Shown piece after piece: positions 1 to 64,000 of a stretch of 64,000 bases of DNA. Numbering within the stretch: the stretch's first letter is position 1; each line of letters starts with the position of its first letter. The DNA lies in contig OU744451.1 of NCBI GenBank assembly GCA_916610825.1, positions 6,555,345 through 6,619,344 of the forward strand. The letters run 5' to 3'. The DNA comes from Haliclystus octoradiatus. Its lineage: Eukaryota > Cnidaria > Staurozoa > Stauromedusae > Haliclystidae. The notes under the pieces are model-generated. The model worked only from the letters and a program-made list of their open reading frames with translations. It did not search any database and was not told the origin of the DNA. Made by a program: the position numbers and the translations under genes.

Positions 1-170
1 CCATGCCAAGAAATCACTGTGATGACGTTGAAATGTTTTTACAATATATGTTTTGTATTTGATTACTATATTCAAAACTTTGTCCGGCCGTCTTCTGTTG
101 GTCGTAAAAAGACAAACTATTCGAAGACATCGAGACGCCTGGCAGCTATTAGACGAGTAGTGGTAGTAGT
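1..170. repeat. Direct duplicate of 23203-23370 (LINE 3' flank)
   Basis: This stretch is nearly identical, in the same orientation, to 23203-23370. It lies outside the LINE 3' end that follows in both places, so the two loci are copies of one insertion site and not independent insertions. No confident gene is visible; a short frame in the second copy ends in a run of valines produced by the LINE tail and is not credible. Confidence 0.8.
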
Positions 171-1287
171 ATAGACAGTCACATTATAGGAATGTGCCGT
201 CCATCTTACGCCTTACATATTTGCTACACAAAGAGCGCCACAAATCACATGCAGACATAGCTGACAAAGAAACTTGTAAATATGACAATTCCAAATACAA
301 ATCATTATGAAAAGAGACTACTTACCCATAGCCCCGTCGAAACATCCCCTTCGGTTGCTAGTGAAGCATGTCATGCAGCGGTCGAGGGACATATTACGTC
401 TTTGATCTCTCGGTATGAACTAAAAAAGACAACTGACATTGATGAGCAACAGAAAAGGCAGAAGGGGAAAGTTTCTCAAGTTTGGCAGTAGACAGTAAGT
501 TGGACCAATGTAATCCTAAAGCATATCGAAGCATGGCGTCATAAGCTGAGTCAAATCGAGTCAATAGAGTGGTTGATAGAACCCACGTTTCGAATGCATA
601 TAATAGAACAGGTTCTATCGTGTGTTTTAACAGTCGTAACTTGACGTCATTGCTGTTGACATCGGACGCCAAGACTTTGTTTAGACCTCTAATGGCTGAT
701 CAAGCCTGACCAGGCTGACCTCTATACGTTGGGTTAAATCATCTGAAGAAGATGGAAGCACAGAACATAGGTACTTGAACGAATTTACACGTTCTAGCAC
801 GTTCATTTGATGTATCAAGGTGTGCCTGTTTTATACCTAAAGCAATAAATTTCGTCTTAGTCGTGTTAATCGTAAAGCCTATCGTTTCACCAACCCGTTC
901 AACTTCATCGAGAAGTTGTTGTGCATCAGATATTCTCTTTGTTAAGTTCGAAATATCATCAACGAATGAAAGGTCTGATACGCTGCGCTCTGCATGACTT
1001 GAAGACCTACGATGATCAGGGGTAAAACAGGAAGAGTCAGGGCATAAAATGCGAAAAACATAATCAATAAATAGAGTAAAGAAAAAAGGGGACAATGTGT
1101 CAACCTGTGGTACGCCAAAAGCTATCGGGAAATCGTCATTATCACCATATTGAGTTCTAACAAAAGCCCAATTAGAAGATTAAAAGACATGATAGCATCA
1201 ATAAGAACAATAGGTATATACTACGTATAGGACATGAGTATCTTAAATCTTAAAACTGAGCCAGTTGCCTTTTTGAGTCGATAAAAA
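160..1287 (-). mobile_element. 5'-truncated LINE copy A (APE-type non-LTR, RT C-terminal half)
   Basis: Collinear with 13780-14900 of the longer LINE copy. On the minus strand, 1095-739 carries the RT active-site region as SDLSFVDDISNL (an FVDD variant of YADD), followed by the thumb-type motif around ETIGFTINTTKTKF. The block 672-394 carries the post-RT region (KLRLLKHTIEPVLLYAFETW), typical of this LINE type. Frames are broken, so the copy is dead. The 3' end on the sense strand finishes in a short ACT-rich tail (plus strand TAGTAGTAGTATAGACAG, near 165). The 5' end is truncated where LINE B begins at about 1289. The clade (RTE-like or CR1-like) cannot be fixed by eye. Confidence 0.85.
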
Positions 1288-1288
1288 T

Positions 1289-1905
1289 TGCTGGAATCAG
1301 CATCACCAGAATGGAATCCATGCCTTCTCAAAGACATTGAAAAAATAGAAGCTATTCAACGGTACTTCACCAGAAGACTATTTCAACTTTTAAAACGTCC
1401 ATATACAAGCTATCCAGATCGCTTGAAGTTTCTTGGTCTGGAAAGTTTGGAATACAGAAGGGTTTTCTTTGATCTATGCATTTTGTATAAGATAACCCAC
1501 AATCTTGTGGATTTATGTATGGACGACTTGAGCTTCACGTATGACACAAATAAATATTCGATGCGTGGTCATCAATTCAAACTTATTGTCCCTCAGATAC
1601 CACGTCTACAAAGTGTACAACATCAATTTTGTTATCGAGTTACTCCATGGTGGAATAAACTGTCGTCAGACATAGTTTCATTGAACACACTGGCTAGTTT
1701 TAAATTTAATTTAAAGAAATACAATGTTAATTCGTTTTGTAAAGTTTTCAAATAGATTACACATCATATATCTGTAAACTTAGAATGTAAACTTAGAATT
1801 ATGAAACCATTAGGCTGTATGTAAGTGAGGGTTACAAGCCCTCCTGTATTTTCCTGTCAACAATTGAAAGTTGATGAAATAAATCAAATCAAATCAAATC
1901 AAATT
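1289..1905 (+). mobile_element. 5'-truncated LINE copy B, C-terminal RT fragment with (AAATC)n tail
   Basis: An open frame from 1288 to 1755 encodes about 155 residues typical of the C-terminus of CR1/jockey-like reverse transcriptases. Visible motifs are ESASPEWNPCLLKDIEKIEAIQ, RRLFQLLKRPYTSYPDRLKFLGLESLEYRR, a RGHQFKL block and a terminal WWNKLSSDIVSLNTLASFK segment. After the stop, the 3' UTR ends in repeated AAATC units near 1880-1903, a typical 3' tail for this type. It is in the opposite orientation to LINE A and starts inside it, so it inserted into or next to LINE A. It belongs to a different family because its C-terminal region does not resemble the LINE A one. Confidence 0.85.
1880..1905 (+). 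repeat. (AAATC)n microsatellite tail of LINE B
   Basis: Four to five tandem copies of AAATC directly after the 3' UTR of the LINE B fragment. This is the usual 3' tail signature of CR1-like or jockey-like insertions. Confidence 0.85.
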
Positions 1906-2209
1906 GTTAAAGGACTAGTTGAATTATTCACTTACTGCTCAAAATATCATAAAAATGAAATAAAATGTATCATATTATTCCTTAGACAAATGATTACAAA
2001 TAGATTTAGCTGCTTGTATTTAGCTATTAAACTATTCAACGGCACACATAAACGCGTGCACACCCTGTGTACTCGCGTCATATGTTTACAAATAATTTAT
2101 TAACAAGCAAACAATGTTATTAATATAGAGATGCTTCGTCTTAGTCTACACATGCCAGGTGCAACTATCAGAATTATGCGGTAATTTTTAAACTTCTTTC
2201 TCAATCAAT

Positions 2210-2565
2210 TTATACTATTTCATATTTCTTTCTTTCTACTTGACAGAGGTACCAAAACTTAATGCGTGTTCCAAGGCTCGGATACTCGGCACCATCATGA
2301 TGTGAAACACAGTAACCGCTTGGGTTCATTATAACCTTGTTTTCATCAATCCACAAACGACTCAAATCATCACTGCAACTTGTTGTTGAAATCAGATTGT
2401 CATTAATATTGCTTCCTTCTGCCGCTAAGCATGATACTTGACCATCATGATATATTCTCTCATTCCAAAACTCGAAAATGCTGTCGCAGTCTGATGAAAA
2501 TTTCATACGATTGCTACCAGCAGATTTTTTGATGCAATGTCCTGCGTTCAAATGTCGGATAGCAC
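2210..2565 (-). CDS. Ricin-B-like (beta-trefoil) terminal exon, left gene copy
   Basis: Terminal exon of a small secreted protein, presumably a carbohydrate-binding domain acting outside the cell (inferred). The exon starts after an AG acceptor preceded by a pyrimidine-rich tract (minus strand, at 2566-2567) and runs to a stop at 2210. It needs one base from the upstream exon (phase 1). The product begins GAIRHLNAGHCIKKSAGSN and contains FEFWNERIYHDGQVSCLAAEG and SRLWIDENKVIMNPSGYCV. The W-x-D-x-x-x-x-I-x-x-x-x-G-x-C-V pattern and the spaced cysteines resemble a ricin-B repeat, though the family call is by pattern only. The frame is intact and the right-hand copy at 31502-31860 is very similar but one residue longer. 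The 3' end diverges most (IKFWYLCQVE here against IHFHSKKCQLE). Confidence 0.6.
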
Positions 2566-3360
2566 CTAAATAAATGAAACCAGATAAATATTATAAGAAT
2601 AGACATACCATTGGATTAAAATGACAATGATTCGATCAATCTGATTGGTTTGAAGTTTGACGCCAAATCACCATAGCAAAACTTGGTTCGAAAACGCAAT
2701 CAATCTTACAATTCAAACTTGATATAACGAATGCGAATTTCCAAAAATTTGGTCAGTAGTTTTCAAAAACACTTCATGGACAAGAAAGCCATGTAAATGC
2801 TTGTAAACGTTGTGCTAATTATAACACAAAGCAATTGGTGGCGCACAATTTCTAATTGCTTAATAGGGCATAAATGAGTTTTCGATTTACAACAAAATAG
2901 AACGATAAAGCGGCATCAAGTATTATGCCCATTAAAAGTCCATAAATGGTTGGGGAGCATGGCACATGTTTGAGGTTGAACCCTGGTAATTAAATCAGAA
3001 ACTAGAAAAATGGCATAAAATTTATGCTATAGATAGAACATAATATATTGTCTGACAAATATCTTATTATTATCAAATAAAAATTTGAAGATTATAAATT
3101 ATGGACAAACGCCCAATAATAATCATTATTTTACTGTACGCTTAATTGGCATCGTTCACTTGACGCAATCATTAATTTTTATTTGCATTTAATATGAGTC
3201 CGATCCAACTGTCAATATTGAATATAGTAATACAGTCATAATAGCATTTCGTGTAACGATACCTTTTTGTACTTTCGATGTTGTCACCTGTATATAATAG
3301 TAAAATATGAGTAATAAAACTTAAATAGAATTATTTAAAACTTGACAGTTTTACACTTAG

Positions 3361-4177
3361 AGGAGCAAAATGCCCTGGCTGATGTTGATCGTTGAATTTA
3401 CACTAAGCTTAAAGGGTCAAACAAGACCGGCAGCCTTTGTATGGAATTTTTTGAAATATGATGTATGTCGTAGCTTTTTCATTTAAAAGATGATGACAAT
3501 CAGGGTTTCAAACACGACAGATATATATGCCCTGAAAATCATCATTCCAAGAGAACATGTCTAAGATTTTATCAGAATATTTCGTACCAAAACGTCGTGG
3601 TTCGAAACGCAGACAAACGAACGACTAGGCAACCGTCACTAATTAAATTCAGTTGGAATCAATTTTGTAGCAAGCCATGATATCCAAACAACTAGAAAGC
3701 ACATATAATGTTTATTTTGTTTCGATCGAGATTGACTAATGTCAGTGTAATTGAAATACAGAAATATATGCCGTTGATTTGACGTTGTCAAAATGAAGCT
3801 AGATTCGAATTGTTTCTTTTTTGCACGAAATATCACATTCATAGATTTTTAAACAAAAAACAGTATCAAATGTGCACAATTATCTACATTATGCTTTCTT
3901 TCAACAAAATGCTTTATTCCATATTACATCTTTGGTAAACGGTCTTAGCAAATCACAAAACATTTTTTCTGACATCGAAACACTCCTCGTGATATATTCC
4001 AGTTACCAGATTTCATTGCTATGAAAACTCAAAACCGAGTTGATGATGTCACAACTGGTGTTTGAAAATGAGGTTTTGAAAAAAACGTTTTTTTTTTCAA
4101 AACAAAATTATCGCCGGTCAATAATACCCTTTTAATTCAAGTTGAGCTCGTAGCGACCGCCGGTCAATTTTGCTCCT
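3361..4177. mobile_element. TIR element (MITE-like, ~817 bp) in the intron of the left gene copy
   Basis: The sequence between these points has no counterpart in the right arm. It is bounded by inverted AGGAGCAAAAT at 3361-3371 and ATTTTGCTCCT at 4167-4177, with short subterminal similarity inwards (both ends then carry a CCTGGC/CCGGC-like segment). The interior includes palindromic GACCGGCGG/CCGCCGGTC blocks at about 4110-4165 and no long reading frame. I could not define a target duplication, so the superfamily is open. Confidence 0.6.
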
Positions 4178-4440
4178 TTAATAAAAAATTGAACAAGGAT
4201 TGATATATAATGTTACAAGAAAAACTTCAATATATATTACATCTTTTATGAATGGTCTCATAAGCGACTTGAATATAAGTGAACTATTTAATGTTTACTT
4301 TATACTCAATTCTATAAACAATCTTAAGCAAAATTTATAATGTAGAAATTTCGTGATTCATAAACAATTCCTTGACTGAAAAAGACTTACGCATGAAATG
4401 GGAACAATTACGCATAAAATGTGATATAAAACGTCTTTAC

Positions 4441-4752
4441 CTTGTAGATATACCAATCAATTGTAGATGTCATGGTAGATGTAAGGAAATTCGATCGTGA
4501 ATGTAGATTACATTCCGCTGCTAACTTTGATGAAGTGTTGTGCTTGCGGATGTTGATGCTGTAGCAGTTAGAACGTTTCTTGCATTCAAAAAAACAGCGA
4601 AGAAAGTCCATTAATTCGAAATGATATATTGGATCAATATTAAATCTAGAGTCCTCTGCTGTAAGAATATATTTGCTTTGAAATCCATCAGTAATAATTG
4701 AGAAATGGATGATGATGGACATTAATAGTATGGAACATATGATTCGCGTCAT
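4441..4752 (-). CDS. Signal peptide + PAN/Apple-like exon, left gene copy
   Basis: First visible coding exon of the left secreted-protein gene. I start it at the ATG giving MTRIICSILLMSIIIHFSIITDG, a clean hydrophobic signal peptide; an in-frame upstream ATG at 4842 would add a hydrophilic leader and is less likely. After it comes KYILTAEDSRF, then DFLRCFFECKKRSNCYSINI and AAECNLHSRS. The C-x3-C-x5-C spacing followed by a lone C before hydrophobic L-H matches PAN/Apple folds, which mediate protein or glycan contacts outside the cell. The exon ends AAG|GTAAAG, a good donor at 4440. It is 312 bp and ends in phase 0, while the ricin-B-like exon at 2565 begins in phase 1, so at least one exon between them is unseen. 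The right copy is 25872-26183. Confidence 0.65.
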
Positions 4753-5890
4753 GTTTTTACTTTTATCAACACCCCAATACACAATTGAGTAACTTGCACA
4801 CCGATGCGGGTTTAAAAAGTAAAACAGTGTTTTTCTTATCACATGATAAACATTTTCGATTCAAAAGAAGACACCTGAAAAAAGTGACTATGATTGTAAG
4901 TGACAAACATGAAAGAGAGGACTACCTGCAAATAATCAGAGTAAAACGAAGAACTGCTGTTTGTCATTTTATATTTGTTATCGTTGTATATATTGGCAGG
5001 TGGAAAATTGAAAGTTATATTTGTCTGCTATAGTGTCAAAAGGTTGTGTGTAGGTTCCACATGACAACAATACAAGCGCGTTTCATTCTCTGTAATTTAA
5101 TTCAATTTTGCGAAACTTTATGGATATCAAAACCTAAGAAAATGAGTGCGTTGTTGCTAGATTTTCAAATTTCTAAAGCATATCCCCAATATATTCAAGA
5201 AATAAATAAAAACCAAGCATCTTTCAATTTGAGAATAAAGGTTTCCATAGGTTTCCATGAGAGCAATGTTCCTCAGTCAACGTGTGTTAAGTGGTTATTC
5301 CCCAGCCGACAATGAGCACCAGAGCTCATATAACAATGTAAAATATTGTTTAAATGAGGTTTTAATTAATGTAAACATTTAATATCAAAAGTTTGAAAGA
5401 GAATAAAACAAATTAAAAAGTAGATGAAATATTGGAGGCTCACTCCTCCCACATTGGGTTGTATTTTTGTTATTGTTGTCACGGGAGGATGATTGCGTGC
5501 ATTCCCTTCTATATTGTTCTTCATAGGAGAGAACCTTCATTTCATTGTAAAGCAATTTTATTGCGGTGTTGATGGTGTGCAAAATCTGTCATTCTCCGCC
5601 ACAAAAGCATGTGAACACCTTTCAGAATCGAATCGATTCACTTGGAAAAGTCTATACTGGTGTTTTGGTCATGTACATGAACGTACATATGATATGAAGG
5701 CTATGTAGTATCTTCTGGAACCTTGTTTCTAACTTCGTTTATAATAATAAAACATTAAAATAATGCATTCATATAGCGCCAATTCTTGCTTAATTCAATG
5801 GCGCTTTTACAGTTTTACGGAAGTAAAATGATCATAAATAGTATACAGCTAACCCATTTTAGTAATTTTATGCATCTACTCATATGATCT
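4753..5890. other. Conserved upstream region of the left gene copy
   Basis: About 1.1 kb upstream of the start codon is retained in inverted form at 24290-25871. The TATA-like tract near 4964-4972 (TTTATATTTG on the plus strand) matches the tract at 25648-25656 in the other copy and could be core promoter sequence, which is inference only. An 82-codon frame on the opposite strand (4785-5033) overlaps the signal-peptide exon and is open in both arms (25591-25839). Recent duplication alone can explain that, so I do not call it a gene. Confidence 0.45.
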
Positions 5891-6420
5891 ACTATGCATC
5901 ATCTGCTATGAGACACTCAAGAGGCCAAAATCACTCGCCTATCGGCTCGTCATTTTTAAGTATCTTTCATGTCTCATTACGCACCCAGCGTGTTCGTATC
6001 AGAGTACATAAAACTCAGCACCGTTTTCTATTAGTTAATTAGTTAAGTAGTAGATGCATAACGAGAGAGTAAACACAATAGAAAAAGACTGTTTTCAAGA
6101 ACAACGGTTGCATATCATTACAAAGGGTTATTGAAAACGAATTGAAGGGATATCTATGGGGAGTGTAGTTAAAAGTATTGTTCAGAAAACAAGATGTAGG
6201 TCTCCAAGGAAAGGAAGCATAGAAGAAAAACACAGAGACAAGACACAGGACCAGTAGCAGTAATGTAATTGTGTGGAAGGACCCTTACGGGTCCTTCCAT
6301 AGGATACTCTCATAATCCATAGTCCAGTTCCGAAGCATATCTCTCTATTAAACACGATTAACCAACTTTATTCAAACAACTTTGAATAAGACAACAATGA
6401 GGATAACAATTAACAACCAT
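5891..6420. other. Unassigned AT-rich interval
   Basis: No exon or recognisable transposon domain seen. It contains one perfect 11-bp stem hairpin at 6274-6299, listed separately. Confidence 0.5.
6274..6299. repeat. Perfect hairpin: 11-bp stem, TTAC loop
   Basis: TGGAAGGACCC at 6274-6284 and GGGTCCTTCCA at 6289-6299 are perfect reverse complements around a TTAC loop. The stem is more GC-rich than its surroundings. No T-tract follows and the setting is eukaryotic, so this is not a bacterial terminator. Confidence 0.85.
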
Positions 6421-6739
6421 TGTGTAAACGTGACAGCGCTACAACTACGTGCCCTGAGGCACAACATACCAGCGAGCGAACAAAATCGCAAGACCACGTG
6501 ACTGTAAAAAAGCGTAAAAAAAAAAAGAGTGAAACAAAGGGTATTACAGAAAAGGTCGAGTTTAAAAATTCATATAAAATGAAATACTTGATTGATCTTG
6601 ATAAAAACAGAACCACGATGCTAATAAGTAGTGGAACATTCTAGCGACACAAACAGAATCTTTGTAAAGCGCGCAGGAGAAACTATCGGCTGAAATTTGG
6701 GTCTCCAATATCCTTGGTTGAATTTTGACTCCGTATGCG

Positions 6740-6830
6740 CGGATCTGGGCTGGCGGTCGCGGCCGCTTCGCGACCGCTTCGCGACCGCTTGCCTGAGCGC
6801 GGGGCTCCGCCCCTCGCTTCGCTCGGGCCT
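6740..6830. repeat. GC-rich hairpin island with 11-bp tandem repeats
   Basis: A roughly 90-bp stretch dominated by G and C within AT-rich DNA. GCGGTCGCG at 6753-6761 is the reverse complement of CGCGACCGC at both 6769-6777 and 6780-6788. GCTTCGCGACC repeats twice in tandem and decays in a third copy. A second stem is GGGGC-TCC-GCCCC within 6801-6813, nested in GAGCG...CGCTC. The island directly abuts the left end of the MITE at 6829. Confidence 0.85.
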
Positions 6831-7108
6831 CAAGGGAGGTAACTCCAGCTCTTCAGGGACGGGGAGATGCCACTTTGGAAAAAAGTGAAGTACCCCAAAA
6901 GTTCCAAAAATTCTGTTGATGCTACCCAAAAAGTTCTAGCAGGTTGATTGATTTTAAATAAATACACAGAAACGATGCAAAAATAGGACACCTAAATGTT
7001 CAAAAATTTGAAATCTCATACCCAAAATGTTTTTTCTCAGCTGGAATATGGACCCAAAAAAAGTGGCACGTCCCCGTATAGCCGTCCTACTGGAGTTACC
7101 CCCTCGGG
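6829..7108 (-). mobile_element. MITE, GGGGGTAACTCC-type TIR family, copy 1
   Basis: Bounded by CTCAAGGGAGGTAACTCC on the left and GGAGTTACCCCCTCGGG on the right, which are imperfect inverted repeats. The interior (GCCACTTTGGAAAAAAGTGAAGTACCC and CAGCTGGAATATGGACCC) matches the reverse complement of the copy at 23396-23775. That second copy has a clear 8-bp target duplication, suggesting an hAT-type mobiliser. Here no target duplication is visible and the left end runs into the GC-rich island. Confidence 0.7.
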
Positions 7109-9060
7109 ACACAGGAGTAAAATTTCGGGACACAGTAACTCAGAAGCAGGCCAAGAAACTGAACTAAATATATTTTCAAGCATGGAATGTCCAATGCAGT
7201 ACCACTCAATCCATTGTGATTTAGAATTACAACGAGTGCTGAATGAAGAGTAAGTTTCAATTTAATTTCTCTTTTTTACTCACAATTTCATTTATCATTT
7301 CACGTGCTGTGTAGACAAATGCATTGGTTAGAAATGAAGATGTGTCGTATCATATTAACATTTTAACTATACACTCTGTTTTGCAAACGCATGTTGCTTG
7401 ACAACTATTTAACTGAAGGGACAACACCGAACTTCATGAGCTTGGCCAAATTTTCTCGAAAAAGAGGACGTGAGTGTAAATTATATGTTTGGTTTCATAT
7501 CATGTATCAATCATTGTCTCAAATACTGATCAATATTTTCTATAATTTTATACACAGTACGAAACACCCATTACGGAAGCAACGGTTGTGAAGAGGAAGA
7601 AGGTACCATGCAGAACATAGTGCATGAGCTATTGAAGCAGAGAGTAATTATTGAAAAAAATAAAAAAAGTTAGACGAGAATATAAAAACGATACTAAAAT
7701 ATAATGAAATATAAATGTAAAATATGTGAGAGAAGAGGTGTATGAGATGTGGAATGTATTGTTAGAGACCGACAACGTAAAATTATTTCGGAGATCATGC
7801 AAGCAACGCTGTTTATCTCTTGTAAAATCAGGATAGATATAAATATTTTGCACATAGGGTTCAACCTCAGCATCTTTGACAATATAGAGCACTTCCTCTT
7901 CTGTGTTGTAGATTTCAATAATGTGCTTATAATTGCTTCTCGTTTCCGATCCGTTCTGTGTTTTCAATCTCTATCCTGTTGTCTGGATCAAGTTTTTTAC
8001 AAAGGGATTGAATGATCTCTTTGTCATGTTAATTGTCCGTAATTGGTAGACCATTCTGTAGATTCGATTTCTGTACAGAAGTTTGTTTTCATTGGTGAAT
8101 CTTCCGAGTTTATTCAACATCATTTCTATCAGCGTGTTTGTTGTTCCGTGTTGCTGGTTGAGTTGGAGTTGTTGTTTGTGAAAGCACATGTTGGGCATCG
8201 AACTACAATGCCATAAAATCACTGTAAATTTGTACAGTACTTCCGTGTATCTAAATTGAACTTTAGAGTTTAAAATAGCGTTTCTGATTGGATTTATTAT
8301 TCAAAACGTGTATACAATGTGCAGTTTTACTTTTGTAACCAATGATTTAAATTCAAAGTATCTCCCTTTCTGTTCGTAACATGTACTTATTTCATTAAGC
8401 CATTTATAGGAATTTGATGTTTGAAATTATTAACTCTGAATATTATTTGTTTCTCCACGATAAATTGTATGCAATTCTGAAATTTTAATAAGAGCGTCAT
8501 TTTCATGACCGTTTTGGTCCATGGTTTTCCTGTGTGATTGTGTGTGTGGAATGAATGTAATTAATATTCGTTAGTGCTTTTGGTTAGTAATATATTTTTT
8601 CGTTACTTATCCAGGTCTGTTCAGTTGCACTGATCATCTCCACTGAAATCTCCAACTACGTTTGTAAGTTGAAAGGGGATACGCCCCTTGCCCTTTCCGT
8701 AACCTCAAGCTTTACGATTCCCATCTGATTCTGTCGAGCATCATCCGAAACCTTCTCCAGTCCGATGCATCCCAATAACATGGAAAATTACATTCTCAGT
8801 GAGTGATGTACTTTTTGTTGATTCTATGTGGTTCAGGCCATGCTCACTTGAAAACCTTGCAATGGAATTGTTTACACGAAATGGTATTTCCCATAAAGTT
8901 ACATGGATTTAATGGGTAGATTTGACAAGCCATATGCTTGCCACCCAAGAAAGCGTATTTCAACGATTTGGATAACTCTAAAATTTCAGAAAAAGATACT
9001 CAAAACGTATTTAACATGACCTATACTTAATCACTGATACCTTAATATTATGTGACGTGT
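7109..9060. other. Unassigned AT-rich interval
   Basis: Only short reading frames on both strands, none with a family signature. Segments near 8640-8790 (GTTGAAAGGGGATACGCCCC and a cytosine-rich stretch) have less skewed composition and could be old transposon sequence, but I cannot name it. No RNA gene seen. Confidence 0.4.
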
Positions 9061-9074
9061 TTGAAAAATTTAGA

Positions 9075-9098
9075 TCATCATTCATCATCATCATCTTC
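9075..9098. repeat. (ATC)n/(CATCAT)n microsatellite
   Basis: Short run of CATCATCATCATC directly followed by TTCATTTATTGAGGTATAAC. A microsatellite joined to such a block is common at LINE 3' ends, but no LINE coding sequence is seen next to it. Confidence 0.6.
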
Positions 9099-9119
9099 AT
9101 TTATTGAGGTATAACTTTA

Positions 9120-9793
9120 AGCCTACACAGACTTTTTTCAAAGGGCTCATTATAAAAAATAAATTACAATATAATTTTTCAAAATACCAATATTAAATAA
9201 TTAGTAAATTTACAGTAACATAATTTTGATCTATCAGCTATCAATTTTACAAACTAGATGCTTGCCATTATTTAACTGTATCAAGTCTAGTTTGGCAGGC
9301 TGCATTGAAATTGACTGTAGTAGTACAGTCGTTTTAGTCCAATATAAACCTCACAAAAATTGCAACAGAAGCATTTTTCGTCAATGCTAGGGTAAAATTT
9401 TATGCTTAACAACATATCCAAAATAATCCGAAATCAGAGTAGGCAAAATTCCTCAATTTCGCAATTTGATTAATGGCATTCCTAGTAGAAACATGAAGGC
9501 GAGATTGTCAAGTTTCAGTGCAATCTGTAATTTAATTTGAGAAAATATCATCAGACATAGTAGCCCTGCATCATTTAGCTCATGTAATGTGCTTAAAACT
9601 TCTTTGCTGTCAATATGTATTAAATTACCAAAACGAGGCTATGGAAGAAGATTCACAAATCGACAAAACAAGGAACAAACATATATACAGTCAGTATATG
9701 ATAATAATAATATACAGTCAGTATATAAACATATCAGTAACAAATTTTATTAATTATGCTCTAACATTCCACTAGCAGTATAGATCATGTAAA
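9120..9793. other. Unassigned AT-rich interval
   Basis: No supported feature. Contains a repeated ATACAGTCAGTATAT motif near 9684-9726 (two imperfect copies). Confidence 0.4.
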
Positions 9794-9805
9794 TACTTTA
9801 TATAT

Positions 9806-10212
9806 CTTACTTAGAAAATACAGCTAGATGTATATATTATAAAAAAGTAATATAGACGGTGTCGCCCTACCGAAGGCACCCGTACCAATCCTCAATTTCT
9901 AGATGAGTGGCTTTTTTCGCTGAGTTGCAATGATTTTAAACGCTCTTTGTTGATCTCAGCCGCGACACTACAGATCAATTTCAACAGATTTCATGGCGGA
10001 TGGGTCTTCATTGTCAATGCGCAACGATGCGCCGCAGCTACTCACAATGCAATTCCCTCTGGGCCATTCCATCCGCCATCCTCAGATGGTACTCATTTGA
10101 TGTTTCAGATAAAGTCAAGGCTGAGTTGACCTTAGGGATCATTTGAACCACAGTCGATCAGATATGATCGATCTGAAGTTCGGTTGCTCTGCCATCTGAG
10201 CTAATCCTCCTT
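9806..10212 (-). mobile_element. tRNA-derived SINE with 12-bp target duplications
   Basis: Read on the minus strand, the element starts near 10210 with GGAGGATTAGCTCAGATGGC, a tRNA 5' half. The pol III A box TAGCTCAGATGG is at 10203-10192 and the B box GGTTCAAATGA at 10149-10139. The middle is less tRNA-like and continues into an unrelated body of about 250 bp, then an AT-rich tail. The element is flanked by TACTTTATATAT at 9794-9805 and 10213-10224, a perfect 12-bp target duplication of the LINE-machinery type. No functional tRNA is expected because the acceptor stem is not closed. Confidence 0.85.
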
Positions 10213-10423
10213 TACTTTATATATTATACACAATGAACAATTTCAGACAAATGCCTAGGGATAATATCATGGTCGCAATTATTTTTGACAAAAATTGACT
10301 ATTACGATTTGATGATATAGGCCTGCAGGAAAACAGCAAAAAGATATCCATTAAAATTGTTAAGTAAACTTAAACTAAAGAACTAATAACTTAATTATAC
10401 TCCTCGACAGGACATCATTGTAA

Positions 10424-11045
10424 TTTCGTATAGCATAGACCAGTTACTCAGTCGTTCATATTACTAATCTAACCATGGAATGAATATTGAACAGAGGAAC
10501 TTCACCTAAAGGTTATGCCCAAAATTGTTGACTCTTTCCTATATCCATATACAATCAGACCTGCTACAACAGTAATATCTATACAGCAACCACCTGTTCA
10601 AAGTGGTCACTCTTGCAATGTCTTAAAATAATATTTTTTATTGAATCGAAGATTGATGAGCTTGACGATTATTAATGAAAGGAAAGTTGATAGTTGGGGA
10701 ATTTTGCCAGTTTTAGAAGTTGAGCAAATTATTTCCTTCATACAAGTTTCCTTTGTCTGCTCAGACGAAGCAAGAACTAGAAAAGAGCAAGTCACCAAAA
10801 CCCGTAGCCAAGCTCATCAATCTTTGGTTCAATAGAAAATACTATTTCAAGACATTGCAAGAGTGAACACTATAGACATTTGGTCACTGTATAGAGATGG
10901 CTGTTATAACAAGTCTGATTGGATATGGATATAGGATATAGTCAACATTTTGGGCATAACCATTAAGTGAAGTTCCTCTGTTCAATTTTCATTCCATGGT
11001 TAAATTACTAACATAAACGACTGGATACCAGTAGTCTATCTTTGT
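10424..11045. mobile_element. Foldback element (~230-bp inverted arms)
   Basis: The left arm, about 10424-10665, and right arm, about 10815-11045, are imperfect reverse complements. Anchors are CCATGGAATGAATATTGAAC against GTTCAATTTTCATTCCATGG, GGTTATGCCCAAAATTGTTGAC against its complement near 10945, and AAGATTGATGAGCTTG against CAAGCTCATCAATCTT. The loop is about 150 bp and has no gene. The right arm ends where the left LTR of the BEL/Pao element begins. Confidence 0.8.
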
Positions 11046-11350
11046 TATAAGCTACGCTCCTAAATAAAAAAAAAACATCAGAGTCATTCATTTCATATAA
11101 ATCTAATCAAAACCATTTGAATCTTGAACGACTACATACTGTCCTTAACGCAATTATCAATACAAACTTTGCTATATGAGCACATCCGCTAGGAAGTTAC
11201 ATTTCTAAGATATCTAAATAATTCTAAGAAGCTATACTATTGAAACCAATTCGCTTTGGTGGGGACGACTTCCGTCCAATTCTTGTTAGTTTATTATTGA
11301 TATTGTTCACAATGTTCTCCTTATCATTTGCTGGATTAAGATCCACAACA
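11046..11350 (-). repeat. BEL/Pao 3' LTR (left end)
   Basis: Begins TATAAGCTACGC (TGTAAGCTACGC in the other LTR) and ends CCACAACA, giving TG...CA termini. A purine-rich tract (minus strand AAGGGGGGATGATG, 11351-11364) lies immediately inside, as expected for the polypurine tract. Matches 19538-19710 plus 21481-21610. Flanking 5-bp duplications are not seen. Confidence 0.85.
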
Positions 11351-11513
11351 TCATCCCCCCTTGAGAGGTTACTCTCAAGTCATTGGATAGTAAGAACTTC
11401 TCAAATAGGTGCAATTTCTGAACTGGCTGATTCAGTTCTCCCTTCGATGTCTGCATTCGTACTGTTCTGATTAAACCATCATTTCCACGCATCACTTGTT
11501 GAACACGACCCAT
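11307..11513 (-). pseudogene. BEL/Pao integrase C-terminal (DUF5641-like) remnant
   Basis: The translation begins MGRVQQVMRGNDGLIRTVRMQTSKGELNQPVQKLHLFE. This matches the well-known W-P-x-G-R-V...G-x-D-G-x-x-R...R-P-x-K-L pattern at the very end of BEL/Pao polyproteins. It lies just upstream of the polypurine tract. The integrase zinc-binding and DDE core that should precede it are absent, because the next sequence upstream is already RNase H. Confidence 0.8.
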
Positions 11514-11545
11514 AGGCCACGTAGAGCTCCGTGTGTTATCCTCTG

Positions 11546-11737
11546 TTATCCTTTACCAACTAAACCATGAACTTCTTGTATACGGTTGGCCACAAATGTT
11601 TTCCAATGTATGCTTGGCTTTTTCAACCAATTTAATTCAATTTTAGAATCCGACCAAAGTTCGATAGATGTGAATACGATGATCAATGCATCGCAAACAC
11701 AATTAACTAAATTTGCAGCACAGTGTACTGCAAGCAT
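11546..11737 (-). pseudogene. BEL/Pao RNase H fragment
   Basis: The translation contains SIELWSDSKIELNWLKKPSIHWKTFVANRIQEVHGL. This corresponds to the conserved W-T-D-S-x-x-x-L-x-W-L...W-x-x-F-V-x-N-R-x-x-E-I block of BEL/Pao RNase H. It is separated by a frame change from the RT block and is followed within about 35 bp by the integrase C-terminal remnant, marking an internal deletion. Confidence 0.8.
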
Positions 11738-11804
11738 TTACAAACTGGGTAATGATTTCTGTTTCAATGGAGCAACACGAGACTTGCAACAAATTAATCC
11801 GCTT

Positions 11805-12539
11805 TTACAGTTCCATTACAATCTTCACTGCGTATATAAATTGTAGCCCCATATGCCTTTTCAGAAGCATCCGCGAATGCATGCAGCTCCATTGATTTGT
11901 ATTTTCCATCACATATAACAAATCTATACTTATACGAATATCATTAAAACTAAGCAGTTCCTCATCCCATTGATGAAACGTATCAACAATCTCTCCATCC
12001 AGTGCTTCATCCCAAGTAGATTCAATTTTCCATAATGATTGAACCATAACTTTTGCACGAATTATAAATGGTGCAAAAAATCCAAATACATCGAAAATCT
12101 GACATACCTTCTTTAAGATTGTTCGTTTTGTAACATTAATGGTTACGTTCGTAATAAGTGGATTTAGACGAAATGAGAAATGGTCTGCTTGTACATCCCA
12201 ACCAATACCAAAAGCTTTCGTAGTATCATCTACATTATAATCAAAATCAACCATCAAGCTTGTTAAGCGTTTCTCTACAGGAATATCTTCCATAATATGT
12301 TTGGAATTTGATATAAACTTCGTCATCTCCCAACCACCAAGATCCCACATATCAATGACCTCAAACAGTAATTTGGTCACTTGTTCTACCGATCTACCTC
12401 CTCCACAATAATCATCCACATAAATATCTTGAGTAGCTGCTACACTTGCCAATGGTAAGCATTCTTTGATCTCAACTTTTGCAGCATGGTGAAGTAAAAA
12501 ACTAATTGCCAAGTATGGTGAAGGTTTTACTCTAAACAT
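11805..12539 (-). pseudogene. BEL/Pao reverse transcriptase, palm and connection
   Basis: About 244 open residues. The RT catalytic motif is visible as TQDIYVDDYCGGG, followed by a GW-x-M-T-K-F segment. The BEL/Pao signature comes later as LKKVCQIFDVFGFFAPFIIRAKVMVQSLWKIESTWDEALD (family form: S-x-x-D-P-L-G-F-x-A-P-x-x-x-x-A-K-x-L-x-Q-x-L-W...W-D). The C-terminal part then changes into RNase H. The RT N-terminal part lies in another frame at 12591-13040, so one frameshift separates them. The family assignment is strong; function is lost. Confidence 0.9.
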
Positions 12540-12590
12540 CAGACTTGTCAGTACATAACAAATAGGTTCGCGAGTAAGATCAAATTCTCA

Positions 12591-13040
12591 TCAAAGATAC
12601 TGCTGAAATTGAAAATGTTCAGGGTTAATCGATGCCTGGCAAAACATCTTGTTGTTATCTCCCATTAATGTAATCTCATGAAATCGAAATCTTAAAAGCA
12701 CTTTTACCAAATCTGGCTGTAATGCCGGACCAGATAACAAACAATCATTCAAAGAGATGCCGTTAATATCCCTTGCACTTGCATTGAAAACTACTCTAGT
12801 CTTAGCTGTCAATCTATCAAGTTTCTCAACCGGGTGATGTGGTACAAAATATTGAGATCCTTCGTCAAACCTTTCCCTCTCTTCTGGAGTCACTGGACGA
12901 GCAAATCCCAATCGTTCATAATCATTCATACAACTTCGATATGCATCTTTCTCCAGACGCCTTTCAATTGACATTAATTGTTTCTTTGCATTTTGATAAT
13001 TATTACATAGTATATGCTCATTCTCTTGAAATGGTAACAT
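12591..13040 (-). pseudogene. BEL/Pao reverse transcriptase, N-terminal part
   Basis: About 149 residues with YFVPHHPVEK, then TRVVFNASARDINGISLNDCLLSGPALQPDLVKVLLRFR and GDNNKMFCQASINPEHFQFQQYL. This is the BEL/Pao RT fingers region (R-V-V-F-D-A-S-A...S-L-N-D-x-L-x-x-G-P-x-L-Q). The usual first catalytic Asp of the D-I-x-K-M-F-x-Q motif reads N here, so the site was lost even apart from the frameshifts. Confidence 0.9.
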
Positions 13041-13108
13041 AATGACTATTGTCGTAACGAATAGATTTCTCGAATATTGAAGCAGCGGTTCGTTTCCTCT
13101 AAACTATA

Positions 13109-13634
13109 CTATTTACTAGTGTCCTTGATTCCTATTGCTTCGAGATTCCAAAAATTTTCCACCTCTTTTTCTAGTTTGGTATGTGATTTACAATCCACAA
13201 ATAAACACGATGATTTTGATATCTTTCCGCCAAAGGGATTTGAGCCAATTAATACATAACCAACCATAGTTCGCAATGCCCCTGGTAATGAATCATCAGT
13301 TGGATGACGTATTATGTCACCACATACTAATTGCAAAACGAAATCGATGCCAATTAAAACATCCACCTCACATTCGTTGTAAGTGAGTACAACGTTCCAA
13401 ATCAATCTCAACAGCATCTAATGGAGCACAAATCTTTCCAGGTTTAACCATAGCATTGATTTGAACTTTCTTACTAGAATGATTCCAAGCAAAAAGTTCA
13501 AAACCAACCCCACTAGTTTTTAAAGGAGACACTCTCCCATCAAATCCTGTGATTTCAATTAACTCGGTTTTGCATATATCTAATTCGATTCTCCTAGCTA
13601 ATTTTTCTGAGTGTCTCTTTGCATGTTGAACCAA
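13109..13634 (-). pseudogene. BEL/Pao aspartic-protease region (DUF1758-like)
   Basis: Two overlapping frames cover it: 13634-13368 and 13417-13109. The second contains VLIGIDFVLQLVCGDIIRHPTDDSLPGALRTMVGYVLIGSNPFGG, the typical L-I-G-x-D...G-x-I-x-R...T-x-x-G-x-x-L-x-G ending of this protease family. The first holds the middle of the domain. The catalytic D-S-G region upstream is not recognisable before the LINE insertion point at 13780. A frameshift within the overlap breaks the domain. Confidence 0.75.
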
Positions 13635-13804
13635 ATGCTACTCTAGCTTTGGATTACTTTCCTCCATTGTGCATTAATGCAACTGCAGACGGCATAATCG
13701 TTTCTACCTTTGGTAGACAAACAACGAATGTTAGAAGTATTAGCATTAATAACAGTTTCTGGCTCTTCAGGTCGGCTATAGTAGTAGTAGTATAGACAGT
13801 CACA

Positions 13805-14422
13805 TTATAGGAATGTGCCGTCCCTCTTACGCCTTACATATTTGCTACACAAAGAACGCTGCAAAACACGGTCAGACATAGCTGACAAAGAAACTTTTAA
13901 ATAACACAATTCACGATACAAAACATTATGAAAAGATACTACTCTACCATAGCCCCGTCGAAGCATCTCCTTCGGTTGCCAATGAAGGATGTCATGCAGC
14001 GGTTGAGGGGCATACGTCTTTGATCTTTCGATGTGACCTAAAAAAGACATCTGACGTTGGTGAGCAATAGCAGAGGCAGAAGGGGAAAGTTTTCTAAGTT
14101 TAGCAGTAGACAGTAAGTTGGGCCAATGTACTCCTAAAGCATGCCGAAGCATGGCGTCATAAGGTGAGTCAAGTCGGGTCAATAGTGAGGTTGATAGAAC
14201 CCACGTTTCAGATGCATATAATAGAACAGGTTCTATCGTGTGTCTGAACAGTCTTAATTTAACGTCAGTGTTGACATCGGACGCCCAGAATTTATTCAGA
14301 CCTCTAATGGCTGCCCAAGCCTGGCCTCTACGTTGTGTTAAATCATCTGAAGAAGATGGAAGCACAGAACATAGGTACTTGAACGAATTTACACGTTCTA
14401 GCACGTTCATTTGATGTATCAA
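13805..14422 (-). pseudogene. LINE copy C: post-RT C-terminal region
   Basis: About 205 residues: VNSFKYLCSVLPSSSDDLTQRRGQAWAAIRGLNKFW, then KLRLFRHTIEPVLLYASETWVL and MLRHALGVHWPNLLSTAKL, followed by RQMSFLGHIERSKTYAPQPLHDILHW. This is the F-K-Y-L-G-S...L-L-Y-G-x-E-T-W...G-H-x-x-R...L-x-W-x-P pattern found after the RT in many APE-type LINEs of animals. It is separated from the RT core by a frame break that includes the FVDD site region (14540-14600). The copies at 394-672 and 24007-24360 are fragments of the same region. Confidence 0.85.
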
Positions 14423-14545
14423 GGTGTGCCTGTTTTATACCTAAAGCAATAAATTTCGTCTTAGTCGTGTTAATCGTAAAGCCTATCGTTTCACCAACCC
14501 GTTCAACTTCATCGAGAAGTTGTTGTGCATCAGATATTCTCTTTG

Positions 14546-15286
14546 TTAAGATCGAAATATCGTCAACGAATGAAAGGTCTGATACGCTGCGCTCTGGATG
14601 ACGTGAAGACTTACGACGATCAAGGGTAAAACCGGAAGAGTCAGGACATGAAATACGAAAAACATAATCAATAAATAGTGTAAATAAAAAGGGGAAAATG
14701 TGTCACCCTGTAGTACGCCACAAGCTGTCGAGAAATCATCAGTATCACCATAGTGAGTTCTAACAAAAGCCGAAGTAGAAGAATAAAAGGACATAATAGC
14801 ATCGATAAGAACAATAGGTACATTATAGAAATCTAATATTTCTGGGATTATGCATCTTAACACAGAGTCAAAGGCCTTTTTGAAGTCAATAAAAATTGCA
14901 ACAATGTCTTTTTGATGAGTCCTACAGCCTTCTAACAATATCCTAGCTGATAGAATTTGGCCTAAGGTTGACCGGCTATTCCTGCCACCATTTTGATTGT
15001 ATCTTAAATATGGGTCAATTACTGACGCCAGCCTTTTATGTAGAATCTTATTACTAGCTTTCCCTGCAGTACAACTTAAAGTGATACCCCTCTGTTGGTC
15101 TAGGTCTCTAGACGTGTTCTTGTTGACGGTGATGACAGCAGATCTCCGCCATTGACCCGGTACTTGTTGCTCCCCTGACAAAACGGCATTTATGATTTTT
15201 GTACAAGAGGTTCTCGAAGTGCCAGGATGAGGACTCCATCTGGTCCAGGAGACACAAGGGGTTTCATAGAAAATAGAATAGAGCAT
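14546..15286 (-). pseudogene. LINE copy C: reverse-transcriptase core
   Basis: About 246 residues. Visible RT motifs are QWRRSAVITV, RGITLSCTAGKASNKILHKRLASVIDPYL, QNGGRNSRSTLGQI, IFIDFKKAFDSVLR (first catalytic Asp) and GVLQGDTFSP. The YADD-equivalent block follows after a frameshift, as SDLSFVDDIS. It overlaps the end of the endonuclease frame at 15190-15286 in another frame, so a frameshift lies there. Synthesis of cDNA from LINE RNA is the family function; this copy cannot provide it. Confidence 0.9.
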
Positions 15287-16512
15287 AATTCGTCATTAGT
15301 AACAGGAGAAGTATTATAATTGGACATATCAAGAGGGGAGAAGTTAGGCGGTGGAGCTAATTTATTTAACGATAGTAGACAGGATGGGGGATTATCACCT
15401 CTTGTGGGTTGTCCAACAAGAGAATTCTCAAGACAGTCGTTAAACGCTTGTGAAAACTCTGACAGACTTTCCCAACAAAGGGATGACCCAGCCTTTCCTT
15501 TGCAGTACCGGATGCGTTGTTTCATGCAAGAGAAAACAAGGCGATGATCAGATGGAATAGCAAATGGTGCTATAGTATCACAATCGTAAAATAAACGTGG
15601 ACAATTAGTGAGAATATAATCAAGACGTTCTTTCCGGCGTTTCGGACCAAAGTAAGTAGCACGTCTTGACAGAGGTTTACGATACAAAGAATTTAACGGA
15701 GTAAGGTCATATATATTAATAAGATCAATTAAATAAGGGGAATTATCATTTAACTTACGCCATACAGGGTTTAATGACAAGGGGTAACACGCATTAAAAT
15801 CACCACACAACATAACAGCATCACGGGATGGTATTTTAACTAAGATTGAAGATAACTGAGCATAGAAAAGGGAGGCCTCGATCTGTCTGACAGCAGTGGG
15901 AGAGTAAGCAGAGAAAACATGTACGATACGATCAAATAATTTAACAGACAATTCTAAAATACGGGATGAATGAGACTTTACACGAACATAACGAAAATCA
16001 ACACACGGATTACACATAAATCCTACACCACCAACACCATAACATTCAGCAGACGATGTAATAAATGTACATTTATTATCTAAATCAACATAACGAATAG
16101 GTTCATCGTGGATAATACGATGTTCTCGAACAGCAACAAACAATAAATTTAACTTACGTGTGAGTGTAGCTAACTCTTTCTGTCGCCACGGACACTTCAG
16201 GGTTCTGGAGTTGAACGTAGCAATACGATTAGGCGTAGAGGGTCTTTTCGCTGAAGGAGATAATGTGCTATCTCCATTTGGAACTCGATTGCGAGATCGC
16301 AGTTCTGATCCAATAAAACTTGAAGCCTTCGGTTTGTGACGATTTCTGTTTCTATTACGATGTTCGGAGTTACGCTTTCTTTTTGCAGCAAGTGCTTTCT
16401 GAGAACGGAGACCTCGTCGAAAAAACCTTGGCTTAAGTTTTATTTGGGGAGGTGGAATGACGGTAATTTTCTGGCTACCACAGCAACTAATAAAAGTGCG
16501 CGTAAAGGCCAA
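15190..16512 (-). pseudogene. LINE copy C: basic N-terminus and APE endonuclease
   Basis: About 440 open residues. Residues 1-90 are basic (FFRRGLRSQKALAAKRKRNSEHRNRNRNRH), probably RNA-binding. The apurinic-type endonuclease follows: IATFNSRTL (97-105, the Asn site), VREHRI (128-133, catalytic Glu), YGVGGVGF (158-165), HVFSAYSPT (198-206), GDFNA (237-241), RKERLDYIL (293-301) and SDHRLVF (321-327). All metal-binding and catalytic positions I can recognise are kept. The end (SPGPDGV) is the linker before RT. This is the best preserved frame of the element; the start at 16512 lies about 65 bp from the element's 5' end. Confidence 0.9.
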
Positions 16513-16566
16513 TAAAACTTCAAACAGAAACCGTGCGCCGAAACACGTCCGTTCTTGATGAAAGCC

Positions 16567-16779
16567 TCACCTCACCTCAGGTCGACTATCAAGATGTAGC
16601 AATTCATGATGCGATTTACCACAATCATTTGTTGTGCATTTTGTCTTTCTAGTACATTCCATCCATCTATGAGTAGGAGTTAAACATAAGTAACACAGTA
16701 ATATTGCTTTAGCAAAATACCACTTAACGTTACACGTTGCCAATGATAAGACCATTTGATTGCTGAAAATAAAAGTCAA
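16567..16779 (-). pseudogene. BEL/Pao gag CCHC zinc knuckle
   Basis: Contains CYLCLTPTHRWMEC, a C-x2-C-x4-H-x4-C knuckle, followed by CTTNDCGKSHHELLHLD, the second cysteine/histidine motif typical of BEL/Pao between gag and protease. It is cut by the LINE insertion at its downstream side: the frame runs into the target duplication at 16577-16589. Confidence 0.85.
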
Positions 16780-16914
16780 TTTCTGATCGATTTGCTGAGG
16801 AATGAATCAATTAGCTGAGGAATAAAGCCGCGGTTGATAACCTTTTATCACAGCGTTTAATCCATTCCTTAATTAAAGCACTATTATATATTGCATTGAG
16901 CCTCATGTTCGATC

Positions 16915-17922
16915 ACCAAGACATCTATTTACAATATTATATTTTATTTATAGATTCTCTAGACATTTTTCATTGTATTATTAATCATTGTAATGATTGT
17001 GCTTGCAGACTATTGTACGTAGGAATTTAGTTAGTTGCACATCTGAAAGGGACCCCAAATGCAGCTAAATATATAATTTTTGCATCATCCAGGAATAAAG
17101 CAACTCTACCCAAGAAAAATAGATCACTTCCTCAAATTACTAGAGGCTTAGTCTCATCTAATCGCCTAAATAATTGTAATAACTATACTTGCAAACCTCG
17201 GTTAATACAGAAAAAGGAGACATGAAATGAAATATGCTGCTCAATTTCCCATAAATATCAATTCAATAAAAGTTGGGAATTGCATAATATTTTGATAAAT
17301 TGTAAAAGCTTTGATATTTCTCTGCACCATAGTTTCCTTACTCCAAATACTTTCCTTCTTCCAATTCAAGTCCTTGTAGCTTGATCAACCGTTTTACTTC
17401 CTCAAGTATAGAGATAAAGCATATAAAGTACATTACACGTTTACTTTAAAGGAGGATTTTATTTAAAAAAATGGAATTTGCTATATGTTTCTAGCGATTC
17501 ATGTACCAGCATAATTATAGGGGTGCAGGTCCAAACAATAAAGGGACTTCTAATGAATCATCATGTAAAACAACTGCTAAATTATCGAACCTCAAGATTG
17601 CATTTGAAAATGTAACTCAGATCTTTCCTTGTCAACATGTTTCACTCTAGCTCACTGACAGTAACGTGTTGATCTTACGTTAGAATATAAGAAACTGTCA
17701 ATTTTTGATTAGGATTTTGCTTGGGTAGAGTTGCTTTATTCCTGGATGATGCATAAATTATATATTTAGCTGCATTTGGGGTCCCTTTCAGATGTGCAAC
17801 TAACTAAATTCCTACGTACAATAGTCTGCAAGCACAATCATTACAATGATTAATCATACAATGAAAAATGTCTAGAGAATCTATAAATAAAATAGTATAT
17901 TGCAAATAGCTGTCTTGGTTTA
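16915..17922. mobile_element. Foldback element inside BEL/Pao gag (~205-bp arms)
   Basis: The left arm 16915-17117 and right arm 17714-17922 are nearly perfect reverse complements. Anchors are ATTGTACGTAGGAATTTAG, AAAGGGACCCCAAATGCAGC and GGAATAAAGCAACTCTACCC with their complements. About 600 bp of AT-rich sequence with no gene separates them. It splits the gag region between the DUF1759-type part and the zinc knuckle. The arms are far better matched than those of the element at 10424, so this insertion is younger. Confidence 0.85.
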
Positions 17923-17991
17923 TATCTAATTTCACAAATTGAAAACAATTTTCCAAGCCATGATTTGCCATCTCACAATGAATACATTTAT

Positions 17992-18234
17992 CTACACTCT
18001 TGCACTTCCTCTATTTCGGCTGGTTTCCGTTGTAAGTGCTTGGGCCGAATATACGTTTGCATCTTTCTGATCGTCAGGTTGTCTAATAACTCTTTTCACA
18101 GCTTTGTCTTGGTTCCAGTCAACCGTTTCTCTTGACCGTACTTCTCTTGAAAAGCAATCACAAAATCTTTTCCAAGCTGAGAATTCGTTTTTTTCGTACT
18201 TTGTTATTATTTCTTTTTCCCACTCTGACTTCAA
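17992..18234 (-). pseudogene. BEL/Pao gag C-terminal part
   Basis: About 80 residues (MKSEWEKEIITKYEKNEFSAWKRFCDCF and onwards), directly downstream of the DUF1759-type block in a different frame. The preceding sequence in the other frame reads as K-L-P-A-D, which fits the K-L-P...W...F-x-x-F-L stretch of BEL/Pao gag. Assigned by position and weak pattern only. Confidence 0.55.
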
Positions 18235-18329
18235 TCAGCTGGTAACTTTGATTCTAGTAAATGCATTTTCCCTGAAATTAAATCGAAGTTCGTACTCAAT
18301 TGCTTGGAATCAGAGGTGGTTGATAATTG

Positions 18330-19091
18330 TTAAACATCAATAATGGACTTCACTATAGACCTGAAAATCTGCCTAGGCTGTCCATAATGTGCTTTTACAT
18401 GTTCCAGTGCAGCATGATATGTTTCAACTAATGAAGAAAATCCATCTAGACATCTAGAAGCAGTACCTTTCAATGATTGTCGAAGATACCGATACTTGTA
18501 AAAGAGGGACACCTTTGGGCTACTATGCACCACCACATCAAATGATTCCCACCAATACGGGAAATGATTAATGTCTCCGTGGGATTCAAGGGCTAAAACA
18601 CCTGTTGATAGACCACCTGCTCTCTTCTCTTCTTCTTCTTTTTGGCATATTTTTGACACTTCATTCCTTTTTTGAAACACAATTTCACTCAAGTCAGCTT
18701 GTTGATCAGTGATACTTTTTATCTCAATGTCATCCAAGTATATCTGTTTATCGCCAATTAAACCACTTATTTTTTCCTCGGATCTTTCCAACGCCACTAT
18801 CCCTTACTTTAATGCCACGTGATTCCCTTTGCTTTTCAAGCCAAAACTAACCCTTTCTATCTTCTTCTTTAGATCATCAAAGAGCCAATTGAATCGATCC
18901 ATGATTAATTTGGGATCTTTGCCGACAGTACTGTCTAGGCTGAAAGGGCTAGATGATCTTTGTCTCTCAGATAACGCCTTACCAGGTGACAATTCACTAA
19001 TTGCTTTTAACAGTCTTTCTTCACGGCTAGCACTTTCTTCCTGCAAACTATCTTCACGTCTAGCACTTTCTTGTTGCTGTTGCTGCATCAT
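18330..19091 (-). pseudogene. BEL/Pao gag, coiled-coil and DUF1759-like region
   Basis: The segment 19091-18804 and the segment 18797-18330 are in one frame, split by a single in-frame stop at 18804-18806. The first is rich in Q, E, R and K (QQQQESARREDSLQEESASREERL), probably coiled coil. The second contains FPYWWESFDVVVHSSPKVSLFYKYRYLRQSLKGTASRCLDGF and ETYHAALEHVKAHYGQPRQIFRS, the DUF1759 pattern (W-x-x-F...K-x-x-Y-L...L-x-G-x-A...Y-x-x-A-x-x-x-L-x-x-x-Y-G). It would form the particle-like structural protein of the element. Confidence 0.85.
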
Positions 19092-19290
19092 TTTGCATCA
19101 TCATTTGCATCATCGATGACGTTTCAGGGCTTATAGCTACATCATTACTGACTTTAGTCGCATCAGCTTCATCATTATCACTTTCATCAGAACGGTTGGC
19201 TTCTTCTATGCGTTTGATTAGTTCTGCCCTTGTACCAGCATCAGATACACCAAGTTCAATACGTGCTGCTTTCAACTCTTCTAGTTTCAA
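19060..19290 (-). pseudogene. BEL/Pao gag N-terminus, SAP-like motif
   Basis: Starts MKLEELKAARIELGVSDAGTRAELIKRIEEANRSDESDNDEAD. The pattern L-K-x-x-x-x-x-x-G-V-x-x-x-G-x-x-x-x-L-I-x-R is that of a SAP DNA-binding helix pair, followed by an acidic linker. It overlaps the next gag frame in a different frame, so one frameshift separates them. The start sits about 250 bp inside the 5' LTR edge, a normal leader length. Confidence 0.75.
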
Positions 19291-19710
19291 TTGTTTTAAT
19301 TAAATTTCTTTCGATTATGGGCGGAATATTAGTAAATTATTTCAACAAATCAATTCAAGCTAAATGCAATTGTACAATGTTCAACGTTAATATTGTGTTG
19401 TTCAATCAGAACACGACTCACAATCTGTAGGACGTACGGTTATACCTCAATCAAACCATCAAGAGGGCTTTCCAAACAAGCAAAAATAAACCTCGATACA
19501 GTAACATACATCAGTATAGTCATGATTCAAATAATATTGTAAGCTACGCTTCATAATCCAAAAAGAAATCAGAGTCGTTAATTTCATATAAATCTAATCA
19601 AAACCATTTGAATCTTGAACAACTACATACTGTCCTTAACGCAATTATCAACACAAACTTTGCTATATGACCACATCCGTTAGGAAGTTACATTTGTAAG
19701 ATATCTAAAT

Positions 19711-21480
19711 AATAGGCAGGTCCATTAAAAATTTCAAAGTTGATTTTATTCGTGTTTCGGATATATCATACCCGCAGAATTCCATAAAACTGATAAAAAT
19801 TCCAAAAAAATTTCAAAAAACCCTTCATTTTTGAGTTTTAAATCCAGAAATTTCGTAGAACGTCAAAACGATTTGTGATTGGCTTGCTATATTATGACGT
19901 CATTTCCCGGACCGAACAAAATCACACTCCGCTAAACAATGGAGACTTGAGCATTTTTTGTAATTATTGGTATCGTTGAACGTCAAATTTAAATGTAATC
20001 ATTTCCATTAGCACTGCTGTTCCTGTTCAAAATATTGAAGGCTGACTTCAAAAAACTTATTACGGTGACCTGAAATATTCATCAATGGAAATCGCTCTGA
20101 AATATTTATATCAATTTATGCTGTTTTTGTCTACGTTCGAGCATGGTTCGAGTGTCGAAGCGAGAAGGAACAAGGATGGTAGACTAACTTAGCAAATTAT
20201 TTGACTTTCAAATAACACATATAAAGTTTCAAACAAGTTGGAAATAAGTGGAAGGAGTTGTATGATCTACCATTTATTAGCAAATTATCCACGTTATTTT
20301 CTCGCGAATCATATGGCCTATTATAGGATCAAATTTATTGTAGCTATGATTCTACCATGATTCTACAAAAACTACATTCACTGTCTTCGCTGATTAATGG
20401 GATAAAATATATAGCTAAATATAGCTACTACATCAATATCGTCCATTGCCTTCACACAAATTGCATGATTAATCATTTGTCCAAGTAAATATTTGTTAAT
20501 CAATGCAAAATGAATCATAAATTGCTTTTCGGTTTTCAGAACATTATACGCCTCGACGTAAACTGTCGTAGCATGCGTGATCGATGCGTAAAATATTTCA
20601 TTTAAACGGCAAATTTATTGAATTTGAATTCTGATTTACTAGAATAAATCCAAATCTAGAATTGGTAAAGCGTTAATAGGTCCATTTAAAGTGTTTGTTA
20701 ATTCAAATAAATGCACACTGAATGCGATTTCACCGTCTTATATCTGGTGATAATAACACAAGCAACAGTTGATGATGCATGACAGACGAAATAAAAGAAC
20801 GAAGATTTGATAAATAAAAATAACACTACTTTGATGCTGGAGTGATAATCTAAGCCGTTTATATATGAATGAGGTTTCTTCTCTAAATATCAAATATATA
20901 TATATATATACATTTCCAAGTGAATGCTGCCTACTTTTCGGTGAGACTTTGGTAAAGACGAGTGAACCTTCTCGTTTTGATGTGAACGAACACTTTGAAG
21001 GTCTTTGACAAAAACAGTGTGCACGTGCAGATCGGCCTGGCTGAGAACTTTTGTTCGTTTGCGGTCGGGAACCGCGAGAGAAAGATATGGAAAAGATTTG
21101 TTTTGTTTCGCTACAAAAAGGACAAACGGAAAAAAGAAACAAAACTTTACCCTTAGTCTCGTTTAAAAATCAGCGGTTCTGATTATACTATTCACAAAAA
21201 ATTTGGATAAAAAATGACGAATTGATGGATGAACGGTTTTGGATATCAAGTCATGGATAGTAGTAGATTTCTCACTTTGTCCGGATTATGACGTCACATT
21301 CCTTCATCCACCAAAACTTGCCGTTTCGTAACCATGGTTACGCAATGTCATTTGAAGTCAGATATCTCGATGGTTTGTCGATATTTTTGGAAAAAAAAAT
21401 CGGGGATATTAAACTTATCCTTTGATCTTCGTATGGATATGTTTAAAGTACATACTTAAATTTTAGTGGACCTGCCTATT
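19711..21480. mobile_element. TIR element (~1.76 kb) in the BEL/Pao LTR, TIR AATAGGCAGGTCCA
   Basis: Ends are AATAGGCAGGTCCA on the left and TGGACCTGCCTATT on the right, perfect 14-bp inverted repeats that extend imperfectly through TTAAAA. Compared with the empty site in the other LTR, the data fit either a 2-bp AT duplication (element 19714-21477) or none. Subterminal TATGACGTCA motifs occur at both ends (about 19894 and 21288). The interior includes a (TA)n run near 20895-20910 and an open frame of 134 codons on the minus strand (20738-21142) with no family signature. No transposase is visible, so it is non-autonomous. Confidence 0.8.
20893..20911. repeat. (TA)n microsatellite
   Basis: Uninterrupted TA dinucleotide run inside the TIR element. 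Confidence 0.9.
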
Positions 21481-21610
21481 CTAAGAAACTATATTATTGA
21501 AACCAAATCACTTTGGTGGGGACGACTTCCGTCCAATTCTACATGTTAGCTTATTATTGACATTGTTCACAATGTTCTCCTCTTCATTTTCTGGATTAAG
21601 ATCCACAACA

Positions 21611-22840
21611 CTATGATAGACCATAAATTATATTTAATAATTAATTAGATTTCAAAATCTTAATGATATTGTAATTTAATAAGAAATCAATAGAAGTTTA
21701 CTGTTTGCTTTGCAATTTTTGTCACCGATTTACATGCAGATTCATTTTCCTCATAACAATGAAAAGAAGTTCAACGTAAAATTCAACCTTTAAATTTATC
21801 TTTAGACTAACAAATTGTAAGATTCAAACTCATTTTGATAAATAAATTGATTAAAATAAAACTACATATTGCTCTGTTTTGCGGCACTTCGATTGATATT
21901 TTACTCAAGTCACGTGATGTAAATACCCATTTCAAGTCACGTGATTTCTTAGCCGAATTTGTCTATTATTGTAGTAAAAAATGAAAATGAAAACATGCAC
22001 GCTCGTAAATCGAATTTCTCATTTTCTATGATAAATCATAAGTTATATAAATATTCTTTACAACACCTTGAATAACTCTGAACTCTGTATATAATATTCC
22101 TACTTAATAGAATGCCAACGTCATTTTATAATGTTCTTGCAAGTTTTTATATTTTTATGCCCTGCGGTAGATTGTTGGTTGCAGCACTACTATTGGCCTA
22201 CGTTGCTTCGATTTCGAAACAGATTGTTTTATAAATGTTCCCACAAATTAGATATTAAAGTTATCCTTCAAAAGAAGTGAAATGTTTGTATTTCAGCTTT
22301 CAAAAAAGTAATAAAAGGCATTTTTTTCATTGATAAATTATTGACCTGGAATCTGCATAAATTTCACTACCACGTACAGGTCTACCTTTCTTTGATTTGA
22401 AAACATTTTTTGTTTGGTTTACTTATTCTACTAATTCAATGCAATTCAGTATTTTCTCTTATATTAATATTATAAAACCGATTGGTTTTTTACTTTTTTA
22501 CTTTTACTTTGTAAAATTTTAAGCTTAAGCTTAAATTCAAAACACACCATTTTCCTTCGGGAGATTTCAATTCACTTCGATTTTTTCTACCCGCTAGATC
22601 ATCAAATTATGAAATTGTGAAAATCTCTAAATTTGTTAATACAATGATATCAAATGAAATATCAAATGAAGTTTATTATTTCAACCAATGTTAAAAAATC
22701 ATAATTTTCATATCACAAATTCACAAATATGTTACTGTACAAGGTTATATCGACATAAATGTTTTCACAATTTCCCAACAACAGATTATGAGTCGAGGAC
22801 AGACCAAAAATACAGAAACTGGAAATATACGAATATGCAA
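21611..22840. other. AT-rich interval with paired E-box motif
   Basis: No exon or transposon domain seen. AAGTCACGTGAT occurs at 21907-21918 and again at 21934-21945. Apart from this pair, the interval is simple AT-rich sequence with poly-T and short palindromes (AAGCTTAAGCTTAA near 22520). Confidence 0.45.
21907..21945. promoter_or_regulatory. Two identical GTCACGTGAT E-boxes 27 bp apart
   Basis: The 12-mer AAGTCACGTGAT appears twice, centre to centre 27 bp apart. GTCACGTGA is the core bound by bHLH-zip factors of the MITF/TFE/USF type in animals. There is no gene directly beside it, so a regulatory role is inference. Confidence 0.3.
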
Positions 22841-24245
22841 ATATACAAATAATTTATTAACAAGCAGACAATACTAAATATATAGAGATACATACAAACA
22901 AATTTACATTCAATTCATGTAAATACATGTATATTCAAACAATTTAAAACGATGTGTTATGCAGCCCACTAGGCAGCAGAGAACATCAGAATTCATCTTA
23001 GCTACAGACCAGATGAACATTTCAAGTTTTGTAGTAATAAGTCCATTTGCATCTTCTTGCGACCATGATTCCAAAAGTTTTTCTATTCATACTCATGCAG
23101 TACTATCAATTAAAGGATGTCATCATCAAAAATTTAAACCAAATTTTCGTAAACCTAAATATCAATCAACCTGTGAGCACTTGGCAACAATTAACAGGTG
23201 ATCCATGCCAAGAAATCGCTGTGATGACGTTGAAATGTTTTTACAATATATGTTTTGTATTTGATTACTTTATTCAAAACTTTGTCCGGTCCTCTTCTGT
23301 TGGTCGTAAAAAGACAAACTATTCGAAGAAATTGAGACGCCTGGCAGCTATTAGACGAGTAGTGGTAGTAGTATAGACAGTCACACTATAGGAATCCCGG
23401 GGGGTAACTCCCATACTGCTGCTATACGGAGATGTGCCACTTATTTTGGGTTCATATTCCAGCTGGGAAATATGCTTTTTGGGTAGGAAATTTAGAATAT
23501 TAAACGTTTTGGGTCCCGTTTCAATTTTCTAGAGACTTTGGGAAAAAACTGAATTTGAAGGCTGAAAACTGGAAACTGGATTTGAATTCTTACCCATAAA
23601 AATGGAACATTCCCGCCATCTGGAAGTGCCTCCCTGGACTTTTTGGATAGCATTTTCAAGCTTTTAAAACAATTTGGGTAGCTCTTAAAGGGGATTTTCG
23701 GGACTTTTCGGGTACTTCACATTTTTCCAAAGTGGCACCCCCCATCAATGTGTCACTTGAAGTTACCCCCCCGGGATAGGAATGTGCCGTCCCTCTTACG
23801 CCTAACTTATTTGCTACACAAAGAACGCCACAAATCACGGGCAGACATAGCTGACAAAGAAACTTGTAAATATGAAAATTCACGATACAAATCATTATGA
23901 AGAGAGACTACTTGCCCATAGCCCCGTCGAAACATCCCCTCCGGTTGCTAGTGAAGTATGTCATGCAGCTGTCGAGGGACATACGTCTTTGATCTTTCGA
24001 TGTGACCTAAAAAGAACATCTGACGTCGATGAGCAACAGAAAAGGCAGAAGGGGAAAGTTTCTCAAGTTTAGAAGTATCGACAGTAATTTGGACCAATGT
24101 ATTCTTAAAGCAGATCGAAGCATGAGGTCATAAGCTGAGTCAATTCGAGTCAATAGAGTGGCTGATAGAACCCACGTTTCAAATGCATATAATATAACAG
24201 GTTCTATCGTGTGTCTGAACAGTCGTAACTTGACACCAGTACACC
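22840..24245. repeat. Direct duplicate of window start (LINE A 3' end plus flank)
   Basis: 23203-24235 matches 1-640 in the same orientation once the MITE at 23396-23775 is removed. A further patch at 22850-22900 (AATAATTTATTAACAAGCA) resembles 2085-2110. The match breaks at about 24235 (CTTGACACCAG against CTTGACGTCAT). The copy therefore carries LINE A's 3' region on the minus strand (KLRLFRHTIEPVILYAFETW, 24240-24100), inactive and truncated. Confidence 0.85.
23396..23775 (+). mobile_element. MITE, GGGGGGTAACTCC-type family, copy 2, 8-bp TSD
   Basis: Exactly bounded: target duplication ATAGGAAT at 23388-23395 and 23776-23783, with the uninterrupted sequence known from 170-200 and 13795-13815. 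Termini are CCCGGGGGGTAACT and, at the other end, AGTTACCCCCCCGGG. The length is 380 bp and there is no coding capacity. An 8-bp duplication with short TIRs fits hAT-type mobilisation. It is in the opposite orientation to the copy at 6829-7108. Confidence 0.9.
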
Positions 24246-24983
24246 ATATATTATTACTATTATTATCTATTCTAAACATGTAACTTAGTTGAAATTGGCT
24301 GAAGTTTAACAAATTGATAAAGTTGCTAAAGTGGGTTAGCTGTATACTATTTATGATCATTTTCTTTCCTTAAAACTGTAAAGCGCCATTGAATTAATCA
24401 AGAATTGGCACTATATAAATGCATTATTACAATTTTCTCTATATTTTCTCTATATTTGTCTTTTCCTTTTATAATATTTGAATTTACATACAGAACCGTA
24501 CATACAAAAAATACAAAAGAATTTTGGCTCCTGTCTAGTTGGATGTTCATATATCTATTCTCAACTCAATGTCAATCTCTCTCTGTTGAGGCTGAGAATG
24601 GATGAGAGAGGGGATTGCCAATTTGCCGTCCTAAGAGACAAAATGATGAAGTAATAGCTTTTTGGTTATCTGCTATACTACCCTATCACTTGCTCGAATG
24701 TGTCTATTTCCATGTCATTGTTTTGTCATTATGAACCATTCTTTTGTTTGTTGAGCGTGATTCTAAAAACGCATAATAGCATAGAGAGAGATCTCGTGTC
24801 TGTTGTATATAATTCACTAGCAACAAGGTTCCCACGTTGCTGGCTTACTTTGAGCAGAGTTGAAATTACCTTAGATACTGCATAGCCTTCATATCATATA
24901 TGCATGCGTGTATGTGGCCAAAAAAACAAGTATAGAATTTTCCAAGTGAATCGATTCGATTGTGAATGGTGTTCACATGATTT

Positions 24984-25013
24984 TGTGTGTGTGTGTAGTG
25001 GGGGGGGGGACGG
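24984..25013. repeat. (TG)n followed by G-run
   Basis: GTGTGTGTGTG then a run of nine G near 25001-25010, absent from the left arm at the matching point. Typical slippage-prone sequence. Confidence 0.8.
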
Positions 25014-25871
25014 GGAATGATAAATTTGCACAGCATCAACACAGAAAATAAAATTGCTTTACAATGAAATGAAAATTCTCTCCTATGAAGAACTCCAATT
25101 CGCAAGGCGCAGTGGAGGTGTTGAACCGATGAAATAGTAGAATCACAACAGGATAGCTTTTACAAGGACATTAATTTTACTGTCAAATTCGTCTTAGATC
25201 AGATGCATATAAAATGGTCATTGAAACGAGAAAAAGATTACAAAATTGCTATATGATGTCTGAATTTTTATATATCACGATTAGATTCTCAAAATAGTCT
25301 AAAATGAGATTATAATGTGCTATATTTAGCAAAGGTTTGTATTACAAGTGTTTTGTGCTTCACCAAGACTTCCAGCTGTGTGTTGATATTGGACATGGAA
25401 GATGCTTGATTTTTATTTATTTCTTGCAAATATTGGGGATATGCTTTAGAAATTTGAAAATTTAGCAACAACGCACTCATTTTCTTAGGATTTGATATCC
25501 ATAAAGTTTCACAAAATTTAAAATAAAATTACAGAAAATAAAAAGCGCTTGTATTCTTGTCATGTGGAACCTACACAAAACCACTTGACACTATAGCAGA
25601 CAAATATAACTTTCAATGTTCCACCTGCCAATATATGCAACGATAGCAAATATAAAATGACAAACAGCAGTTCTTCGTTTTACTCTGATTATTTGCAGGT
25701 AGTCCTCTCTTTCATGTTTGTCACTTACAATCATAGTCACTTTTTTCAGGTGTTTTCTTTTGAATCGAAAATATTTATCATGTGATAAGAAAAACACTGT
25801 TTTACTTTTTAAACCCGCATTGGTGTGCAAGTTACTCAATTGTGTATTGGGGTGTTGATAAAAGTAAAAAC

Positions 25872-26183
25872 ATGACGCGAATCATATGTTCCATACTATT
25901 AATGTCCATCATCATCCATTTCTCAATTATTACTGATGGATTTCAAAGCAAATATATTCTTACAGCAGAGGACTCAAGATTTAATATTGATCCAATATAT
26001 CATTTCGAATTAATGGACTTTCTTCGCTGTTTTTCTGAATGCGAGAAGCGTTCTAACTGCTACATCATCAACATCCGCAAGCACAACACTTCATCAAAGT
26101 TAGCAGCGGAATGTAATCTTCATTCACGTTCGAACTTCCTTACATCTACCATGACATCTACAATTGATTGGTATATCTACAAG
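25872..26183 (+). CDS. Signal peptide + PAN/Apple-like exon, right gene copy
   Basis: Counterpart of 4441-4752. It starts at the ATG of MTRIICSILLMSIIIHFSIITDG (signal peptide) and continues with KYILTAEDSRF, DFLRCFSECEKRSNCYIINI and AAECNLHSRSNF. The cysteine spacing of the PAN/Apple-like fold is unchanged. The replacements I see are single residues (for example F to S and K to E in the C-x3-C loop), without stops or frameshifts. The exon ends AAG|GTAGAG at 26184, phase 0. The downstream ricin-B-like exon at 31502 needs phase 1, so an unseen exon or different splice choice lies between. Secretion is inferred from the leader; the partner molecule is unknown. Confidence 0.65.
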
Positions 26184-27204
26184 GTAGAGACGTTTCATAT
26201 CACATTTTATGCGTAATTGTTCCCATTTCATGCGTAAGTCTATTTCAGGCAAGTAAGGGTTTATGAATAACGAAATTTCTACGTTACAACCTTTGCTTAA
26301 GATTGTTTATAAAACTGAGTATAAAGTCAACATTAAATAGTTCACTTATATTTAAGTCGCTCCAATAATTTGATCATGAAGACCATTTTATAAAAGATTT
26401 ATATATATTGAAGTTTTTCTTGTAGCATTATATCTATCTATGTTCAATTTCTGCATTAAGTGTCAAGTTTGTGACTTGATTGATTTATTAAAACCTTTAT
26501 ATGATTTCGTATTTTTTACGATAAACTGTACAGTCAATATCGCATAATAAGTTATCGTTGGGACCCTTAAGAAAATAACGCATTACGCCATTAACGTAAT
26601 ACGCGATTTTGAAAGAACAATAGAAATAAAAACAATAGAGAGTAAACAAAAGAAAAGGTCTCGAAGATTTCACAATAGGGCCGTAGACTTTTCAAGAGCT
26701 TTCATAAAGAAATAATGAAATATAAATTAAACATAGCTCTTCATAATAAAACTTATTTCTGAAAAACTAACTCAAATTAAATAAAAATAGCATCTCTGAC
26801 ATTTCAATAACAATATATATGAATAATGATAAACACCCTCTTTATTCATGTCTCAAACTTATCTTTCGAAGTTAAAATCACCTCGCTGATCACCATTAAA
26901 CTCTTGATTAATAAATAGTAATTCAAAATCAGACATCACGCGTACAAATTACGATTCTTGTGATGTAAAAATTTGAATATTTTATTAATAATTCTAGGCA
27001 AGCAACATCACAATAATCACTCAGACTATTCATAAAATTTGATAGGCTAGCGTTTACATAAAGAGATGTAAATAAAGTCGTGTTCGTTTCTGAAAGCAAA
27101 ACGATTTCCGTAGATTCTAACACTTTCACAGATTCAATTGTCAACACCTCATCAAAACAAAGAATCAGATTACAATAATAACGCAGTAAGTGATAAAAAC
27201 CCTC

Positions 27205-27385
27205 TTGGGATCGGGCTACGGGCGTTTCGCCGAAAGTCTGATACGCCGAAAGGTCGTTGCACCGAAAGTCCGTAGCGCCGAATGACGCTTTCGGCGCAAC
27301 GACCTTCCGGCGTATCGGACTTTCGGTGCAACGACCATTCGGTGCAACACCTTTCGGTACATCGGACTTTCGGCGTACCGACAAA
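27205..27385. repeat. TTTCGGCGCAACG minisatellite block 1
   Basis: GC-rich degenerate tandem repeat, period about 16-18 bp, based on CGGACTTTCGGCGCAACGAC. Units occur in both orientations, with a switch near 27290, giving a palindromic block. The overlapping open frames here are produced by the stop-poor repeat and are not genes. Confidence 0.85.
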
Positions 27386-27578
27386 CAATGGAAGCGAACG
27401 TTCAATATTTTCTACATAGTGAGACGAAGTTTAATCACGCTTCTATACAGTGAGATGTGATTTAATCACATTTCTGTATAGTGAGCTATTATTTTATCAT
27501 GTCAAGTGATCAAAGTGATCAAAAATTTCAATAAAATTTTAACAATGAAATATATAGATAACAAATATAGATAAATGA

Positions 27579-27685
27579 AATGAGTCAAAAAAGAGACATA
27601 CTAGTTGTAAGATACTTGCCTGATGATTGCCGTATGGCGTGAAACTCGGGGTAGCGAGAACAGGATGTCACTTCTTTGACTCATT
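27579..27685 (+). ncRNA. Structured hairpin with hammerhead-like core (degenerate)
   Basis: Outer arms of 21 bases at 27579-27599 and 27665-27685 pair nearly perfectly. Inside lie CTGATGA (27620-27626), a short TTGCC-GTAT-GGCGT hairpin, GAAAC (27641-27645) and CTCG-GGGTAG-CGAG (27645-27658), which is the order of a hammerhead ribozyme core. However, the bases after CGAG are AA, not the expected U-H cleavage site. The 5' strand next to CTGATGA also does not pair cleanly. I treat it as a possible decayed ribozyme or a chance resemblance inside a real hairpin. Confidence 0.3.
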
Positions 27686-27934
27686 TATCTATTAAAGCTC
27701 TGATATTTATCATTGAGCACTATACCTACGCAGGTGTGGCGACAACTTCACATCTATAATAAATTTCTAACAAATATATAAAAGAAAGGAAAATATTTGG
27801 ATATAGACTGAAAACGTTGCTTTCTTTACATTTTCCCTTGAGAACGTTTTAGTCTGCATCCAGGGTATCTGGCTTACAAGTATTCCGCATAAAGATCAAA
27901 AAGATTCTTTATATCGATCCGTGATAGCCACCGA

Positions 27935-28110
27935 GACGAACGGACTATCGGTGCAGTGTGATTCGGTGCAACGACCATTCGGCGCAACGACCATTCGACG
28001 CAACGGACTTTCTGTGCAACGATTTCTTGGTGCAATGGACTTTCGGCACAACGATTTTCGGTGCAACGGTCATTCGGCGCAATGGACTTTCGGCGCAACG
28101 GCCTGCACTC
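27935..28110. repeat. TTTCGGCGCAACG minisatellite block 2
   Basis: Same repeat family as 27205-27385, mostly in one orientation (ACGACCATTCGGCGCA, TGGACTTTCGGC), period 16-17 bp. Both blocks are inside the pogo-like element. Confidence 0.85.
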
Positions 28111-28282
28111 CTTGGGATCAACTATCTGGAACGTATTGTGCGATAAAACGCACTACGTGATAACGTATTATTCAATAATAATTAGTTGACTTTGACCGCA
28201 TTTTGGCCAGGACAAAAATAATTCAACGTATTACGCGATAAAACCTATTGTACGATAACGTATTATGCGATATTGACTGTAG

Positions 28283-29575
28283 TTTGGAAATTTGGTAACC
28301 ATTCTAAACAGCACCCAACAACTATAACAACAGTGTGATTAGATAATATATATTTAAATTTATATCAAAATATTTTCACTGCCCTTCTGTAGCTTCTTCA
28401 GTGATATTTAAACTTTCTTTTCAATAGATCGAATTATTGCTATATTTTGTATTTTGTTCTATTGAAGATTCGACATTCGATTGAATCTTTGTTTCGGATT
28501 ATTCCAATTTCCCCAATCTCCCTTCGAGTTTAATGTTGGTTTACTCAAATTGATGTATACTGCCTCTACTACTTGCATCAACATCGCGTCATTAGAACAC
28601 TTTTGTAAGATTTTTACTTTTATTCCTAGGATATTTCCTTCATGTCGTTCTACCATATGCTGATGGAGCGCCGAAGATGAACGTTTTTGTATTAAACTTT
28701 TTGAATGTTCGTTAAACCTTTCTCCAATACTCCTTGCTGATTGACCTATATAACTTTCTGTGCGTGACATGCAACTTATCTAGTATACGACGTCTCTTGT
28801 TTTGCAGTCTATTTTCGAATTAGTCTTTCTGCATAAGAAAGGGTCGGATTTGTTTAGGTGATCTTTCAACAGGCTACTCGCTCTTTCGACGACTTTAATT
28901 TTTAATTCTGCTTGTTTTAATACATTTCTACACTCATTTGTAAGTTTGATCCCAGGTGTAGCGTCTACAAACAATACACTTTGATAACCACCTTTCACGA
29001 ACCATGTTTTTAGCTTTCCTTTTCGTTTTTTTCCATTTCTTCTCTGTTCCAAAACTTCCCTCTATACATGGGACACCTTCTAGATAAATCATTCTTATAG
29101 ATCTGTTCGTATTTTTTATTTTTTTTGCATTTTTGTAGATTAACACTCTTTCGTATTGTTGGTATCCGGAAAACTGTAATCTCCTAACATAGAATTATTC
29201 AGAATTGTATGTGTTTAGTTCTTTCTTGGTGCTTGCAAAGAGTTGATACATTTCTCATTATACGAACACGATCAGCAGTAAGTGTGTTAATCTTTGATTG
29301 AAGATTGCTGATGTTCTGTTAGTTAAATGTTTGCTTGATATCTGTTTGGAATAGTGTGAATGTAGAAGTTTATTCTTTACTGTATTTCTATCTGCTATTG
29401 GGGCAATCCATTGCTCTATACCTAAAACTGGCATTCTTTGATTTTGGTGGTTCGTAGGGTAATCTATTGTTACTTGTATGCTGTTATGTATGTTATTTGC
29501 TATTTCTTGAATTTTCCTCATAATGTTTTTGTCTGAAAATGAGTCTAGATGGTCTATTCATGATTTGGTGGGACA
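28283..29575 (-). mobile_element. Penelope-like retroelement remnant (RT tail + GIY-YIG endonuclease)
   Basis: In sense order on the minus strand: 29521-29258 ends an RT-type region (IQVTIDYPTNHQNQRMPVLGIEQWI); 29052-28780 gives a linker (LLKDHLNKSDPFLC...C); 28770-28459 carries the GIY-YIG domain (ESYIGQSARSIGERFNEHSKS, ALHQHMVERHEGN, VEAVYINLSKPTLNSKGDWGN). The order RT then GIY-YIG is diagnostic for Penelope-like elements. The GIY motif has lost its first residues (SYIG). Frames are broken. The 3' UTR runs to about 28283, directly beside the TA-flanked element. Confidence 0.85.
28459..28770 (-). pseudogene. Penelope-like GIY-YIG endonuclease domain
   Basis: About 103 residues. YIGQSARSIGERFNEH provides the Y-I-G, R and E-H positions of the GIY-YIG nuclease; SALHQHMVERH and VEAVYI...P-T-L-N provide the later H and E positions. 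In the family this nuclease nicks target DNA for priming of reverse transcription. The frame opens at ATG 28770 in the middle of the natural C-x-x-C-x-x-Y-I-G segment, so it is a fragment of a longer polyprotein and not a gene of its own. Confidence 0.8.
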
Positions 29576-29653
29576 GAGAACAAAAGAAAAATTTGAACTG
29601 AATCAAATAGATATCCAATTATATTAGTAATACGTTGGTGATACTAACGAAGG

Positions 29654-29995
29654 AAATATCCAAGAAATAAAAGTAAATATCTTACAAAAGTGTTCTAATG
29701 ACGCGATGTTGAGGCAAGTAGAAGAGGCAGTGTACATCAAGTCGAGTAAACCAACATTAAACTCGAAGGACGAATGGGGAAATTCGAATAATCCAGAACA
29801 AAGATTCCATCGAATGTCGAATCTTCAATAAAACAAAATACAAACCATAGAAATAATTCCATCTATTAAAAAGAAAGTTTAAATATCACAAGAAGCGAAA
29901 ATATTTTGATATAAATTTAAATATATTTATCTAATTATGCTGTTGTTATAGTTGTTGCGTGTCATTTAGAATGGTTACCAAATTACCCAACTACA
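29654..29995 (+). mobile_element. Inverted partial copy of the Penelope-like 3' end
   Basis: Opposite in orientation to 28283-28660 and highly similar: GGAAATATCC-AGGAATAAAAGT, ATCTTACAAAAGTGTTCTAATG, the EAVYI/KPTLNSK coding piece, and the 3' UTR through TTAGAATGGTTACCAAATT. The two copies form an inverted pair around about 1 kb of the element. Inverted or tandem partial copies are a known trait of Penelope-like insertions. Confidence 0.85.
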
Positions 29996-30587
29996 ATGTC
30001 AAGTTTTTCATAATTCTATTTAAGTTTTATTACTTATTTTTTACTATTATATACAGGTGACAACAGCAAAAGTACAAAAAGGTATGGTTGCACGAAATGC
30101 TATATGACTGTATTACTATATTTAATATTGACAGTTGGATCGGACTCATATTAAATGCAAATAAAAATTAATTATTGCGTCAAGTGAACGATGTCAATTA
30201 AGCGTACAGTAAAATAATGATTATTCTTGGGGAATGTCCATAATTTATAATGTTCAAATTGTTACTTGATAACATCAAGATATTTTTCAGATAATATATT
30301 ATGTTCTATCTATAGTATAAATGTTATGCATTTTCTAGATTCTGATTTAATTATCGGGGTTCAACCTCAAATATGTGCCATGCTCTCCAAGCATTTATGG
30401 AATCGTAATGGGCATAATACTTTGTGCCGCTTTACCGTTGTATGTCGTAGTAAAACAAACAAACAAAAATGTATGCCCTATTAAGCAATTGGAAACTGTG
30501 CGCCACTTATTGCTTTGTATTATAATTAGCACAACTTTAACAAGCACTTACATGGCTTTCTTGTTCTTGAATTGTTTTTGAAACTCC

Positions 30588-31315
30588 TGATCAAATCCAT
30601 AGAGGTATAAGATATAGAGCGCTAACCACGCGACCCCCCTGTCGCCGACTTCCGCCATTTTTTTGGAAGGTAAAACAATGGCGTCGTGACGTGTAGGCAG
30701 CTTTGGCAGGAAAATAAATCAAACAAAAGATCAGCTGTTTTGAGTAGAGAAAGTTGTACTCCTTTCGAAAACTGGTTAACAACGGTTGAATCCCCCATGG
30801 AAATTATTTTTAACTGATTATTTGAAACATGTTTATGTTTGGACAACATTTTACATGGTATTGTCGTGTGAACAAAAGCTGAAGGTAGATAAAATCGCCG
30901 ATAATAATTCGTAATAAATCATACTTTCAACAATTTGATTGTTCAAAATTGTCAGCAAATAGCTGTTACCCAAAACAAGCAAGATTCAACTGTCTATGAT
31001 TCATTCAACACTAGCTTTTGTTGAAAATTTACGGAGTAATATTCCTGTTTCTTCATCGTGTGAGTAACATCTCCACAAAAACACTGATCAAATTAAATGT
31101 CACATGCCAATGGTACAGTGTCTCAATTTTTCCAAAATTAAACTACGTTGCCTAGGATAGCATAAAAGTAAAAAAAATTCGGAAAACTCCATTGACTTGT
31201 GCATTAAATTCGAAGGTTTTATCCTCCAACAAATTGGCCGCCGTGGAGACATCTGCCTCAAAAGAGAAGTCACGTGGTTCGTGCTCTAGTACTTATACCT
31301 CTATGATCAAATCTA
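30588..31315. mobile_element. TIR element (704 bp), TIR TAGAGGTATAAG, ~12-bp TSD
   Basis: Element 30600-31303. Left end TAGAGGTATAAGATATAGAGC and the complementary right end (GCTCTAGTACTTATACCTCTA) are imperfect inverted repeats of about 35 bp that both include an AACCACG segment. Flanks TGATCAAATCCA (30588-30599) and TGATCAAATCTA (31304-31315) differ by one base. The left arm of the large duplication lacks it. No transposase frame; superfamily open (a long duplication would suit a Mutator-type element). Confidence 0.75.
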
Positions 31316-31501
31316 TAATCAAATTGGAAATTCTCATTCGTGATATCATGTTCGAATTACAAGATTGATTGTGTCTTCGAACCTAGTTTTGCTATCGTGA
31401 TTTGGTGTCAAACTTTAAATCAATCAGATTGATCGAATCATTTTCGACATAATCCAATGGTATGTCTATTCTTATAAGATTTATCTGGTTTCTTTCTTTA
31501 G

Positions 31502-31860
31502 GTGCTATCCGACATTTGATTTCAGGACATTGCATCAAAAAATCTGCTGGTAGCAATCTTATGACATTTTCACCAGACTGTGACAGCATTTTCGAGTTTT
31601 GGAATGAGAGAATGTACCATGATGGTCAGGCATCATGCTTAGCAGAAGATGGAACTAGTACTGATGGCAATCTCATTTCAACAACAAGTTGCAGTGATGA
31701 TTTGAGTCGTATGTGGATTGATGAAAACAAGGCTATAATTAGCCCAACCGGTGATTGTGTTACACAATTTGGTGGTGATGAATATCCGGACCCTGGAACT
31801 CGCATTCATTTTCATTCAAAAAAATGTCAATTAGAAAAAAAGAAATATGAAATAGTATAA
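31502..31860 (+). CDS. Ricin-B-like (beta-trefoil) terminal exon, right gene copy
   Basis: Terminal exon after a TTTCTTTCTTTAG acceptor (AG at 31500-31501); stop at 31858-31860. The product GAIRHLISGHCIKKSAGSN...FEFWNERMYHDGQASCLAEDG...SRMWIDENKAIISPTGDCV...KKYEIV aligns with the left copy along its whole length, with substitutions but no stops or frameshifts. A second possible acceptor (TTTGATTTCAG, 11 codons in) keeps the same phase. Compared with the decayed transposons nearby, the maintained frame in both copies suggests selection. The 3' flank, 29 bp after the stop, is the segment (31889-31956) carried into every macro-unit of the satellite array. Confidence 0.6.
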
Positions 31861-31888
31861 ATTGACTGAGAAATACGTTTAAAAATTT

Positions 31889-31956
31889 TACCGCATAAAC
31901 CTGATACTTGCACATGGCATGTCTAGACTAAGACGAGCATCTCTATATTAAAGGGA
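31889..31956. repeat. Host 3'-flank segment captured by the satellite macro-unit
   Basis: TACCGCATAAACCTGATACT and following bases to CTCTATATTA. The left arm has the same sequence beside its gene (2113-2190, inverted), so it is host flank. Near-identical copies occur at 48417, 52786 and 63662, each joined upstream to satellite. All share the right-arm variant GACGAGCATC (left arm GACGAAGCATC), so they derive from this copy. Confidence 0.95.
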
Positions 31957-32180
31957 CTGCCTAGGCGTAAAACTATTTTTTTTTATCTTAAGTGGAATTA
32001 ATATGAAATTTGGCAAACTTGTGCGTGTTAGGGATGGGACCTCACTTTCCTATAATTTTTTGAAGAATTTTGTTCTTAAAATAGAATAATGCTTGTTGAT
32101 GACGTCATAAATAATGTTTTTTTCATGATCACAATTTAAATTTCACAATTTCATGATCTTTTTATTTCTTTTTTTTCATG
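31957..32180. other. Non-satellite leader of macro-unit 1 (transposon-end-like)
   Basis: Starts AAAGGGACTGCCTAGGCGTAAAAC at the point where homology to the left arm stops, contains TGATGACGTCATAAAT near 32098, and ends in TTTTTTTTCATGATATTTACATC before satellite. It is repeated at the start of each macro-unit (48483-48713, 52853-53084, 63728-63960). The abrupt start with a GGGACTGCC terminus resembles a MITE end, but no partner TIR is visible in the window. Confidence 0.5.
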
Positions 32181-35100
32181 ATATTTACATCATTACTTGA
32201 TCATAGTCGGTAGATGTACATTAATATTATATCATTACTAGATCAGCCTGGATACAATGGACTCATTGCTAGATCATAGTGGGTATATTACTATTATTGC
32301 TACATCATAGTGGATAGATTTACATTAATACTAGATCATTACTAGATCAAAGTGGATACAATTGATTAATTGCTAGATCATAGTGGGTATATGTACATTA
32401 TTTCTAGATCATAGTGGGTATATGTACACTATTTCTAGATCATAGCCAGATCAGCGTGGATAAACTTGACTTATTGCTATATCATATTGGGCATATGTAC
32501 ATTATTACTAAATCATAGTGTGTAGATGTACAATACTATTGGATCATCATAGTAGGTCATAGTGGATAAATGCTTGTTCCTTCTAGATCATACATAGATA
32601 ATAGAGCTTACCAGTCACTTATTGCTAGATCATAGTGTGTAGATGTAATTGATTACTAGATCAATGTTAGATTACAGTTGACAAAAGTTTCTTCTTTCTA
32701 GAACATTCCTAGATCAGCGTGAATACACTTGACTCATTGCTAGATCATAGTGGGTAGATGTACATAACTTTCAGATCATAGCGGGTATATGTACATTATT
32801 TCTAGATCACATTGGATTTATGTACATACCTACTAGATCATAGTGGGTAGATGTACATTATTTATAGATCATTACTAGATCACCGTGGATACAATTGACT
32901 CATTGCTAGATCATAGTGGGTATATTACAATTATTGCTACAAAATAATGGAGAGATTTAGATTATCACTAGATCATTACTAGATCAAAGTGGGTACAAGT
33001 GACTCATTGCTATATCATATTGGGTATATATACATTATTACTAGATCATAGTGGGTGAATGTACAATACTATTGGATCATCAGTAATTCATAGTGGATAC
33101 ATGTTTGTTCTTTCCAGATCATAAATAGATAATAGAGCCTATCAGTCACTTATTGCTAGATCATAGTGGGTAGATGTACATAACTTCTAGATCATAGTGG
33201 GTATATGCACAATATTTTTAGATTACAGTGGGTATATTTACATTATTACTTGATCATAGTGGGTAGATGTACATTATTTCTAGATATTATTAGATCAGCC
33301 AGGATACAATTGACTCATTGCTAGATCATAGTGGGTAAATTAACATTATTGCTACATCATAGTGGAGAGATTTAGATTTTCACTAGATCATTACTAGATC
33401 AAAATGGGTACATGTGACTCATTGCTATATCATATTGGGCATATGTACATTATTACTAGAACATAGTGGGTATATGTACACTATTTACAGATCATTGCCA
33501 GATCATTGAGGATACACTTGACTCATTGCTAGATCATAGTGGGTAGATGTACATAATTTCTAGATCATAATGGGTATATGTACGTTATTTCTAGACCACA
33601 GTGGTATATCTACATTACTTCTAGATCACATTGGGTATATGTACATTATTACTACATCATAGTGGGTAGATGTACATTATTTCCAGATCATTACTAGATC
33701 AGCGCGGATAAAATTTACTCATTGCTAGAACATAGTGGGTATATTACCATTATTGCTACATCATAGTGGAGAGATTTCGATTTTCACTAGATCATTGCCA
33801 TATCAGCGTGGATACACTTGACTCATTGCTATATCATATTGGGCATATGTACATTATTACTAGATCATAGTGTGTAGATGTACAATGCTATTGGATCATC
33901 AGTAGGTCATAGTGGATAAATGCTTGTTCTTTCTAGATCATATATAGATAATAGAGCTTACCAGTCACTTATTGCTAGATCATAGTGTGTAGATGTAACT
34001 GATTACTACATAACTGTTAGATTACAGTTGACAAAAGTTTCTTCTTTCTAGATCGTTCCTAGATCAGCGTGAATACACTTGATTAATTGCTAGATAATAG
34101 TGGGTAGATGTACATAATTTCAAGATCATAGTGGGTATATGCACAGCATTTCTAGACTACAGTGGGTATATTTACATTATTACTTCATCATACTGGGTAG
34201 AATTACATTATTTTTAGATCATTACTAGATCAGCCTGGATACAATGGACTCATTGCTAGATCATAGTGGGTATATTAGCATTATTGCTACATCATAGTGG
34301 ATAGATTTACATTAATACTAGATCATTACTAGATCAAAGTGGATACAATTGATTAATTGTTAGATCATAGTGGGTATATGTACATTATTTCTAGATCATA
34401 GTGGGTATATGTACACTATTTCTAGATCATTGCCAGATCAGCGTGGATACACCTGACTCATTGCTATATCATATTGGGCATATGTACATTATTACTAGAT
34501 CATAGTGTGTAGATGTACAATGCGATTGGATCATCAGTAGGTCATAGAGGATAAATGCTTGTTCTTTCTAGATTATATATCGATAGTAGAGCTTAGCAGT
34601 CACTTATTGCTAGATCATAGTGTGTAGATGTAACTGATTACTAGATCACTGTTAGATTACAGTTGACAAAAGTTTTTTCTTTCTAGAACATTCCTAGATC
34701 AGCGTGAATACACTTGACTCATTGCTAGATCATAGTGGGTAGATGTACATAACTTTCAGATCATAGCGGGTATATGTACATTATTTCTAGATCACATTGG
34801 GTTTATGTACATACCTACTAGATCATAGTGGGTAGATGTACATTATTTCTAGATCATTACTAGATCACCGTGGATACAATTGACTCATTGCTAGATCATA
34901 GTGGGTATATGTACATTATTTCTAGATCATAGTGGGTATATGTACATTATTTCTAGATCATTGCCAGATCAGCGTCGATAAACTTGACTTATTGCTATAT
35001 CATATTGGGCATATGTACATTATTAGTAGATCATAGTGTGGAGATGTACAATACTATTGGATCATCAGTAGGTCTTAATGGATAAATTCTTGTTCCTTCT

Positions 35101-38100
35101 AGATCATACATAGATGATAGAGCTTACCAGTAACTTATTGCTAGATGATAGTGTGTAGATGTAACTGATTACTAGATCACTGTTAGATTACTGTTGACAA
35201 AAGTTTCTTCTTTCTAGATTATTCCTAGATCAGCGTGAATAAATTTGACTCATTGCTAGATCATAGTGGGTAGATGTACATAACTTTCAGGTCATAGCGG
35301 GTATATGTACATTATTTCTAAATCACATTGGGTAAATGTACATTCTTACTAGATCATAGTGGGTAGATGTACATTATTTCTAGATCATTACTAGATCACC
35401 GTGGATACAATTGACTCATTGCTAGATCATAGTTGGTATATTACAATTATTGCTACATAATAGTGGAGAGATTTAGATTATCACTAAATCATTACTAGAT
35501 CAAAGTGGGTACAAGTGACTCATTGCCATATCATATTGGGTATATATACATTATTACTAGATCATAGTGGGTGAATGTACAATACTACTGGATCATCAGT
35601 AATTCATAGTGGATACATGTTTGTTCTTTTTAGATCATAAATAGATAATAGAGCCTATCAGTCAGTTATTACTAGATCATAGTCGGTAGATGTACATAAT
35701 TTCTAGATCATAGTGGGTATATGCACAATATTTCTAGATTACAGTGGGTAAATTTACATTATTACTTGATCATAGTGGGTAGATGTACATTATTTCTAGA
35801 TATTACTAGATCAGCCTGGATACAATTGACTCATTGCTAGATCATAGTAGGTATATAACCATTATTGCTACATCATAGTGGAGAGATTTAGATTTTCACT
35901 AGATCATTACTAGATCAAAGTGGGTACATGTGACTCATTGCTATATCATAATGGGCATATGTACATTATTACTAGCACATAGTTTGGGTATATGTACAGT
36001 ATTTCTATATCATTACTAGATCAAAGTGGATACAATTGATTAATTGCTAGATCATAGTGGGTATATGTACATTATTTCTAGATCATAGTAGGTATATGTA
36101 CACTATTTCTAGATCATTGCCAGATCAGCGTGGATAAACTTGACTTATTGCTATATCATATTGGGCATATGTACATTATTACTAGATCATAGTGTGGAGA
36201 TGTACAATTGGATCATCAGTAGGTCATAGTGGATAAATTCTTGTTCCTTCTAGATCATACCTAGATAATAGAGCTTACCAGTCACTTATTGCTAGATCAT
36301 AGTGTGTAGATGTAACTGATTACTAGATCACTGTTAGATTACAGTTGACAAAGTTTCTTCTTTCTAGAACATTCCTAGATCAGCCTGAATAAACTTGACT
36401 CATTGCTAGATCATAGTGGGTAGATGTACATAATTTCTAGATCATAATGGGTATATGTACATTATTTCTAGATCACATTTTTTATATGTACATTCTTACT
36501 AAATCATAGTGGGTAGATGTACATTATTTCTAGATCATTGTCAGATCAGCCTGGATACACCTGACTCATTGCTATATCATATTGGGCATATGTGAATTAT
36601 TACTAGATCATAGTGTGTAGATGTACAATGCTATTGGATCATCAGTAGGTCATAGAGGATAAATGCTTGTTCTTTCTAGATCATATATCGATAATAGAGC
36701 TTAGCAGTCACTTATTGCTAGATCATAGTGTGTAGATGTAACTGATTACTAGATCACTGTTAGATTACAGTTGACAAAAATTTTTTCTTTCTAGAACATT
36801 CCTAGATCAGCGTGAATACACTTGACTCATTGCTAGATCATAGTTGGTAGATGTACATAATTTTCAGATCATAGCGTGTATATGTACATTGTTTCTAGAT
36901 CATTGCCAGATCAGCGTGGATAAACTTGACTTACTGATATATCATAGTGGGCATATGTACATTATTACTACATCATAATGGAGAGATTTAGATTATCACT
37001 AGATCATTACTAGATCAAAGTGGGTACAAGTGACTCATTGCTATATCATATTGGGTACATATACATTATTACTAGATCATAGTGGGTGAATGTACAATAC
37101 TATTGAATCATCAGTAATTGATAGTGGATACATGTTTGTTCTTTCTAGATCATAAATAGATAATAGAGCCTATCAGTCACTTATTGCTAGATCATAGTTT
37201 GTAGATGTACATAATTTCTAGATCATAGTGGGTATATGCACAATATTTCTAGATTACAGTGGTTATATTTACATTATTACTTGATCATAGTGGGTAGATG
37301 TACATGATTTCTAGATATTATTAGATCAGCCTGGATACAATTGATTCATTGCTAGATCATAGTGGGTATATTACCATTATTGCTACATCATAGTGGAGAG
37401 ATTTAGATTTTCACTACATCATTACTAGATCAAAGTGGGTACATGCAAGTCATTGCTATATCATATTGGGCATATGTACATTATTACTAGAACATAGTGG
37501 GTATACGTACACTATTTCTAGATCATTGCCAGATCAGCGTGGATACACTTGCCTCATTGCTAGATCATAGTGGGTAGATGTAAATAATTTCTAGATCATA
37601 ATGGGTATATGTTCATTATTACTACATCATAGTGGGTTGATGTACATTATCTCCAGATCATTACTAGATCAGCGTGGATAAAATTTACTCATTGCTAGAA
37701 GAAAGTGGGTATATTACCATTATTGCTACATCATAGTGGAGAGATTTCGATTTTCACTAGATCATTGCCAGATCAGCGTGGATACACTTGACTCATTGCT
37801 ATATAATATTGGGCATATGTACATTATTACTAGATCATAGTGTGTAGATGTACAATGCTATTGGATCATCAGTAGGTCATAGAGGATAAATGCTTGTTCT
37901 TTATAGATCATATATAGATAATAGAGCTTATCAGTCACTCATAGCTAGATCATAGTGGGTAGATGTACAAAATTTCCAGATCATAGTGGGTATATGCACA
38001 ACATTTTTAGACTAGAGTGGGTATATTTACATTATTACTTGATCAAAGTAGGTAGATGTACATTATTTTTAGATCATTACTAGATCAGCCTGGATACAAT

Positions 38101-41100
38101 GGACTCATTCCTAGATCATAGTGGGTATATTACCATTATTTCTACATCATAGTAGATATATTTACATTAATACTATATTATTACTAGATCAAAGTGGATA
38201 CAATTGATTAATTGCTAGATCATAGTTGGTATATGTACATTATTTCTAGATCATAGTGGGTATATGTACATTATTTCTAGATGATAGTGTATAGATGTAA
38301 CTGATTACTAGATCACTGTTAGATTACAGTTGACAAAAGTTTCTTCTTTCTAGATTATTCCTAGATCAGCGTGAATAAATTTGACTCATTGCTAGATCAT
38401 AGTGTGTAGATGTACATAACTTTCAGGTCATACCGGGTATATGTACATTATTTCTAAATCACATTGGGTAAATGTACATTCTTACTAGATCATAGTGGGT
38501 AGATGTACATTATTTATAGATCATTACTAGATCACCGTGGATACAATTGACTCATTGCTAGATCATAGTGGGTATATTACAATTATTGCTACAAAATAAT
38601 GGAGAGATTTAGATTATCACTAGATCATTACTAGATCAAAGTGGGTACAAGTGACTCATTGCTATATCATATTGGGTATATATACATTATTACTAGATCA
38701 TAGTGGGTGAATGTACAATACTATTGGATCATCAGTAATTCATAGTGGATACATGTTTGTTCTTTCCAGATCATAAATAGATAATAGAGCCTATCAGTCA
38801 CTTATTGCTAGATCATAGTGGGTAGATGTACATAACTTCTAGATCATAGTGGGTATATGCACAATATTTTTAGATTACAGTGGGTATATTTACATTATTA
38901 CTTGATCATAGTGGGTAGATGTACATTATTTCTAGATATTATTAGATCAGCCAGGATACAATTGACTCATTGCTAGATCATAGTGGGTAAATTAACATTA
39001 TTGCTACATCATAGTGGAGAGATTTAGATTTTCACTAGATCATTACTAGATCAAAATGGGTACATGTGACTCATTGCTATATCATATTGGGCATATGTAC
39101 ATTATTACTAGAACATAGTGGGTATATGTACACTATTTACAGATCATTGCCAGATCATTGAGGATACACTTGACTCATTGCTAGATCATAGTGGGTAGAT
39201 GTACATAATTTCTAGATCATAATGGGTATATGTACGTTATTTCTAGACCACAGTGGTATATCTACATTACTTCTAGATCACATTGGGTATATGTACATTA
39301 TTACTACATCATAGTGGGTAGATGTACATTATTTCCAGATCATTACTAGATCAGCGCGGATAAAATTTACTCATTGCTAGAACATAGTGGGTATATTACC
39401 ATTATTGCTACATCATAGTGGAGAGATTTCGATTTTCACTAGATCATTGCCATATCAGCGTGGATACACTTGACTCATTGCTATATCATATTGGGCATAT
39501 GTACATTATTACTAGATCATAGTGTGTAGATGTACAATGCTATTGGATCATCAGTAGGTCATAGTGGATAAATGCTTGTTCTTTCTAGATCATATATAGA
39601 TAATAGAGCTTACCAGTCACTTATTGCTAGATCATAGTGTGTAGATGTAACTGATTACTACATAACTGTTAGATTACAGTTGACAAAAGTTTCTTCTTTC
39701 TAGATCGTTCCTAGATCAGCGTGAATACACTTGATTAATTGCTAGATAATAGTGGGTAGATGTACATAATTTCAAGATCATAGTGGGTATATGCACAGCA
39801 TTTCTAGACTACAGTGGGTATATTTACATTATTACTTCATCATACTGGGTAGAATTACATTATTTTTAGATCATTACTAGATCAGCCTGGATACAATGGA
39901 CTCATTGCTAGATCATAGTGGGTATATTAGCATTATTGCTACATCATAGTGGATAGATTTACATTAATACTAGATCATTACTAGATCAAAGTGGATACAA
40001 TTGATTAATTGTTAGATCATAGTGGGTATATGTACATTATTTCTAGATCATAGTGGGTATATGTACACTATTTCTAGATCATTGCCAGATCAGCGTGGAT
40101 ACACCTGACTCATTGCTATATCATATTGGGCATATGTACATTATTACTAGATCATAGTGTGTAGATGTACAATGCGATTGGATCATCAGTAGGTCATAGA
40201 GGATAAATGCTTGTTCTTTCTAGATTATATATCGATAGTAGAGCTTAGCAGTCACTTATTGCTAGATCATAGTGTGTAGATGTAACTGATTACTAGATCA
40301 CTGTTAGATTACAGTTGACAAAAGTTTTTTCTTTCTAGAACATTCCTAGATCAGCGTGAATACACTTGACTCATTGCTAGATCATAGTGGGTAGATGTAC
40401 ATAACTTTCAGATCATAGCGGGTATATGTACATTATTTCTAGATCACATTGGGTTTATGTACATACCTACTAGATCATAGTGGGTAGATGTACATTATTT
40501 CTAGATCATTACTAGATCACCGTGGATACAATTGACTCATTGCTAGATCATAGTGGGTATATGTACATTATTTCTAGATCATAGTGGGTATATGTACACT
40601 ATTTCTAGATCATTGCCAGATCAGCGTCGATAAACTTGACTTATTGCTATATCATATTGGGCATATGTACATTATTAGTAGATCATAGTGTGGAGATGTA
40701 CAATACTATTGGATCATCAGTAGGTCTTAATGGATAAATTCTTGTTCCTTCTAGATCATACATAGATGATAGAGCTTACCAGTAACTTATTGCTAGATGA
40801 TAGTGTGTAGATGTAACTGATTACTAGATCACTGTTAGATTACTGTTGACAAAAGTTTCTTCTTTCTAGATTATTCCTAGATCAGCGTGAATAAATTTGA
40901 CTCATTGCTAGATCATAGTGGGTAGATGTACATAACTTTCAGGTCATAGCGGGTATATGTACATTATTTCTAAATCACATTGGGTAAATGTACATTCTTA
41001 CTAGATCATAGTGGGTAGATGTACATTATTTCTAGATCATTACTAGATCACCGTGGATACAATTGACTCATTGCTAGATCATAGTTGGTATATTACAATT

Positions 41101-44100
41101 ATTGCTACATAATAGTGGAGAGATTTAGATTATCACTAAATCATTACTAGATCAAAGTGGGTACAAGTGACTCATTGCCATATCATATTGGGTATATATA
41201 CATTATTACTAGATCATAGTGGGTGAATGTACAATACTACTGGATCATCAGTAATTCATAGTGGATACATGTTTGTTCTTTTTAGATCATAAATAGATAA
41301 TAGAGCCTATCAGTCAGTTATTACTAGATCATAGTCGGTAGATGTACATAATTTCTAGATCATAGTGGGTATATGCACAATATTTCTAGATTACAGTGGG
41401 TAAATTTACATTATTACTTGATCATAGTGGGTAGATGTACATTATTTCTAGATATTACTAGATCAGCCTGGATACAATTGACTCATTGCTAGATCATAGT
41501 AGGTATATAACCATTATTGCTACATCATAGTGGAGAGATTTAGATTTTCACTAGATCATTACTAGATCAAAGTGGGTACATGTGACTCATTGCTATATCA
41601 TAATGGGCATATGTACATTATTACTAGCACATAGTTTGGGTATATGTACAGTATTTCTATATCATTACTAGATCAAAGTGGATACAATTGATTAATTGCT
41701 AGATCATAGTGGGTATATGTACATTATTTCTAGATCATAGTAGGTATATGTACACTATTTCTAGATCATTGCCAGATCAGCGTGGATAAACTTGACTTAT
41801 TGCTATATCATATTGGGCATATGTACATTATTACTAGATCATAGTGTGGAGATGTACAATACTATTGGATCATCAGTAGGTCATAGTGGATAAATTCTTG
41901 TTCCTTCTAGATCATACCTAGATAATAGAGCTTACCAGTCACTTATTGCTAGATCATAGTGTGTAGATGTAACTGATTACTAGATCACTGTTAGATTACA
42001 GTTGACAAAGTTTCTTCTTTCTAGAACATTCCTAGATCAGCCTGAATAAACTTGACTCATTGCTAGATCATAGTGGGTAGATGTACATAATTTCTAGATC
42101 ATAATGGGTATATGTACATTATTTCTAGATCACATTTTTTATATGTACATTCTTACTAAATCATAGTGGGTAGATGTACATTATTTCTAGATCATTGTCA
42201 GATCAGCCTGGATACACCTGACTCATTGCTATATCATATTGGGCATATGTGAATTATTACTAGATCATAGTGTGTAGATGTACAATGCTATTGGATCATC
42301 AGTAGGTCATAGAGGATAAATGCTTGTTCTTTCTAGATCATATATCGATAATAGAGCTTAGCAGTCACTTATTGCTAGATCATAGTGTGTAGATGTAACT
42401 GATTACTAGATCACTGTTAGATTACAGTTGACAAAAATTTTTTCTTTCTAGAACATTCCTAGATCAGCGTGAATACACTTGACTCATTGCTAGATCATAG
42501 TTGGTAGATGTACATAATTTTCAGATCATAGCGTGTATATGTACATTGTTTCTAGATCATTGCCAGATCAGCGTGGATAAACTTGACTTACTGATATATC
42601 ATAGTGGGCATATGTACATTATTACTACATCATAATGGAGAGATTTAGATTATCACTAGATCATTACTAGATCAAAGTGGGTACAAGTGACTCATTGCTA
42701 TATCATATTGGGTACATGTACATTATTACTAGATCATAGTGGGTGAATGTACAATACTATTGAATCATCAGTAATTGATAATGGATACATGTTTGTTCTT
42801 TCTAGATCATAAATAGATAATAGAGCCTATCAGTCACTTATTGCTAGATCATAGTTTGTAGATGTACATAATTTCTAGATCATAGTGGGTATATGCACAA
42901 TATTTCTAGATTACAGTGGTTATATTTACATTATTACTTGATCATAGTGGGTAGATGTACATGATTTCTAGATATTATTAGATCAGCCTGGATACAATTG
43001 ATTCATTGCTAGATCATAGTGGGTATATTACCATTATTGCTACATCATAGTGGAGAGATTTAGATTTTCACTACATCATTACTAGATCAAAGTGGGTACA
43101 TGCAAGTCATTGCTATATCATATTGGGCATATGTACATTATTACTAGAACATAGTGGGTATACGTACACTATTTCTAGATCATTGCCAGATCAGCGTGGA
43201 TACACTTGCCTCATTGCTAGATCATAGTGGGTAGATGTAAATAATTTCTAGATCATAATGGGTATATGTTCATTATTACTACATCATAGTGGGTTGATGT
43301 ACATTATCTCCAGATCATTACTAGATCAGCGTGGATAAAATTTACTCATTGCTAGAAGAAAGTGGGTATATTACCATTATTGCTACATCATAGTGGAGAG
43401 ATTTCGATTTTCACTAGATCATTGCCAGATCAGCGTGGATACACTTGACTCATTGCTATATAATATTGGGCATATGTACATTATTACTAGATCATAGTGT
43501 GTAGATGTACAATGCTATTGGATCATCAGTAGGTCATAGAGGATAAATGCTTGTTCTTTATAGATCATATATAGATAATAGAGCTTATCAGTCACTCATA
43601 GCTAGATCATAGTGGGTAGATGTACAAAATTTCTAGATCATAGTGGGTATATGCACAACATTTTTAGACTAGAGTGGGTATATTTACATTATTACTTGAT
43701 CAAAGTAGGTAGATGTACATTATTTTTAGATCATTACTAGATCAGCCTGGATACAATGGACTCATTCCTAGATCATAGTGGGTATATTACCATTATTTCT
43801 ACATCATAGTAGATATATTTACATTAATACTATATTATTACTAGATCAAAGTGGATACAATTGATTAATTGCTAGATCATAGTTGGTATATGTACATTAT
43901 TTCTAGATCATAGTGGGTATATGTACATTATTTCTAGATGATAGTGTATAGATGTAACTGATTACTAGATCACTGTTAGATTACAGTTGACAAAAGTTTC
44001 TTCTTTCTAGATTATTCCTAGATCAGCGTGAATAAATTTGACTCATTGCTAGATCATAGTGTGTAGATGTACATAACTTTCAGGTCATACCGGGTATATG

Positions 44101-47100
44101 TACATTATTTCTAAATCACATTGGGTAAATGTACATTCTTACTAGATCATAGTGGGTAGATGTACATTATTTCTAGATCATTAATATATCACTGTGGATA
44201 CAATTGACTCATTGCTAGATCATAGTTGGTATATTACAATTATTGCTACATAGTAGTGGAGAGATTTAGATTATCACTAAATCATTACTAGATCAAAGTG
44301 GGTACAAATGACTCATTGCCATATCATATTGGGTATATGTACATTATTACTAGATCATAGTGGGTGAATGTACAATACTACTGGATCATCAGTAATTCAT
44401 AGTGGATACATGTTTGTTCTTTTTAGATCATAAATAGATAATAGAGCCTATCAGTCACTTATTACTAGATCATAGTGGGTAGATGTACATAATTTGTAGA
44501 TCATAGTGGGTATATGCACAATATTTCTAGATTACAGTGGGTAAATTTACATTATTACGTGATCATAGTGGGTAGATGTACATTATTTCTAAATATTACT
44601 ATATCAGCCTGGATACAATTGACTCATTGTTAGATCATAGTAGGTATATTACCATTATTGCTACATCATAGTGGAGAGATTTAGATTTTCCCTAGATCAT
44701 TACTAGATCAAAGTGGGTACATGTGACTCATTGCTATATCATAATGGGCATATGTACATTATTACTAGAACATAGTGGGTATATGTACAGTATTTCTAGA
44801 TCATTTCTAGATCAAAGTGGATACAATTGATTAATTGCTAGATCATAGTTGGTATATGTACATTATTTCTAGATCATATTGGGTATATGCACAATATTTC
44901 TAGATTACAGTGGGTAAATTTACATTATTACTTGATCATAGTGGGTAAATGTACATAATTTTCAGATCATAGCGTGTATATGTACATTATTTCTAGATCA
45001 TAGTGGGTATATGTACACTATTTCTAGATCATTGCCAGATCAGCGTGGATAAACTTGACTTACTGATATATCATATTGGGCATATGTACATTATTACTAC
45101 ATCATAATGGAGAGATTTAGATTATCACTAGATCATTACTAGATCAAAGTGGGTACAAGTGACTCATTGCTATATCATATTGGGTATATGTACATTATTA
45201 CTAGATCATAGTGGGTGAATGTACAATACTATTGAATCATCAGTAATTGATAGTGGATACATGTTTGTTCTTTCTAGATCATAAATAGATAAAAGAGCCT
45301 ATCAGTCACTTATTGCTAGATCATAGTTTGTGAATGTACATAATTTCTAGATCATAGTGGGTATATGCACAATATTTCTAGATTACAGTGGTTATATTTA
45401 AATTATTACTTGATCATAGAGGGTAGATGTACATGATTTCTAGATATTATTAGATCAGCCTGGATACAATTGATTCATTGCTAGATCATAGTGGGTATAT
45501 TACCATTATTGCTACATCATAGTGGAGAGATTTAGATTTTCACTAGATCATTACTAGATCAAAGTGGGTACATGCGACTCATTGCTATATCATATTGGGC
45601 ATATGTACATTATTACTAGAACATAGTGGGTATACGTACACTATTTCTAGATCATTGCCAGATCAGCGTGGATACACTTGCCTCATTGCTAGATCATAGT
45701 GGGTAGATGTAAATAATTTCTAGATCATAATGGGTATATGTACGTTATTTCTAGACCACAGTTGTATATGTACATTACTTCTAGATTACAGTGGGTAAAT
45801 TTACATTATTACTTGATCATAGTGGGTAGATGTACATTATTTCTAGATATTACTAGATCAGCCTGGATACAATTGACTCATTGCTAGATCATAGTAGGTA
45901 TATAACCATTATTGCTACATCATAGTGGAGAGATTTAGATTTTCACTAGATCATTACTAGATCAAAGTGGGTACATGTGACTCATTGCTATATCATAATG
46001 GGCATATGTACATTATTACTAGCACATAGTTTGGGTATATGTACAGTATTTCTATATCATTACTAGATCAAAGTGGATACAATTGATTAATTGCTAGATC
46101 ATAGTGGGTATATGTACATTATTTCTAGATCATAGTAGGTATATGTACACTATTTCTAGATCATTGCCAGATCAGCGTGGATAAACTTGACTTATTGCTA
46201 TATCATATTGGGCATATGTACATTATTACTAGATCATAGTGTGGAGATGTACAATACTATTGGATCATCAGTAGGTCATAGTGGATAAATTCTTGTTCCT
46301 TCTAGATCATACCTAGATAATAGAGCTTACCAGTCACTTATTGCTAGATCATAGTGTGTAGATGTAACTGATTACTAGATCACTGTTAGATTACAGTTGA
46401 CAAAGTTTCTTCTTTCTAGAACATTCCTAGATCAGCCTGAATAAACTTGACTCATTGCTAGATCATAGTGGGTAGATGTACATAATTTCTAGATCATAAT
46501 GGGTATATGTACATTATTTCTAGATCACATTTTTTATATGTACATTCTTACTAAATCATAGTGGGTAGATGTACATTATTTCTAGATCATTGTCAGATCA
46601 GCGTGGATACACCTGACTCATTGCTATATCATATTGGGCATATGTGAATTATTACTAGATCATAGTGTGTAGATGTACAATGCTATTGGATCATCAGTAG
46701 GTCATAGAGGATAAATGCTTGTTCTTTCTAGATCATATATCGATAATAGAGCTTAGCAGTCACTTATTGCTAGATCATAGTGTTTAGATGTAACTGATTA
46801 CTAGATCACTGTTAGATTACAGTTGACAAAAGTTTTTTCTTTCTAGAACATTCCTAGATCAGCGTGAAAACACTTGACTCATTGCTAGATCATAGTTGGT
46901 AGATGTACATAATTTTCAGATCATAGCGTGTATATGTACATTGTTTCTAGATCATTGCCAGATCAGCGTGGATAAACTTGACTTACTGATATATCATAGT
47001 GGGCATATGTACATTATTACTACATCATAATGGAGAGATTTAGATTATCACTAGATCATTACTAGATCAAAGTGGGTACAAGTGACTCATTGCTATATCA

Positions 47101-48416
47101 TATTGGGTACATGTACATTATTACTAGATCATAGTGGGTGAATGTACAATACTATTGAATCATCAGTAATTGATAGTGGATACATGTTTGTTCTTTCTAG
47201 ATCATAAATAGATAATAGAGCCTATCAGTCACTTATTGCTAGATCATAGTTTGTAGATGTACATAATTTCTAGATCATAGTGGGTATATGCACAATATTT
47301 CTAGATTACAGTGGTTATATTTACATTATTACTTGATCATAGTGGGTAGATGTACATGATTTCTAGATATTATTAGATCAGCCTGGATACAATTGATTCA
47401 TTGCTAGATCATAGTGGGTATATTACCATTATTGCTACATCATAGTGGAGAGATTTAGATTTTCACTACATCATTACTAGATCAAAGTGGGTACATGCGA
47501 GTCATTGCTATATCATATTGGGCATATGTACATTATTACTAGAACATAGTGGGTATACGTACACTATTTCTAGATCATTGCCAGATCAGCGTGGATACAC
47601 TTGCCTCATTGCTAGATCATAGTGGGTAGATGTAAATAATTTCTAGATCATAATGGGTATATGTTCATTATTACTACATCATAGTGGGTTGATGTACATT
47701 ATCTCCAGATCATTACTAGATCAGCGTGGATAAAACTTACTCATTGCTAGAAGAAAGTGGGTATATTACCATTATTGCTACATCATAGTGGAGAGATTTC
47801 GATTTTCACTAGATCATTGCCAGATCAGCGTGGATACACTTGACTCATTGCTATATAATATTGGGCATATGTACATTATTACTAGATCATAGTGTGTAGA
47901 TGTACAATGCGATTGGATCATCAGTAGGTCATAGAGGATAAATGCTTGTTCTTTCTAGATCATATATAGATAATAGAGCTTATCAGTCACTCATTGCTAG
48001 ATCATAGTGGGTAGATGTACAAAATTTCTAGATCATAGTGGGTATATGCACAACATTTTTAGACTACAGTGGGTATATTTACATTATTACTTGATCAAAG
48101 TAGGTAGATGTACATTATTTTTAGATCATTACTAGATCAGCCTGGATACAATGGACTCATTCCTAGATCATAGTGGGTATATTACCATTATTTCTACATC
48201 ATAGTAGATATATTTACATTAATACTATATTATTACTAGATCAAAGTGGATACAATTGATTAATTGCTAGATCATAGTTGGTATATGTACATTATTTCTA
48301 GATCATAGTGGGTATATGTACATTATTTCTAGATGATAGTGTGTAGATTTAACTGATTACTAGATCACTGTTAGATTACAGTTGACAAAAGTTTCTTCTT
48401 TCTAGATTATTCATAA

Positions 48417-51400
48417 TACCGCATAAACCTGATACTTGCACATGGCATGTCTAGACTAAGACGAGCATCTCTATATTAAAGGGACTGCCTAGGCGTAAAA
48501 CCATTTTTTTTTATCTTAAGTGGAATTAATATGAAATTTGGCAAACTTGTGCGTGTTAGGGATGGGACCTCACTTTCCTATAATTTTTTGAAGAATTTTG
48601 TTCTTAAAATAGAATAATGCTCGTTGATGACGTCATAAATAATGTTTTTTTCATGATCACAATTTAAATTTCACAATTTCATGATCTTTTTATTTCTTTT
48701 TTTTCATGATATTTACATCATTACTTGATCATAGTCGGTAGATGTACATTAATATTATATCATTACTAGATCAGCCTGGATACAATGGACTCATTGCTAG
48801 ATCATAGTGGGTATATTACTATTATTGCTACATCATAGTGGATAGATTTACATTAATACTAGATCATTACTAGATCAAAGTGGATACAATTGATTAATTG
48901 CTAGATCATAGTGGGTATATGTACATTATTTCTAGATCATAGTGGGTATATGTACACTATTTCTAGATCATAGCCAGATCAGCGTGGATAAACTTGACTT
49001 ATTGCTATATCATATTGGGCATATGTACATTATTACTAAATCATAGTGTGTAGATGTACAATACTATTGGATCATCATAGTAGGTCATAGTGGATAAATG
49101 CTTGTTCCTTCTAGATCATACATAGATAATAGAGCTTACCAGTCACTTATTGCTAGATCATAGTGTGTAGATGTAATTGATTACTAGATCAATGTTAGAT
49201 TACAGTTGACAAAAGTTTCTTCTTTCTAGAACATTCCTAGATCAGCGTGAATACACTTGACTCATTGCTAGATCATAGTGGGTAGATGTACATAACTTTC
49301 AGATCATAGCGGGTATATGTACATTATTTCTAGATCACATTGGGTTTATGTACATACCTACTAGATCATAGTGGGTAGATGTACATTATTTATAGATCAT
49401 TACTAGATCACCGTGGATACAATTGACTCATTGCTAGATCATAGTGGGTATATTACAATTATTGCTACAAAATAATGGAGAGATTTAGATTATCACCAGA
49501 TCATTACTAGATCAAAGTGGGTACAAGTGACTCATTGCTATATCATATTGGGTATATATACATTATTACTAGATCATAGTGGGTGAATGTACAATACTAT
49601 TGGATCATCAGTAATTCATAGTGGATACATGTTTGTTCTTTCCAGATCATAAATAGATAATAGAGCCTATCAGTCACTTATTGCTAGATCATAGTGGGTA
49701 GATGTACATAACTTCTAGATCATAGTGGGTATATGCACAATATTTTTAGATTACAGTGGGTATATTTACATTATTACTTGATCATAGTGGGTAGATGTAC
49801 ATTATTTCTAGATATTATTAGATCAGCCAGGATACAATTGACTCATTGCTAGATCATAGTGGGTATATTACCATTATTGCTACATCATAGTGGAGAGATT
49901 TAGATTTTCACTAGATCATTACTAGATCAAAGTGGGTACATGCGACTCATTGCTATATCATATTGGGCATATGTACATTATTACTAGAACATAGTGGGTA
50001 TACGTACACTATTTCTAGATCATTGCCAGATCAGCGTGGATACACTTGCCTCATTGCTAGATCATAGTGGGTAGATGTAAATAATTTCTAGATCATAATG
50101 GGTATATGTACGTTATTTCTAGACCACAGTTGTATATGTACATTACTTCTAGATCACATTGGGTATATGTACATTATTACTACATCATAGTGGGTTGATG
50201 TACATTATCTCCAGATCATTACTAGATCAGCGTGGATAAAATTTACTCATTGCTAGAAGAAAGTGGGTATATTACCATTATTGCTACATCATAGTGGAGA
50301 GATTTCGATTTTCACTAGATCATTGCCAGATCAGCGTGGATACACTTGACTCATTGCTATATCATAATGGGCATATGTACATTATTACTAGAACATAGTT
50401 TGGGTATATGTACAGTATTTCTATATCATTACTAGATCAAAGTGGATACAATTGATTAATTGCTAGATCATAGTGGGTATATGTACATTATTTCTAGATC
50501 ATAGTGGGTATATGTACACTATTTCTAGATCATTGCCAGATCAGCGTGGATAAACTTGACTTATTGCTATATCATATTGGGCATATGTACATTATTACTA
50601 GATCATAGTGTGGAGATGTACAATACTATTGGATCATCAGTAGGTCATAGTGGATAAATTCTTGTTCCTTCTAGATCATACCTAGATAATAGAGCTTACC
50701 AGTCACTTATTGCTAGATCATAGTGTGTAGATGTAACTGATTACTAGATCACTGTTAGATTACAGTTGACAAAGTTTCTTCTTTCTAGAACATTCCTAGA
50801 TCAGCCTGAATAAACTTGACTCATTGCTAGATCATAGTGGGTAGATGTACATAATTTCTAGATCATAATGGGTATATGTACATTATTTCTAGATCACATT
50901 TTTTATATGTACATTCTTACTAAATCATAGTGGGTAGATGTACATTATTTCTAGATCATTGTCAGATCAGCGTGGATACACCTGACTCATTGCTATATCA
51001 TATTGGGCATATGTGAATTATTACTAGATCATAGTGTGTAGATGTACAATGCTATTGGATCATCAGTAGGTCATAGAGGATAAATGCTTGTTCTTTCTAG
51101 ATCATATATCGATAATAGAGCTTAGCAGTCACTTATTGCTAGATCATAGTGTTTAGATGTAACTGATTACTAGATCACTGTTAGATTACAGTTGACAAAA
51201 GTTTTTTCTTTCTAGAACATTCCTAGATCAGCGTGAAAACACTTGACTCATTGCTAGATCATAGTTGGTAGATGTACATAATTTTCAGATCATAGCGTGT
51301 ATATGTACATTGTTTCTAGATCATTGCCAGATCAGCGTGGATAAACTTGACTTACTGATATATCATAGTGGGCATATGTACATTATTACTACATCATAAT

Positions 51401-52785
51401 GGAGAGATTTAGATTATCACTAGATCATTACTAGATCAAAGTGGGTACAAGTGACTCATTGCTATATCATATTGGGTACATGTACATTATTACTAGATCA
51501 TAGTGGGTGAATGTACAATACTATTGAATCATCAGTAATTGATAGTGGATACATGTTTGTTCTTTCTAGATCATAAATAGATAATAGAGCCTATCAGTCA
51601 CTTATTGCTAGATCATAGTTTGTAGATGTACATAATTTCTAGATCATAGTGGGTATATGCACAATATTTCTAGATTACAGTGGTTATATTTACATTATTA
51701 CTTGATCATAGTGGGTAGATGTACATGATTTCTAGATATTATTAGATCAGCCTGGATACAATTGATTCATTGCTAGATCATAGTGGGTATATTACCATTA
51801 TTGCTACATCATAGTGGAGAGATTTAGATTTTCACTACATCATTACTAGATCAAAGTGGGTACATGCGAGTCATTGCTATATCATATTGGGCATATGTAC
51901 ATTATTACTAGAACATAGTGGGTATACGTACACTATTTCTAGATCATTGCCAGATCAGCGTGGATACACTTGCCTCATTGCTAGATCATAGTGGGTAGAT
52001 GTAAATAATTTCTAGATCATAATGGGTATATGTTCATTATTACTACATCATAGTGGGTTGATGTACATTATCTCCAGATCATTACTAGATCAGCGTGGAT
52101 AAAACTTACTCATTGCTAGAAGAAAGTGGGTATATTACCATTATTGCTACATCATAGTGGAGAGATTTCGATTTTCACTAGATCATTGCCAGATCAGCGT
52201 GGATACACTTGACTCATTGCTATATAATATTGGGCATATGTACATTATTACTAGATCATAGTGTGTAGATGTACAATGCTATTGGATCATCAGTAGGTCA
52301 TAGAGGATAAATGCTTGTTCTTTATAGATCATATATAGATAATAGAGCTTATCAGTCACTCATAGCTAGATCATAGTGGGTAGATGTACAAAATTTCTAG
52401 ATCATAGTGGGTATATGCACAACATTTTTAGACTACAGTGGGTATATTTACATTATTACTTGATCAAAGTAGGTAGATGTACATTATTTTTAGATCATTA
52501 CTAGATCAGCCTGGATACAATGGACTCATTCCTAGATCATAGTGGGTATATTACCATTATTTCTACATCATAGTAGATATATTTACATTAATACTATATT
52601 ATTACTAGATCAAAGTGGATACAATTGATTAATTGCTAGATCATAGTTGGTATATGTACATTATTTCTAGATCATAGTGGGTATATGTACATTATTTCTA
52701 GATGATAGTGTGTAGATTTAACTGATTACTAGATCACTGTTAGATTACAGTTGACAAAAGTTTCTTCTTTCTAGATTATTCATAA
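48417..52785. repeat. Satellite macro-unit 2 (4,369 bp, deletion derivative)
   Basis: Starts and ends like macro-unit 3 but is 6,507 bp shorter. It follows the unit-3 order to about 49860 and then joins sequence equivalent to about 60735 onward, with a locally different segment at about 50155-50400. Shares the CTCGTTGATGACGTCA variant with units 3 and 4, against CTTGTTGATG in unit 1. Confidence 0.95.
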
Positions 52786-55700
52786 TACCGCATAAACCTG
52801 ATACTTGCACATGGCATGTCTAGACTAAGACGAGCATCTCTATATTAAAGGGACTGCCTAGGCGTAAAACCATTTTTTTTTATCTTAAGTGGAATTAATA
52901 TGAAATTTGGCAAACTTGTGCGTGTTAGGGATGGGACCTCACTTTCCTATAATTTTTTGAAGAATTTTGTTCTTAAAATAGAATAATGCTCGTTGATGAC
53001 GTCATAAATAATGTTTTTTTCATGATCACAATTTAAATTTCACAATTTCATGATCTTTTTATTTCTTTTTTTTCATGATATTTACATCATTACTTGATCA
53101 TAGTCGGTAGATGTACATTAATATTATATCATTACTAGATCAGCCTGGATACAATGGACTCATTGCTAGATCATAGTGGGTATATTACTATTATTGCTAC
53201 ATCATAGTGGATAGATTTACATTAATACTAGATCATTACTAGATCAAAGTGGATACAATTGATTAATTGCTAGATCATAGTGGGTATATGTACATTATTT
53301 CTAGATCATAGTGGGTATATGTACACTATTTCTAGATCATAGCCAGATCAGCGTGGATAAACTTGACTTATTGCTATATCATATTGGGCATATGTACATT
53401 ATTACTAAATCATAGTGTGTAGATGTACAATACTATTGGATCATCATAGTAGGTCATAGTGGATAAATGCTTGTTCCTTCTAGATCATACATAGATAATA
53501 GAGCTTACCAGTCACTTATTGCTAGATCATAGTGTGTAGATGTAATTGATTACTAGATCAATGTTAGATTACAGTTGACAAAAGTTTCTTCTTTCTAGAA
53601 CATTCCTAGATCAGCGTGAATACACTTGACTCATTGCTAGATCATAGTGGGTAGATGTACATAACTTTCAGATCATAGCGGGTATATGTACATTATTTCT
53701 AGATCACATTGGGTTTATGTACATACCTACTAGATCATAGTGGGTAGATGTACATTATTTATAGATCATTACTAGATCACCGTGGATACAATTGACTCAT
53801 TGCTAGATCATAGTGGGTATATTACAATTATTGCTACAAAATAATGGAGAGATTTAGATTATCACCAGATCATTACTAGATCAAAGTGGGTACAAGTGAC
53901 TCATTGCTATATCATATTGGGTATATATACATTATTACTAGATCATAGTGGGTGAATGTACAATACTATTGGATCATCAGTAATTCATAGTGGATACATG
54001 TTTGTTCTTTCCAGATCATAAATAGATAATAGAGCCTATCAGTCACTTATTGCTAGATCATAGTGGGTAGATGTACATAACTTCTAGATCATAGTGGGTA
54101 TATGCACAATATTTTTAGATTACAGTGGGTATATTTACATTATTACTTGATCATAGTGGGTAGATGTACATTATTTCTAGATATTATTAGATCAGCCAGG
54201 ATACAATTGACTCATTGCTAGATCATAGTGGGTAAATTAACATTATTGCTACATCATAGTGGAGAGATTTAGATTTTCACTAGATCATTACTAGATCAAA
54301 ATGGGTACATGTGACTCATTGCTATATCATATTGGGCATATGTACATTATTACTAGAACATAGTGGGTATATGTACACTATTTACAGATCATTGCCAGAT
54401 CATTGAGGATACACTTGACTCATTGCTAGATCATAGTGGGTAGATGTACATAATTTCTAGATCATAATGGGTATATGTACGTTATTTCTAGACCACAGTG
54501 GTATATCTACATTACTTCTAGATCACATTGGGTATATGTACATTATTACTACATCATAGTGGGTAGATGTACATTATTTCCAGATCATTACTAGATCAGC
54601 GCGGATAAAATTTACTCATTGCTAGAACATAGTGGGTATATTACCATTATTGCTACATCATAGTGGAGAGATTTCGATTTTCACTAGATCATTGCCATAT
54701 CAGCGTGGATACACTTGACTCATTGCTATATCATATTGGCAATATGTACATTATTACTAGATCATAGTGTGTAGATGTACAATGCTATTGGATCATCAGT
54801 AGGTCATAGTGGATAAATGCTTGTTCTTTCTAGATCATATATAGATAATAGAGCTTACCAGTCACTTATTGCTAGATCATAGTGTGTAGATGTAACTGAT
54901 TACTACATAACTGTTAGATTACAGTTGACAAAAGTTTCTTCTTTCTAGATCGTTCCTAGATCAGCGTGAATACACTTGATTAATTGGTAGATAATAGTGG
55001 GTAGATGTACATAATTTCAAGATCATAGTGGGTATATGCACAGCATTTCTAGACTACAGTGGGTATATTTACATTATTACTTCATCATACTGGGTAGAAT
55101 TACATTATTTTTAGATCATTACTAGATCAGCCTGGATACAATGGACTCATTGCTAGATCATAGTGGGTATATTAGCATTATTGCTACATCATAGTGGATA
55201 GATTTACATTAATACTAGATCATTACTAGATCAAAGTGGATACAATTGATTAATTGTTAGATCATAGTGGGTATATGTACATTATTTCTAGATCATAGTG
55301 GGTATATGTACACTATTTCTAGATCATTGCCAGATCAGCGTGGATACACCTGACTCATTGCTATATCATATTGGGCATATGTACATTATTACTAGATCAT
55401 AGTGTGTAGATGTACAATGCGATTGGATCATCAGTAGGTCATAGAGGATAAATGCTTGTTCTTTCTAGATTATATATCGATAGTAGAGCTTAGCAGTCAC
55501 TTATTGCTAGATCATAGTGTGTAGATGTAACCGATTACTAGATCACTGTTAGATTACAGTTGACAAAAGTTTTTTCTTTCTAGAACATTCCTAGATCAGC
55601 GTGAATACACTTGACTCATTGCTAGATCATAGTGGGTAGATGTACATAACTTTCAGATCATAGCGGGTATATGTACATTATTTCTAGATCACATTGGGTT

Positions 55701-58700
55701 TATGTACATACCTACTAGATCATAGTGGGTAGATGTACATTATTTCTAGATCATTACTAGATCACCGTGGATACAATTGACTCATTGCTAGATCATAGTG
55801 GGTATATGTACATTATTTCTAGATCATAGTGGGTATATGTACACTATTTCTAGATCATTGCCAGATCAGCGTCGATAAACTTGACTTATTGCTATATCAT
55901 ATTGGGCATATGTACATTATTAGTAGATCATAGTGTGGAGATGTACAATACTATTGGATCATCAGTAGGTCTTAATGGATAAATTCTTGTTCCTTCTAGA
56001 TCATACATAGATGATAGAGCTTACCAGTAACTTATTGCTAGATGATAGTGTGTAGATGTAACTGATTACTAGATCACTGTTAGATTACTGTTGACAAAAG
56101 TTTCTTCTTTCTAGATTATTCCTAGATCAGCGTGAATAAATTTGACTCATTGCTAGATCATAGTGGGTAGATGTACATAACTTTCAGGTCATAGCGGGTA
56201 TATGTACATTATTTCTAAATCAAATTGGGTAAATGTACATTCTTACTAGATCATAGTGGGTAGATGTACATTATTTCTAGATCATTACTAGATCACCGTG
56301 GATACAATTGACTCATTGCTAGATCATAGTTGGTATATTACAATTATTGCTACATAATAGTGGAGAGATTTAGATTATCACTAAATCATTACTAGATCAA
56401 AGTGGGTACAAGTGACTCATTGCCATATCATATTGGGTATATATACATTATTACTAGATCATAGTGGGTGAATGTACAATACTACTGGATCATCAGTAAT
56501 TCATAGTGGATACATGTTTGTTCTTTTTAGATCATAAATAGATAATAGAGCCTATCAGTCAGTTATTACTAGATCATAGTCGGTAGATGTACATAATTTC
56601 TAGATCATAGTGGGTATATGCACAATATTTCTAGATTACAGTGGGTAAATTTACATTATTACTTGATCATAGTGGGTAGATGTACATTATTTCTAGATAT
56701 TACTAGATCAGCCTGGATACAATTGACTCATTGCTAGATCATAGTAGGTATATAACCATTATTGCTACATCATAGTGGAGAGATTTAGATTTTCACTAGA
56801 TCATTACTAGATCAAAGTGGGTACATGTGACTCATTGCTATATCATAATGGGCATATGTACATTATTACTAGCACATAGTTTGGGTATATGTACAGTATT
56901 TCTATATCATTACTAGATCAAAGTGGATACAATTGATTAATTGCTAGATCATAGTGGGTATATGTACATTATTTCTAGATCATAGTAGGTATATGTACAC
57001 TATTTCTAGATCATTGCCAGATCAGCGTGGATAAACTTGACTTATTGCTATATCATATTGGGCATATGTACATTATTACTAGATCATAGTGTGGAGATGT
57101 ACAATACTATTGGATCATCAGTAGGTCATAGTGGATAAATTCTTGTTCCTTCTAGATCATACCTAGATAATAGAGCTTACCAGTCACTTATTGCTAGATC
57201 ATAGTGTGTAGATGTAACTGATTACTAGATCACTGTTAGATTACAGTTGACAAAGTTTCTTCTTTCTAGAACATTCCTAGATCAGCCTGAATAAACTTGA
57301 CTCATTGCTAGATCATAGTGGGTAGATGTACATAATTTCTAGATCATAATGGGTATATGTACATTATTTCTAGATCACATTTTTTATATGTACATTCTTA
57401 CTAAATCATAGTGGGTAGATGTACATTATTTCTAGATCATTGTCAGATCAGCCTGGATACACCTGACTCATTGCTATATCATATTGGGCATATGTGAATT
57501 ATTACTAGATCATAGTGTGTAGATGTACAATGCTATTGGATCATCAGTAGGTCATAGAGGATAAATGCTTGTTCTTTCTAGATCATATATCGATAATAGA
57601 GCTTAGCAGTCACTTATTGCTAGATCATAGTGTGTAGATGTAACTGATTACTAGATCACTGTTAGATTACAGTTGACAAAAATTTTTTCTTTCTAGAACA
57701 TTCCTAGATCAGCGTGAATACACTTGACTCATTGCTAGATCATAGTTGGTAGATGTACATAATTTTCAGATCATAGCGTGTATATGTACATTGTTTCTAG
57801 ATCATTGCCAGATCAGCGTGGATAAACTTGACTTACTGATATATCATAGTGGGCATATGTACATTATTACTACATCATAATGGAGAGATTTAGATTATCA
57901 CTAGATCATTACTAGATCAAAGTGGGTACAAGTGACTCATTGCTATATCATATTGGGTACATGTACATTATTACTAGATCATAGTGGGTGAATGTACAAT
58001 ACTATTGAATCATCAGTAATTGATAATGGATACATGTTTGTTCTTTCTAGATCATAAATAGATAATAGAGCCTATCAGTCACTTATTGCTAGATCATAGT
58101 TTGTAGATGTACATAATTTCTAGATCATAGTGGGTATATGCACAATATTTCTAGATTACAGTGGTTATATTTACATTATTACTTGATCATAGTGGGTAGA
58201 TGTACATGATTTCTAGATATTATTAGATCAGCCTGGATACAATTGATTCATTGCTAGATCATAGTGGGTATATTACCATTATTGCTACATCATAGTGGAG
58301 AGATTTAGATTTTCACTACATCATTACTAGATCAAAGTGGGTACATGCAAGTCATTGCTATATCATATTGGGCATATGTACATTATTACTAGAACATAGT
58401 GGGTATACGTACACTATTTCTAGATCATTGCCAGATCAGCGTGGATACACTTGCCTCATTGCTAGATCATAGTGGGTAGATGTAAATAATTTCTAGATCA
58501 TAATGGGTATATGTTCATTATTACTACATCATAGTGGGTTGATGTACATTATCTCCAGATCATTACTAGATCAGCGTGGATAAAATTTACTCATTGCTAG
58601 AAGAAAGTGGGTATATTACCATTATTGCTACATCATAGTGGAGAGATTTCGATTTTCACTAGATCATTGCCAGATCAGCGTGGATACACTTGACTCATTG

Positions 58701-61700
58701 CTATATAATATTGGGCATATGTACATTATTACTAGATCATAGTGTGTAGATGTACAATGCTATTGGATCATCAGTAGGTCATAGAGGATAAATGCTTGTT
58801 CTTTATAGATCATATATAGATAATAGAGCTTATCAGTCACTCATAGCTAGATCATAGTGGGTAGATGTACAAAATTTCTAGATCATAGTGGGTATATGCA
58901 CAACATTTTTAGACTAGAGTGGGTATATTTACATTATTACTTGATCAAAGTAGGTAGATGTACATTATTTTTAGATCATTACTAGATCAGCCTGGATACA
59001 ATGGACTCATTCCTAGATCATAGTGGGTATATTACCATTATTTCTACATCATAGTAGATATATTTACATTAATACTATATTATTACTAGATCAAAGTGGA
59101 TACAATTGATTAATTGCTAGATCATAGTTGGTATATGTACATTATTTCTAGATCATAGTGGGTATATGTACATTATTTCTAGATGATAGTGTATAGATGT
59201 AACTGATTACTAGATCACTGTTAGATTACAGTTGACAAAAGTTTCTTCTTTCTAGATTATTCCTAGATCAGCGTGAATAAATTTGACTCATTGCTAGATC
59301 ATAGTGTGTAGATGTACATAACTTTCAGGTCATACCGGGTATATGTACATTATTTCTAAATCACATTGGGTAAATGTACATTCTTACTAGATCATAGTGG
59401 GTAGATGTACATTATTTCTAGATCATTAATATATCACTGTGGATACAATTGACTCATTGCTAGATCATAGTTGGTATATTACAATTATTGCTACATAGTA
59501 GTGGAGAGATTTAGATTATCACTAAATCATTACTAGATCAAAGTGGGTACAAATGACTCATTGCCATATCATATTGGGTATATGTACATTATTACTAGAT
59601 CATAGTGGGTGAATGTACAATACTACTGGATCATCAGTAATTCATAGTGGATACATGTTTGTTCTTTTTAGATCATAAATAGATAATAGAGCCTATCAGT
59701 CACTTATTACTAGATCATAGTGGGTAGATGTACATAATTTGTAGATCATAGTGGGTATATGCACAATATTTCTAGATTACAGTGGGTAAATTTACATTAT
59801 TACGTGATCATAGTGGGTAGATGTACATTATTTCTAAATATTACTATATCAGCCTGGATACAATTGACTCATTGTTAGATCATAGTAGGTATATTACCAT
59901 TATTGCTACATCATAGTGGAGAGATTTAGATTTTCCCTAGATCATTACTAGATCAAAGTGGGTACATGTGACTCATTGCTATATCATAATGGGCATATGT
60001 ACATTATTACTAGAACATAGTGGGTATATGTACAGTATTTCTAGATCATTTCTAGATCAAAGTGGATACAATTGATTAATTGCTAGATCATAGTTGGTAT
60101 ATGTACATTATTTCTAGATCATATTGGGTATATGCACAATATTTCTAGATTACAGTGGGTAAATTTACATTATTACTTGATCATAGTGGGTAAATGTACA
60201 TAATTTTCAGATCATAGCGTGTATATGTACATTATTTCTAGATCATAGTGGGTATATGTACACTATTTCTAGATCATTGCCAGATCAGCGTGGATAAACT
60301 TGACTTACTGATATATCATATTGGGCATATGTACATTATTACTACATCATAATGGAGAGATTTAGATTATCACTAGATCATTACTAGATCAAAGTGGGTA
60401 CAAGTGACTCATTGCTATATCATATTGGGTATATGTACATTATTACTAGATCATAGTGGGTGAATGTACAATACTATTGAATCATCAGTAATTGATAGTG
60501 GATACATGTTTGTTCTTTCTAGATCATAAATAGATAATAGAGCCTATCAGTCACTTATTGCTAGATCATAGTTTGTGAATGTACATAATTTCTAGATCAT
60601 AGTGGGTATATGCACAATATTTCTAGATTACAGTGGTTATATTTAAATTATTACTTGATCATAGAGGGTAGATGTACATGATTTCTAGATATTATTAGAT
60701 CAGCCTGGATACAATTGATTCATTGCTAGATCATAGTGGGTATATTACCATTATTGCTACATCATAGTGGAGAGATTTAGATTTTCACTAGATCATTACT
60801 AGATCAAAGTGGGTACATGCGACTCATTGCTATATCATATTGGGCATATGTACATTATTACTAGAACATAGTGGGTATACGTACACTATTTCTAGATCAT
60901 TGCCAGATCAGCGTGGATACACTTGCCTCATTGCTAGATCATAGTGGGTAGATGTAAATAATTTCTAGATCATAATGGGTATATGTACGTTATTTCTAGA
61001 CCACAGTTGTATATGTACATTACTTCTAGATTACAGTGGGTAAATTTACATTATTACTTGATCATAGTGGGTAGATGTACATTATTTCTAGATATTACTA
61101 GATCAGCCTGGATACAATTGACTCATTGCTAGATCATAGTAGGTATATAACCATTATTGCTACATCATAGTGGAGAGATTTAGATTTTCACTAGATCATT
61201 ACTAGATCAAAGTGGGTACATGTGACTCATTGCTATATCATAATGGGCATATGTACATTATTACTAGCACATAGTTTGGGTATATGTACAGTATTTCTAT
61301 ATCATTACTAGATCAAAGTGGATACAATTGATTAATTGCTAGATCATAGTGGGTATATGTACATTATTTCTAGATCATAGTAGGTATATGTACACTATTT
61401 CTAGATCATTGCCAGATCAGCGTGGATAAACTTGACTTATTGCTATATCATATTGGGCATATGTACATTATTACTAGATCATAGTGTGGAGATGTACAAT
61501 ACTATTGGATCATCAGTAGGTCATAGTGGATAAATTCTTGTTCCTTCTAGATCATACCTAGATAATAGAGCTTACCAGTCACTTATTGCTAGATCATAGT
61601 GTGTAGATGTAACTGATTACTAGATCACTGTTAGATTACAGTTGACAAAGTTTCTTCTTTCTAGAACATTCCTAGATCAGCCTGAATAAACTTGACTCAT

Positions 61701-63661
61701 TGCTAGATCATAGTGGGTAGATGTACATAATTTCTAGATCATAATGGGTATATGTACATTATTTCTAGATCACATTTTTTATATGTACATTCTTACTAAA
61801 TCATAGTGGGTAGATGTACATTATTTCTAGATCATTGTCAGATCAGCGTGGATACACCTGACTCATTGCTATATCATATTGGGCATATGTGAATTATTAC
61901 TAGATCATAGTGTGTAGATGTACAATGCTATTGGATCATCAGTAGGTCATAGAGGATAAATGCTTGTTCTTTCTAGATCATATATCGATAATAGAGCTTA
62001 GCAGTCACTTATTGCTAGATCATAGTGTTTAGATGTAACTGATTACTAGATCACTGTTAGATTACAGTTGACAAAAGTTTTTTCTTTCTAGAACATTCCT
62101 AGATCAGCGTGAAAACACTTGACTCATTGCTAGATCATAGTTGGTAGATGTACATAATTTTCAGATCATAGCGTGTATATGTACATTGTTTCTAGATCAT
62201 TGCCAGATCAGCGTGGATAAACTTGACTTACTGATATATCATAGTGGGCATATGTACATTATTACTACATCATAATGGAGAGATTTAGATTATCACTAGA
62301 TCATTACTAGATCAAAGTGGGTACAAGTGACTCATTGCTATATCATATTGGGTACATGTACATTATTACTAGATCATAGTGGGTGAATGTACAATACTAT
62401 TGAATCATCAGTAATTGATAGTGGATACATGTTTGTTCTTTCTAGATCATAAATAGATAATAGAGCCTATCAGTCACTTATTGCTAGATCATAGTTTGTA
62501 GATGTACATAATTTCTAGATCATAGTGGGTATATGCACAATATTTCTAGATTACAGTGGTTATATTTACATTATTACTTGATCATAGTGGGTAGATGTAC
62601 ATGATTTCTAGATATTATTAGATCAGCCTGGATACAATTGATTCATTGCTAGATCATAGTGGGTATATTACCATTATTGCTACATCATAGTGGAGAGATT
62701 TAGATTTTCACTACATCATTACTAGATCAAAGTGGGTACATGCGAGTCATTGCTATATCATATTGGGCATATGTACATTATTACTAGAACATAGTGGGTA
62801 TACGTACACTATTTCTAGATCATTGCCAGATCAGCGTGGATACACTTGCCTCATTGCTAGATCATAGTGGGTAGATGTAAATAATTTCTAGATCATAATG
62901 GGTATATGTTCATTATTACTACATCATAGTGGGTTGATGTACATTATCTCCAGATCATTACTAGATCAGCGTGGATAAAACTTACTCATTGCTAGAAGAA
63001 AGTGGGTATATTACCATTATTGCTACATCATAGTGGAGAGATTTCGATTTTCACTAGATCATTGCCAGATCAGCGTGGATACACTTGACTCATTGCTATA
63101 TAATATTGGGCATATGTACATTATTACTAGATCATAGTGTGTAGATGTACAATGCTATTGGATCATCAGTAGGTCATAGAGGATAAATGCTTGTTCTTTA
63201 TAGATCATATATAGATAATAGAGCTTATCAGTCACTCATAGCTAGATCATAGTGGGTAGATGTACAAAATTTCTAGATCATAGTGGGTATATGCACAACA
63301 TTTTTAGACTACAGTGGGTATATTTACATTATTACTTGATCAAAGTAGGTAGATGTACATTATTTTTAGATCATTACTAGATCAGCCTGGATACAATGGA
63401 CTCATTCCTAGATCATAGTGGGTATATTACCATTATTTCTACATCATAGTAGATATATTTACATTAATACTATATTATTACTAGATCAAAGTGGATACAA
63501 TTGATTAATTGCTAGATCATAGTTGGTATATGTACATTATTTCTAGATCATAGTGGGTATATGTACATTATTTCTAGATGATAGTGTGTAGATTTAACTG
63601 ATTACTAGATCACTGTTAGATTACAGTTGACAAAAGTTTCTTCTTTCTAGATTATTCATAA
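52786..63661. repeat. Satellite macro-unit 3 (10,876 bp)
   Basis: Same order as macro-unit 1 but with a single 5.65-kb unit; the length difference, 5,652 bp, is exactly one unit. It carries ACTAT at about 57105, so it matches the second and not the first 5.65-kb copy of unit 1 at this point. Confidence 0.95.
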
Positions 63662-64000
63662 TACCGCATAAACCTGATACTTGCACATGGCATGTCTAGA
63701 CTAAGACGAGCATCTCTATATTAAAGGGACTGCCTAGGCGTAAAACCATTTTTTTTTATCTTAAGTGGAATTAATATGAAATTTGGCAAACTTGTGCGTG
63801 TTAGGGATGGGACCTCACTTTCCTATAATTTTTTGAAGAATTTTGTTCTTAAAATAGAATAATGCTCGTTGATGACGTCATAAATAATGTTTTTTTCATG
63901 ATCACAATTTAAATTTCACAATTTCATGATCTTTTTATTTCTTTTTTTTCATGATATTTACATCATTACTTGATCATAGTCGGTAGATGTACATTAATAT
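63662..64000. repeat. Satellite macro-unit 4 (start only)
   Basis: Repeats the captured host segment, the leader and the first satellite bases, then is cut by the window edge. The array therefore extends beyond 64000. Confidence 0.95.

What the first reader, a model, noticed from the sequence alone, without database searches (positions are those of the whole stretch)
31889..64000. Four-level satellite array with exact macro-unit arithmetic
Monomers (~31 bp) sit in 0.43-0.87 kb units, these in a 5,652-bp unit, and these in macro-units of 16,528, 4,369 and 10,876 bp. Unit 1 minus unit 3 equals one 5,652-bp unit. This depth of order and the near identity over kilobases point to recent, repeated unequal exchange or amplification, as in young centromeric or heterochromatic arrays.
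Basis: seen in the sequence. Interest (0 to 1): 0.75.

Follow-up and report, generated by a model that had tools for sequence, protein, structure and literature searches.

The report
Jellyfish higher-order satellite DNA array
A real, recently expanding, nested tandem-repeat (satellite) array on one chromosome of a stalked jellyfish; it is an ordinary kind of satellite DNA, and nothing here shows that it is a centromere.

Summary
By assembly sizes the window is Haliclystus octoradiatus (stalked jellyfish) chromosome 6 (G000:C7). From 32,181 a satellite array of 31-bp and 11-bp units runs past the window for about 237 kb in all. The "arithmetic" follows from one 5,652-bp tandem duplication in unit 1 that unit 3 lacks. 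Copies at the left end are 99.5-99.99% alike; farther in, other local periods take over. Two young BEL/Pao retrotransposons interrupt the array. The 31+11 grammar occurs in three more arrays; every hit that could be located lies on C2 or C7. The two C7 arrays are 84-89% alike, C7 and C2 arrays 65.5-73.7%. Best reading: a satellite grown and homogenised by repeated in-register tandem duplication (unequal exchange), which picked up flanking DNA once at its edge. A centromere is not excluded but unsupported: the 16-mer searched has no listed hit on C1, and the window shows no CENP-B-box excess. New member of a known kind; modest interest. Read depth could not be tested.

The parts
31324..31951 (+). 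Left flank element (holds a 132-codon ORF weakly like a Ricin_B lectin); an inverted relative lies at 2120-2744. The macro-unit start 31,889 cuts inside it
   Evidence: Ricin_B_lectin E 0.015, 15.9 bits, below the curated cut-off of 29
31889..32180 (+). Captured non-satellite flank (292 bp) that begins every macro-unit; 31,948-32,140 resembles dispersed repeats on C2, C6 and C11
   Evidence: (query 31,889-32,190): 12 matches, 6 of them on C7 at 99-100%, 4 partial relatives at 89-93%, 2 short ones
32181..64000 (+). Satellite array (31-bp and 11-bp units), continuing to about C7:6,824,324
31889..48416 (+). Macro-unit 1 (16,528 bp), holds the extra 5,652-bp copy
32861..38512 (+). 5,652-bp tandem copy, 5 bp shorter than its partner
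38513..44169 (+). 5,657-bp tandem partner
48417..52785 (+). Macro-unit 2 (4,369 bp)
52786..63661 (+). Macro-unit 3 (10,876 bp)
63662..64000 (+). Start of macro-unit 4 (3,954 bp in all; its end lies beyond the window)

Best explanation
This is a satellite array built from a 31-bp unit and an 11-bp unit (probably a 31-mer that lost 20 bp). It grows and stays uniform by repeated in-register tandem duplication, most simply unequal sister-chromatid exchange; break-induced replication or slippage would look alike. Shown: nested tandem copies, near-identity, the same unit grammar throughout, and one odd junction shared by all five internal macro-unit starts. Inferred: the order of events. At the left edge one illegitimate duplication first copied 292 bp of flanking DNA into the array with a novel junction. 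Later homologous exchanges multiplied that junction and duplicated a 5,652-bp segment inside unit 1. No function is shown; the likeliest is none beyond that of passive, heterochromatin-like satellite.
For: Exact unit starts and an identical 40-bp approach to the junction in 5 of 5 internal copies, different from the left-edge copy. 13 of 185 near-identical block pairs (at least 1.5 kb, over 97%) are simple tandems by my criterion (length at least 0.85 of the lag). Gapped similarity just outside those 13 blocks is 0.63-0.99; 18 of 26 borders exceed 0.787, the 95% level of 200 random array pairs (mean 0.704; flank pairs 0.587), one of the 18 only just (0.79). Commonest lags differ along the array. 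Median best identity of 400-bp windows is 100% in every 10-kb bin from 30 to 80 kb (and again at 220-230 kb), 97.8% in the last 19 kb. The C7 arrays resemble each other (84-89%) more than those on C2 (65.5-73.7%). Retrotransposon 1 splits a unit whose unsplit paralogue is in the array (lags 21,018 and 27,770 differ by 6,752 = 6,747 + a 5-bp target duplication).
Against: 8 of 26 tandem borders do not exceed the random-array control. 172 of the 185 block pairs are not simple tandems by my criterion; many are secondary pairings, but gene conversion or reinsertion of circles could also make such pairs. The two C2 arrays are only about 67% alike, so homogenisation does not hold chromosome-wide there. 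No reads were available, so a false duplication of a 7.7-kb block with about one mismatch cannot be excluded.
Confidence: 0.8

Rival explanations
1. The array is the centromere (or core of the pericentromere) of this chromosome, with the large C2 array its counterpart on chromosome 2, and other chromosomes using other sequences.
For: Long arrays (about 237 kb here; satellite hits over 368 kb on C2, with interruptions), homogenised and chromosome-specific, with young LTR retrotransposon insertions, are what many regional centromeres look like (established knowledge, recalled).
Against: All hits of three fully listed patterns (10, 11 and 37; 7 places are shared by the first two, so 51 distinct places) and the 100 listed of 2,057 hits of a fourth fall on C2 and C7 only; one search lists from the lowest contig upward and shows none on C1. 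Each of the two chromosomes has a second array, in mostly opposite orientation, 3.7-4.2 Mb away. No CENP-B-box excess in the window: 2 hits with up to one mismatch, 1.79 expected, both outside the array. No folding tendency in one 300-nt sample (z 0.30).
Confidence: 0.15
2. Part of the macro-unit order is an assembly artefact (false duplication or mis-ordered near-identical copies).
For: Exact repeats up to 6,347 bp and a 7,664-bp pair at 99.99%; the assembly is not fully phased (PMC9975415).
Against: Built from 68-fold HiFi reads; no N in the 264,000 bases counted. Of 138 maximal exact repeat pairs of 600 bp or more, 4 exceed 3.4 kb (6,347; 4,314; 3,415 twice), and copies carry private differences. 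The edges run into other sequence (a flank element at the left, a Copia-type frame at the right), and two retrotransposons have clean, different target duplications.
Confidence: 0.12
3. The small inverted array at C7:2.41 Mb and our array are two pieces of one array split by a 4.2-Mb inversion that broke inside the satellite (this can be true together with the best explanation).
For: Opposite orientation on the same chromosome; 84-89% identity to each other, against 65.5-73.7% between C7 and C2 arrays.
Against: No outgroup genome was available; an independent seeding or transposition of satellite would look the same.
Confidence: 0.3

Closest known systems
Primate alpha-satellite higher-order repeat arrays (features recalled)
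   Same: Diverged monomers ordered into near-identical multi-monomer units; chromosome-specific variants; recent local expansions
   Different: Units of 31 and 11 bp, not about 171 bp; no single dominant higher-order unit; centromere function not shown; located on two chromosomes only
Short-unit compound satellites of other animals and plants (recalled)
   Same: Short unit compounded into units of hundreds of bp and of kilobases by nested duplication
   Different: Two-length 31+11 grammar shared by four arrays; a captured flank piece repeated as a macro-unit label
BEL/Pao LTR retrotransposon (inserts at 79,254-86,000 and 203,589-210,335, window coordinates continued)
   Same: Peptidase_A17, aspartyl protease, integrase zinc-binding, DUF1759 and DUF5641 above their cut-offs, RVT_1 and rve just below theirs; 5-bp target duplications; 638-bp LTRs
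   Different: A passenger of the array, dispersed elsewhere in the genome (47 LTR-start hits), not part of the satellite

Membership tests
Satellite DNA with higher-order repeats | Long head-to-tail array of a short unit | tested here: met
   92-93% of anchor spacings in the 31/11/20/42 set in three parts of the array; about 237 kb including 13.5 kb of retrotransposon
Satellite DNA with higher-order repeats | Diverged monomers within a unit, near-identical units | tested here: met
   tandem-copy identity 98.0-99.97%, against a gapped mean of 70% for 200 random 150-bp pairs of the array
Satellite DNA with higher-order repeats | Concerted evolution: more alike within than between chromosomes | tested here: inconclusive
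   met for C7 (84-89% between its two arrays, 65.5-73.7% to C2), not for C2 (its two arrays 66.5-67.1%); samples of 15-16 pieces of 300 bp per set, 6 for the small C2 array
Centromeric satellite | Same satellite family on every chromosome | tested here: not met
   Located hits on C2 and C7 only, two arrays each; no listed hit on C1. More diverged relatives elsewhere are not excluded, and chromosome-specific centromeric satellites exist (recalled), so this does not exclude a centromere
Centromeric satellite | CENP-A/CENP-C occupancy | not testable with these tools
   no ChIP or cytology data
Centromeric satellite | CENP-B box (pattern recalled; not required in most taxa) | tested here: not met
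   window only: 2 hits with up to one mismatch, both outside the array, 1.79 expected
BEL/Pao retrotransposon (the inserts) | Pao peptidase A17 with protease, RT and integrase between LTRs, and a target duplication | tested here: met
   RVT_1 (25.2 of 29.6 bits) and rve (28.4 of 32.6) are below their cut-offs, Peptidase_A17 far above (151.2 of 22.3)

The most novel reading that the evidence does not exclude
The two unit lengths (31 and 11 bp, so 42, 73, 104, 135 ...) keep the conserved AGATCA site in 10.4-bp helical register over long stretches, because a DNA-binding protein reads the site on one face of the helix and packages these arrays, perhaps as the centromere-like chromatin of the two chromosomes that carry them.
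Probability: 0.07. Interest if true: 0.65.

Novelty: new member of a known kind. Interest (0 to 1): 0.27.

Why it matters
It is an assembled example, without N in the part counted, of how a satellite array grows in an early-branching animal: the captured 292-bp flank piece labels successive duplications, so their order may be read. Our literature searches listed little on cnidarian centromeres or satellites, and this array is a concrete locus for a CENP-A test. Taken alone it is ordinary satellite biology.

Tried and rejected
Rejected: coding function. No ORF of 120 codons or more lies in the array part of the window. Rejected: tRNA or known RNA genes in the window (none; one search is a bacterial-code tRNA scan). 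Rejected: hairpin-forming satellite (one 300-nt sample only, z 0.30). Rejected: the BEL element as a satellite-bound element; it is dispersed, with 47 LTR-start hits, 4 of them the LTRs of the two copies in this array. Rejected: one 124-kb duplication as the source of the two inserts; near-identity ends at the element's ends and the target duplications differ.

Considered and weakened: a special 10.4-bp signal. The AGATCA sites are in register (mean resultant 0.967 in 769 groups; with GATCA as the anchor 0.962, 0.964 and 0.940 in three parts of C7, 0.885 in 45 groups of the small C7 array, 0.813 in 119 groups of the large C2 array, 0.954 in 13 groups of the small C2 array). But one ancestral 20-bp deletion in a 31-mer gives this for free. 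The 10.33-bp harmonic of the typed 31-bp consensus (A+T power 130) is not far above the average over its harmonics that I reckon by hand (about 103, no call). The lower value in the large C2 array argues against strict selection. I did not test whether independent indels keep the register.

Led nowhere: (whole 5,652-bp unit against the genome) was not scored, too many candidates. In one search the unit 2 and unit 4 comparisons printed nothing under my filters (98.5% identity, 700 bp); those relations come. Literature: searches (2 papers; 4; 71, 10 listed; 3; 21, 12 listed; 6) listed no title on this satellite; of all listed papers only PMC9975415 was opened (part 1 of 2 of its text), the rest seen as listings.
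Full report
WHAT AND WHERE. The window is G000:C7:6,555,345-6,619,344 of a 261,861,806-bp genome in 33 contigs. Contig sizes (C2 38,981,262; C7 26,960,693) and the number of scaffolds match Haliclystus octoradiatus jrHalOcto1.1 (33 scaffolds, 261,898,343 bp), where the 26.96-Mb molecule is chromosome 6 and the 38.98-Mb one chromosome 2 (PMC9975415, part 1 of 2 of the text read). The match is by sizes; no tool named the organism, and the total differs by 36,537 bp.

THE OBSERVATION. It is real and accurately placed. The same 20 bp begin macro-units at 31,889, 48,417, 52,786, 63,662, 67,616 and 73,804 (the last two beyond the window in continued coordinates), giving 16,528, 4,369, 10,876, 3,954 and 6,188 bp. 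One shuffled copy of the array has almost none of the regular spacing (0.9% against 93.1% of spacings in the set 31/11/20/42 bp).

ANATOMY. The basic units are 31 bp and 11 bp. Among the TRF rows shown (128 of 278 were not shown), the widest gives a 104-bp compound (3 x 31 + 11) over 32,181-47,682. The 11-bp unit reads as a 31-mer without 20 internal bases (sequence; inference). One recurring marker spaces sub-units: 33 of 42 spacings in the window are 426-851 bp and 9 are 1,028-1,914 bp. Units of 2.5-6 kb follow, then the macro-units. Farther right other lags lead: 2,533, 3,697, 2,471, 3,186, 5,063, 966, 1,291 and others. So the hierarchy is local, not global.

THE MACRO-UNIT LABEL. 31,889-32,180 is not satellite. 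A search of the genome with 31,889-32,190 gives 12 matches: six on C7 at 99-100% (the left edge and the five internal copies), four partial ones at 89-93% on C6 (two), C2 and C11, one inverted 63-bp one in this window, and one of 80% elsewhere on C7. Self-comparison of the flank shows that 31,324-31,887 has an inverted 86% relative at 2,183-2,744, continued by the 63-bp match. So 31,889 cuts inside a flank element. In five of five internal copies the 40 bases before the label are identical to each other and differ from the left edge. The simplest history is one illegitimate duplication that carried flank into the array, then homologous exchanges that multiplied it. The left-edge copy differs from the internal ones at two bases in the stretch printed (read by eye).

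EXTENT AND PASSENGERS. The array runs on to about C7:6,824,324 (the edge read by eye), about 237 kb with its inserts; no N in the 264,000 bases counted. At its right end it abuts a Copia-type reverse transcriptase frame on the minus strand (RVT_2 E 1.5e-15). Two 6,747-bp BEL/Pao elements sit in it at 79,254-86,000 and 203,589-210,335 (continued coordinates), each with its own 5-bp target duplication; the LTRs of the first are identical over 638 bp, those of the second differ at 2 of 638, and the copies differ from each other at 11 of 6,747 (domains). Both are young, and the first went into a unit whose empty paralogue is still present.

THE FAMILY IN THE GENOME. The exact 26-mer occurs 263 times forward and 7 reverse; 263 forward ones are in this array. 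The 16-mer occurs 2,057 times (1,002 forward, 1,055 reverse): 938 forward in this array; the 100 listed are all on C2, none on C1 (that listings run from the lowest contig upward is read). Of the forward hits, 938 plus 54 listed at C2:11.06-11.14 Mb leave 10 unlocated; of the reverse hits 46 were listed, 33 lie at C7:2.41-2.42 Mb, and the rest were not located, though the length of the large C2 array could hold them. Three longer patterns were listed in full: 10, 11 and 37 hits (51 distinct places), all in four arrays: C2:11.06-11.14 Mb (+ in 54 of 56 listed hits), C2:14.89-15.26 Mb (-), C7:2.41-2.42 Mb (-) and ours (+). Snippets of C2 from 15.00 to 15.25 Mb are satellite in 9 of 9, while 2 of the 6 earlier C2 snippets (at 14.92 and 14.96 Mb) are mostly not, so that array is interrupted. 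More diverged relatives on other chromosomes are not excluded.

RELATION OF THE ARRAYS. In 300-bp samples (15 or 16 per set, 6 for the small C2 array; 15 of 16 of the large C2 set matched), median best matches between parts of our array are 92.7-98.0%, between ours and the small C7 array 84.3-89.3%, between C7 and C2 arrays 65.5-73.7%; the two C2 arrays are 66.5-67.1% alike (the large C2 array was represented by 18 kb, the small one by 2 kb). C7 follows the usual pattern of homogenisation within a chromosome; C2 does not.

MECHANISM. 185 block pairs of at least 1.5 kb and over 97% identity exist; 13 are simple tandems of 1.9-3.3 copies. Similarity just outside the tandems is 0.63-0.99 gapped; 18 of 26 borders exceed the random-array 95% level of 0.787, 8 do not. 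This supports in-register exchange without proving it against gene conversion. Median best identity is 100% in each 10-kb bin from 30 to 80 kb and at 220-230 kb, 99.0-99.9% in most of the rest, 97.8% in the last 19 kb. So the left end, and a stretch near 220 kb, look the most recently active, the right edge the least.

FUNCTION. Nothing here shows one. A centromere is the natural guess, but the family was located on two chromosomes only, twice on each, in mostly opposite orientations. No CENP-B box excess in the window, no hairpin tendency in one sample, no known RNA gene in the window. The 10.4-bp register of the AGATCA sites is striking to look at but would follow from one 20-bp deletion. 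The literature searches (listings, two of them capped) showed no title on this satellite; the library holds open-licence papers only, so this is weak evidence that it is undescribed.

Noticed in passing
window 2120-5871 and 24317-31951: Decayed inverted duplication in the left flank: collinear inverted pieces at 79-93% (for example 4186-5226 with 25396-26450 at 93%), each arm with a 144-codon ORF (4408-4842 and 25782-26216) without a Pfam match at E 0.001. The array begins at the outer tip of the right arm.
   Followed up: partly
window 11805-18797: Retroelement remains on the minus strand: Pao peptidase, DUF1759 and RVT_1 above their cut-offs, endonuclease matches just below.
   Followed up: partly
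window 31948-32140: About 190-bp dispersed repeat next to the array, 89-93% to copies on C2, C6 and C11; type not determined.
   Followed up: no
C7:6,634,598-6,641,344 and 6,758,933-6,765,679: 4 of 47 LTR-start hits of a young, dispersed BEL/Pao element (two whole copies) lie in this 237-kb array of a 262-Mb genome, more than an even spread would give; the numbers are small and the remark is after the fact.
   Followed up: partly
window 27228-28101: Small, unrelated 16-bp minisatellites (CTTTCGGTGCAACGAC type) in the left flank.
   Followed up: no
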